This document shows positions 1 to 64,000 of a stretch of 64,000 nt of DNA, in pieces; within the stretch, counting starts at the first letter, position 1, and each line of letters begins with the position of its first letter. The position numbers were made by a program, and so were the translations under genes. Origin of the DNA: Ianthella basta (lineage: Eukaryota; Porifera; Demospongiae; Verongiida; Ianthellidae); assembly GCA_964019415.1 (NCBI GenBank), contig OZ025876.1, forward strand, positions 4,583,293-4,647,292. The letters are read 5' to 3'. The notes beneath the pieces were generated by a model that did not search any database, was not told the origin of the DNA, and worked only from the letters and a program-made list of their open reading frames with translations.

Positions 1-1298
1 TGGTAGGATATCTTTAAGGTTGGCATGTTTTGTGTGCATTTATCTTGTCCCAGTCTTGTAGTATCACTAACAGTGCAAGCATATGGAACTATTAACAACA
101 CAATTTCTTTGGTCACACTAGCTAGTCCCTTTCCCTTAAACTAGCCAGTTCCTAGAACTGACTTGTGATACGTGTCCACGAGAGACAAGTGTTTGCAGTA
201 TGCAGCCCCCATTGAATACCACTAACTGTTACAAAACATGTTTTGCACATACTCTATAGTCTCTCTGTGTTGCAGTACGTGTAGCGTGCTCTCCCCACAA
301 GTATGTATGCCCCTCCTTTAAAGCTCTTCAGCATGCCAGGTGTGCAATAGTGTGCAGTTATGGCTGCACTGCTACCACAGGGGTAGCTGTGTGCAGCTTA
401 CAGTACATTACAGTGTGTAAGTGTATATGGTTACAAATTTTTGACATTGAGCATTCACACAGTTGCACAAGCAGGCTAATTGCGTTCAGGCACACTGCTG
501 TAGTCATTAGCTGCGCATGGTGTGTGCACGTGTGCTTGAAACACAATAGCATGCACTAGTAGAGTGCTGGAGAGGGTGACAGAAGAGCTGCATAGGAGGG
601 GACCAATATGAGTCGTGACATATACATACATAGCAGCAGGAAGAACTGCATTACGTGTGTGTGTGAGTGTGCGGCAAAAGGAGATGAAGCTCCTTTCCCT
701 TCAGGTATTGACTTGAACAATATGCATAGCCGTGCAATGCGAGAACTCTATGTGACATCAACACTGTCAGGCATTCCAAGTTCTCCACTCCACACACCAT
801 GCATTCATAAAGGTACTGACACATTCTGGACATAAGCATTCTGGCAATACTGTATGACCTTTAGGGACTGGTACATATGCACTTAGTAATTTGGCACATT
901 TATAGTCGTTACACATGTACATGGCAGGTCTCCTATTGCACACTTATACCAATTTGTCAGCATGCATGCATGACATCATCACAAGTATGCCAGGGTGCAG
1001 TTAATTGTACAGAAAAGCTGCCTGCTCTCCTCCCCCGGCTCTTTCCAATCTCTCCCTCCCTCCCCTCTCCCCTCCCCCCTCCCTATCCCTCCTCCTCTTC
1101 CTTCTCCTCTCCCTCTCTCCTTTCCTCCCCTCTCCCGCCCACACACAAATACCCTAACACCACGCTAACCCTGTACAAAGAATAAATGTCACCATTATAA
1201 ACATGTGCACTTAGATGTGTTCAGGGAGAGCAAGAGTTCAGTACATCTTAGTGACAGTGATCCTAAGGGTACCACACATGCGATGTAGATAACAATAC
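1..1298. other. Flanking DNA downstream of LSM8, no gene seen
   Basis: No open frame here has convincing protein character or splice-consistent continuation. The visible structure is a strong polypyrimidine (CT-rich) tract at about 1017-1140. The part next to 1298 should contain the LSM8 3' untranslated region on the minus strand, but I see no clear minus-strand AATAAA close to the stop codon. Confidence 0.6.
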
Positions 1299-1749
1299 TC
1301 AATGAACAACAGGGTTTAAAGGGTCTGCTCTGATGTCATCGAGAACAATTTCAGAGTCTAAGTCCTCGTCAAGCTCCCCTATCACCGCTCTGCATATACA
1401 GTACAGGGGGACAAAGAGTATCATTTCAAGATTCATTTCAACCACTTTCAGTTATGTTGTTCACAGCTCTCTTCATTCAACATACTAGCTCATGCGTTAC
1501 TGTCACACACTGCAGTTCACATTCTAGTCAATAGAATACGTACATACATATGTACGTGGCTTAAATCTCTTATTTCCTCTCATTAGCACTGAGTGGTGCT
1601 AAAGGGGGTCCTCCCGTGTGACTATAATGTGCTACAAGATTCATCTTCCAATGAGGACATACTAATTATCATTGTGAAACATGACAGGCACACGTGTGCG
1701 CATGCATACACATGCACACACACAAACACCATACACGCATGCACGCACG

Positions 1750-1847
<98 letters not shown>

Positions 1848-4800
1848 TACACACACACACACACACACAATGAGACTTACATGTTGTCTCCTCTGATGAT
1901 GTACAGTCCCAAGGGCACCTCTTCCACGCCGGACGAGGTGGAGTACACACGCTCATGGCTCTCATTTAGAATGACATTGACAGTCTGGTCAAACCCCTTC
2001 AACTTGCCCTGCGGGGACAAAAGAAGAACCTACTGTACATACAAACGTACGTACGTACTGTACACAGTGGGACCTGGTAAAGCAAGTGTTCATCTAAGAC
2101 TGGGAAGGAATGAGCTGCATTGTGATTCTTTAGTCAATCGGGATCTGTGCAGGAGAAGCCTGTTGGAGCACTGTTGGGAAACATGATGCCAGTCAGGCCT
2201 CCTGTGGCAGCACCGACAGAAATGCTCCTAGAAGCAGTAACACATTACAATGTTCATGTGCAACTCCTAAGCCTGTGCAACAATCACAATAGCTCGATTA
2301 TCGCGATAAGCAAAGTTCAATCTCGATAATGATAATAGCTTCTCTTATAACAAATACAGCGGAACCTGCACAATATAGAACTACTGTGTAATCTGGAAAT
2401 CTCCAGAAATTGATGTTAAAGTGATTCATAGAAAGTTGTTATATAAAATGCACTAAATAATCCGAATCTGTCTAATCGGTAATCCAACAGGCTGGTGAGT
2501 ACACGGTACATACCCTACGACCTTTGCACTCTAATCAAGGGGTTCACAGCTAGTGGTGATTAACTCTGATGCCATGTTTATGACATAGACTTCATCTGCA
2601 TGTGTTAAAATGGCCACTAAGAGAGGGCACACTGAGTTCACATTGCAGAAGGCAGTGGAACTTACATATTAAAGCTAGTGAGCAAATTCCCAAGCTAAAG
2701 CAAGATCTTATATTGTGTGTGTGTTTGCTGACTGGCAGTGGAATCTGCCAGTCAGCAAACCTGTAGCTACGTACGACCATGGACAACACACTGAATATCG
2801 TACTAGCCATTGAAATTCTCAAGTGATTTGCCTATACTGAATGCCTTGTAACTCTGCAATAACATCACATGGATGTGTTCTTTTCATGCATGCAGCCTTA
2901 GCTACATATCTACTTGAGACTTCAAGTAGCCTTAAATCAATCCAAGACTTGCATATTCCTACAGGTATCATCTAAGAGGTCACGAAGAAGAATCATTTTT
3001 TATATTCTAGCAGATGGGCACAGTAGTAGTCGTCGTCTTCTTTGCTGTGTACACCTTTGGCACATCTCGCAAGTTCAGTGACAGGTCAGTAGTTTGAACA
3101 TCTCCGCAATCGCAACATACGCAGAAAAGAGTGACATTTACACTGCATCAGAAATCCTCTGCTGTACTACTTCAGGAAAGCCAGAGGGTAGCTTTCCACT
3201 TCTATCCCATTAATAGCCTCTATGTGTTATCTGCTTCATATGCCTCTTTGAACGTGCAGAATTCTTCATCATCTGTAGCCATCTTGCAGTGACTGATGCA
3301 GGAAGGCTCCACAAGTAAGAAGACTGATACTGTCAGCATGGCCACGAGTAACAAGACATTATGTTCTTTTCAGAAAATGCTGTGTAAGTGTGAATATATA
3401 CAAGGTTGCACACTCGTATCTCTTGCACACCCTTGTTATTGTGAGGGTACATAAAAAGGAGCAAGAAACATGCTGGAGGGGGGGGGGGGGAGGGACGGCT
3501 TTGCTAGAGACACATGGAGGAATGGGAATGGCCGCATAAATTGGAAGCTTAATGAGGTTTATACAGGTCACATGTCCAGTGTGCATTATAACTTTGAAAC
3601 GTTGGTCTGACATAATGTCAGACCAACCCAAGTTTTGGTCGGACATGATCTGACACTAATAGAGCTTGTAGCAGGAGCGCTATCAGCTGTTCTCTTTCAG
3701 CCAGACATGGCTAGATCGTGTTCGCGAGGTGCAACGGTTTCGCCTTCGTTCAGTAGGCTGCAGCTCACTGTCTGGTAAAATGAAACAGATAAAAGCGGAC
3801 GAAGATGATAACTTTCCCGAAGTCCAGTGCTATTTAGAGCGCTTTGTTAACAAAACACATTTATAAAGTAAAGAGGATAAAGGTAGTCATGAGGCTGGAG
3901 GGTCGCTTCTTGGAGAAAGATTATGACCATTCAGTTGCAGCTCCAAATATTGGTTTTACACAATAATTTTTAAAGAATGGAGGACATCCACTGCACCCTC
4001 CTGGGTCGTGGATTGCAATACCATCCACAACCCTACTGAAGACTCTGTAGGATTGGATATAGTAAGCAATCATGGCTGAATATGGTTTGCCTTGTCTGGG
4101 GTGAAAATTTTGGTGGATCAAAGTAATGGGAATGGGAAAAAATGCTGCCGTTAAAACAGTTAGCTAACAGGAGACTTCATCCAAAGTAACTCTTTGGTGC
4201 ATACAGTTTGTCTCTCTGAGCTGCAGGCCTCTTTGTGTAGCCCCCGATCTCGACAATTGAGTAGATTATGCAGGGTTAAATGTCATGGTGCCCAGGACAC
4301 TCAAAGCTCAAGGGTTTCCACTGGGTATGTACGCATGTAGCTAGTACCGACTTCTGGGAAAGAGATACATGATACATGGTGATACATGGGGATACATGGG
4401 GATTTGTAGGTAAGACCTCATCCTTAACAACCATTGCTTAAATACAGGCTGTACAAACCTACCACATATGGGAGATAGGGACTTTGTACAGACTTCTGGT
4501 TAGCGTTGTCAGCCCCATTTCATCATGCCTATGCTAGCCTGGATCACAATGTCCTACCATTGCAGGCCCACTAATGTGAACCCCTTAGCACAATTAACTG
4601 GTATCATTTAGTGATGGATGTGATTTGTAAGTGCAGGAGGATTAAGAGCAGCAAAAATAAAGCAGATAATTAAGACTTGACTTATTAAGTTTGCCCAGTC
4701 CTGCACCTCTATAAAACACAACCTCATTAATGTGACCATACTTGCGGCTATCATAGATAGCAGCAGTTATTTTCCTCACATGAGGAGTATTAACATTCTG

Positions 4801-5381
4801 TGTGCATGTGTGCGTGAGGGGGTGGGGCATCCCACCAGTCATTCCACATCACCATCCAATGAAAAGCCTATAAAATATAGCAACATTATTCCGCTTGCGA
4901 ATGCAACCCTTGCAGACTTATGGAGCATTGATGAGCATTCACATACACTGTAGGTCTGGTTCCAGTGAAATGTTTCGACCACGAGGGTCTTCATCAGTTA
5001 CAAAACAGTTTTCTAACTGATGAAAACCCTCGTGGTTGAAATGTTTTACTGGAACTAGACCTACAGCTACGTGAATGCTCATCAACGCTCCATAAGTCTG
5101 CTAGATAACATAGCATGGGCCTCTACCACATTAATGCAGACCTTGGGGGATGGGTCAGAATAATTCAAAATCACTTGGGAATGTACCAAGACCACCAGAG
5201 TAAAACAACCAAAATCTAATCTAAAGAATGAAAGAGCAATAATTATTGTGGTATGGGTTAGTGTAGACTCCAACTTATATATCACTCATCTACAGTGCTC
5301 CGTCCAGGTGTATTAAACTGGATGACTAATTGAATGTGCTATGATACATCAGATGCCCTGTATATATGACCATCCCTGATC

Positions 5382-5432
<51 letters not shown>

Positions 5433-5771
5433 CCATAGATGCAAACAACTGCCCTCACTCACCACAATGACTCTGCCATCTGCTGTGATTACAGACACCA
5501 GCTCTGGAGCAGGTTAAGGACTTGCTAACACAGGAAGGCACAGCACTACACACGCACAGACGCCAATACAGCTAGCTAAGAACTGCACACTGCGCAGAAC
5601 CTGATCATATTCAATAGCTAGATATTTTCGGTTGTTCGTTCATCATTAAGCTTAGACATGTGCACAGTAACAAATATCACACCACACATAATCATAAGCT
5701 AACACTTCAACTCTCTGCTGTCCCCGAAGGAGGATACTGTTGATATACTCCTCCAGCCCGCTTTGTGCCAT
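1299..5771 (-). CDS. LSM8: U6 snRNA-associated Sm-like protein LSm8 (4 exons)
   Basis: Exons on the minus strand are 5771-5738, 5503-5463, 2008-1881 and 1389-1299. Every junction is GT-AG and the phases join cleanly to give 97 residues (human LSM8 has 96). The product starts MAQSGLEEYINK. The Sm1 part reads VSVITADGRVIVGKLKGFDQ, the Sm2 part contains LGLYIIRGDN and AVIGELDED, and the C-terminus is IRADPLNPVVH, matching LSM8 rather than LSM1-7. LSm8 is the subunit that defines the nuclear LSm2-8 ring, which binds the oligo-U 3' end of U6 snRNA for splicing. Introns are 234, 3454 and 491 bp. The large one carries a foldback element and two (CA)n tracts. The start codon lies 206 bp from the ARF start on the opposite strand. 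Residue identities are read directly; the function follows from the family. Confidence 0.93.
1740..1869. repeat. (CA)n microsatellite in LSM8 intron 3
   Basis: A long, nearly pure CA dinucleotide run, preceded by imperfect CACG units and interrupted once near 1842-1850. It lies just downstream of the LSM8 exon 3 donor. The long reading frames across it are repeat artefacts. Confidence 0.95.
2723..2760. repeat. Short perfect hairpin
   Basis: A 16-bp perfect inverted repeat (GTTTGCTGACTGGCAG and its complement) around a 6-base loop, in LSM8 intron 2. It could be a small foldback insertion remnant. No gene is attached. Confidence 0.7.
3602..3626. repeat. Small palindrome
   Basis: An 11-bp inverted repeat (TTGGTCTGACA) around three bases. 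It is followed at once by a further degenerate copy of the same word (TTGGTCGGACATG). It lies in LSM8 intron 2, close to a G-run at 3478-3490. This stretch of the intron is probably old transposon debris. Confidence 0.5.
4912..5101. repeat. Foldback element with arms of about 85 bp
   Basis: The segment is almost entirely an imperfect inverted repeat. It starts GCAGACTTATGGAGC and ends with the complement GCTCCATAAGTCTGC. The arms contain the phrase GTTTCGACCACGAGGGT followed by CTTCATCAG, and a related phrase occurs at about 21420-21450. The structure suggests a non-autonomous transposon or a foldback copy. I see no clear target-site duplication. It lies inside LSM8 intron 2. Confidence 0.8.
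5383..5431. repeat. (CA)n microsatellite
   Basis: A pure CA run of about 49 bases, 32 bp downstream of the LSM8 exon 2 donor. Confidence 0.95.
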
Positions 5772-5977
5772 TCGTGCGTGCGTGTCAGAAACGTCACAAT
5801 AGAAATTGCTGGGACATCCCTTCTACCTCGGGTCCCGCCTACTGCGTTCCCCCTTTGTGACGTGGCGCTTCCAGCGAAGCGGGGAAGGTTGTGGTGTGCA
5901 CGTGTGTCGTCCTTCATCCGGAAAGAGTGTGTCCTCGCGTGTCTTCCTCTGTCGATTCCAAGGAGGACGGGCGGAGA
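5772..5977. promoter_or_regulatory. Divergent LSM8/ARF promoter interval
   Basis: Only 206 bp separate the start codons of LSM8 (minus) and ARF (plus), so both transcripts must begin here or inside very short leaders. The interval is GC-richer than its surroundings and contains a TGACGT half-site (CRE/ATF-like) near 5856 and a CCGGAA core (ETS-like) near 5919. I see no TATA box. Head-to-head promoters of this kind are typical of broadly expressed genes. The factor sites are motif matches only. Confidence 0.6.
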
Positions 5978-13280
<7,303 letters not shown>

Positions 13281-14100
13281 AGCCCACCACCCCTGTCCGA
13301 CTTTGGCACACCACTTCCACCCAACATTTGTTATGGACTATGCGTACTAATAGCGATATTGTATTTGAAGGGTAACCTACCTACCTTCAAACACATGGAA
13401 TAGATGAACATATGTGTATTGCTAGATGACTTGTTTATATTTGCAATGAACTGTGCTATTATCTTGTATGTGTGTGTGTGAGGGAGTGTGGGGAAGGAGG
13501 TGATTCTTCTGCACATGCATGTGGGTGTCACTATTAACATACCTGCATGGGTTTGTGTAAATCGTGCATATGTATGATGTGTCTGCAGCAATTAAGTGGT
13601 CGGCTTTTAGGTCGGAAGATATGCTGCTATGCATGTTGTGTGTATTTGTGTTGGGCTGGGTGCACACGAAAGGATCGATGGGGGTCGAGGGCATGCGCAG
13701 CTAGCCTTGGTCTCAATCAACGTGTACACTGCACACACGTGTATGCATGTACACACTACAGACTAGCCACATTGCCTTGCTTCGCATGTTGTATTTGAGT
13801 AAACTATAGCTAGTGAGGTGAATGCCATGCCAAGTGAGACACCGAAATACATAGCTATAGCTCATCGCCGAATGCACGCCAGTCCATGCATGCAGGGTAG
13901 CTGGTATGACACACATGCACAGTACATGTCCGGAATAGGCGTGTACATCGACCACGCCTACTTTATGCACATGCCTCAAATTATTAGGCTTCGCACTCCT
14001 TGGGTTGCGATAAAACGGAATTTCGGCCGGGTGCCGTCATTTCGTCTCCACCGTGGTTTGTGTGACGGCGCTGTAGCTATCAAGAGACGAAACGTACGAG

Positions 14101-16968
14101 ATGTGTATCAGATTGAGCAACAAGCACCACTGCCTGACCTGTGTCAGCATCCTAAGCGTGGTCCAACTGGTCTGGGGTTCACCGATCGTGGCTCTCGGCT
14201 TCTTCATCTTCTTCGCCACCACACTAGGAGCTCTCCTCTCGCCCTTCTGGGCAGGATTCACGGTGAGACGGGCTAGAATGCAGTGCGCTTACAACTAGCG
14301 ATTGTCCCTACTGCGGTTAGTGTGTGTTCAGAGTATTGCGGTTCGTTTCTTTCGACAGATTATGTTTGCTGGCCTGGCTGGAGTGTTTGTACGCCCGACT
14401 CGCTCTGCCGCAGTGGTGAGTGTATGTCTATTTCACTAGCTCCCTCTATACAGTGCCTGTGCTGTAGTTTGTGAGTACTGTGATCTTGAGATAACTGGTG
14501 TAGTCACTAAGTAGATACGTAGCCAACCCTAATACAAGATGTAGCATAGTGCCATAGCTAGCAGATCTGTGACACACACTATTAGCTAGTGTTGTAATTT
14601 TGCATCTTCAGTACACGGAATTAATCTTCCTGATTTAGCTAGATATGTGTTTCCCATAGTAACATGTTGAGTTCCTTCTGCATACAAATACGTTGGAGAT
14701 AATAGCGTTAGGCTAATCTTCATGATAAGAGGTGCTCTGTCAACTACCTGTCTAGACGCGAGTCATACTGTGTAGTGACTGTAAGTGTGGAAGTGGTTGC
14801 AGGGCCTCACTGGTTAAACTCCCTTGCCCCACCCATCCTGAGTAAAGCCTTATTTCTACATACCATTGACAGTGGGTCACTGGTGATCTTCCTTCCCTGA
14901 TCTGTTAATTGCTCTGTCTTGTTCATTTAATGGCTGCAGAGATTAGACTCATTGTGTGTGTAGTCTGCGTAATAATTTACTACAATTAACAGTCGTGCTT
15001 CGTAACGCATCATGCACTGCCAAGGCATGCAGGAAGTAGCCATGTTGGGGTGGCTGTAATTGTGTTTGTTATTGTACTGTCTGTACAGTATTGAGTGCCT
15101 GTGTGTAGTCATATGTCTGCTGGTGTGAAGCTGGCTCTGCCTAATGGAGAGTGCAAATGTTGATTTGTTCTGCTCCACTTGTGTGTGCAGACACACTCTG
15201 TTAGTGGGTAACATACCCACCACCTTGTTCCAGGAACGACTGGCTGCTATGGCCTGATTGGGGTGTGCCTTCAAGTACATGTAGTATGAGCACTTGGTTG
15301 CTATGTAAGCCAACACGGCCTTGGGAATGTTAGCTGGTGGGGACAGGGTGATTGTATATTGGGTGGGAAGGTGGGGGTATGTGGGTGTGCTCTTGAATAT
15401 ATTCAGATACAAGTTTCTCAAGTTACATTCAGTACACAGCATTGCCCTTAGCCCCCTATCTATACCATACGGGTGATCTGATTTCAAAGCTTAAGCTCAC
15501 TGTAAGGTAACAAGGCTGTTTGTGGCAGGGTTAGTACGTATATTATACAAGAAGCGTTGATTCACATCATCCTCTCAGGAGTGATATAGCGTGTCTCACT
15601 GATACACTACATTAACATGCACATAATTCTCAGGAGTGTCTAAATGTATTCATTGTAGTGGTAACATCATTTGGCATTAGTTGTACCGACAGCTGTGCAT
15701 TACACGCTGCCATGGCAACACAATATATGTGCATGTAGCATAGCAACAAAACATTTAGTGGTATAGTGATCACATTCTTGTGTGTCAGTTCTAAGGTAGC
15801 TTTGTATGTGTACTACTGTATATTGAAGCCGTGCACATACATACATGTATACTTGAGGTATCATATATACTGGCCCTTACTATTGTATGAACTATTGTTT
15901 GACTGTGACATGATGATACAGTGTAACAAATGTGTTATTTGTATTGTTTCATGCACAATACTACTATATACAGTTTAGTGGGGTCTGTGTGTGTGGCTGA
16001 TAAGACTGTCCTGGAGTGTAGCAGTGATAAGGACTTACCAAGTTGGTACAGTGACACATTATAGTATTTATCATGAGATTTGCCATAGACATATTGTATA
16101 CACAATATCAAGGTTATTCAAGCATTAAGCATTGTAAGGTTTCTATGGTAGAAAAGGAATATCACTTTCAAAAGTGTGTGAAGCGCCTCATAATATAATG
16201 TAAATAGAAGCTATATGTGCAATACCATCAAATTACACTGAAAATGGTTTTTAATTACCCCTACTGTGGTCAGTTGGCCATGCATGTGGTATTGCAATAA
16301 GGCTGGTATGTATATACATGCACTGTGAGCAAAAATGAAACTCCTCTGCTGAATGTGGTGCGTATGGTGTGCACTGTACAAAGACCAATCGCATTACAGT
16401 CATTAGCACTAACTGAATATTGCTGCCCTGCCCTTCCCCAAAGAATGTAATGTAGTGTGTGGTATACATGCATGTATGTGTGGTATATGCCATCAGTCTA
16501 CGGCTTATTAATGCATATATGTTGTGATGCTATCACTGCTGATTGCAGTCGTCCTTTTGTTCTGTCCCTTAGATCTTTGTGCACATGCTGCTGAATGTCC
16601 TGGCTGTGTTTGCTAGTGTGTTTGCAGTTCTTGTGACGGGTACATATGGCATTGCCAGCCAGCTCCCAGCTTACCAGAACTTCTCTACAACTACAATAGT
16701 GGGCAATGACACGACGGTGCCCAATGGATGTATTTTTGCTGAGCACTCTCCTGTGTTTAATTCAGGAGTGAGACAGACGCTCCGCCCACTTGAGTCTGCA
16801 GTGTTTGACTGCACCCAGTTGCTAGAGTCTTGGCCTTTCCTCCTCTCTCTCCTCATCTTGAACTTTGTTGGGTTGATTCTCTGCTTGGTAGCTCTCATCA
16901 CCAACATCTGTACACCGTGCATTGAAGACCGCTACTCAAGTACAGTCTCCTGGGACATCAAGAATTGA
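14101..16968 (+). CDS. MS4A/CD20-like four-span membrane protein (3 exons)
   Basis: Exons 14101-14262, 14359-14415 and 16573-16968 are joined by phase-0 GT-AG introns (96 and 2157 bp) into 204 residues. Four hydrophobic segments lie near residues 13-43, 48-66, 74-96 and 161-183. Between spans three and four is a loop of about 60 residues with two cysteines and N-glycosylation sequons at Asn109 and Asn118. The SPFWAGF motif before span two, and the general layout, resemble MS4A tetraspan proteins, which act as ion-flux or receptor-complex components. The start is the first ATG in frame, followed directly by a basic N-terminus. The gene is well supported by phase and topology; the family is a resemblance only, and another small tetraspan family is possible. 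Confidence 0.75.
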
Positions 16969-18159
16969 AGGGCAATTACATATAACACTCAACTGTCCTG
17001 CAAAAAACAGTTCTAATTATCATTGCATAATTCTCTTTCCTGTATAATACAGGATTACATATGTGATAGTATTGTATCATGTAGCCATAATTCACATGCA
17101 CATATATACATACATACATACATACATACATACTTATTCATGCCCACCAGGGTTTTCTGTGTGTGCATGTTGGTGTACATCATAGCCTTAAGATTTTTAT
17201 ACCATCCTGCCTTGTTGCAGTCCCTTTTATATTTGTGTAATGTGCTGACAGTGTGATGTATGTACTATACTGTGCTTGGGTTGACTTAATTTGCAAGCAC
17301 TACAACTTATACATGAATATTACTGCATGGTAATAATGAAGTATTGTGGTTTAGCGAGTGTGTATATATATATAATATATATAATTTGGAGTGAGTGTAT
17401 TGGCTAAAGGTATATGATGTAATACTATGTGTACATGTGATGGATGCTATGCATCTACATTTGCAATTGGGAACTAAATCTGCTTTGTGCAAGTTGTTTA
17501 CAGCTAGCTGATGGAAGGCAAAACACCACCATGCAACACTATAGTTGCTGAAGGTCAGCTAGGGGACTGGGCAGGCAGCATCAGCACAAGTTGGAGTGGG
17601 ATTGATGCAGCAACAGCACGCATTGCATTTTTGCTGCCTCCCAGCTAGTGCTCAACACGACGTTCTTGTGCTGTGGGTGCATCCTTCCATCAACTAGTAT
17701 ACTACTCCACTTGCACATGTGGTGGTCACCCTGGAAAGCAACATAATTATGCACATGCATAAACAATTCAATATAGTTCATAACATATATAGTTCAGTAA
17801 TAAGACCCGAGATTGCAATTGGTCATTCATAATTAGAGGAGGGAATCAAACTCTAGCTTGAGTGCTAACATCACATTGTGATTGACTGTACCAAGAGTGA
17901 AATTATATAATGCACTTGATTACACTGATCAGATAAAATTTGCACCAGGCTTAATAATGAATACGATTACACCTCATGAATACTGTTAGACTGGCCAACG
18001 CCCAGTTGTCATCCTGTGCCAGTACGGGAGTGTAGCGGGCTAGTGAGGACAGGTGAGGCCACTGGAGAGGAGTACTTCTTGCACCCGGAGTGGACCTGCC
18101 CCGAACAGCATAGCTATATACTATAACATGCATGATCTAGCTGCTGATTAGCAAGGTGT
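16969..18159. other. Interval between the MS4A-like gene and TRIM copy 1
   Basis: Probably the 3' untranslated region of the four-span gene, then intergenic DNA. It contains a short (CATA)n run near 17102-17132 and an AT dinucleotide patch at 17365-17390. I see no further coding exon. Gene structure changes here: intron-rich to the left, intronless and duplicated to the right. Confidence 0.5.
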
Positions 18160-20657
18160 CATTTAGCGACGAAGAACTGGTTCTGTCCGCCAATAGCGAT
18201 CAGAGTCGATAGCTGCAGGTTCGATAATGGCAACCGACGATGGCTTACCCGAGCCGTTTGACCCAGAGCGAAAGTGCCAATTTGCCAAGGAGTATGAGGA
18301 AGAAGAGTTCGATGCCGCTGCGCCCTTCCTCCTCTGTGTGCAGTGCAAGAGTGAGTTGAAAGATCCTCACCTCCTTGGCTGTCTGCACTGTGTGTGCAAG
18401 GAGTGTCTGGAAACGGTGGAGGAACAAAACGGCCGCCTCAAATGCCCTCGGTGTGGAGACACCTCCACCTGCTCGCCTCAAGCTCAACACACGTACCACT
18501 CTAGGACCTGCCATCCATACACTGCAGCTACAGAAGTGCAGTGTGTTCCTGTTCGCTGTGTGGCTCTGGCACAGCACATTGAAGGTCGCCAGTTACTTCA
18601 AAAGGTAGTCAGTGGTGAAACGGTTCTGTGCAGCAGCAGCGTCTGTGACAATCCCACATCTCTTGCAATTGTTCTCTGCTTAAACTGTAAGGAGTTCCTT
18701 TGCCAATCATGCAATTCTGCACACCAGCTGATGTGTGAGAAAATCTCAGAGGAGCACGCAGTGCAGTCTGTGTCTGAGCTCCGCTCCCTTCCCCCATCTG
18801 TGCCGCTGACGTCACTTATTCCACAACTAAGTGTCACCCCTACCACCTGCCCCTACCACGAGGGTGAGCCCCTCAAATACTGCTGCGAAGACTGCGACAC
18901 TCTGCTGTGTCAAGCCTGCACAGTGTCCAAGGATCTAGGACACCAACCAAAGTATCTGAACAAAGCGGCATTGGCCCAGCACACCCAGTGTCTGGTGGCA
19001 GCAAAAAAGGCAGTTGTGCATGGTCGGGAGGTGTACCGGAAGGCAGCAGCAATACTGGAGAGCCAGAGTATAGCAGTGGACAAGGCAACAGAGAAAGCAC
19101 ACTGTCAAACTAAGCAGATATTTCAACATTTACACGATCTGCTCAGCAAAAAAGAAGCAGACATGCATATTCAAATTGCCACTGCATCTGACCAGAAGAG
19201 GCATTCCCTCACTGCAAGGACTCAGAGCTGCAATGAAGTGGATGAGTCCCTTGCTGTAGCCCAGAGCACCCTCTCTTTCCTTCTCACCAGTGGCAGCAGT
19301 CATGAGGTGGTGGCTAGCAAGAAGCTGGCTCACATGAAGCAGTCTGTAGTCACCTCACAGTGTCGAGGAGGAGCTGGTGCAACCCTGGTGTCCTCAGTGG
19401 TGAAGTTCATACCCCAACAAGAAGAGACTCTTCTGGCAGCTATAAAAGAGTTTGGCCTGATCCAAGATGGTGCCTCCCCTCTCCACTGCACGGTTGACCC
19501 CAAACCCGAAGCTGTTCGTCAGTACCCTCCAGTGGCATTCACCCTGACTACAGTGGACAGAAGCAACATTCCTTGCAGTAGTGGAGGTGAACGTGTTGAG
19601 GCCTTCCTCTGCCCCAGACCTCCTGTCCAAGGGCCAGCCATCAAAGCGAAGGTGGAAGACAAGGAGAATGGACAGTACGAGGTCGTGTTCCATGCAGTGT
19701 ATAGTGGGGAGTGTGAGCTCTCTTTTCTAGTGAATGGGAAGCACATCAGTGGCAGCCCCTTTTCTGTGCTACCACTTGCTGCAGTCCTTCATAATGGCCG
19801 CTGGATAACAACAAGAGATGTGCAGTGTTTGAGCGAAACCAAAGGGTCACTGCAGTTTCCGCGAAGACTGGGCGTTCTGTATGGCATTGCAGTGTCTCCA
19901 GTGAATGGTAGCATTTTCACATCTGATTGTGACAATTCTGTAATTCACGTATTTGATGCTGAGAGGAGGCATGTGAGGACATTTGGTCAGCATGGGAAGG
20001 GGAGCACACAACTCAACTACCCAACTGGTGTCGATGTGAGTGCACAGGGTCACTTGTATGTAGCCAATCTAAACAACAACTGTGTTAGCGTTTTTGGAGA
20101 TGATGGCACTGTCATTAGGACAATTGGACAGGGGAAATTACAAAATCCTTGCGATGTATTGGTACACAATGGTTGTGTCTATGTGGCAGACACATCCAAT
20201 CACCGCATTCCTGTCTTCTCACAAGAGGGAGAACTACTTTACTCTTTTGGATCATGGGGAAAGGGGAAGGGAGAGCTGAAGAATCCTTCTGGTTTGGCCG
20301 TATCCCTCGATGGTCATTACCTGTATGTCAGTGACCAAAACAACCGTCGAGTTCAGATCTTCACACTTGAAGGCCAGCATGTCAGGGAGTTTGGCAACGG
20401 CCATTTGAAGTATCCCCGTAGTCTCACTGTCACATCCAATGGCAGCGTCTTGGTGGCAGACTATGCAAACAATTGTGTTGCAGTCTTTGACAAGAATGGG
20501 GGGCTCATTCACTCTCTTACGGTACACGAACCAACCAACCTAGCCGTGGACAGTAAGGGGGACCTTTTGATCGTTTCTTACAGGAAGTGTGTGTTGTACT
20601 TTTAACAGCTGCTGCTTTATTACTCTATGTATATGCACCCATACCCAATGAAATTGT
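18160..20657 (+). repeat. Inverted segmental duplication, arm 1 (TRIM copy 1)
   Basis: This block matches the reverse complement of about 38871-41372. The match starts roughly 65 bp before the start codon (with small indels in the leader) and stops 52 bp after the stop codon, at AATGAAATTG. Both the leader and the start of the 3' flank are copied and no poly-A tail marks the end. That favours DNA duplication over retroposition. The right breakpoint adjoins the HIRAN-like fragment. Confidence 0.85.
18227..20605 (+). CDS. TRIM-NHL protein with RING, B-boxes, filamin domain and NHL propeller (copy 1)
   Basis: A single-exon 792-residue protein of TRIM2/3/TRIM71-type architecture. The RING has C37, C40, C52, H54, C57, C60, C73 and C76, a complete C3HC4 zinc-binding set, so E3 ubiquitin ligase activity is expected. 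Two B-boxes follow (about 128-181 and 205-246), then a coiled coil (about 250-400), a filamin/Ig-like domain (about 427-517) with the GSPFSV ending, and about six NHL repeats from 530 to the C-terminus forming a beta-propeller for protein or RNA binding. Vertebrate relatives ubiquitinate cytoskeletal or regulatory targets or repress mRNAs; the target here is unknown. It is about 94% identical to the inverted copy at 38921. Lack of introns contrasts with ARF and LSM8. Start ATGGCAACC is conserved in both copies. Confidence 0.93.
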   Translation: MATDDGLPEPFDPERKCQFAKEYEEEEFDAAAPFLLCVQCKSELKDPHLLGCLHCVCKECLETVEEQNGRLKCPRCGDTSTCSPQAQHTYHSRTCHPYTAATEVQCVPVRCVALAQHIEGRQLLQKVVSGETVLCSSSVCDNPTSLAIVLCLNCKEFLCQSCNSAHQLMCEKISEEHAVQSVSELRSLPPSVPLTSLIPQLSVTPTTCPYHEGEPLKYCCEDCDTLLCQACTVSKDLGHQPKYLNKAALAQHTQCLVAAKKAVVHGREVYRKAAAILESQSIAVDKATEKAHCQTKQIFQHLHDLLSKKEADMHIQIATASDQKRHSLTARTQSCNEVDESLAVAQSTLSFLLTSGSSHEVVASKKLAHMKQSVVTSQCRGGAGATLVSSVVKFIPQQEETLLAAIKEFGLIQDGASPLHCTVDPKPEAVRQYPPVAFTLTTVDRSNIPCSSGGERVEAFLCPRPPVQGPAIKAKVEDKENGQYEVVFHAVYSGECELSFLVNGKHISGSPFSVLPLAAVLHNGRWITTRDVQCLSETKGSLQFPRRLGVLYGIAVSPVNGSIFTSDCDNSVIHVFDAERRHVRTFGQHGKGSTQLNYPTGVDVSAQGHLYVANLNNNCVSVFGDDGTVIRTIGQGKLQNPCDVLVHNGCVYVADTSNHRIPVFSQEGELLYSFGSWGKGKGELKNPSGLAVSLDGHYLYVSDQNNRRVQIFTLEGQHVREFGNGHLKYPRSLTVTSNGSVLVADYANNCVAVFDKNGGLIHSLTVHEPTNLAVDSKGDLLIVSYRKCVLYF

Positions 20658-20721
20658 TGAGCCTTCTTGCGAAATTGGAGCGTTCGCTACCGCCATTTTT
20701 TAGGAGGGCTCTGTATAGAAA

Positions 20722-20913
20722 ATGGCCGCCACTGGCGCTTCCTTTGTCACAGTATTGTGCGTCATTCGCGGATATCATGTCAACAAGGAGGTGTGGAGCT
20801 CCAGTATTGGAGAAGCGTTCGTGTTCATCGAGCATGGAGACGAAATTAACGGCGAGATAACCTTGCCTTTGCCGAAATTGGACGTTTTCCTGAACTTTAG
20901 AGACGGCGAATAA
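20722..20913 (+). pseudogene. HIRAN-like domain fragment
   Basis: A 63-residue frame starts MAATGASFVTVLCVIRGYH, then VNKEVWSSSIGE. The RGYH-x-W-x-IGE pattern resembles the HIRAN-like domain found in many invertebrate hypothetical and mobile-element-linked proteins. The usual continuation is missing: after IEHGDE the frame runs only to a stop. It sits 65 bp past the breakpoint of the TRIM duplication and is probably a truncated or mobile fragment. The family call is recognition by eye only. Confidence 0.35.
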
Positions 20914-22252
20914 ATCGAATTTTAGAGCGGGTCGAGGCAAGATGGCTGGAAGTTTGCGGACTTCAGATTTTCCTTTTTTTTTTAGAATATTTGCGGTAAA
21001 CCATTTCTATTGTATGCACAGTGATTACTCTCTAAACCTGTTCCCATAGCTACCAAGTGAATGTCATGAACAGACAAGTTGTCTTAAACTTTAATAATGT
21101 AACAAACAATTAACTCCACTGTACACTGTGATATCCCGTGGATTGTAAATCACTTAGTTGCAATAAATATACAAATAGTATAAACTGAATACTTTATTTT
21201 TCTTTTTGTATAGCTTTTCAATATATAATATCATATATTTTCATGTCGAATCTCGAATGAAATCACTATAGCCAGCAAAAAATTAACTCATCTGCTTAGA
21301 CATTTCAACAAACTCCGTTTGCCTTAATTCACCAATAAAGTAATAACAAAGACACAATCTAATGGTACGAGATTCTTGAGCAAGACACAACTGATAATGA
21401 TAAATCAATCAAATGCAGGACGTTTCGACCCGAAGATCTTTGTCAACTGCGCACAGGAATCCTGTACACAGTTGAATCTCGTATCATGGTATTATCAACG
21501 CAACTATGAGCCTCTACAATATCAAAGACAGAATCATTACTGTATATAATTACAAACAGCAGACAGATGGTGATATTGGTCAAGAGAGATATAAGTGAAG
21601 CGTGAAATAAGGTAAGGAATGGCGGGAAATATAAGGGGAGTTGATTGAATCAGGCAGCTAATATTAATGCTTTTTGATAGTGTTTATTGCTTATTAGTGC
21701 ATGTTTTTGTTCAATATTCAGCATGATCCTTTCTAGCACTCAGGAATTTACAGCAATGTAGCTCATTACGATGAGGTAGACACAGTGACTGCATGTTTGC
21801 AGTGTCAGACTCTACAATGCCAACGGGTACCAATTGAATGTGAACCTCTAGAGATATTGTTCACAACATTTATGTGTTGGTAATCATAATTCTGTTCTTT
21901 GATCTAGCAATGTGTTACAAAGTTGTATGTATACATTATAACAGTTTCTGCATAAGAGATCCAAGATCATGGTCAGCATTTTCATTCCATGCGTAACAGT
22001 GCTGAGTGTGGCTTCTCTGTCATGTGACTGTCACTTGTCTTTGTACGTGTTGATTCAATGTCATACAATTTATTAGTGTATTACTATGAATGTATTTTCT
22101 GTAGCGCAGGCCCAAACTGACACCGCTTTGTCTTTCTTTGTTATGTTATCTTGTAGCCTATATAAGTGCCTGTACACAGTTTGTGATTGCCTTAGTGCTC
22201 AGTGCAGTTGCCCAGTGTACCCACGACCATTGCGTGCACACTCCCTCACAGT
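20914..22252. other. AT-rich intergenic DNA, no gene seen
   Basis: Contains an AATAAA at about 21161, possibly serving TRIM copy 1. A stretch at 21360-21490 has GACGTTTCGACCCGAAGATC, related to the arm of the foldback element at 4912. The remainder is AT-rich without recognisable coding sequence. Confidence 0.5.
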
Positions 22253-22325
22253 GATTACACTGGTGTAGTTGGCAGGATAGCCATGATTACACTGGTGTAG
22301 TCGACAAGATAGCCATGATTACACA
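22253..22325. repeat. 32-bp tandem repeat, about 2.3 copies
   Basis: Units start GATTACACTGGTGTAGT at 22253 and 22285, with a partial third at 22317. The copies differ at a few bases in the centre. Confidence 0.85.
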
Positions 22326-22390
22326 TGCATGATCACATGCAGCACAGAATGATAATGCTATGTAACATAGGGATTCTACATAATATATAC

Positions 22391-22581
22391 CTAAGAAATA
22401 CATTGCTTATTGGACAAGGATTAAGGGACAGGCGTGAAGTGGGCTGTCGTTTGATGGTTCTCTTGCTCAATGTTTCTGAAGTTGCATCGGTCGAGTAGAG
22501 CTTCGCATACTTATGCTTCCGCTGTAGCTGGACTGTGCGCCTGTCAGGATCATGAGTGAGGGTGCACCGGACCACTTGGCT
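22391..22581 (-). other. Possible orphan coding exon
   Basis: On the minus strand a good acceptor (TCCTTGTAG) precedes 191 bases that stay open in one frame and end at a CTTAG/GTATAT donor. The translation includes VVRCTLTHDPDRRTVQLQRK and KHKYAKLYSTDATSETLSK, which looks protein-like but matches no family I recognise. A second frame is also open for most of its length. No neighbouring exon joins it cleanly, since the best upstream candidate brings a stop. Treat as a candidate only. Confidence 0.3.
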
Positions 22582-23038
22582 CTACAAGGACTCCACGGGT
22601 CGGGTTAGAAGTGTGCTGCAGCTTTGCTACCATTCAGCTAACTTCTCTTACTCAGCCTTGCTCGCTCTAGCCACGTTACCTTTGCGTCGGTCTATTTCTT
22701 GTATAACATTTATATTGTGCACTTGCAGTTAAACAGTCTGACATTACATGGCACACCTTAATGCTAATCCAGCTGTCTCAGTCATTACTTATCTAATACC
22801 AACACGTCCCTTTATGCATACATACTCCCGCTCGCCCCCACAATGTTTTACATTCGTCTAGTAATATATACTATGTACATAATTATACATTGGTACTTGG
22901 TTGGGTATCACCGTGGCAAGAACTCATTGAATTTTAAGTACTATACAGTCATTACAGTCACAGTTGTATCAGATATCTTAAATTAGCAGCTATATTATAT
23001 GCATCTGTGAGTTTATGCCATTCTGAAGTTAAGTAACG

Positions 23039-26000
23039 CTAAGCTAAATTGTACATTTCATCATCCTCACTGCTGTACTCCTCCTCACTAGCTGCAGTAC
23101 TGCTTGACTCCTCTTCCTTGCTTGGTGGTCTGAGATGTGTAATACTTCTGTAATACTCTATCAGTTGCAGCCGAGCAGAATCATCTTCTTCCACATTCTC
23201 CATTGAAGGGCGCTCCATTTCTGTCTCCTCTCTGGCAGCAGCTCTCCTCTTCTTACACTTCTGGTAGGCCATAGTGCCCAGCAAGCCAAACAAGTACACA
23301 AGAGGTAGATACATCAGAGCCTGTTGGATGACAAAGACAGCAACCAAACTGTCACCAGGTGTGGCATACGCTAGCTTCAGGTCTAGCAGTAGAATTAGAG
23401 CAAGGTCTCCAAGAATGTCCACTATGTTGAACAGCTTCCTATGGTATGGCTGACAGGCTGTCAACAGCAGCATGTACGCCAAACACAGGGCAATTTGGAT
23501 GATGAAAGAGTCCTCAACTCTGGTTGGAAGGAGGGTTGCCATCAGCTGTGCAATACGGTAGAGTAGGAAAAGGCCAGCAAAGCAGCGGAACCTATCCTTG
23601 AAACAACCTTGGAAAACATTGATGAAATGTCGAATCCATTTCCCAGTGAATATGTCAAGACACAAGTAGTCAAAGACTTTACACTTTCCCATGCAATTCA
23701 AGGATCTGCTTGTGGAGTACCTCATCCTACCATAGAGCTGGGGCAGTACAGGGACAGCCAGTAACACAAAGGTGGGAACAATGACAAGGGAGACTAAAAC
23801 AATCACAGAGGGGATCATAAAGGCAATATGATTCACAGAGGCATACTCTATGGTTCCCTGCCACCACACCACATCCTTCACATCACCAGAAGGTGAAAAG
23901 ATGGACACCTTCACCAAAATGTATGCTGACACCACTAGAAATCGTGTGTAGCCAAGTACAAAGAATGTGGACAGTGCCCGGTCATAGGATGGGTTACCTG
24001 ACATCTTAGACTTTAGGCTTCTCAAACGAGTAAGGCACTTTCTTATTGGTCGGCACACAAGAAGTCTCCAGTACTTGTCACTGCACTTTTCAAGGGCTAC
24101 AAGAGTGAAGACCATCAGAAGTGGGAACAGTCCAATGGTGCACTGGAGCATAAGAACTTGCATGGTGGTGAGATGGGCATGTGGTGTGAGGCAGTAGGGA
24201 GGGAGGAACACACCAAAGTAGTTGAGATTCCAAAACCCATACAGAAACGTGGGAATCTTTGCCACACTCAGATAGGCTGGTGATGATGCAGTGTTTGCTC
24301 GCATGAAGGAAAGCGACAAGATCTGAGCAAAGAGCAGAAAGGAATTCATGTGTCCTGAGAGAAGATCCACGTTGAACAGCAGAACTACCACAAGCATGAT
24401 TGTCAGAGGTACCCACTCACTGATGATCCAAATTAAAATTCCAACAACACTCAAGGTCTCACTGCAGTCCACACAATTTGGGGAAAGGGCACCAAAGTTG
24501 ACAGTGGCACTGTGACCTGCTGCACAGTCACCACAAAGGACACCACTTCGCCTTCCCGCACTGCAAACCATATTGTCCAGTTCCTCTGCAGAGTTGTTGG
24601 GAGGGAGCTGTGTTAGCTCAGGTCTACAGAAACCAGGTGGACAGAGTGAATAGTAGAGTCTCTGTCCATCACAGCTGCCTACATCCTGAGAAGGCAGATA
24701 ACCAATCCAGTAATTGCCAGCTAGGTTGGCTTGATGTGGTGTTGAGTTACAGTTGGTGATTGCAGGAATGCTCTTATCTAAGCACAAGCACTTGAGCTGT
24801 TCCAAGTCAAGGGAGTAGCCAGCAGGACAGCACTGCAGCTCCACATTGCCTGCAAATACCAGTTTCTCATTTTCAACAGATTGAAGGAACAACTGTGGAG
24901 AATCAGCAGCAGTGGCATTCCTGGTAGAAGCAGTGGACTGATCACTCAAATCCGAAATGTAAGTGTTTGGAATACCTCGTAGAATCACCTTGAAGTCTGA
25001 AGTGTAACGAGAGAATGGATCAACCGATAGGTTGAGTACTCCATGTGGGTTCAATAACTGAACAGAGAAGACTGATTGAATGTTGTTGTCATAGTCATCT
25101 AGAACCCCATCAACAGGCAGCTGTGTCTCTTTACCTGGAATGACAGTGAAGGTGGCTAAGCCATTGACATTGCCCTCAGCCCTGCACTGAATACTGCTGG
25201 GTCCAGAGGCAACTTCTTCAGACAGGTCACATGAAGTGTTGTACACTGAGCAGCCCTGTGGAATGTAGTGGAACACATTACTCCACTTCAGTACCTCAGA
25301 AGTGTTTACCAAGTGTACTCCTCCCACTACATCATGATCAGTTAGAGATGGCATGCATGTCAGTGCATCAGAGATGTATACAGAGTTGCCTTCCTGTCCT
25401 GCTGAATTGTTAATGAAAGAGATCCCCACATTTTCCCATAGCTGAGGTGAGAATGTTGGATGTTCTTGGAAGTGATACTGCAAGAAGCAGTTTTGTACTG
25501 ATGTGCGTGGCCCATAGCTTACATCGACATAGATTGCACCGCCATGCTGGAGAGCATAGTTCTGGATGAAGCTCAACTGTACTCCATCAGAAAGTACAAT
25601 GGTGCTATCACTGTACAGTGCCATGGCACCACCATGGGTAGCTACACATGAGTAGAATGTCATGTTTGCACCTGAGTCAAGAAAGAGTACTGAATCAACA
25701 GCAAATATTCCTTGAACATCTCCAATACATGCAAAGTCTTGCTCTCCACTTACTGCTACTCTTGATGATTGAAGATATACCAAACCTTTCCCAGTACTCT
25801 CGAGCTCAACTCGATACTGCACATCAAAAGTAACCTTGTCTATCAATGAAAGTTGTGCATCTAAACTTGCTGACGTATTATCAAGTCTTTCTTTCACTTC
25901 TTTGAAGAAGCGTTTTGATGTAGCAATATTAAGTGTAAGATTACCTGTAGTGGAATCTTGTACAAGTTGAAGGGTCCTGCCAAGATCCATAGTGGAAACA

Positions 26001-28288
26001 TTGGCATAGAACCTGTTCATTGGACCAAGAACGACCACATTTCTATTGGATGTCCCTACTTGATCTGATAAGAAGGTTTCTACGGCGATGGCTGCTCCAT
26101 AGGTGGCAACATTGGCAATGAAATTACAAAACGAAAGCTCCAGAAAGCCTGCAGTGTTTCTCCTGTTAATGACAGATATGCCTCCTCCTACAAGACCCTT
26201 TGCAGTATTGTTGTATAGGGTGCAATGAGTAAGGACAACTGTGTTTGACTTTGTGATCTGCCAGTATTTCGAGCTGGTTAAAAATTCAATGCAAACTCCT
26301 GCACCTCCTCGAGCTCCTTGTTGTTTTTCAGTAGAGGAGATTGGATTTTGCATGAGCACATTGCCATACATCAGGGTTCCATTGATGTCCACTGTGTTTC
26401 TATTTCCCCACTTTGCAAACCTGATGTGTACTGCACCACCATGAGAAGCTGAGTTGTTGTGAATGTAACAGCCTAGTCCACCAACAGCATTTTGATTCAC
26501 TTCATCTGAGAACGAAACACTAATTCCTCCTCCATGTCCGCCTACCATGCCTGGTGCAGCAGTTTCAGCACTCCTTGCAGTGTTGTCCTCACATAGCATC
26601 TTAAAATTTATCATTTTGTTTTTAGTTGCATTTTCAACAAAACCAACGTAAAGTCCCCCTCCAGAAGAAAAGGCAGTGTTGTTGATAAGAATCAATAGAC
26701 GACTAATTATATAATTAAAAGCAGCTCTGGTTTGAAAGACAACCAACATACCTCCCCCACATCCTTTGAACTTCATGTTGCCCTTGTCAGGTGTCTTGCT
26801 ATTATGTAGGATAGAGTTGTTAGTAACAGCCACAGTTTGCAGATACAGTCGGTGCCCAATGGAGCTGTCTTTGTAAATGATGCACATTCCACTTCCTGAC
26901 TCTGCAGAATTCCTATCAATTATCAATGAAATGAAGCCCATTGTACTGGAAATGGACCGATTACAACACAGAACTAGCACGCCACCTCCACAGACCGCAA
27001 AACTGTGCAGTGTGTCAGCATAGTGCGTATTTTCTTCATATCTTGTAGTTTCTTTATATCTCTTAACTGCAGACACATGCACTTTATTGAACTGAATAAG
27101 GCTACTGTTATCTCCAATACTGACTCTGTTTCTGAATGAAGCGTCAAAGTGGCCAATGAACAGACCTCCCCCACCAAATGAAGCTGTGTTATTAACCAAA
27201 GAGAAAGTCTTCCAAAAGGTAACATTGTTGCTGTTTGACAGACCACAAAACACTACCGAAACACCACCTCCAACACCAAGGCAGGTATTCAAGCATGATC
27301 CATTTGCGTTTGTTAAGGGTACTTTGGCTCCCATGACCACATCATTTCTGCCGAACTGATAGCCAAAGTTCAGTGCAAGATGTTTTGGATCAAAAAGTAC
27401 AACATTTTCTGAAGAGTGATCAAAGTGCCCAATGAACATGCCTCCTCCAGAAATGTCAGCTTGGTTGTAGTCCACCATAATTTGCCCACAGAAGGATATT
27501 TCATTTCTGCGGGCATTGCCATGAAATATAATGGATAAGCCACCTCCAAAGCCTTCAAATGGATCTGACATAGTTGGTAAAACAGAAGCATAGCAACGAG
27601 CAACAGTTGAACCAATGCCATCATCATAGCTAGCACTATTTATGAAGTATTTGGCCCCTTCACAAGTGGGATCTAAGGTTGGGCGCTTTTCAGGACAGCC
27701 AGTAAACTCAAAATGAACCCCAGTGCCCTTGCACAGGATCACAAAGAAAGACAGGCTGTTGTTTCCCATTGTGTTGTAGAAAACAATTCCTCTTCCTGAG
27801 CTGTACAGAACAAACACATCTACCATAGTGATATCTCTGCAGGCATGGAAGTACAGAGAGGACTGTCTTACTGGGATTCCTGGTACTGGTCCCCCAGGAC
27901 CACAGTTCCTAAAACGCAAATTGAAAAATGCAATAGCTGTAGTTTGGTGGAACAGGAGGTTATTGTTTGCAGTGCACACAATAGTTACATTGTGTAAACA
28001 CTTTGAGTGTATTTGGATGTTCTCCAATTGCCAAAATGGCGTGTTTCCCTGGAATGGGTGCAGAGGATAGGTTCCACAGTCAATGAAATAGTAAGTGTTG
28101 TTCTTGACATGACTGAAAGCGTAATTCAGTGAAGCACAGGCCGTGCCTTCAGAGGTAGTCCAGTTTCCAAAGTTGTTATACAGGCACTGTGGAGCATCTG
28201 TCCCATTCTCAGCTACTCTGATCACTGTCTGGCTCCACACAGTGGGCAAGGGACAAGAGAGAAGTGCTAGTAGCAACAGAATGGTCAT
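23039..28288 (-). CDS. Giant beta-helix (Pmp-like) multi-span surface protein, copy A
   Basis: A single-exon frame of 1749 residues from the Met that begins MTILLLLALLSCPLPTVWS, a clear signal peptide. The frame extends 13 codons further up to 28327, but a conserved acceptor (CACTTGCAG, exon from 28321) suggests that part is leader. The ectodomain to about residue 1140 holds about 16 glycine-rich strands (GGGLSIIF, GGGMFIGHF, HGGAIYV) with FxxN motifs and many N-glycosylation sites, typical of right-handed beta-helix/Pmp repeats. A cysteine-rich module (about 1150-1275) precedes 8-10 membrane spans (about 1278-1672). The tail is acidic and contains YRSI, a possible YxxPhi sorting motif. Copy A has a single SIIF/GHF/VVF module and lacks two residues in a late span (VDILGDL). 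It looks intact; function unknown, probably adhesion or reception. Confidence 0.85.
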   Translation of the reverse strand: MTILLLLALLSCPLPTVWSQTVIRVAENGTDAPQCLYNNFGNWTTSEGTACASLNYAFSHVKNNTYYFIDCGTYPLHPFQGNTPFWQLENIQIHSKCLHNVTIVCTANNNLLFHQTTAIAFFNLRFRNCGPGGPVPGIPVRQSSLYFHACRDITMVDVFVLYSSGRGIVFYNTMGNNSLSFFVILCKGTGVHFEFTGCPEKRPTLDPTCEGAKYFINSASYDDGIGSTVARCYASVLPTMSDPFEGFGGGLSIIFHGNARRNEISFCGQIMVDYNQADISGGGMFIGHFDHSSENVVLFDPKHLALNFGYQFGRNDVVMGAKVPLTNANGSCLNTCLGVGGGVSVVFCGLSNSNNVTFWKTFSLVNNTASFGGGGLFIGHFDASFRNRVSIGDNSSLIQFNKVHVSAVKRYKETTRYEENTHYADTLHSFAVCGGGVLVLCCNRSISSTMGFISLIIDRNSAESGSGMCIIYKDSSIGHRLYLQTVAVTNNSILHNSKTPDKGNMKFKGCGGGMLVVFQTRAAFNYIISRLLILINNTAFSSGGGLYVGFVENATKNKMINFKMLCEDNTARSAETAAPGMVGGHGGGISVSFSDEVNQNAVGGLGCYIHNNSASHGGAVHIRFAKWGNRNTVDINGTLMYGNVLMQNPISSTEKQQGARGGAGVCIEFLTSSKYWQITKSNTVVLTHCTLYNNTAKGLVGGGISVINRRNTAGFLELSFCNFIANVATYGAAIAVETFLSDQVGTSNRNVVVLGPMNRFYANVSTMDLGRTLQLVQDSTTGNLTLNIATSKRFFKEVKERLDNTSASLDAQLSLIDKVTFDVQYRVELESTGKGLVYLQSSRVAVSGEQDFACIGDVQGIFAVDSVLFLDSGANMTFYSCVATHGGAMALYSDSTIVLSDGVQLSFIQNYALQHGGAIYVDVSYGPRTSVQNCFLQYHFQEHPTFSPQLWENVGISFINNSAGQEGNSVYISDALTCMPSLTDHDVVGGVHLVNTSEVLKWSNVFHYIPQGCSVYNTSCDLSEEVASGPSSIQCRAEGNVNGLATFTVIPGKETQLPVDGVLDDYDNNIQSVFSVQLLNPHGVLNLSVDPFSRYTSDFKVILRGIPNTYISDLSDQSTASTRNATAADSPQLFLQSVENEKLVFAGNVELQCCPAGYSLDLEQLKCLCLDKSIPAITNCNSTPHQANLAGNYWIGYLPSQDVGSCDGQRLYYSLCPPGFCRPELTQLPPNNSAEELDNMVCSAGRRSGVLCGDCAAGHSATVNFGALSPNCVDCSETLSVVGILIWIISEWVPLTIMLVVVLLFNVDLLSGHMNSFLLFAQILSLSFMRANTASSPAYLSVAKIPTFLYGFWNLNYFGVFLPPYCLTPHAHLTTMQVLMLQCTIGLFPLLMVFTLVALEKCSDKYWRLLVCRPIRKCLTRLRSLKSKMSGNPSYDRALSTFFVLGYTRFLVVSAYILVKVSIFSPSGDVKDVVWWQGTIEYASVNHIAFMIPSVIVLVSLVIVPTFVLLAVPVLPQLYGRMRYSTSRSLNCMGKCKVFDYLCLDIFTGKWIRHFINVFQGCFKDRFRCFAGLFLLYRIAQLMATLLPTRVEDSFIIQIALCLAYMLLLTACQPYHRKLFNIVDILGDLALILLLDLKLAYATPGDSLVAVFVIQQALMYLPLVYLFGLLGTMAYQKCKKRRAAAREETEMERPSMENVEEDDSARLQLIEYYRSITHLRPPSKEEESSSTAASEEEYSSEDDEMYNLA

Positions 28289-28327
28289 TTTGTGTACTGT
28301 ATACTTCTGTACTATCAAGCCCTGCAA
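28289..28327 (-). promoter_or_regulatory. Conserved 3' splice site before the signal-peptide Met of copy A
   Basis: CCTTCACTTGCAG/GG ends at 28322 on the minus strand. The same site (CCTTCACATGCAG/GG) stands before copies C (53423), D (62909) and the 5' relic (42130). The sequence between acceptor and Met differs in length and content (33 bases in A, 21 in C and D). This suggests an untranslated first exon further upstream and a start at the signal-peptide Met, not the earlier in-frame ATG. Confidence 0.6.
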
Positions 28328-30549
28328 GTGAAGGACACAGAATTAGCTTATTCATACATAGAACGACAAGTATTTCGAGTTAAAAAATTCGTGGGGCGCC
28401 AGGGTGCCCCTGAACCTCGAACTACTTGCTAGCAATTTCCCCATGTACGTTCTGGAAATCAGATAGTTGGGGGTAAGTATTGTCGTTGGCCTGAAAAATA
28501 CATCAAGATACACTAGACTGTTGGGTTTGCAAGATCGAGTTTCAAGTCTCCAGAGCAGCCAGTCATCCAGTGAAAGCACCCCTACCAAACTGTCAAGTGT
28601 TTGCTAACTGCTTTTTGATCCATATGACATTCTGAATGAGCAATTGTTACTTTGTGCCTGGAGGAGGAGTGTGCTGGCTGAAAGGCTACCCTATGATGAC
28701 TCTATGAGCGAATCATGGCTATAATTATATGTCATGATTCACTGGTCTCCCATTATTGGGTCATTAGACTTCTATTGTATTTAGGGCTGTACCTCGCAGG
28801 AAAACAGTTAGGTAAGCTTCTCACTACAATACTATTACTTAAACATATTTTAGAAACACTTTTCGCTCTTTGGATACACGGTTAAATATAAAGAAAGATG
28901 ATTCTGAGCCTAGCAAACAGAGAGCGTCGAGCGCGCGGCCATTTTACAATGTCCGTCAGTGATAATTGAAGCTGCATTTCGCAAAAGAGACGTTCCTTAG
29001 GCTTTTTATTAGTATCACTCTATTAACACATGTTTATTACCACATTTCGTTCGATTCAATCACGGCGAAACGCCATTAGAGACGATTTAAAGCTTGTAAA
29101 GAACGACATGAGCGCCGCCATTTACAATGACAGAAATATATAATATATATATACATACATAATAAATTATATTATATACGAACATGAAGCCATACGAATA
29201 CCTAAAAGTGAAAACAATATATTTTGCAAAAATTGCATAATTATTCTATTATACATGCACAGCATGACCACTGCATGAGGCATCACAGCACATATTTGGT
29301 TCATATCTGGTGGCTCTTAAAAATTGCTGTTTCCAGCCTCAACTGAACTACATGTAGTTTCATTAGTTTACTGAACATTGGCAAAATTAAAAGTGTGAAC
29401 AAATCTCTGCATTCATACCATACAGAATGTTGCAATAGGAACAGTAAAACAACGGACATATAGTATAATAAATCAAGCATAGAAAGAGATTGTGGTACAA
29501 CATGATTAAAACAGAGTAAATAGTAATGAGAAGTGGAAGTGAGTGAGACTACAGAACTGAGCAGTGTACACAAAATTAATATTGGCACACTGGTATAGTG
29601 TGAATCACTACTGGCAGTTACATAGACAAATGTAAATAAATCAAAGCCATGGGTTCTTCAAATATTACAATAATATTGCTACGCTTATGTTAATGTGTAG
29701 TATAATATGATACCATAATTTGTATACTATATCTGCAAGTACATTCATCACTTACACTTTCTATGATGAGAAAGGTGCAGAATCCAACTCTCTTGGCACT
29801 AGAATACTAGCAACAGAGGTGTATAATATACAGTTGAAAACACTCGAATGAATTTATTATATAGCTGCTGTTGAAGCCTTACCAAAATAGTCCACTGGTT
29901 GGTTTCATCAGATAGTGATGAGTCATGCAACAGGCCATGCATATGGTATTCATCACCCAAACAGACCCCACCCCTGGTGTTAATTAACCAACAGGGATTC
30001 AAAAGGTAATTTCCAATCTTAAATATTTATATACCTTAGAGGGGAATTCTATAACAACTGTGTACACCACAGGATACTGCAAGCTACTACACAGACCTAA
30101 AACAACTTCATTTCTTAGACCTGGCTTGCTGAACTGACTAATGAGTGAGTCACACAGAATCTGACATGAGCAATGGTGTATTATGGAATGAGGAAGAGTG
30201 CATTTTTGTGTCATTGAGAGAAGGACGCTTGCAATAGGTTGCGGTTTACCAACAAACTGTGTTGGATGTTTTGTTGAAAGGTCTACATTGGTGTGACAAA
30301 TTAAAGTTGAGTTTATGTTACTGTGTTGCTGTTAATTAAGATGGTCTATGAACTATGGTGACATGAATGAAAGGCAAAGTTTGAAACTACACATGGTAAG
30401 GAAAGAAGGGGGAAGGGAAAATGGTGTTAACGTTGCTGTTATGTATCATGATGATGCATGGTCGCTGTAGGACTTACATTGTTGCTGGCTGACTTCTATT
30501 AATTTTGCTTTTGATGTTATGTGCATTAATTATTTTGTGACTATACATT
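28328..30549. other. Intergenic DNA upstream of copy A, no gene seen
   Basis: Mostly AT-rich. A segment at about 28850-28920 (CGCTCTTTGGATACACGG and following) matches the reverse complement of the window end (about 63930-63990), so it is a dispersed repeat. The part at 29780-30070 resembles 45040-45300 (shared GAATGAATTTATTATATAGC-like and TGGTTTCATCAG phrases), another repeat family. No coding exon is convincing. Confidence 0.5.
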
Positions 30550-30890
30550 TGAGATGAGTGGCTATTAAAAGTTTACTTGCTCAGACAGTGAAAGCTACAA
30601 GACTCTCATCAAACACAACTGAGCAAACCATAAAAGCTACATGTTGTAGCAAAGGGTACAGTGCTAGCTGCTCAGAGAGGTCTTGAAAAGGGTAGCGACA
30701 ATAACCTTGTGAAGAATGTGCATACAAGCCTCCTCCCTTCCCCACCTACATTCATCATCCTAACAGACCACACACAAGTGCAAGCTAATTACCTCTTAGG
30801 GAATCGCAAGATAATTCCCAGGATTGTAATATTTACTTTTGATGGAAGTCTACCACAACAGTGCAAACCACAGGGTACTGCAAGCTATAA
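30550..30890. repeat. Intergenic repeat family, copy 1 (partial)
   Basis: Begins near TTTGAGATGAGTGGCTATTA and shares TTGCTCAGACAGTGA, GACTCTCATCAAACACAA and TCAGAGAGGTCTTGAAA with copies at 32090, 32925, 37735 and 45900. It belongs to a family that separates the beta-helix gene copies. Confidence 0.75.
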
Positions 30891-31348
30891 CAAGCATGAA
30901 TTTTATATTTATCTACTGCTTCACTTGCTGACACATTCATTCATTTCAGTTTTGTACACACTAGCCAGTGGATTGACACACAGTTCAGATGTTTCATACA
31001 GCTCATCATCACCAGTAACAAGCATCAAATCCTGTCAGCATACTTTAAAACATGCAGTCTGAGTGTTTGTTATATACTGGTGAAGGTGTCTGAAGTGCCA
31101 TCAAAATGTCCAAACTATGTAGTGCATATGCAGCTGCAGTGAATTTCACACCCTTAATTACCAAACTACAGAGCACGTTTGACTCTCATGCCATGCACCA
31201 CTTTAGTGACCTCATTCCATCACTTGATGCTACTTGCTTTACAACAGCTACAAATAATTAATACTTCAATGGAAAAGTGGCTGTTTCTGCATAATCATTC
31301 TTAGTTGTGCATGCTTGTATAAAATGCATGGCATGTACTAAGTAGATG

Positions 31349-32068
31349 TTACGCTAAATTGTGCAATTGATCATCAGAATCCTCACTGCTGTACTCCTCC
31401 TCTTCTTCACTGGTGAACTCCTCTTCCTTGCTTGGTGGCCTGAGATGTGTGATACTTCTGTAATACTCTATCAGTTGCAGCCGAGCAGAATCATCTTCTT
31501 CCACATTCTTCATTGAAGGGCGCTCCATTTCTGTCTCCTCTCTGGCAGCAGCTCTCCTCTTCTTACACTTCTGGTAGGCCATAGTGTCAAGCAAGCCAAA
31601 CAAGTACACAAGAGGTAGATACATCAGAGCCTGTTGGATGACAATGACAGCAACCAAACCGTCACCAGGTGTGGCATACACTAGCTTCAGGTCTAGCAGT
31701 AGAATTAGAGCAAGGTCTCCAAGAATGAGAACGTCCACTATGTTGAACAGCTTCCTGTGGTATGGCTGACAGGCTGTCAACAGCAGCATGTACGCCAGAC
31801 ACAGGGCAATTTGGATGATGAAGGAGTCCTCAGCTCTGGTCGGAAGTGGGGTTGCTAACAGCTGTGCAATACAGTAGAGTAGAAACATGCCAGCAAAGCA
31901 GCGGAACCTATCCTTGAAGCAACCTTGGAAAACGATGATGAAATGTCGAATCCATTTCCCAGTGAATATGTCAAGACACAAGTAGTCAAAGATTTGGCAC
32001 TTGCTCAAACAATGTAGTTGTCCGTTTGTGGAGTACCTCATCCTACCATAGAGCTGGGGTAGTACAGG
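31349..32068 (-). pseudogene. C-terminal fragment B2 of a beta-helix multi-span gene
   Basis: About 720 bp match the last 240 codons of copies A, C and D: the last membrane spans and the acidic tail, including YRSITHLRPPSKEEE and the stop codon. The homology starts abruptly at 32068, inside the CTGGGGTAGTACAGG segment, and everything 5' is missing. No signal peptide or ectodomain is present, so it cannot make the same product. Its 3' flank (30900-31340) is homologous to that of copy B (33280-33900), so the fragment and flank were duplicated together. The tail remains open, which fits recent truncation or gene conversion. Confidence 0.85.
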
Positions 32069-32089
32069 TGCACTGACAATAATCTAAAG

Positions 32090-32900
32090 ATTATGGAATA
32101 CTTAACTGTTTCTAGTTAATACATTTGAGATGAGCAACTATCGAGAGTTTGCTTGCTCAGACACTGATTGCTGCGAGACTCTCATCGAACACAATTGAAC
32201 AGACCGTACAAGTCAATGTCATAGCAAAGGGTACAGTAGAGGGTACAATGCTGCTCAGAGAGGTCTTGAAATTGTGGTGATCATGACCTGCCGTATGAAG
32301 AATGTGCACACAAGTCTCCTCCCCTCCCCACCTACATTCCTCACCCAAACAGACCACATCCAAGTGCTAATTAGCAGTTAGGGTTTCACAAGGTAATTCC
32401 CAAATTCATAATATTCACTTTGGAAAAGATATCTGTCACAACAATGCAAGCCACAGGATACTACAAGGTATAACAAGTGTACATCTGTTTGTCCACATGC
32501 AACTGTAATGAACTTGCATGCCATTGTATAATTATACATTTATGCAAGCACACTTAATTTGGCTGTATAATTATATTGCGACAACTGCAGCTGCTTCTGC
32601 AATGACTATAACACTGTGCATGTTGTGGCAGAGCTTGGGATTAGTTTGTACTTGTACATGTGACTGGAATAAGTTTATGTTGCCAAAGAGAAGGGAGACT
32701 AGCAAACAGATTGCGACTGCAATTAAGGTACACAGCACTCCTGCAGGGCATTTTTAAGTCAATGTGGAGCCGTTTTGGCTTGTACAATAACTCAATTTGA
32801 GTGCTGCATACCCGTGGTTGACAATTGCCTATTCACTCCCTGCCAGGAAGAAGTAGCTTCCTTGAAGGAGCCTCATACACTAAAGTTCTTCTGACAATAA
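32090..32900. repeat. Intergenic repeat family, copy 2 (long)
   Basis: The most complete copy of an intergenic unit of about 0.8 kb. It runs from TTTGAGATGAGCAACTATCG to GTAGCTTCCTTGAAGGAGC, then leads through TGGAATACTTAACTGTT into the next copy, so units can be tandem. Its middle (TGACTGGAAT, TTGCCAAAGAGAAGGGAG) aligns with 38040-38500. Its end (CTCAATTTGAGTGCTGCATA) aligns with 37400-37430. No coding content is evident. Confidence 0.75.
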
Positions 32901-32924
32901 TTTCAATTGTGGAATACTTAACTG

Positions 32925-33260
32925 TTCCTAGTTAATACATTTGAGATGAGTGGCTATTAAGATTTTGCTTGCTCAGACACTGATAGCTACAAGACTCTCA
33001 TCAAACACAACTAAACAAACCATACAAGCTACATGTGATAGTAGAAGGTACAGTGCTGCTTAGAGAGGTCTTGAAATAGAGATCCTGAAACGGGGGTGAT
33101 GCTGACCATACAAAGAATGTACATGCATGCCTCCCCTCCCCACCCACATTCAGCACCCAAACAGATCACACACAAGTGCTTGCTAATTACGTGTCAGGGA
33201 TTCACAAGGAAAGTCCCAGGATCGTAATACTCACTTTTGATGGAAGTCTACACTATAAAA
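32925..33260. repeat. Intergenic repeat family, copy 3 (partial)
   Basis: Follows copy 2 directly and shares its first third (TTTGAGATGAGTGGCTATTA, GACTCTCATCAAACACAA, TTAGAGAGGTCTTGAAA). At about 33280 it passes into sequence homologous to the 3' flank of fragment B2. Confidence 0.75.
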
Positions 33261-33903
33261 TAAAACAAGCATGAATTATTGTATTTTGAATCTCTACTGC
33301 TTCACTTTCTGACACAGCTACTTTGCAATGGCAATTTGATTATTTGAATCACTGACAGGTATCACAACTAATATGGCATGTCTCAATTCAGATTAGTCAC
33401 ACATTTCACTTATTTCTAAGCAAATTAAGATTTCACAGCACACCAATATTTTACTCTCTTTTGCAGTAATTAGCTGAGTTCCTAGGAAGTCACTCATTTC
33501 AGTTTTGTACATGCTAGCCTATGGATTGACAAACTATTCAGATGTTTCATACAGCTCATCATAACTTAACAAGCATCAACTCCTGTCCAAACACATTTAA
33601 AACAGTCTGAGTGATTAGTTAGCCATTTATATACTGGTGAAGGTGTCTAAAGTGCCATCAAAATGTCTAAACTATGTAGTGCATGTGCAGCTGCAGTGAA
33701 TTTCACACCCTTAATTACCAAACTACAGAGCATGTTTGACTCTCATGCCATGCACCACTTTAGTGACCTCATTCCATCACTTGATGCTACTTGCTTTACA
33801 ACAGCTTTAATATATACTTCTATGGAAAAGTGGCTGTTTCTGCATAATCACTCTTAGTATTGTGTATGCTTGTATAAAATGCATGGCATGCACTAAGTAG
33901 ATG

Positions 33904-36900
33904 TTAAGCTAAATTATGCATTTGATCATCAGAATCCTTACTGCTGTCCTCCTCCTCCTCTTCACTGGTAAACTCCTCTTCGTTACTTGGTGGCCTGAGA
34001 TGTGTGATACTTCTGTAATACTCTATCAGTTGCAGCCGAGCAGGATCATCTTCTTCCACATTCTCCATTGAAGGGCGCTCCATTTCTGTCTCCTCTCTTC
34101 TTGCACTTCTGATAGGCCATACTGCCCAGCAAGCCAAACAAGTACACAAGAGGTAGATACATCAGAGCCTGTTGGATGACAATGACAGCAACCAAACCAT
34201 CACCAGGTGTGGCATACACTAGCTTGAGGTCTAGCAGTAGAATTAGAGCAAGGTCACCAAGAATGAGAACGTCCACTATGTTGAACAGCTTCCTGTGGTA
34301 TGGCTGACAGGCTGTCAACAGCAGCATATACGCCAGACACAGGGCAATTTGGATGATGAAGGAGTCCTCAACTCTGGTTGGAAGGAGGGTTGCCATCAGC
34401 TGTGCAATACGGTAGAGTAGAAACATGCCAGCAAAGAAACGGAACCTATCCTTGAAACAACCTTGGAAAACATTGATGAAATGTCGAATCCATTTCCCAG
34501 TGAATATGTCAAGACACAAGTAGTCAAAGACTTTGCACTTTCTTAAACAATGCAGTTGTCCGTTTGTGGAGTACCTCATCCTACCATAGAGCTGGGGCAG
34601 TACAGGGACAGCCAGTAACACAAAGGTGGGAACAATGACAAGGGAGACTAAAATGATCAGTGAAGGAATCATGAAGGCAATATGATTCACAGAGGCATAC
34701 TCTATGGTTCCCTGCCACCACACCACATCCTTCACATCACCAGAAGTGGAAATGATGGACACCTTCACCAAAATGTATGCTGACACCACTAGAAATCGTG
34801 TGTAGCCAAGTACAAAGAATGTGGACAGTGCCCGGTCAGAGGGTGGGTTACCTGACACTTTAGACTTTAGGCTTCTCAAACGCGTAAGACACTTTCTTAT
34901 TGGTCGGCACACAAGAAGCCTCCAGTACTTGTCACTGCACTTTTCAAGGGCTACAAGCTTAAGAGTGAAGACCATCAGAAGTGGGAACAGTCCAATGGTG
35001 CACTGGAGCATAAGAACTTGCATGGTGGTGAGATGGGCATGTGGTGTGAGGCAGTAGGAAAGGAGGAACACACCAAAGTAGTTGAGATTCCAAAACCCAT
35101 ACAGAAATTTGGGAATCTTTGCCGTACTCAGATAGGCTGGTGATGATGCAGTGTTTGCTCGCATGAAGAAAAGTGACAAGATCTGAGCAAAGAGCAGACA
35201 GGAATTCATGTGTCCTGAGAGAAGATCCGCGTTGAACAGCAGAACTACAACAAGCATGATTGTCAGAGGTACCCACTCACTGACAATCCAAATCAGCACT
35301 CCAACAACCCTCAACTTCTCACTGCAGTCCACACAATTTGGGGAGAGGGCACCAAAGTTGACAGTGGCACTGTGACCTGCTGCACAGTCACCACAAAGGA
35401 CACCACTTCGCCTTCCTGCACTGCAAACCACTTTGTTCAGTTCCTCTGCAGAGTTGTTGAGAGGGAGCTGTGTTAGCTCAGGTCTACAGAAACCAGGTGG
35501 ACAGGGTGAGTAGTAGAGTCTTTGACCATCACAGCTGCCTACATCCTGAGAAGGTAGATAACCAATCCAGTAGTTGCCAGCTAGGTTGGCTTGATGTGGT
35601 GTTGAGTTACAGTTGGTGATTGCAGGAATGCTCTTATCTAAGCACAAGCACTTGAGCTGTTCCAAGTCAAGGGAGTAGCCAGCAGGACAGCACTGCAGCT
35701 CCACATTGCCTGCAAGTACCAGCTTCTCATTTTCAACAGATTGAAGGAACAACTGTGGAGGATCTAGGTTAGTGGCATTCCTGGTTGGGATATGATTGCT
35801 CTAATCCACAATGTAGGTGTTTGGAATACCTCGTAGAATCACTTTGAAGTCTGAAGTGTAACGAGAGAATGGATCAACCGATAGGTTGAGTGCTCCATGT
35901 GGGTTCAATAACTGAACAGAGAAGACTGATTGAATGTTGTTGTCATAGTCATCTAGAACCCCATCAACAGGCAGCTGTGTCTCTTTGCCTGGAATGACAG
36001 TGAAGGTGGCCAAGCCATTGACATTGACCTCAGCCCTACACTGAATACTGCTGGGTCCAGAGGCAACTTCTTCAGACAGGTCACATGAAGTGTTGTACAC
36101 TGGGCAGCCCTGTGGAATGTAGTGGAACACATTACTCCACTTCAGTACTTCGGTGCTGTTTACCAAGTGTACTCCTCCCACTACATCATGATCAGTTAGA
36201 GATGGCATGCATGTCATTGCATCAGCGATGTAAACAGAGTTGCCTTCCTGTACTGCTGAATTGTTCACAAAGGAGATCCTCACATTTTCCCATAGCTGAG
36301 GCGAGAATGTTGGATGTTCTTGGAAGTGATACTGCAAGAAGCAGTTTTGTACTGATGTGCGTGGCCCATAGCTTGCATCAACATAGATTGCACCGCCATG
36401 CTGGAGAGCATAGTTCTGGATGAAGCTCAACTGTACTCCATCAGAAAGTGCAATGGTGCTATCACTGTACAGTGCCATGGCACCACCATGGGTAGCTACA
36501 CAGAAGTAGAATGTCATGTTTGCACCTGAGTCGTGAAAGAGAACTGAATCAACAGCAAACATGCCTTGGGCTTCTCCCATACACACAAAGACTTGTTCTC
36601 CTTTTACTGCTACTCTTGTAGATTTGAGATATACCAAACCTTTCCCAGTACTCTCGAGCTTAACTCGATACTGCACATCAAAGTTAACACACTTCATTAT
36701 GGAAAGTTGCACATCTAAACTAGCCGAAATATTGTCCACTCCTTCCTGCACTTCTGTAAAGAAGAGGTACAATCTAGCCCAGATGAAATTATTAATAAGT
36801 TGTTGCATCCTGCCAAGCTCGGTAGCAGAAACATTTGCATAAAATCCATTATTTGGCCCAAAATGTACCCTATCCATAGTGGAATTTCTCACTTGGTATG

Positions 36901-37330
36901 ATGGAAATGATTGAACAGAGATGGCTGCCCCATAGGTGGCAACGTTGTTAATGAATTTGCAGATCGAAAGCTCCAGGTAGTCTGCACTGTTTTTCCAATC
37001 CATGACAGATATGCCTCCTCTAACAAGACCTTTTGCAATATTGTTGTACAGGATGACTTGAGTAAAGTTGGCAATGTTTGAAGCTGAAGTCTGCCAGTGC
37101 TTCCGGTAAGTGAAAAACTCAATTTGAACTCCTCCACCTCCTCCTTGCTGGGCAGTGCCAGTTGCTTTCTGGTGAAGAAGCACATTGTCATATATCAGGG
37201 CTGACTTGATGTGCACTCTGTTTCTACGTGCCCAGTTTGCAAACTTAACATGTACTCCACCTCCACGAGAAGCTGAGTTATCATGAACGAACCAGTCCTG
37301 GCCACTAAACATATTGTGACTCGCCTCATC
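33904..37330 (-). pseudogene. Truncated, broken beta-helix multi-span gene, copy B
   Basis: Homologous to the 3' two thirds of copies A, C and D, with three visible lesions. First, homology stops at 37330, in the codons for SDEASHN, so the signal peptide and about 650 residues of ectodomain are missing. Second, an in-frame TAG at about 35801 interrupts the linker after NTYIVD. Third, 17 bp are missing near 34097 relative to copy A (between CTGTCTCCTCTC and TTCTTGCAC), shifting the frame just before the cytoplasmic tail. Spans and cysteine-rich module are otherwise well conserved, so the breaks look recent. The 5' side abuts the intergenic repeat unit, not a gene. It may be transcribed but cannot yield a normal protein. 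Confidence 0.9.
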
Positions 37331-37443
37331 CATACACAATTACTGTACTCACAGCTCCTCCAGAACACTTTTAAGTCAGTGTGGAGACTTTTTGGTTGTG
37401 TCCAAGAACTCAATTTGAGTGCTGCATACCCATGGTTGACCAC

Positions 37444-37530
37444 ATTACCTATTACCTATTACCTATTACCTATTACCTATTACCTATTACCTATTACCTA
37501 TTTACCTATTACCTATTACCTATTACCTAT
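37444..37530. repeat. Heptamer minisatellite (ATTACCT)n
   Basis: About twelve tandem ATTACCT units with one single-base (T) interruption near 37501. It lies inside the intergenic repeat unit, replacing the single ATTGCCTATTC found at the matching place in 32820-32835. The array therefore expanded locally. Confidence 0.95.
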
Positions 37531-37592
37531 TCACTCCCTAGGAATAAGTAGCTTCCTTGAAGGAGCTTCATGCACTAAAGTTTGCATTGACA

Positions 37593-37714
37593 TAGTCTGG
37601 CGCGCTAGCCCCAACTTCCTGCCCCCGATTGTGCATGGGCGAGAAAGAGAAAGTGAAAACTTTCTCGCCCACGTACAATCGGGGGCAGGAAGTTGGGGCT
37701 AGCGCGCCAGACTA
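37593..37714. repeat. Near-perfect foldback element (MITE-like)
   Basis: Two arms of about 54 bp, beginning TAGTCTGGCGCGCTAGCCCC, fold back with only a couple of mismatches around a short loop (AGAAAGTGAAAA). The flanks read GCATTGACA on the left and GCATTGACC on the right, giving an 8-bp target-site duplication GCATTGAC, as expected for a hAT-type cut-and-paste insertion. It lies inside the intergenic repeat unit. The high arm identity suggests recent insertion. Confidence 0.88.
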
Positions 37715-37734
37715 GCATTGACCATAATTTAAAG

Positions 37735-38600
37735 ATTATGGAATACTTAACTGTTGAGATGAGCGACTATCAAGAGTTTGCTTGCTCAGACACTGATTGC
37801 TGCGAGACTCTCATCAAACACAATTGAACAGACCAGAACAGCTGTCATAGCAAAGAGTACAGTGCTGCTCAGAGAGGTCTTGAAATTGTGGTGATCATGA
37901 CCTGCCGTATGAAGAATGTGCACACAAGTCTCCTCCCCTCCCCACCTACATTCCTCATCCAAACAGACCACACACAAGTGCTAGTTCATTAGCAGTCAGG
38001 GACTCACAAGGAAATTTCCAGATCATAATATTTACATATAACACTGCAAACCACAGCATACTGTATGCTATATGGATTAATGTGACTATTTGTCCACAGC
38101 TGAAAGAAGCACTTGCATTTTATACCATTGTACATGTACTGTATGCAAACACACTTTTGCTGTCTAGTGTAAAGCATTATGCAGTATAAAAGACAACTGT
38201 AGCTGTGCCTGCAATGATATAACACTGTGAAATGCGGGCATGGCATGGTTTGGGGCTGTCTACTTTGCAATCTGACACCACATGTATGTGACTGGATGAT
38301 GGTTAATAATACAATGTCATAACATATAATTATCTTGAAAAAACCTGCATGAGTGGCTAGGTAAGTCTGACATCACAAAGATTGTGTGTGTACAAATCAT
38401 TGTGATGCCATGTATAATAATGTTGCCAAAGAGAAAGGAGGTCAGCAAATGGTATACAGTACCTATGACTACTGTACACAGCTCTGCTGAATGGCACTTC
38501 AATAATTATAAATAAAATTATGGAACCCTTGTGCACGGCAGGAGCTATGCAATAACTCCATTTGCATAATTGTATAGTCCTTGACTGACATTTGCCGGTT
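37735..38600. repeat. Intergenic repeat family, copy 4 (long)
   Basis: Starts after TTTAAAGATTATGGAATACT and continues through GACTCTCATCAAACACAA. The segment around 38080-38330 is almost identical to 45358-45610. It ends near 38600 with TTCACTCCC. It separates TRIM copy 2 from pseudogene B. Confidence 0.75.
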
Positions 38601-38870
38601 CACTCCCATGCACTATAGAAATAGCTGTATGCCATGCAATCACTATATCCAAATGCATTTGACATGACACTGTAATTATCATGTGAAATACTTCAATGCA
38701 ATTGCAATACAGAATGGAAACCATGGCAACCAAATGTATACTAAATCTGTGTATTTGCAGTGCTACAAGTGAGTTTGTAATCCACACAATATCACTGTGT
38801 AAACATTAGAAAGGTTTCTAACAATATTTATGGCAAACTGTCATCTACAAAATTATACAATTTCAAATTC

Positions 38871-41372
38871 AATTTCATTGGGTATGGGTGCATATACATA
38901 GAGTAATAAAGCAGCAGCTGTTAGAAGTACAACACACACTTCTTCTTGTAAGAAACAATCAAAAGGTCCCCCTTACTGTTCACGACTAGGTTGGTTGGTT
39001 CGTGTACCGTAAGAGAGTGAGTGAGCCCCCCATTCTTGTCAAAGACTGCGACACGATTGTTTGCATAATCTGCCACCAAAACACTGCCATTGGATGTGAC
39101 AGTGAGACTACGGGGATACTTCAAATGGCCGTTGCCAAACTCTCTGACATACTGGCCTTTAAGTGTGAAGACCTGAACTCGGCGGTTGTTTTGGTCACTG
39201 ACATACAGGTGATGACCATCGGGGGAGACGGCTAAACCAGAAGGATTCTTCAGCTCTCCCTTACCCTTTCCCCATGATCCAAAAGAGTAAAGTAGCTCTC
39301 CCTCTTGTGAGAAGACAGGAATGCGGTGATTGGATGTGTCTGCCACATAGACACAACCATTGTGTACCAATACATTGCAAGGATTTTGTAATTTCCCCTG
39401 TCCAATTGTCCTAATGACAGTGCCGTCATCTCCAAAAACGCTAACACAGTTGTTGTTTAGATTGGCTACATACAAGTGACCCTGTGCACTCACATCGACA
39501 CCACTTGGGTAGTTGAGTTGTGTGCTCCCCTTCCCATGCTGACCAAATGTCCTCACATGCCTCCTCTCAGCATCAAATACGTGAATTACAGAATTGTCAC
39601 AATCAGATGCGAAAATGCTACCATTCACTGGAGACACTGCAATGCCATACAGAACGCCCAGTCTTCGCGGAAACTGCAGTGACCCTTTGGTTTCGCTCAA
39701 ACACTGCACATCTCTTGTTGTTATCCAGCGGCCATTATGAAGGACTGCAGCAAGTGGTAGCACAGAAAAGGGGCTGCCACTGATGTGCTTCCCATTCACT
39801 AGAAAAGAGAGCTCACACTCCCCACTATACACTGCGTGGAACACGACCTCGTACTGTCCATTCTCCTTGTCTACCACCTTTGCTTTGATGGCTGGCCCTG
39901 GGAAAGGAGGTCTGGGGCAGAGGAAGGCCTGAACACGTTCACCTCCACTACTGCAAGGAATGTTGCTTCTGTCCACTGTAGTCAGGATGAACGCCACTGG
40001 AGGGTACTGACGAACAGCTTCGGGTTTAGGATCAACCGTGCAGTGGAGAGGGGAGGCACCATCTTGGATCAGGCCAAACTCCTTTATAGCTACCAGAAGA
40101 GTCTCCTCTTGTTGGGGTAGGAACTTCACCACTGAGGACACCAGGGTTGCACCAGCTCCTCCTCGACACTGTGAGGTGACTACAGATTGCTTCATGTGAG
40201 CCAGCTTCTTGTTAGCCACCACCTCATGACTGCTGCCACTGGTGAGAAGGAAAGAGAGGGTGCTCTGGGCTACAGCAAGGGACTCATCCACTTCATTGCA
40301 GCTCTGGGTCCTTGCAGTGAGGGAATGCCTTTTCTGGTCAGATGCAGTGGCAATTTGAATATGCATGTCTGCTTCTTTTTCGCTGAGCAGATCGTGTAAA
40401 CGTTGAAATATCTGCTTAGTTTCACAGTGTGCTTTCTCTGTTGCCTTGTCCACTGCTATTCTCTGGCTCTCCAGTATTGCTGCTGCCTTCCGGTACACCT
40501 CCCGACCATGCACAACTGCCTCTTTTGCTGCCACCAGACACTGGGTGTGCTGGGCCAATGCCGCTTTGTTCAGATACTTTGGTTGGTGTCCTAGATCCTT
40601 GGACACTGTGCAGGCTTGACACAGCAGAGTGTCGCAGTCCTCACAGCAGTATTTGAGAGGCTCACCCTCGTGGTAGGGGCAGGTGGTAGGGGTGACACTT
40701 AGTTGTGGAACAAGTGACGTCAGCTGCACAGATGGGGGAAGGGAGCGGAGCTCAGACACAGACTGCACTATGTGCTCCTCTGAGATTTTCTTACACATCA
40801 GCTGGTGTGCAGAATTGCATGATTGGCAAAGGAACTCCTTACAGTTTAAGCAGAGAACAATTGCAAGAGATGTGGGATTGTCACAGACGCTGTTGCTGCA
40901 CAGAACCGTTTCACCACTGGCTACCTTTTGAAGTAACTGGCGACCTTCAATGTGCTGTGCCAGAGCCATACAGCGAACAGGAACACACTGCACTTCTGTC
41001 GCTGCAGTGTATGAACGGCAGGTCCTAGAGTGGTACATGTGTTGAGCTTGAGGCGAGCAGGTGGAGGTGTCTCCACATTGAGGGCATTTGAGGCGGCCGT
41101 TTTGTTCCTCCACCCTCTCCAGACACTCCTTGCACACACAGTGCAGACAGCCAAGGAGGTGAGGATCTTTCACCTCACCCTTGCACTGCACACAGAGAAG
41201 GGAGGGCGCAATCGGATCGAACTCTCCTTCATCATACTCCTTGGCAAACTCGTACCTTCGCTCTGGGTCAAACGGCTCAGGTAAGCCATCGTCGGTTGCC
41301 ATTATCGAACCTGCAGCTATCGACTCTGATGTCTATAGCGTTGTCCCAGAAACCAGTTCTTCGTAGCTAAAT
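38871..41372 (-). repeat. Inverted segmental duplication, arm 2 (TRIM copy 2)
   Basis: Reverse-complement partner of 18160-20657. The two arms are separated by about 18.2 kb, so this is a large inverted repeat. Outside the arms the sequences are unrelated: intergenic repeat on one side, a retroelement fragment on the other. Confidence 0.85.
38921..41302 (-). CDS. TRIM-NHL protein with RING, B-boxes, filamin domain and NHL propeller (copy 2)
   Basis: A single-exon 793-residue paralogue of the protein at 18227, one lysine longer at the C-terminus (KKKCVLYF). All eight RING ligands, both B-boxes, the filamin domain and the NHL repeats are intact, so both copies should be functional ligases. By eye there are about 48 differences. 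Some 22 fall in the first 206 residues (for example KCQF versus RYEF, and EEEEFDAAAPF versus DEGEFDPIAPS), mostly between zinc ligands. The rest of the protein is much more conserved. The gene is co-oriented with the beta-helix array and lies between the 5' relic (41985-42148) and pseudogene B. Conserved frame and clustered changes suggest both copies are under selection. Confidence 0.93.
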   Translation of the reverse strand: MATDDGLPEPFDPERRYEFAKEYDEGEFDPIAPSLLCVQCKGEVKDPHLLGCLHCVCKECLERVEEQNGRLKCPQCGDTSTCSPQAQHMYHSRTCRSYTAATEVQCVPVRCMALAQHIEGRQLLQKVASGETVLCSNSVCDNPTSLAIVLCLNCKEFLCQSCNSAHQLMCKKISEEHIVQSVSELRSLPPSVQLTSLVPQLSVTPTTCPYHEGEPLKYCCEDCDTLLCQACTVSKDLGHQPKYLNKAALAQHTQCLVAAKEAVVHGREVYRKAAAILESQRIAVDKATEKAHCETKQIFQRLHDLLSEKEADMHIQIATASDQKRHSLTARTQSCNEVDESLAVAQSTLSFLLTSGSSHEVVANKKLAHMKQSVVTSQCRGGAGATLVSSVVKFLPQQEETLLVAIKEFGLIQDGASPLHCTVDPKPEAVRQYPPVAFILTTVDRSNIPCSSGGERVQAFLCPRPPFPGPAIKAKVVDKENGQYEVVFHAVYSGECELSFLVNGKHISGSPFSVLPLAAVLHNGRWITTRDVQCLSETKGSLQFPRRLGVLYGIAVSPVNGSIFASDCDNSVIHVFDAERRHVRTFGQHGKGSTQLNYPSGVDVSAQGHLYVANLNNNCVSVFGDDGTVIRTIGQGKLQNPCNVLVHNGCVYVADTSNHRIPVFSQEGELLYSFGSWGKGKGELKNPSGLAVSPDGHHLYVSDQNNRRVQVFTLKGQYVREFGNGHLKYPRSLTVTSNGSVLVADYANNRVAVFDKNGGLTHSLTVHEPTNLVVNSKGDLLIVSYKKKCVLYF

Positions 41373-41684
41373 CACTAGTATGACGCTTCTTTTCAAAGAC
41401 TACACCTAAAAGACAACTAAACCATGTTATTGATCGGGCAGGTCGACTCAGATAGTACGTAGAAGTCCTCTTCCGGGTCGACACCCGTCCTCTCCAGCCG
41501 ATTCGAAATCCGTAGTTGGCACAGGATGGCATAGACCGCAGCTGGTCGTTGGGCAATCTAATATTATTCACGCAGACTAAATCATATTCATGGACTAGGT
41601 GCAATATGATACGTGGAAACCAAGGAGAATCTGCCCAACCCACCAAAAGCAAAGCCGCCCGTAACAAAGTCTGCAACGGGTCAG
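41373..41684. other. Interval upstream of TRIM copy 2, no gene seen
   Basis: Unique-looking DNA between the end of the TRIM duplication arm and the reverse-transcriptase fragment. It may hold further degraded sequence of that retroelement, but no frame is convincing. Confidence 0.4.
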
Positions 41685-41985
41685 GAGCACAAGGCATTCA
41701 CTGACGACATGACAGTCTCCACAAAATCCCAGGCAGACCATCAAAAGGCCCTAGCTACATGACATCGACTCAGGCTGCAGTGACCTGGACTGAGACTGAA
41801 GCCTTCCAAGTGTGACTCAATGGTGCTTGACAAATTAAGGCAAGATTGTGCCCAAATCCACATTCCACCTGGCAGAAGGGGATACAAAATGCATCACGGA
41901 AGCCCCAATTAAGTTCCTGGGCCAAATCGTAACGAAGAACCAGACCCTTACCAAAAGGACAGCTAGCACCAAACTCAAAGACATC
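41685..41985 (+). mobile_element. Degenerate reverse-transcriptase fragment
   Basis: Plus-strand fragments read HKAFTDDMTVSTKSQADHQ, then, after a stop and a frame change, LRLKPSKCDSMVL, then APIKFLGQIVTKN. The FxDD catalytic core, the KPxKC block and the IKFLG block occur in the correct order for the palm and thumb of a reverse transcriptase of the type common in invertebrate retroelements. It is interrupted by stops and shifts, so it is a dead fragment. It abuts the beta-helix 5' relic at 41985. The element family cannot be fixed from this piece. Confidence 0.55.
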
Positions 41986-42148
41986 TGTGGAGCATCTGTC
42001 CATCCGTACATGGCTACTTTGATCACTGTCTGGCTCCACACATTGTCCAAGTGTCAAGAGAGAAGAGCAACTAGCAACGAAATGATCAGCCTTCAATTCA
42101 CATCTAGTCCTCTGGTCCTAATTCAGGCCCTGCATGTGAAGGACACAG
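41985..42148 (-). pseudogene. 5' relic of a beta-helix gene (signal-peptide end)
   Basis: On the minus strand this stretch aligns with the starts of copies A, C and D. It has the same CCTTCACATGCAG/GG acceptor (42130), a decayed signal peptide with an in-frame TGA after LLVALLS, then NVWSQTVIKVA and TDAPQ, where C and D have TVWSQTVIRVA and TDAPQC. Homology ends at 41985, exactly where the reverse-transcriptase fragment begins. It is probably the missing 5' end of copy B or of a lost copy, now separated from B by TRIM copy 2. Confidence 0.8.
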
Positions 42149-42232
42149 AGCTGGCCATGCAACTAATGCTAGAACGAGACTTGCATGTATAACCTATAGC
42201 TATGCAAGATAGCATACAGCACTGTGTAGGTG

Positions 42233-42403
42233 CAGTGGCGGATTAAGGGGGGATCCAGTGGTGCAAAGGAACCGTCGTTTTGCTGGTCTTATGTAGGATA
42301 TTGGGCAGAGTTTAGAGTGGTATATGGCGTGGTGGCAATACTTCAGGGTCACTGTGTGCATCTAATCACGTACGTTAGAACCCCCCAATCGGATTCGCCA
42401 CTG
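42233..42403. mobile_element. Small MITE with CAGTGGCG termini
   Basis: It starts CAGTGGCGGATT and ends with the approximate complement AATCGGATTCGCCACTG, giving terminal inverted repeats of about 12 bp. AGGTG stands on both sides, a possible 5-bp or longer target duplication. It is 171 bp with no coding capacity, so any transposition would need a transposase supplied from elsewhere. Confidence 0.65.
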
Positions 42404-42834
42404 AGGTGACTGCAGTTCAATGCATGTCATTTTGCACAAATATTATATCTTGACTTTTCCAGTTGTAAAAGAAGCTTTATATATGACTGCTAGCTGTATC
42501 CTAGTGTCGTGTTCGCTGGTGTTGGTTCACGTCAACCTGACCAGTGTACCGAACAATGAACAAGCCAATTCAATAGCAAAAACACTCAGGCAAAACAACC
42601 TACAATCTCAAAAGTGCAAACTACAGAACAGCACTAATACACGTGATCCACACCATATAAGTACATTACAGAAAGTTCTAAATGTGACCATCATGCCAAC
42701 CCATGCAACAAATCATAAAGAAACACTGAACAGAACAGGATACAACAGCATACAAATAATCATGCAAGCAACATCATAACATCCCTTCCCCCTTAACAAA
42801 AGCTGGGTAATAGTAAAAATCGAAGTCACATGAG
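42404..42834. other. Interval between MITE and gypsy remnant, no gene seen
   Basis: AT-rich. A 119-codon plus-strand frame starting at 42420 has no recognisable domains and is probably chance. Part of this interval could be the 3' end of the retroelement, but I could not identify an LTR. Confidence 0.4.
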
Positions 42835-44577
42835 TCAACAACAATATCTGTCCGGAGGTACCCTCGAACGTGTTGGGTACCGATGACGTGGAGATGCCAA
42901 CGTTGGCACAACTGTAGAATTGGTATTCGACACGGAGGCAGCTGGCTGAGGTGCCATTGGCAGTGAACTAGTGGCGGAATCACTAGTAGGAACAACTACT
43001 GCAGAAGTCAGATCTGCAGTCAGGGCAGCTGGTACACTGTCTTCCTCAGTACCCACAACGTCTGGTACTGGTACTGCAGTATCATCCACGGGCTCTGGCA
43101 ATGTCTCATGATCAGACAATTCAGATGACTCAGATCTCTTCCTGACGTGATCGTGATGGCGTTATGCCAAACCTTGAAAAGGCTGTTCCCAATTGGTGAA
43201 ATGTCTCAGATGATTCGGCTGCTGGAACATGGAATACCTCCAACCACTTTGTATGGGCGTCAATTAAGACCAAAAACAACTGACCAGCAATTGGCCCAGC
43301 ATAGTCTAGATGGATCCTAGACCATGGAGCACTTGGTCATGACCAGGGATGTAATGGGGCGGAAGGTGGCAAACCACGAGACTGCTGACACAATTCACAT
43401 TCTTTTGCCATACATTCAATTTGTGCATCCATACCAGGCCACCAAAAGAATGAACGTGCTAAACTCTTCATCTTCGCCATCCCTTGGTGCCCAGCATGTA
43501 GCTCCAAAAGTAGCTGCTTCCATCCTGGCTCTGGAACAACAACACGGGAACCCCATAGCACACAGCCATCTAGCAAGGACAGCTCCCCTCGCTTCAACCA
43601 GAATGGCTTCAATTGGGGGTCTTCTAAACAGTCTTCAGACCAGCCTTGCTTGGTCAACCGCCAGATTCTCGACATGACTGGATCTCGTCTGGTCCAGTTC
43701 TGTATCTGTGTGGCAGTCACAGGTGCTTCCTGGAGACCTTCCACTAAACAGACAATTTCTGCTGGTGATGGGGTGAATGGGGGCTCTTCTGGCAGTGGCA
43801 GCCTGCTCATGGCATCTGCATTCCCATGTTTGCCTGTGGGTTTAAAGGAAATAACATACTCATACATGGCCAAAGCCAATGCCCACCTTTGTATCCTGCC
43901 AGATGCCTGGGATGGTACTCCCTTGTGCTCATTGAAGAGCAAGAGAAGAGGCTTGTGATCCGTTTGGAGCGTATACTTCTTGGCGAAAAGGTATATAGTT
44001 GTGGAAGTTCTTCACATTGTACACACAAGCCAATGCTTCTCTTTCGATCTGAGAGTACTTGCGCTCCACATCTGTTAGTGAGCGAGACACAAAGGCAATT
44101 GAACATTCTGTACCATCCTGCATCTGATGTGATAACACAGTTCAAATACCATAGGAGGACGCGTTGCAGGCAAGCAGGAGAGGGAGGTCAGGGTCAAAGT
44201 GGACCAAAAGACCATATGATGTCAACAACTTCTTGGATGCCTGGAAGGCTTCCTCTCTCTTCTTGTTCCATGACCATGGTGTGTCATGGCGGAGTAGAGC
44301 ATACAAAGGGGCAAGCAGAGTAGCAAGATCAGGCAAGAACTTACTGTAATAGGTTAGTAGCCCCATGTAGGACTTGAGCTCTGAGGTGCACAGAGGTGGT
44401 GCACGTGGTGCTTCTTCAATGGCTCTGACTTTGTCTGGGTCGGTGTGCAGTCCTTGGGTGTCCACAATATGGCCAAGGTAGGCTACGGACTCAGCCATGA
44501 ATGCACGCTTGGTCATGCAACCGGAAGAGAGAGGAAGCCTTCCAGGCATCCAAGAAGTTGTTGACATCATCTAGCCA
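42835..44577 (-). mobile_element. Degenerate Ty3/gypsy-type retrotransposon pol remnant
   Basis: Read on the minus strand, the pieces occur in pol order. Late reverse transcriptase and the RNase H junction (AYLGHIVDTQGLHTD, SYMGLLTYYSKFLPDLATLL) come from 44570-44142. RNase H pieces (FVSRSLTDVERKYSQIEREA) come from about 44138-43930 in a shifted frame. The RNase H end and integrase H2C2 zinc finger (HAGHQGMAKMK, ECELCQQS) come from 43942-43337. A broken integrase core follows, then a tail ending RHRYPTRSRVPPDRY at 42835-43119. Gag, protease and most of the reverse transcriptase are missing, and frameshifts and stops occur throughout. No flanking LTRs are evident. The first 50 bases are an inverted copy of an internal segment. 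Confidence 0.88.
44218..44568. repeat. 44-bp inverted repeat inside the gypsy remnant
   Basis: 44218-44261 (starts GATGTCAACAACTTCTTGGA) recurs in reverse complement at 44525-44568 with no visible mismatch. One copy is normal pol sequence and the other is attached at the broken 5' end, as expected from a foldback or template-switch event during insertion or repair. Confidence 0.85.
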
Positions 44578-44771
44578 TTCCTGTAATAATAATAACCCTA
44601 AATCATGCCCCACCCAAAGCAAGCAGGATATTGTCTTGTAGCATAGCAACGCTGCAGCAGTGCTGCATGTGGCTACGGGGTGGTCTGCTCCTTCTCTATT
44701 GGCTGACTTAACTATATAGTCTTGGGTTTCTTTGACTTTAGCTGATTACATGTTCAATAGAATTATAAACA

Positions 44772-44881
44772 ATATAATGTAATATGAATTTGCAACAACC
44801 CTGCCAAAAAAGTAAAATTAATGATATTATTATTTATTTACTTTCCTGGCAGGGTTGTTGTAAATTCATATTACATTATGT
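44772..44881. repeat. AT-rich foldback element
   Basis: The arm TAATGTAATATGAATTTGCA continuing to CAACCCTGCCA is matched by its complement TGGCAGGGTTGTTG and onward to ATTACATTATG, around an AT-rich loop. Arms are about 35-45 bp with one or two mismatches. No gene. Confidence 0.8.
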
Positions 44882-45239
44882 AACAATTAATTCTATGACA
44901 GATTTGTATAAACACTATGACCAGTTAGATTATCATTTTTATATAGTACTTGGCTCCAAATCCTTATTAACATATTGAATTGTTCTACATGTGTCCCATT
45001 ATTTGTATAATTATAATCTGCACATTAATTCCATCACCTGTCTCTGTAACACGAATGGCCCAAAATACAAGTCTCCAGACACTGAAATACTAGCAACGGA
45101 ACTAGTATTGTAGCCACTAACGTAAATGAAATTTATAGCTGCTATTGAGGCCTGACAAGAATAGTTCAAACACTGGAGTCTAGCACACACTGACTGGTTT
45201 CATCAGGCAATGGTCGAGTGACTTATATGCGCAACATTT

Positions 45240-45850
45240 TGTAACAAGTGCTAGTTAATTACCTGTCAGGGATTCACAAGGTAATTCCCACGATCACAAT
45301 ATATTTACTTACAGCATTGCAAACCTCAGGATACTGTAAGATACGTACATGGATTAATTTGACTATTTGTCCACAGCTGAAAGAAGAATGCATAATATTA
45401 TTATACCATTGTACATGTACTGTATGCAAACACACTTTTGCTGTCTAGTGGAAAGTTTACTATGCAGTATAAACGACACCTGTAGCTGTGCCTGCAATGA
45501 TACAACACTGTGAAATGCGGGCATGGCATGGTTTGGGGCTGTCTACTTTGCAGTCTGACACCACATGTATGTGACTGGATGATGGTTAATAATACAATGT
45601 CATAACATAATAAGTATCATGAAAAGGCACGAGTGGCTAGGTAGGTCAGACATCACAAAGATTGCGTGTACAAATCTTATAATTATGTTGCAAAAGAGAA
45701 GGGAGGACAGCAAATGTTATACTATGATTATGACTATTGTACACAGCTCTGCTTCATGGCACTTCAATAATTAGACATAAGTCATTATGGAACCCTAGGC
45801 TTGTGCATTTGCGTAATTATATTGTCCACGACTGACAGCACTAGTGGCCA
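45240..45850. repeat. Intergenic repeat family, copy 5
   Basis: 45358-45610 is nearly identical to 38080-38330, including GAAATGCGGGCATGGCATGG and GTATGTGACTGGATGATGG. It lacks the first third of the unit, which appears separately at 45900. Confidence 0.75.
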
Positions 45851-45899
45851 CTCCATGATCAAGTTTTCTGACACTAATAAACAAATAATTTAAAATGCT

Positions 45900-46120
45900 C
45901 TGTTTCTAGCTTGGGCTGTATGCATTTGAGATGAGTAGCTATTTTATGATTGTTGCTTGCTGAGACACTGATAGCTCCAAGACTCCCATCCAACACAGCT
46001 GAGCAATCCATACAAGCTACATTTGACAGGGACTCACAAGGTAATTCCCAAGATCTGATTCATTATATTTATTATTGAGGGGACAGCTTTCACAACAGTG
46101 TAAACCACAAGGTATAGTAA
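45900..46120. repeat. Intergenic repeat family, copy 6 (partial)
   Basis: Shares TTTGAGATGAGTAGCTATTT, TGAGACACTGATAGCTCCA and CTCACAAGGTAATTCCCA with the other copies. More diverged than copies 2-5. Confidence 0.65.
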
Positions 46121-46215
46121 GTTTTTGTAACATGAATTTAATAGATGCACAAGTGCATGCAAGTTACCAGATTGGTACAAGTGCATAAAGCATTAAATTT
46201 TATATACATGTGATC

Positions 46216-46270
46216 GAGTGTGTGTGTGTGTGCGCGCGCGCGCGTGTGTATGTGCATGTGTGCATGCACG
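46216..46270. repeat. (TG)n/(CG)n tract
   Basis: Alternating TG then CG dinucleotides (TGTGTGTGCGCGCGCGCGTGTG), a sequence prone to Z-DNA. From here to 47038 I see no gene except the probable 3' untranslated region of copy C next to its stop codon. Confidence 0.85.
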
Positions 46271-47038
46271 CACATACTTTCATGTGTACGTGTGAGCCTG
46301 ATGACTTGCATGCATTATCTACTAGTATATGTACATGTGCATGAGTGTGTATGTATGTATATTTGCACTCGCACACTACTCTCTGGGCCAGTTACGCTCA
46401 ATGTGCTTTATGAGAATGTGAGATATATTGCTCTTAGTGTATGTGTATTTCATTACTTTACTACTTTGCTTTTTAATGCAATGGTGCAAGCCCTAGCTAG
46501 TGCAGCTGCTAGCTCTGCTTTGTCATCTCACACAGGGTCGGTAAAGCCCATGCATTAGAGTTAATTGCTCTTTGAATAGAAATTCCATTGTTTGTTGCTT
46601 TTGAATTACTTTAATTACTAGATACAGTTATTAACTCAATTCTTTTATTCATCCTCTGCAATAGATTGGGGTTCCACCTTTCAGAGAGGGAACACCACAG
46701 AAGTGCTTGGTACTGCTCCTGGTCTATGGCCAGGAGTAGAGATCTGCATGACTTCGTAACTATGTATGTGAAGTGAATAGTGCCTAAATTTTAGTTTTAG
46801 GTGCATCTGTGTGTTTAGCAGTTATTCGTAGATTATTATTGTAAGTTACACAGCATATTATACGTATTTGTCATAATACAGACTCAATATTTAGTGCTTG
46901 CCTGTATAAAATTATAACATTGACTGTTATGAATACATAACATGATTAAAAATATGGAAGAGTTGCAGTTTCTGCATAATCATTCACAGTATTGTATGTG
47001 CTTGTGTAAATGCATGCATGACTTGCACCAATGAGTTG

Positions 47039-50000
47039 TTAAGCCAGACTGTGCATTTCATCATCAGATTCCTCACTGCTGTCCTCATCTTCCTCTTCAC
47101 TGGTGAACTCGTCTCCTTTACTTGGTGGCCTGAGATGTGTGATACTTCTGTAATACTCTATCAGTTGCAGCCGAGCAGGATCATCTTCTTCAACGTTCTC
47201 CAATGAAGGACGCTCCATTTCTGTCTCATCTCTGGCAGCAGCTCTCCTCTTCTTGCACTTCTGGTAGGCCATAGTGCCCAGCAAGCCAAACAGGTACACA
47301 AGAGGTAGATACATCAGAGCCTGTTGGATGACAATGACAGCAACCAAACCATCACCAGGTGTGGCATACGCTAGCTTCAGGTCTAGCAGTAGAATTAGAG
47401 CAAGGTCACCAAGAATGAGAATGTCCACTATGTTGAACAGCTTCCTATGGTATGGCTGACAGGCTGTCAACAGCAGCATGTAAGCCAGACACAGGGCAAT
47501 TTGGATGATGAAGGAGTCCTCAACTCTGGTTGGAAGGAGGGTTGCCATCAGCTGTGCAATACGGTAGAGTAGAAACATGCCAGCAAAGAAACGGAACCTA
47601 TCCTTGAAACAACCTTGGAAAACATTGATGAAATGTCGAATCCATTTCCCAGTGAATATGTCAAGACACAAGTAGTCAAAGACTTTACACTTTCTCAAGC
47701 AATGCAGTTGTCCGTTTGTGGAGTACCTCATCCTACCATAGAGCTGGGGCACTACAGGGACAGCCAGTAACACAAATGTGGGAACAATGACAAGGGAGAC
47801 TAAAATGATTAGGGAAGGAATCATGAAGGCAATATGATTCACAGAAGCATACTCTATGGTTCCCTGCCACCACACCACATCCTTCACATCACCAGAAGTG
47901 GAAATGATGGACACCTTCACCAAAATGTATGCTGACACCACTAGAAATCGTGTGTAGCCAAGTACAAAGAATGTGGACAGTGCCCGGTCATAGGATGGGC
48001 TACCTGACACTTTAGATTTCAGACCTCTCAAACGAGCAAGACACTTTCTTATCAGTGGGCACACAAGAAGTCTCCAGTACTTGTCACTGCACTTTTCAAG
48101 GGCTACAAGAGTGAAGACCATCAGAAGTGGGAACAGTCCAATGGTACACTGGAGCATAAGAACTTGCATGGTGGTGAGATGGGCATGTGGTGTGAGGCAG
48201 TAGGGAGGGAGGAACACACCAAAGTAGTTGAGATTCCAAAACCCATACAGAAATGTGGGAATCTTTGCCATACTCACATAGGCTGGGGATGATGCAGTGT
48301 TTGCTCGCATGAATGAAAGTGACAAGATCTGAGCAAAGAGCAGAAAGGAATTCATGTGTCCTGAGAGAAGATCCACATTGACCAGCAAAACTACAACAAG
48401 CATGATTGTTAGAGGTACCCACTCACTGACAATCCAAATCAGCACTCCAACAACACTCAAGGTCTCACTGCAGTCCACACAATTTGGTGAGAGGGCACCA
48501 AAGTTGACAGTGGCACTGTGACCTGCTGCACAGTCACCACAAAGGACACCACTTCGCTTTCCTGCACTGCAAACCACTTTGTTCAGTTCCTCTGCAGAGT
48601 TGTTGGGAGGGAGCTGTGTTAGCTCAGGTCTACAGAAACCAGGTGGACAGAGTGAATAGTAGAGTCTCTGTCCATCACAGCTGCCTACACCTTGAGAAGG
48701 TAAATAACCAATCCAGTAGTTGCCAGCTAGGTTGGCTTGAAGTGATGTTGAGTTACAGTTGGTGATTGCAGGAATGCTCTTGTCTAAACACAAGCACTTG
48801 AGCTGTTCCAAGTCAAGGGAGTAGCCAGCAGGACAGCACTGCAGCTCCACATTGCCTGCAAGTACCAGCTTCTCATTTTCAACAGATTGAAGGAACAACT
48901 GTGGAGAATCAGCAGCAGTGGCATTCCTGGTTGAAGCTGGGAAATGATTGCTCAAATGCAAAATGTAAGTCTTTGGTATGCCTCGTAGAATCACTTTGAA
49001 GTCTGAAGTGTAACGAGAGAATGGATCAACCGATAGGTTGAGTGCTCCATGTGGGTTCAATAACTGAACAGAGAAGACTGAGTGAATCTTGTTGTCATAG
49101 TCATCTAGAACCCCATCAACAGGCAGCTGTGTCTCTTTGCCTGGAATGACAGTGAAGGTGGCCAAACCATTGACATTGACCTCAGCCCTACACTGAATAC
49201 TGCTAGGTCCAGAGGCAACTTCTTCAGACAGGTCACATGAAGTGTTGTACACTGAGCAGCCCTGTGGAATGTAGTGGAACACATTACTCCACTTCAGTAC
49301 TTCGGTGCTGTTTACCAAGTATACTCCTCCCACTACATCATGATCAGTTAGAGATGGCATGCATGTCAGTGCATCAGAGATGTATACTGAGTTGCCTTCC
49401 TGTCCTGCTGAATTGTTAATGAAAGAGATCCCCACATTCTCCCATAGCTGAGGTGAGAATGTTGCATTCTCTTGAGAATGGTACTGCAAGAAGCAGTTTT
49501 GTGCAGATGTGTGAGGTCCATAGCTTACATCAACATAGATTGCACCGCCATGCTGGAGAGCATAGTTCTGGATGAAGCTCAACTGTACACTTTCAGAAAG
49601 TACAATGGTGCTATCACTGTACAGTGCCATGGCACCACCATGGGTAGCTACACAGTAGAAGAACTTCATGTTTGCACCTGAGTCAAGAAAGAGAACTGAA
49701 TCAACAACAAACATGCCTTGGGCTTCTCCCATACATACAAAGGCTTGTTCTCCTTTTACTGCTACTCTTGTAGATTTGAGATATACCAAACCATTCCCAG
49801 TCGACTCAAGCTTGATTCGGTACTGCACATCAAAATTCACCCTCTGTATCAGAGAAAGTAGTTCATCTAAACTTGCTGACAAATTTGCAGCCATTCCTTG
49901 TACCCTTGTTATGAAGATATCCATCACTGGAAAATCGTTAAAATTTGTACTATTCTCCCAGATGCTGCGTGTGGTGGTGTATTCTTTGATCCAGCTATGG

Positions 50001-53000
50001 TCTGGATTCCAAGTCGAAAAATTACCATAAAACCTGTTGTTTGGACCCAAAATGACCCTGTGTGTAGTGGAATTCCCCACTTGATATGATGAAAACATTT
50101 CGATGGATATGGCAGCCCCATAGGAAGCAACATTGTGAAGAAATGTACAAAATGAAAGCTCCAGGACGTCTGCACTGTTTCTCCAGTCAATGACAGATAT
50201 GCCTCCTCCTACAAGACCCTTTGCAGTGTTAAAGAGCAGAATGCATTGAGTAAGGTTAACTATGTTTGAAGTTGAAGTTTGCCAATACTTCCAGTCTGTG
50301 TAAAACTCAATGTGAATTCCTCCACCTCCTCCTCCATGCTTAGTGGTAGTACTATTTGAAAATGTCTTTTGATGAAGAAGGTGATTAAGTGCTATTAAGG
50401 AATTGTTAATGTACACTCCATTATTTAATGCCAACTTCTTAAGTTTAATGTGCACTCCACCTCCGTAATCAGCTGAGTTGTTGTAAAGGTACCAGTTGTA
50501 GCCAACGAGCATGTTGTGACTTGCTTCATCTGAGAAAACAATGCTAATCCCTCCTCCACGACCATCTACTTTGCCTGGTCTAGCATCCACTGTGTTGTTC
50601 ACACATGTTAGTGCATTAACATTAATTGTGTTATTATGTGCCTTTTCACAGAAACCAACAAAGAGGCACCCTCCTGCAGTAAATGCAGTGTTATTTGTAG
50701 GTAACGTATTGATAGTAACGTTATTCATGTAAGCTGAAGATTGAAAAACCACCAACATAGCTCCTCCACAACCTTTGAACCTCGTGTCCCCTTTGTCAGA
50801 TGTTCCACTATGTAGGAAAGAATCATTGAAATATGTAAAGACTTGATATACTTGATGCCTGCTAGAGTTGTCCTTAAAAATGACACACATTCCACCACCA
50901 GCCTCTGCGATATTACCACCAAAAGACGAAATCATGTTGAGTTGGCTGGAATGAGACTGATCACAATGGTACACCAGCAAACCACCTCCGCAGAGCATGA
51001 ATCTGTACATATTCTTGAAGTATTGCTCCACACCAGCTCTAAACACTGAGTTGCCAATGAAAATGCTATAGGTAAGAACCGGCCCAATCCATCTCACTAT
51101 TGTACTTTCTCCCAAAGTTACCGTATTCCTAGATGAATTGTTGAAGTGACCTATGAACATGCCACCACCACCAAGAGGAGCAAAATTGTACTGCGAAATG
51201 AATGATCCCAGCAAGGTAACATTGTTGTTGTTTGACATACCACAAAACACTACTGAAACACCACCTCCAACACCAAGGCAGGCATTCAAGCATGATTCGT
51301 TTGCAATTGTTAAGGATGCATTGGTACCTGTGACTGCATTGTCACTAAATAGAATGGAAGACTTAAGATATTTTTGTGACTCAAAGTTTGAAAGGACAAC
51401 ATTTTCTGAAGAGTGATCAAAGTGACCAATGAACATGCCTCCGCCAGAAATGGCAGCCTGGTTGAACCCTGAAGTAAAGTTACCAATAAAGGATATATTG
51501 TTTCCACGGGCATTGCCATGAAAAATGATAGACACGCCACCACCAATGGGAGCAAAATTGTACCCTGAAATGAATGATCCCAGCAAGGTAACATTGTTGT
51601 TGCTTGACATACCACAAAACACTACCGAAACACCACCTCCAACACCAAGGCAGGCATTCAAGCATGATTCATTTGCAATTGTTATGGATGTATTGGTACC
51701 TGTGACTTTATTCTCACTAAACATAATGAAAGACTTAAGATATTTTTGTGACTCAAAGTTTGAAAGGACAACATTTTCTAAAGAGTGATCAAAGTGACCA
51801 ATGAATATGCCTCCTCCAGAAATGGCAGCTCGATTTGACGATGAAGTAAAGTTACCAATAAAGGATATATTGTTTCCATGGGCATTGCCATGAAAAATGA
51901 TAGACACGCCACCACCAATGGGAGCAAAATTGTACCCTGAAATAAATGATCCCAGCAAGGTAACATTGTTGTTGTTTGACATACCACAAAACACTACCGA
52001 AACACCACCTCCTGCACCAAGGCAGGCATTCAAGCATGATCCATTTGCAATTGTCAATGATGCATTGGCACCTGTGACTTCATTGTCACGAAATAGAATG
52101 AAAGAGTTGAGATATTGTGACTCAAAGTTTGAAAGGACAACATTATCTGAAGAGTGATCAAAATGACCAATGAACATGCCTCCGCCAGAAATGACAGCTC
52201 GATTTGATTCTAAAGTAAAGTCACCAGTAAAAGATATATTGTTTCCACGAGCATTGCCATGAAAAATGATAGACACGCCACCTCCTATAAGGGGAGCAAA
52301 ATTGTACCGTGAATTGAATGATCGCATCAAGGCAACATTGTTGCTGTTTGACATACCACAAAACACTACCGAAACACCACCCCCAACACCAAGGCAGGCA
52401 TTCAAGCATGATTCGTTTGCAATTGTTAAGGATGCATTGGTACCTGTGACTTCATTGTCACGAAATACAATTATAGATTTAAGATGTTTTTGTGACTCAA
52501 AGTTTGAAAGGACAACATTTTCTGAAGAGTGATCAAAGTGACCAATGAACATGCCTCCTCCAGAAATGGCAGCTCGATTTGAAAATGAAGTAAAGTTACC
52601 AATGAAGGATATATTGTTTCCACGAGCATTGCCACGAAAAATGATAGACACGCCACCTCCTAAACCTTCAAATGGATTTGATTTGGTTGGCAAAGTGTCA
52701 GCATGACACAACCAAGTACCTGAGCAGCAATGAAGTTTAACACGGTGAATGATGAATTGAGCTCTTTCACAAGTAGGATCTGAGGCAGAATTATGTTCGG
52801 GGCAGCCAGTGAACTCGAAATATACTCCAGAACCTTTGCAGTGTGCTACCATAAAAGACAGTCTGTTGGTGCCCATTGTATTGTAGAAGGCAATACATCG
52901 TCCTGAGCTATTATCAACACCGACGTCCACCAGGATGACATCTCTGCAGGCATGAAAGTACAGGGAAGATGGCCGAATGGGGACTCCTTCCACTGGTTCC

Positions 53001-53401
53001 CCCGGTCCACAGTTCCGGATTGTCACACCAACAATTGTAAGAGCTGTAATCTGATGGAACAGGAGGTTATTCTCTGCAGTGCACACGATAATTACACTAA
53101 ACTCCCCTGGGCACATTGAGTGTATTTGGATGTTCTCCAATTGCCAAAATGGTGTGTTCCCCTGGAATGGGTGCAGAGGATAGGTTCCACAGTCAATGAA
53201 ATAGTAAGTGTTGTTCTTGACATGACTGAAAGCATAATTCAGTGAAGCACAGGCCATGCCTTCTGGGGTAGTCCAGTTTCCAAAATGGTTATACAGGCAC
53301 TGTGGAGCATCTGTCCCATTCTCAGCTACTCTGATCACAGTCTGGCTCCACACTGTGGGCAAGTGGCAAGAGAGAAGTGCTATTAGCAACAGAATGATCA
53401 T
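47039..53401 (-). CDS. Giant beta-helix (Pmp-like) multi-span surface protein, copy C (expanded)
   Basis: A single-exon frame of 2120 residues from the signal-peptide Met (MIILLLIALLSCHLPTVWSQ). The frame opens 21 codons earlier at 53464, but the conserved acceptor at 53423 makes the later Met the likelier start. The domain order is as in copy A: beta-helix ectodomain, cysteine-rich module, 8-10 spans, acidic tail ending DDEMHSLA with the shared YRSITHL. The difference is four tandem copies of a module of about 124 residues (GGGVSIIF, GGGMFIGHF, GGGVSVVFCG) where A and D have one, which accounts for essentially all of the extra 373 residues. Intact through 6.4 kb, so it is very probably functional. 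Its 5' flank is shared with copy D. Confidence 0.87.
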   Translation of the reverse strand: MIILLLIALLSCHLPTVWSQTVIRVAENGTDAPQCLYNHFGNWTTPEGMACASLNYAFSHVKNNTYYFIDCGTYPLHPFQGNTPFWQLENIQIHSMCPGEFSVIIVCTAENNLLFHQITALTIVGVTIRNCGPGEPVEGVPIRPSSLYFHACRDVILVDVGVDNSSGRCIAFYNTMGTNRLSFMVAHCKGSGVYFEFTGCPEHNSASDPTCERAQFIIHRVKLHCCSGTWLCHADTLPTKSNPFEGLGGGVSIIFRGNARGNNISFIGNFTSFSNRAAISGGGMFIGHFDHSSENVVLSNFESQKHLKSIIVFRDNEVTGTNASLTIANESCLNACLGVGGGVSVVFCGMSNSNNVALMRSFNSRYNFAPLIGGGVSIIFHGNARGNNISFTGDFTLESNRAVISGGGMFIGHFDHSSDNVVLSNFESQYLNSFILFRDNEVTGANASLTIANGSCLNACLGAGGGVSVVFCGMSNNNNVTLLGSFISGYNFAPIGGGVSIIFHGNAHGNNISFIGNFTSSSNRAAISGGGIFIGHFDHSLENVVLSNFESQKYLKSFIMFSENKVTGTNTSITIANESCLNACLGVGGGVSVVFCGMSSNNNVTLLGSFISGYNFAPIGGGVSIIFHGNARGNNISFIGNFTSGFNQAAISGGGMFIGHFDHSSENVVLSNFESQKYLKSSILFSDNAVTGTNASLTIANESCLNACLGVGGGVSVVFCGMSNNNNVTLLGSFISQYNFAPLGGGGMFIGHFNNSSRNTVTLGESTIVRWIGPVLTYSIFIGNSVFRAGVEQYFKNMYRFMLCGGGLLVYHCDQSHSSQLNMISSFGGNIAEAGGGMCVIFKDNSSRHQVYQVFTYFNDSFLHSGTSDKGDTRFKGCGGAMLVVFQSSAYMNNVTINTLPTNNTAFTAGGCLFVGFCEKAHNNTINVNALTCVNNTVDARPGKVDGRGGGISIVFSDEASHNMLVGYNWYLYNNSADYGGGVHIKLKKLALNNGVYINNSLIALNHLLHQKTFSNSTTTKHGGGGGGIHIEFYTDWKYWQTSTSNIVNLTQCILLFNTAKGLVGGGISVIDWRNSADVLELSFCTFLHNVASYGAAISIEMFSSYQVGNSTTHRVILGPNNRFYGNFSTWNPDHSWIKEYTTTRSIWENSTNFNDFPVMDIFITRVQGMAANLSASLDELLSLIQRVNFDVQYRIKLESTGNGLVYLKSTRVAVKGEQAFVCMGEAQGMFVVDSVLFLDSGANMKFFYCVATHGGAMALYSDSTIVLSESVQLSFIQNYALQHGGAIYVDVSYGPHTSAQNCFLQYHSQENATFSPQLWENVGISFINNSAGQEGNSVYISDALTCMPSLTDHDVVGGVYLVNSTEVLKWSNVFHYIPQGCSVYNTSCDLSEEVASGPSSIQCRAEVNVNGLATFTVIPGKETQLPVDGVLDDYDNKIHSVFSVQLLNPHGALNLSVDPFSRYTSDFKVILRGIPKTYILHLSNHFPASTRNATAADSPQLFLQSVENEKLVLAGNVELQCCPAGYSLDLEQLKCLCLDKSIPAITNCNSTSLQANLAGNYWIGYLPSQGVGSCDGQRLYYSLCPPGFCRPELTQLPPNNSAEELNKVVCSAGKRSGVLCGDCAAGHSATVNFGALSPNCVDCSETLSVVGVLIWIVSEWVPLTIMLVVVLLVNVDLLSGHMNSFLLFAQILSLSFMRANTASSPAYVSMAKIPTFLYGFWNLNYFGVFLPPYCLTPHAHLTTMQVLMLQCTIGLFPLLMVFTLVALEKCSDKYWRLLVCPLIRKCLARLRGLKSKVSGSPSYDRALSTFFVLGYTRFLVVSAYILVKVSIISTSGDVKDVVWWQGTIEYASVNHIAFMIPSLIILVSLVIVPTFVLLAVPVVPQLYGRMRYSTNGQLHCLRKCKVFDYLCLDIFTGKWIRHFINVFQGCFKDRFRFFAGMFLLYRIAQLMATLLPTRVEDSFIIQIALCLAYMLLLTACQPYHRKLFNIVDILILGDLALILLLDLKLAYATPGDGLVAVIVIQQALMYLPLVYLFGLLGTMAYQKCKKRRAAARDETEMERPSLENVEEDDPARLQLIEYYRSITHLRPPSKGDEFTSEEEDEDSSEESDDEMHSLA
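51170..52660 (-). repeat. Four tandem modules of about 372 bp inside copy C
   Basis: The start of the GGGVSIIF codons (minus-strand reading of GACACGCCACC) recurs at about 51533, 51905, 52274 and 52650, a spacing of 369-376 bp. The modules keep the reading frame and are very similar, while differing at scattered residues (for example FHGNARG versus FHGNAHG, and SNRAAIS versus FNQAAIS). The pattern is recent unequal crossing-over inside a coding exon. Confidence 0.92.
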
Positions 53402-53778
53402 TCTGTCAATCACTTCTGTGCCCTGCATGTGAAGGACACAGTATACACATAACTGACTATGCATACCATGGCTATGTACAGAGCCAGACTTGCATTATAA
53501 GATATGGCATCTACAACACTAGTACATATGTCACAGCAACGTAAGATGCACAACAATTTATATGCACACACTTCTGGTTGGTAGTTGAAACTTCATGACT
53601 GCTGATTACTATGTATATACAATAGTCTTTCACCAGAACAACAAAAGGCTATTATGGGGTTACTGTATGAATACATTTCATAGTTTCATGCAAGCTCAGA
53701 TCCATGTTTAAGTACATGGTGGAGCTAGAAATACGTAGCTAATGAACATTTTCTACAAAACAGCAACAATGTAGGGAT
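53402..53778 (-). repeat. Duplicated 5' flank shared by copies C and D
   Basis: Closely matches 62888-63266, including the leader acceptor and AAGTACATGGTGGAGCTAGA. Homology stops at CAACAATGTAGGGAT, inside what at 63211 is the left arm of a long inverted-repeat element. C and D are therefore each other's closest duplicates and probably share promoter sequence. Confidence 0.8.
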
Positions 53779-54379
53779 ACACATGATTCTGACCATGAGG
53801 TTATAATAGGCTAAGAAAACTATTGCCATGAAGGCCCAATAGCAGTAGCTGCAGGGCAATTTATGGGTTTAAGCTGCAAACAGTTTGCCTGCATCAGTAC
53901 AAAAGTATACTCATGACAACTGACAATGTCTACTGTGATTCTGCACATCTTTGGAACACAATGCAGCCATCAGTGACAGAATGTTCTGATTTCATTGTAA
54001 ATGTAACAGTGATTAATGTTTTAGATGTGCTGCATGGGGAGGGGACACACTCAAGCAGCTGCAGTAGGTGATTCACACACTATGTTCCCACAGCCAGGTG
54101 TTTATCATTGCAGGCAAAGTGTACCTATACCAAAATACACTATTGCTCACATGAGCTTTCATATCGTATACAGGTTCATTGCTGTGTGGTAACAATGAAG
54201 TGGGTAAATGGATGAGCTTTACATGAGCTTTGTTTCAGTAAAATTAATGCTCTCCATAATGTATGCATATGTATGAATGTGAGGCCGTGGGCTTGCATTT
54301 AATGTTTGTAATTTAGTATTATAAAACTAAATGCCATAGCCATAATCTGTAAAAAATATATCACTTACAGTATGTGTGA

Positions 54380-56400
54380 AGAGGAGCTAGGTGTGCAGAA
54401 TCCAAAACTTTAGTCACTTGAAGGATGCTACAGAAAGAGTACAGCTCAACAGACAATTACTTAACTTCTAGTGAGGCAACTGATTGTGATACAATGTTGC
54501 CTGACTTTTATACCGCTGCAAGTTGCATAAACTATAATGGTGAATCCATACTATAATGTGACATCATCCAATATGTAATGGAGCTAAGTAACAGTATGGC
54601 CAGCTAGATTCTATTATTAATAGCTGTACATACGTATGCATGTAGGATCTGTATGCACACACACCATAACAAATGCGCTATTACTAACATTTATTCACAG
54701 AAATAACTTACTCGGTGTAGTCAACACTTCTTTGTAATGGGATTCCAAAGTGCTCACCAGCACTACACTGGGTGCCTAAAATGAAACACACCTCGGTATC
54801 AAAGGGTATGTATACCTCTACAGCAGCTGCAGCATGGCATTGATGGTCTCACCTCTGACAACATCATGTGTCACTGCCATGTAGACATCATAGGTGTTCA
54901 GAATCCAAAACTTGAGTCACTTGAAGGATGTAACAGAAAGAGTACAGCTCAACAGACAATTGCTTAACTGCTAGTGAGGCAACTGATTGACAATTACTTA
55001 ATATAACATGACATAATATGACATGTGTGATATGTTATAGTCAACACTTGATGCCATAGATCATACCACCCATTGCTACACTAGCTGGAGCTGACTCTCT
55101 GCATGGCATACAAAGAGCTGTATATGAACAATTGGTAAGAATGCCTTGCCAATGCATGCAACACATAAATAATGCATTATACAGACTTGAAGCAACAACA
55201 CATTGTGACTTAGGCCTACATTACAGCTCTGCATTGATGGGTGCATGATGACAGCTGCACCTCTGACTCATTTGACTGTAACTACCATAAAGTTGAAGTT
55301 GAAACCCTTGAAGTTACTCTACTAGCTCTGTTCAACAACATGCACAGTTGATGTTAATTTACTAAGCTTCTTAAATTAATTAAGACATAAAGAAGTATAC
55401 ACACCACACAATGATCTGTTATTGCTATGGTCAAGGTTGATTGGTGAAGCTGCAAATGGAATGACTAGTACTACTGCAGCATGTAACCATCTATGGACAA
55501 ATGTAGAAGTTGTTTCTTTGCTACAGAAAATGTATATGGATACAAATGGCCTCACCATCTCGACACAGGGAGTTCAGTAATTATGCAATTAATGTGACGG
55601 GTGTATTACACTGCAAGCCACAAAGTACTAGTGTGATTTGATGACGTATTGTAATATAATTATTCTTTACACATGTTCTGGGTGTCCGGTGGCAACAATG
55701 GTTGGAAAATGGCACGACTTACAGGTTGCCAGTCTCTGAAGATTTAGACCACTCGGCACTCGGGTGTTTCGTGCCCTCGTGCTTCTTGCTCTACATCTCA
55801 GAGACACCTCTTGGTCAGCATTCTATTACATAATATGACATGGGTAACATGTTATAGTTGACACTTGATGCCATAGATCACACCACCCATTGCTACACTA
55901 GCTGGAGCTGACTCTCTGCATGGCACACAAAGAGCTGTATATGAACAATTGGTAAGAATGCCTTGCAAAGGTATCAGATCTAGGAATATAGGTATAATAA
56001 TGCATGCAACACATAAGTATATACATTTATGTCTACATTACACAGCTCAGCAATGGGTGCATGATGCACAGCTGTGCACCTTTGACTAGGTTGACTGCAT
56101 TTACAATAAAGTTGAAGTTGAAACCCTTGAAGATACTCTACTCTGTCCAACAACATGCACAGTTGATGTTAGTTTGCTAAGCTTCTTAATTAAAACATTA
56201 TAGAAATTGTACACACCACACAACGATCTGTTAGTGTTATGGTCAAGGTTGATTGGTGAAGTTGCAAATGGACTGAATAGTACCACTGCAACATGTAACC
56301 GTCTATGGACATGTTTAGAAGTTGTTTCTTTGCTACAGAAAATGTGTATGGATATACGAGGGGCCTCACCAACTCCACAATTAAACTTGAATACTCAGAA
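54380..56400. repeat. Nested tandem duplications between copies C and D
   Basis: A segment of about 110 bp starting CAGAATCCAAAAC at about 54396 recurs at about 54899. A longer segment at about 55020-55570 (ATGTTATAGTCAACACTTGA, AGAGCTGTATATGAACAATT) recurs at about 55840-56400 with roughly 90% similarity by eye. The intervening 55680-55810 stretch is not duplicated. The interval holds no clear gene beyond the candidate exons at 54712-54895. Confidence 0.75.
54712..54895 (-). other. Possible pair of coding exons of an unrecognised gene
   Basis: On the minus strand, an open segment ending at 54853 (TYDVYMAVTHDVVR, donor GTGAGA) and a segment 54775-54712 (TQCSAGEHFGIPLQRSVDYTE, acceptor TTTTAG, donor GTAAGT) are separated by a 77-bp intron and join in compatible phase through a glycine codon. 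The upstream boundary is unclear: no good acceptor precedes the first segment, and its 5' side is repeat. The peptide looks real but I do not recognise the family. It may be the remains of a gene broken by the local duplications. Confidence 0.3.
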
Positions 56401-56541
56401 AACTTTGTAAGTGTGAAGAGCATAATACAATGCAAGTTGCACAATACTAGTATTATAGCCAATTCTGTCATTGTAAAGCATATTAGTCCAGGTATAATGG
56501 AAAGATCAGGCAATGCTAAATGGACTAATATACTATCTTAA

Positions 56542-57643
56542 TTCCTATTACTTTACAATGACATTAAAATTTGGCAATTCACTCTATGGGCTATTCATTC
56601 CTTGTGTGTGTTGCTGTGTGTTCAGTCTATTGTATATGCTGAGTCCAGGTGCTGAAGGGGTTACCTTATAACAATAATAACAACAATAACTAGTGTAGCT
56701 CCATATGATGAATAATCTAATGTAATATTCTCTATGCGTGCCCTGGATATCCCGGTCTGGGGTACAAATGGTCAAAGATCAATAAACTGTGGGAAAATTG
56801 ATTTGCCATTAGGCCTTGATTAGATTGCAGGGTGCGGACAGTGTTAACATTGGATACCAAAGTGCCGCATGTGTCTGTAGCAGTCTGATACCTGTGTTGG
56901 TCAAGCACACCAGCAAATTCACTGTTTAATCCAGTACAATACTGTGCCCATATCATCAGGGCTCTTTTAGACCTATATACCACATTCATAAGAGGAAAAG
57001 ATTACAATTAGCAAAAGTAGGTCAAGAAGGTAAAGTGAGGCTTGCCACTTTACTAGAAGTGTAATCAATGCTTGAAGAAGCAGGTGACAAGTAAACATCA
57101 ATTGCCATGGGTTAAGTAATGAATTTGATGGTGATCATCCAAATGATAAATTATTTAACAATGGTTGGATGGCCTACTGATTTGTCTTATACGAACAATG
57201 TTGAATAAAAAGAAGACCATAGCGTGACATTAATGGACCTGTGACATTTCCTCATGTTATCATGAAATTATAAACATATAGAATATGTGTGTGTGTGCCA
57301 GTGCGCACATGGCAGGTGTGCACGTGTGCATGTGTGCATAGGGCCAATGCTGCTTCCTCCACATCGTGGCTCTGCAGATGGCAACATCAAGCATGGCTAA
57401 ATATAAGCAACAGGACTCACCAACTTTTACAGCACAGGGGTAAGCCCAAGTGAGCTAACGTTAATATATAGAGCTGGTTGTTGTTGGACATTGAAATTCA
57501 TTGCTTCATGTATTTGAATTCATTACTGCAAATATGAATACATGTAAAAACAGTATACTTGTTTCTGCATCACCCTGGGGTCTCAGCATTGTGTGTGCAT
57601 GTGCATATATATGCATACTCATGATTTTTGTTCCAAGTTCCTG
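56542..57643. other. Intergenic DNA downstream of copy D
   Basis: An 85-codon minus-strand frame at 56732-56989 (includes RALMIWAQYCTGLN and YQTATDTCGTLVSNV) has a somewhat protein-like composition but no start context, domain or partner exon. Otherwise AT-rich with short TG and CA patches near 57290-57340 and 57590-57610. Confidence 0.4.
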
Positions 57644-60600
57644 CTATGGCAAATTGTGCATTTCATCATCAGATTCCTCACTGCTGTCCTCATCTTCTTC
57701 ACTGACAAACTCCTCTTCTTTACTTGGTGGCCTGAGATGTGTGATACTTCTGTAATACTCTATCAGTTGCAGCCGAGCAGGATCATCTTCTTCCACATTC
57801 TCCATTGAATGGCGCTCCATTTCTGTCTCCTCTCTGGCAGCATCTCTCCTCTTCTTGCACTTCTGGTAGACCATAGTGCCCAGCAAGCCAAACAAGTACA
57901 CAAGAGGTAGATACATCAGAGCCTGTTGGATGACAATGACAGCAACCAAACCATCACCAGGTGTGGCATACACTAGCTTCAGGTCTAGCAGTAGAATTAG
58001 AGCAAGGTCTCCAAGAATGAGAACGTCAACTATGTTGAACAGCTTCCTATGGTATGGCTGACAGGCTGTCAACAGCAGCATGTACGCCAGACACAGGGCA
58101 ATTTGGATGATGAAGGAGTCCTCAACTCTGGTTGGAAGGAGGGTTGCCATCAGCTGTGCAATACGGCAGAGTAGAAAAATGCCAGCAAAGAAACGGAACC
58201 TATCCTTGAAACAACCTTGGAAAACATTGATGAAATGTCGAATCCATTTCCCACTGAATATGTCAAGACACAAGTAGTCAAAGACTTTACACTTTCTCAA
58301 ACAATGCAGTTGTCCGTTTGTGGAGTACCTCATCCTACCATAGAGCTGGGGCAGTACAGGGACAGCCAGTAACACAAAGGTGGGAACAATGACAAGGGAG
58401 ACTAAAATGATTAGAGAGGGGATCATAAAGGCAATATGAGCTACGGAGGCATACTCTATGGTTCCCTGCCACCACACCACATCCTTCACATCACCAGAAG
58501 TGGAAATGATGGACACCTTCACCAAAATATATGCTGACACCACTAGAAATCGTGTGTAGCCAAGTACAAAGAATGTGGACAGTGCCCGGTCATAGGATGG
58601 GTTACCTGACACTTTAGATTTCAGGCCTCTCAAACGCGTAAGACACCTTCGTATTGGTCGGCACACAAGAAGACTCCAGTACTTGTCACTGCACTTTTCA
58701 AGGGCTACAAGAGTGAAGACCATCAGAAGTGGGAACAGTCCAATGGTGCACTGGAGCATAAGAACTTGCATGGTGGTGAGATGGGCATGTGGTGTGAGGC
58801 AGTAGGGAGGGAGGAACACACCAAAGTAGTTGAGATTCCAAAACCCATACAGAAATTTGGGAATCTTTGCCATACTCAGATAGGCTGGTGATGATGCAGT
58901 GTTTGCTCGCATGAAGGAAAGTGACAAGATCTGAGCAAAGAGCAGAAAGGAATTCATGTGTCCTGAGAGAAGATCCACATTGAACAGCAGAACTACGACA
59001 AGCATGATTGTCAGAGGTATCCACTCACTGACAATCCAAATTAGAACTCCAACAACACTCAAGGTCTCACTGCAGTCCACACAATTTGGTGAGAGGGCAC
59101 CAAAGTTGACAGTGGCACTGTGACCTGCTGCACAGTCACCACAAAGGACACCACTTCGCCTTCCCGCACTGCAAACCACTTTGTTCAGTTCCTCTGCAGA
59201 GTTGTTGGGAGGGAGCTGTGTTAGCTCAGGTCTACAGAAACCAGGTGGACAGAGTGAGTAGTAGAGTCTCTGTCCATCACAGCTGCCTACATCCTGAGAA
59301 GGTAGATAACCAATCCAGTAGTTGCTAGCTAGGTTGGCTTGATGTGGTGTTGAGTTACAGTTGGTGATTGCAGGAATGCTCTTATCTAAGCACAAGCACT
59401 TGAGCTGTTCCAAGTCAAGGGAGTAGCCAGCAGGACAGCACTGCAGCTCCACATTGCCTGCAAATACCAGTTTCTCATTTTCAACAGATTGAAGGAACAA
59501 CTGTGGAGGATCTAGGTTAGTGACAGTAGAAGTAGATGACTGATCATGATCACTCGAATCCAGAATAAAGGTGTTTGGAATACCTCGTAGAATCACTTTG
59601 AAGTCTGAAGTGTAACGAGAGAATGGATCAACCGATAGGTTGAGTGCTCCATGTGGGTTCAATAACTGAACAGAGAAGACTGATTGAATCTTGTTGTCAT
59701 AGTCATCTAGAACCCCATCAACAGGCAGCTGTGTCTCTTTGCCTGGAATGACAGTAAAAGTGGCCAAGCCATTGACATTGACCTCAGCCCTACACTGAAT
59801 ACTGCTGGATCCAGAGGCAACTTCTTCAGACAGGTCACATGAAGTATTGTACACTGAGCAGCCCTGTGGAATGTAGTGGAACACATTACTCCACTTCAGT
59901 ATCTCAGAACTGTTCACCAAGTGTACTCCTCCCACTACATCATGATCAGTTAGAGATGGCATGCATGTCAGTGCATCAGAGATGTATACAGAGTTGCCTT
60001 CCTGTCCTGCTGAATTGTTAATGAAAGAGATCCCCACATTTTCCCATAGCTGAGGTGAGAATGTTGGATGCTCTTGGAAGTGGTACTGCAAGAAGCAGTT
60101 TTGTGCAGATGTGTGAGGTCCAGAACTTACATCAACATAGATTGCACCGCCATGCTGGAGAGCATAGTTCTGGATGAAGCTCAACTGGACTCCATCAGAA
60201 AGTACAATGGTGCTATCACTGTACAGTGCCATGGCACCACCATGGGTAGCTACACAGTAGATGAACTTCATGTTTGCACCTGAGTCAAGAAAGAGAACTG
60301 AATCAACAGCAAACATGCCTTGGGCTTCTCCCATGCATACAAAGACTTGTTCTCTCTTTACTGCTACTCTTGTAGATTTGAGATATACCAAGCCATTCCC
60401 AGTCGACTCAAGCTTGATTCGGTACGGCACATCAAAATTCACCCTGTGTATCACAGACAGTAGTGCATCTAAACTTGCTGACAAATTTGCAGCCATTCCT
60501 TGTACCCTTGTTATGAAGATATCCATTACTAGAATATCGCTATAATTTGTATTCTTCTCCCAGATGGTGGTGTATTCTCTGAACCAGCTATGGTCTGGAT

Positions 60601-62887
60601 TCCAAGTTGAATAATTTCCATAAAACCTGTTGTTTGGACCCAAAACGACCCTGTGTGTAGTGGAATTCCCCACTTGGTATGATGGAAACATTTCAATGGA
60701 TATGGCGGCCCCATAGGAAGCAACATTACTAACAAATGTGCAAAATGAAAGCTCCAGGACGTCTGCACTGTTTCTCCAGTCAATGACAGATATGCCTCCT
60801 CCTACAAGACCCTTTGCAGTGTTAAAGAGCAGAATGCATTGAGTAAGGTTAACAATGTTTGAAGTTGAAGTCTGCCAATACTTCCAGTCTGTGTAAAACT
60901 CAATGCGAATTCCTCCACCTCCTCCTTGATGTTTAGTGGTAGTACTATTTGAAAATGTCTTTTGATGAAGAAGGTGATTAAGTGCTATGAAGGAATTGTT
61001 AATGTACACTCCATTATTTAATGCCAACTTCTCAAAATTAATGTGCACTCCACCTCCGTAATCAGCTGAATTGTTGCAAAGGACCCAGTTGTAGCCACTG
61101 AACATGTTGCCACTTGCTTCATCTGAGAAAACGATGCTAATCCCTCCTCCACGACCATCTACTTTGCCTGGTCTAGAATTCACTGTGTTGTTCACACATG
61201 ATAGTGCATTAACATTAATTGTGTTATTATGTGCCTTTTCACAGAAACCTACAAAGAGGCCCCCTCCTGCAGTAAATGCAGTGTTATTTTCGACAATCAA
61301 TTCATAGCTGCTAGTAATGTTATTCATTGAAGCTGAAGATAAAAAGGCTACCAACATAGCTCCTCCACAACCTTTGAACCTCTTGTCCCCTTTGTCAGAT
61401 GTTCCACTATGTAGGAAAGAATCATTGAATTGTGCATAGAATTGGTGGATTTGATGCCTGCTAGAGTTGTCCTTAAAAATGGCACACATTCCACCACCAG
61501 CCTCTGCGATATTACCAACAAAAAACGAAACCATGTTGAGTCGGCTGGAATGGGACTGATCACAATGGTACACCAGCAAACCACCTCCACAGAGCATGAA
61601 TCTGTACATATTCTTGAAGTATTGCTCCACACCAGCTCCAAACACTGAGTTGTCAACGAAAATACTATAGGTAAGAACCGAATCAATCCTACTCACTAGT
61701 GAATGTTCTCCCAAAGTTACGGTATTCCTAGATGAATTGTTGAAGTGACCTATGAACATGCCACCACCACCAAGGGGAGCAAAATTGTACTGCGAAACGA
61801 ATGATCCCAGCAAGGTAACATTGTTGTTGTTTGACATACCACAAAACACTACCGAAACACCACCTCCAACACCAAGGCAGGCATTCAAGCATGATTCGTT
61901 TGCAATTGTTAAGGATGCATTGGTACCTGTGACTTCATTGTCACGAAATAGAATGAATGACTTAAGATATTTTTGTGACTCAAAGTTTGAAAGGACAACA
62001 TTTTCTGAAGAGTGATCAAAGTGACCAATGAATATGCCTCCTCCAGAAATGGCAGCTCGATTTGAAAATGAAGTAAAGTTACCAGTAAGGGATATATTGT
62101 TTCCACGAGCATTGCCACGAAAAATGATAGACAAGCCACCTCCTAAACCTTCAAATGGATTTGATTTGGTTGGCAAAGTGTCAGCACGACACAACATAAC
62201 ACCCGAGCCTAAACCAATTGTGTATTTGACAGTGTGAATTAAGTACTGGGCTCCTTCACAAGTAGGATCTGAGGCAGGATTGCGTTTGGGGCAACCGGTG
62301 AACTCGAAATATACCCCAGAGCCCCTGCAGATCGACACAATAAAAGATAGGCTATTGATGCCCATTGTATTGTAGAAAGCAATACCTCGTCCTGAGCTAT
62401 ATAAAACAGAAACATGTATGGTGACATCTCTGCAGGCATGAAAGTACAAGGAAGATGGCCGTATTGGAACTCCTTCCACTGGTTCCCCCGGTCCACAGTT
62501 CCGGATTTCTAAATCAGAAACTGTAACAGCCGTGCTTTGGTGGAACAGGAGGTTATTCTTTGCAGTGCACACAATAGATGCATTAAAATCCCCTGGGCAC
62601 ATTGAGTGTATTTGGATGTTCTCCAATTGCCAAAATGGTGTGTTCCCCTGGAATGGGTGCAGAGGATGGTATCCACAGTCAATGAAATAGTAAGTGTTGT
62701 TCTTGATATGACTGAAAGCATAATTCAGTGAAGCACAGGCCATGCCTTCAGGGGTAGTCCAGTTTCCAAAGTTGTTATACAGGCACTGTGGAGCATCTGT
62801 CCCATTCTCAGCTACTCTGATCACTGTCTGGCTCCACACAGTGGGCAAGGTACAAGAGAGAAGTGCTATTAGCAACAGAATGGTCAT
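57644..62887 (-). CDS. Giant beta-helix (Pmp-like) multi-span surface protein, copy D
   Basis: A single-exon frame of 1747 residues from the signal-peptide Met (MTILLLIALLSCTLPTVWSQ). The frame opens earlier at 62950, but the conserved acceptor at 62909 argues for the later start. It has one SIIF/GHF/VVF module, the same cysteine-rich region (CCPAGYSLDLEQLKCLCLDK), the multi-span domain and the YRSITHLRPPSKEEE tail. It ends MHNLP where A, B, B2 and C end with NLA or SLA, and its sequence beyond the stop is unrelated to theirs, so the duplication breakpoint lies at the last codons. The N-terminal ectodomain is very close to copy C and clearly less like copy A. No lesions are seen. Function unknown, presumably the same class of surface receptor or adhesion protein. 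Confidence 0.87.
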   Translation of the reverse strand: MTILLLIALLSCTLPTVWSQTVIRVAENGTDAPQCLYNNFGNWTTPEGMACASLNYAFSHIKNNTYYFIDCGYHPLHPFQGNTPFWQLENIQIHSMCPGDFNASIVCTAKNNLLFHQSTAVTVSDLEIRNCGPGEPVEGVPIRPSSLYFHACRDVTIHVSVLYSSGRGIAFYNTMGINSLSFIVSICRGSGVYFEFTGCPKRNPASDPTCEGAQYLIHTVKYTIGLGSGVMLCRADTLPTKSNPFEGLGGGLSIIFRGNARGNNISLTGNFTSFSNRAAISGGGIFIGHFDHSSENVVLSNFESQKYLKSFILFRDNEVTGTNASLTIANESCLNACLGVGGGVSVVFCGMSNNNNVTLLGSFVSQYNFAPLGGGGMFIGHFNNSSRNTVTLGEHSLVSRIDSVLTYSIFVDNSVFGAGVEQYFKNMYRFMLCGGGLLVYHCDQSHSSRLNMVSFFVGNIAEAGGGMCAIFKDNSSRHQIHQFYAQFNDSFLHSGTSDKGDKRFKGCGGAMLVAFLSSASMNNITSSYELIVENNTAFTAGGGLFVGFCEKAHNNTINVNALSCVNNTVNSRPGKVDGRGGGISIVFSDEASGNMFSGYNWVLCNNSADYGGGVHINFEKLALNNGVYINNSFIALNHLLHQKTFSNSTTTKHQGGGGGIRIEFYTDWKYWQTSTSNIVNLTQCILLFNTAKGLVGGGISVIDWRNSADVLELSFCTFVSNVASYGAAISIEMFPSYQVGNSTTHRVVLGPNNRFYGNYSTWNPDHSWFREYTTIWEKNTNYSDILVMDIFITRVQGMAANLSASLDALLSVIHRVNFDVPYRIKLESTGNGLVYLKSTRVAVKREQVFVCMGEAQGMFAVDSVLFLDSGANMKFIYCVATHGGAMALYSDSTIVLSDGVQLSFIQNYALQHGGAIYVDVSSGPHTSAQNCFLQYHFQEHPTFSPQLWENVGISFINNSAGQEGNSVYISDALTCMPSLTDHDVVGGVHLVNSSEILKWSNVFHYIPQGCSVYNTSCDLSEEVASGSSSIQCRAEVNVNGLATFTVIPGKETQLPVDGVLDDYDNKIQSVFSVQLLNPHGALNLSVDPFSRYTSDFKVILRGIPNTFILDSSDHDQSSTSTVTNLDPPQLFLQSVENEKLVFAGNVELQCCPAGYSLDLEQLKCLCLDKSIPAITNCNSTPHQANLASNYWIGYLPSQDVGSCDGQRLYYSLCPPGFCRPELTQLPPNNSAEELNKVVCSAGRRSGVLCGDCAAGHSATVNFGALSPNCVDCSETLSVVGVLIWIVSEWIPLTIMLVVVLLFNVDLLSGHMNSFLLFAQILSLSFMRANTASSPAYLSMAKIPKFLYGFWNLNYFGVFLPPYCLTPHAHLTTMQVLMLQCTIGLFPLLMVFTLVALEKCSDKYWSLLVCRPIRRCLTRLRGLKSKVSGNPSYDRALSTFFVLGYTRFLVVSAYILVKVSIISTSGDVKDVVWWQGTIEYASVAHIAFMIPSLIILVSLVIVPTFVLLAVPVLPQLYGRMRYSTNGQLHCLRKCKVFDYLCLDIFSGKWIRHFINVFQGCFKDRFRFFAGIFLLCRIAQLMATLLPTRVEDSFIIQIALCLAYMLLLTACQPYHRKLFNIVDVLILGDLALILLLDLKLVYATPGDGLVAVIVIQQALMYLPLVYLFGLLGTMVYQKCKKRRDAAREETEMERHSMENVEEDDPARLQLIEYYRSITHLRPPSKEEEFVSEEDEDSSEESDDEMHNLP

Positions 62888-63266
62888 TCTGTAAATCACT
62901 TCTGTGCCCTGCATGTGAAGGACACAGTATACACATAACTGACTATGCATACCATAGCTATGTACAGAACCAGACTTGCATTATAAGATATGGCATCTAC
63001 AACACTAGTACATATGTCACAGCAGCTTAAGATGCACAACAATTTATATGCACACACTTCTGGTTGGTAGTGGAAACTGCATGACTGCTGATTACTACAT
63101 ATATATAATAGTCTTTCACCAGAATAACAAAAGGCTATTATGGGGTTACTGTATGAATACTTCTTATAGTTTCCTGCAAGCTCAGATCCATGTTTAAGTA
63201 CATGGTGGAGCTAGAAATACGTAGCTAATAATCATTTTCTACAAAACAGCAACAATGTAGGGATGG
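62888..63266 (-). repeat. Duplicated 5' flank of copy D
   Basis: Partner of 53402-53778. It contains the leader acceptor at 62909 and the likely proximal promoter of copy D. Confidence 0.8.
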
Positions 63267-63796
63267 CATAAAAATTAAGGACAGAAACAGTTAATGCTGC
63301 TACACAATGAAGCATTAGCAATGGTCCCTCTATATACATGCAAGAACGATTGTTACATGAGGAAGCCATTCATCAAAGCAAGCTGCAGCGTGCTAATTTT
63401 GCTTAACGCCACTGTTTATGCTTTCACACCTCATAACACACTGCGTCGAATGGGGCTCTTATTTGCTAACCCAATTACTTTCTAGCCTTGAACGAACATT
63501 TTGTTTACTGCTTTGGCAAATTGCCTTTGATGTTCATCAACTTGTAAATTATCTCATGACCATTGGCTCTGGAATGACGAGGGCGTTTAGCTGATTTGTC
63601 GCACTTGGGCGCTTTGCGCCCTCGTGTGATAAATCAGCCAGTGCCCTCGCAGCCATGTTGTAACTAGTACACGTAACACCATCCTTGAATGTAGGGACCA
63701 TTGTTATTGCTTCATTGTGTAGCAACATTTACTTGTTTCTGTCCTTTCTATGCCATCCCTACATCCTTGCTATTATGTAGAAAATGGTTATTTCTA
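63211..63796. mobile_element. Element with inverted repeats of about 105-120 bp
   Basis: The left arm (63211-63329: CTAGAAATAC, CATTTTCTAC, GTAGGGATGGCATA, GGACAGAAAC, CTACACAATGAAGCA, AATGGTCCCT) recurs in reverse complement at 63691-63796 with moderate divergence. The interior of about 360 bp contains no transposase, only a hairpin at 63578-63649 (CGAGGGCGTTTAGCTGATTT and its imperfect complement). The pattern fits a non-autonomous DNA transposon or foldback element. It lies in the upstream region of copy D, and its left arm is also present upstream of copy C. Confidence 0.7.
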
Positions 63797-64000
63797 GTTT
63801 CTGTACTTTTTGAAGTGCCGAAGGCGCCCCCTAGGATTGTTCTCAGATTTTGGTAATTGTATGGCTTCATGTGCGTATACATGTATGTGTGTGTGTCTGT
63901 TTCTGCCATTGTTTGCATTGTTTGTCTCTGTTTGCTATGCTCGAAGTTTCTTTCTTCATATTTCGCCGTGTATCCAAAGAACGAATGGTAATTCTAGAAC
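63797..64000. repeat. Dispersed repeat at the window end
   Basis: 63930-63990 is the reverse complement of 28850-28920 with moderate divergence (GCCGTGTATCCAAAGAACG against CGCTCTTTGGATACACGG). No coding sequence is recognised. The window ends inside the repeat. Confidence 0.6.

Follow-up and report, generated by a model that had tools for sequence, protein, structure and literature searches.

Long, variable surface ectodomains built from repeats of the GGA(I,L,V)/FxxN type are found in chlamydial Pmp proteins (PF02415, TIGR01376), which form a multigene family. These motifs fall into a longer repeat unit, equivalent in predicted models to the coils of a beta-helix, and the proteins are autotransporters with a C-terminal beta-barrel (PMC11166332). 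Pmp-repeat ectodomains also occur in a eukaryote. The trichomonad study reports 48 Pmp-like genes in T. vaginalis and describes proteins with a C-terminal transmembrane domain as membrane anchor (one is drawn) and an acidic cluster in the cytoplasmic tail (PMC6701047). Clustered protocadherins are comparable by analogy, being tandem genes with a variable outer part, and in fugu the 3' regions of their variable exons are homogenised by gene conversion (PMC1852091).

The sponge Ianthella basta encodes a family that resembles each of these systems in part. It shares the repeat type, the long variable ectodomain and the multigene organisation of chlamydial Pmps, but where these have a beta-barrel it has a cysteine knot, about nine predicted alpha spans and a cytoplasmic tail. 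The knot and the number of spans also separate it from the trichomonad proteins, and its sites number at least 224. Protocadherins are unrelated proteins, whereas here the membrane part, with its roughly nine putative spans, and the tail share a frame with the ectodomain. No description of such an animal family was recognised in titles and abstract openings, mostly from outside subscription journals. Our leading, though tentative, reading is that these are duplicating surface recognition or adhesion proteins, in which diversified rods may be set on a shared anchoring or signalling module.

The window, a stretch of 64,000 nucleotides (positions 4583293-4647292 of contig 9 in a 209-Mb assembly of 96 contigs), covers one end of a family array. 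As the earlier note had proposed, three intact frames lie on the minus strand, all of them open end to end: gene A (23039-28327, 1762 codons), gene C (47039-53464, 2141 codons) and gene D (57644-62950, 1768 codons). A signal-peptide-like stretch is in frame in each. Gene A starts with TTG and its first ATG is codon 14, directly ahead of the signal peptide, while the signal peptide of D probably starts at the ATG of codon 22. The broken copy, the fragment and the 5' relic of the initial description were also located on the minus strand. Copy B (33910-37330) retains only the 3' two thirds of a gene, lacking the 5' part, and is made up of two open stretches, 512 and 584 codons long, and a further piece that lies in another frame, with 12 stops in its main frame over 33894-37450. 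Fragment B2 with its flank (30937-32083) is a duplicate of the 3' end of B; its coding similarity covers 31433-32083, and 30937-32068 is a 91% copy of 33490-34606. The relic of a family N-terminus (41985-42122) aligns over 46 residues at 56.5% identity (E 8e-7).

The domain order of the family can be followed in gene D (minus strand), where a single uninterrupted frame runs from a Pmp-like ectodomain through a cysteine-rich module and a polytopic domain into an acidic tail, the parts listed in the earlier note. A scan of D against A and the distribution of motifs delimit a variable 5' half with the signal peptide and most Pmp-type repeats (60311-62950), and sequence comparison delimits a homogenised 3' half (57644-60310). 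The latter holds the last helix repeats, the cysteine-rich CCPAGY...LCGDC region with a DUF7630-like knot that scores below the Pfam cut-off in D (59021-59449), nine proposed membrane spans placed by hand (57869-59020) and, by hydropathy and tail comparison, an acidic cytoplasmic tail with a THLRPPSKEEE motif (57647-57868).

The ectodomains carry Pmp-type repeats, of which the glycine part is the stronger. GG[GAC] followed by a hydrophobic residue occurs 12, 23 and 14 times in A, C and D, far above shuffle means of 0.85, 1.44 and 0.76, so this half of the proposed GGG/GGA plus FxxN repeat stood; FxxN alone proved weak, its 9, 19 and 11 occurrences lying inside the shuffle range (means 5.3, 9.8 and 6.1). 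The combined motif N-x-[ASTP]-x(3,4)-GG[GAC]-hydrophobic is found 6, 13 and 7 times against means of 0.04-0.07, counts that include overlapping starts (two of the seven in D overlap) and that none of 2000 shuffles reaches. In 10 of 13 ectodomains its count is above that of every one of the 2000 shuffles; it is weaker in L052 (reached by 3 of 2000 shuffles) and is absent from both second-branch proteins, L054 and L055, whose ectodomain may for that reason be another or a degenerate helix. The Pfam Beta_helix model is weak in L055 (13.7 against a cut-off of 25.9). Glycine autocorrelation, lags 1-2 aside, is highest at 31-33 residues for D and at 31 for L050.

A profile search of the ectodomain by itself, suggested in the earlier note, retrieved Pmp models. 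With 17.9 bits against a cut-off of 15, the NCBI model POMP_repeat (TIGR01376) is above threshold in D; at E<=1 it matches six of eight ectodomains (best 0.00089) and none of 14 membrane parts. Chlam_PMP (PF02415) matches four of eight ectodomains (best 5.2e-7); it is over the cut-off in whole L051 and under it in A, C and D, and across the genome itself none of 122 candidates matched at E<=0.001, although the whole L051 protein passes. No Pfam match to an autotransporter beta-barrel or Pmp middle domain was obtained at E<=1, and hydrophobic alpha spans are present instead. From its sequence motifs, a beta-helix fold of the family ectodomain is likely. AlphaFold 2 is reported to predict beta-solenoids too readily (PMC11795689). 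The matches to Pmp-repeat models would also suit horizontal transfer of the ectodomain from a bacterial Pmp-type protein, followed by its fusion to a membrane module already present in the animal; transfer has been proposed for trichomonad Pmps (PMC6701047). We consider this origin highly unlikely here, the match being limited to short repeats, which can converge, and no bacterial relative having emerged from a scan that covered the membrane module.

The window genes pass no Pfam cut-off, and the family is almost unannotated. Automatic annotation of sponge genomes calls some genes 'probable outer membrane protein pmp'.

The knot, G-x-LC-x-x-C, precedes the first span and resembles Pfam DUF7630 (PF24633), a model that spans 45 knot positions and includes neither membrane spans nor helix. 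Against a cut-off of 27 bits, L054 scores 27.6, L055 25.1, A 11.6 and D 11.5, and the cut-off is passed by at least 26 sites of the genome among the best 150 of 173 candidates. The knots align across the family branches.

Mean hydropathy over 11 members shows 11 peaks. In the nine-span reading the shoulder at D residue 1299 is merged with span 1; of the two weak peaks, that at 1344 (1.01) is taken as span 2 and that at 1375 (0.98) as an outside loop. Lysine and arginine number 10, 10 and 2 in the inside loops (0 in a three-residue inside loop) and 2, 2, 1 and 0 in the outside loops; together with 31 sequons in the ectodomain and none beyond it, this fits about nine spans with the ectodomain outside and the tail inside. 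This falls within the 8-10 spans first estimated; because the spans were placed by hand, the count may be off by one or two. The acidic tail was likewise confirmed. An LRPP, LRAG or LRPGPP string stands ahead of the acidic residues in 46 of 53 tails, duplicate loci included, and is found in both family branches. The seven tails without it are those of L013, L041 and L042 (wrongly picked frames), L029 (LHAG) and L051-L053. Neither the Pmp-type motif nor the LRPP tail is thus universal, the former being absent from L054/L055 and the latter from L051-L053.

In all cross-subfamily comparisons made, the membrane module is the most conserved part. In L051 and L052 identity to D amounts to 22% and 30% over the ectodomain and to 27% over the module, and both retain the whole layout: a signal peptide, then repeats, cysteine region, CGxC-like knot, spans and tail. 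L053, a 671-aa frame that lacks repeats, consists of the module behind a signal peptide of its own, and a search with it reaches the D site (32% identity, E 1.3e-58). The fusion of helix and polytopic domain, which had been called unusual, is common in this genome, where the stand-alone module is also present. Contig 10, which carries L053, has stand-alone module genes at eight places with 96-100% identity; in-frame stops interrupt several of them, and relatives at 71% are found on contigs 1, 7 and 19.

A module that occurs alone with a signal peptide, and that is the best conserved part across the subfamilies compared, could be the working part of a ligand-gated channel, transporter or sensor, with the helix as a ligand-sensing or filtering domain. 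We regard this as improbable, since Pfam families of channels, transporters and GPCRs were all missing at E<=1 from the proteins scanned, and no solved relative was found. The profile search of the membrane part, also proposed at the outset, yielded the DUF7630-like knot. Pfam membrane domains of the adhesion GPCR, TRP and polycystin types were absent at E<=1 from A, C, D, 14 members of set A2, L044, L045 and L051-L055, although remote homology is possible. Among solved structures D retrieved one chance-level chain (E 0.28), two profiles none and the broad module two chance-level chains. With tblastn, no relatives of the membrane module were detected in viral contigs or in bacterial and archaeal genomes, in scans that are each seeded by two short peptide patterns and may therefore overlook relatives.

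The principal new result is a variable/constant split within an uninterrupted frame, which was absent from the earlier note, as was the genome-wide scale of the family. An outer half that differs among neighbours, on a membrane half that stays uniform, is also a feature of some recognition-receptor families. Measured per 300 aligned nucleotides, identity between D and A is 54-81% over the 5' part and 90-97% over the 3' part; the 5' half of A is diverged and its 3' half homogenised. The best segment of the D-A scan, counted from 63050 (100 nt ahead of the first ATG of D), runs from about 60311 to 57726, with a mismatch of 0.051 inside and 0.312 outside; the boundary has a z of -24.5, against a maximum of 5.2 in 60 permutations. 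In other terms, A and D differ at 5% of sites over the last 2.6 kb and at 31% elsewhere. Copy B shows the same step in identity against A, C and D. Gene A is 54-60% identical to eight array members in the helix and 91-93% in the 3' part, and the principal helix matches to D within the array range from 54% to 96%.

Synonymous divergence follows the step. Among the 15 pairs examined, two of which were saturated, D-A has a dS of 0.19 over the first 150 codons and 0.87 in the helix, and the values of 0.14 and 0.10 for the 3' part amount to a 6-8-fold fall from the helix. In D-C dS is flat (0.10-0.18), which argues against regional constraint on synonymous sites. A drop is also seen in L047-L050 (0.89 to 0.32) and L045-L050 (3.1 to 0.79), where the adjoining parts of the ectodomain have diverged like the helix. 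The step in divergence and the drop in dS point to gene conversion or recombination, by which the 3' part would have been evened out among the tandem paralogs of contig 9 beyond what constraint would do. Homogenisation of the 3' end, as in protocadherins, was thus found in the contig-9 array and is absent in L049-L050, which has no dS drop (0.18 to 0.19). GC3 was also considered as a mark of conversion and set aside as unspecific: all 13 genes, solitary members included, have a higher value in their 3' part.

No dN/dS above 1 was found in any pair or window, the helix reaching 0.91 in the recent pair D-L032. Diversifying selection accordingly found no support in the pairs compared. These ratios, below 1 and relaxed in the helix (0.41-0.91 in several array pairs), fit tolerated change, as would be expected of a structural or adhesive coat, a dense layer of rods on particular cells whose helix variation is mostly tolerated drift without specific recognition. 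The long repeat ectodomain and its many sequons are consistent with such a coat. A single anchor would presumably suffice for it, however, and a nine-span module with a conserved tail motif exceeds that need; we consider the coat possible but somewhat unlikely. As a single role, recognition appears the most likely from the sequences, with an adhesive coat second.

The helix also varies in length. Gene C has four tandem in-frame copies of a helix unit of 372 bp (124 aa) at 51165-52660 (minus strand), of which D has one, and matches to this unit recur in further array members. The array comprises 17 module sites over 198 kb, 12 of them in frames of at least 1200 aa; among these 12, the site at 4681268 has lost the membrane end in its frame and that at 4767799 is partly masked. 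A helix-only search adds places at 4720680 and 4759908, neither with a module match to the knot probe. The cluster first noticed was real but its extent was understated, as the array runs about 160 kb past the window and the family is genome-wide.

Family members, which the earlier note had wanted counted, amount to at least 224 non-redundant membrane-module sites in this genome (the union of two probes), a lower bound because scoring covered the best candidates only. A knot probe of 119 aa around the CGxC knot matched all of the best 150 of 270 candidates, 136 near (at least 46% identity) and 14 distant (32-41%), and a second-branch probe of 147 aa gave 92 matches among 117 candidates, all scored. 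With the C-terminal 600 aa of D, 73 of 356 candidates were scored and 73 matched; with the L050 module, 75 of 335 were scored and 75 matched. Pieces less than 1500 bases apart were merged, and at least some further sites on contigs 15 and 10 lie outside the union, as do 11 near sites that sit on contig 86 and resemble copies of contig 4. On contigs 4 and 86 alike, pairs of family sites with equal scores lie about 52.9 kb apart; these pairs are a large recent duplication, and contig 86 is probably a second copy of part of contig 4. By frame length, 161 of the 224 sites are in frames of at least 1200 aa, 33 in frames of 600-1199 aa and 30 in shorter ones. Frames were measured from stop to stop and one long frame may hold two sites; as a long frame is not necessarily an intact gene, the number of intact genes among these sites is at most 161. 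Tandem and broken copies, the array and the 224 or more sites agree with the duplicating and decaying family initially suspected. Judged from its frames and copies, the family is still duplicating and is encoded in single uninterrupted, intron-free frames.

Neighbouring genes seem to be intron-bearing, given the split exons of an Arf-family gene at 9743-10480 (plus strand), which are interrupted by a low-complexity repeat. Two single-frame TRIM-like genes with 96% DNA identity lie in the cluster region on opposite strands (18227-20605, plus; 38921-41302, minus), with B-box, filamin and NHL domains over the cut-off and RING under it. A retrotransposon fragment at 43337-44011 (minus strand), with RT_RNaseH and Integrase_H2C2 over the cut-off, adjoins an open stretch to 44570. 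Wnt genes gave 34 exon-level matches (best E 1.8e-66), indicating an animal genome, and contamination is unlikely because Wnt genes and family members share contigs 6 and 7. A silicatein probe gave full-length matches at 38-39% and shorter ones at up to 67%, figures that carry no weight for placing the animal. Wnt-like exons form a tandem cluster on contig 16 (1991483-2026924).

In the leading reading, the ectodomain would be a parallel beta-helix rod whose distal coils might meet diverse ligands, such as microbial surfaces or other cells, and the cysteine knot would couple the rod to the membrane bundle. Through the shared bundle and LRPP-acidic tail, every member could be connected to a common route of anchoring, trafficking or signalling. 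Duplication, the addition or removal of 124-aa helix units, and conversion tracts that homogenise the membrane half and spare the helix half would together give rise to new specificities. A narrower version, rather unlikely in our estimation, is a repertoire for self/non-self or microbe recognition with beta-helix rods on a nine-span module at more than 200 loci, without immunoglobulin-type domains, in which conversion would hold the signalling half constant as the rods diverge and grow in steps of 124 aa.

The variable/constant split in one frame offers a clean natural example of how conversion or recombination can affect only one half of a gene. About 161 long open frames of one plan would make this family a major surface-protein repertoire of the animal and, if its members are recognition receptors, they would provide a testable route to how this animal distinguishes cells and microbes.
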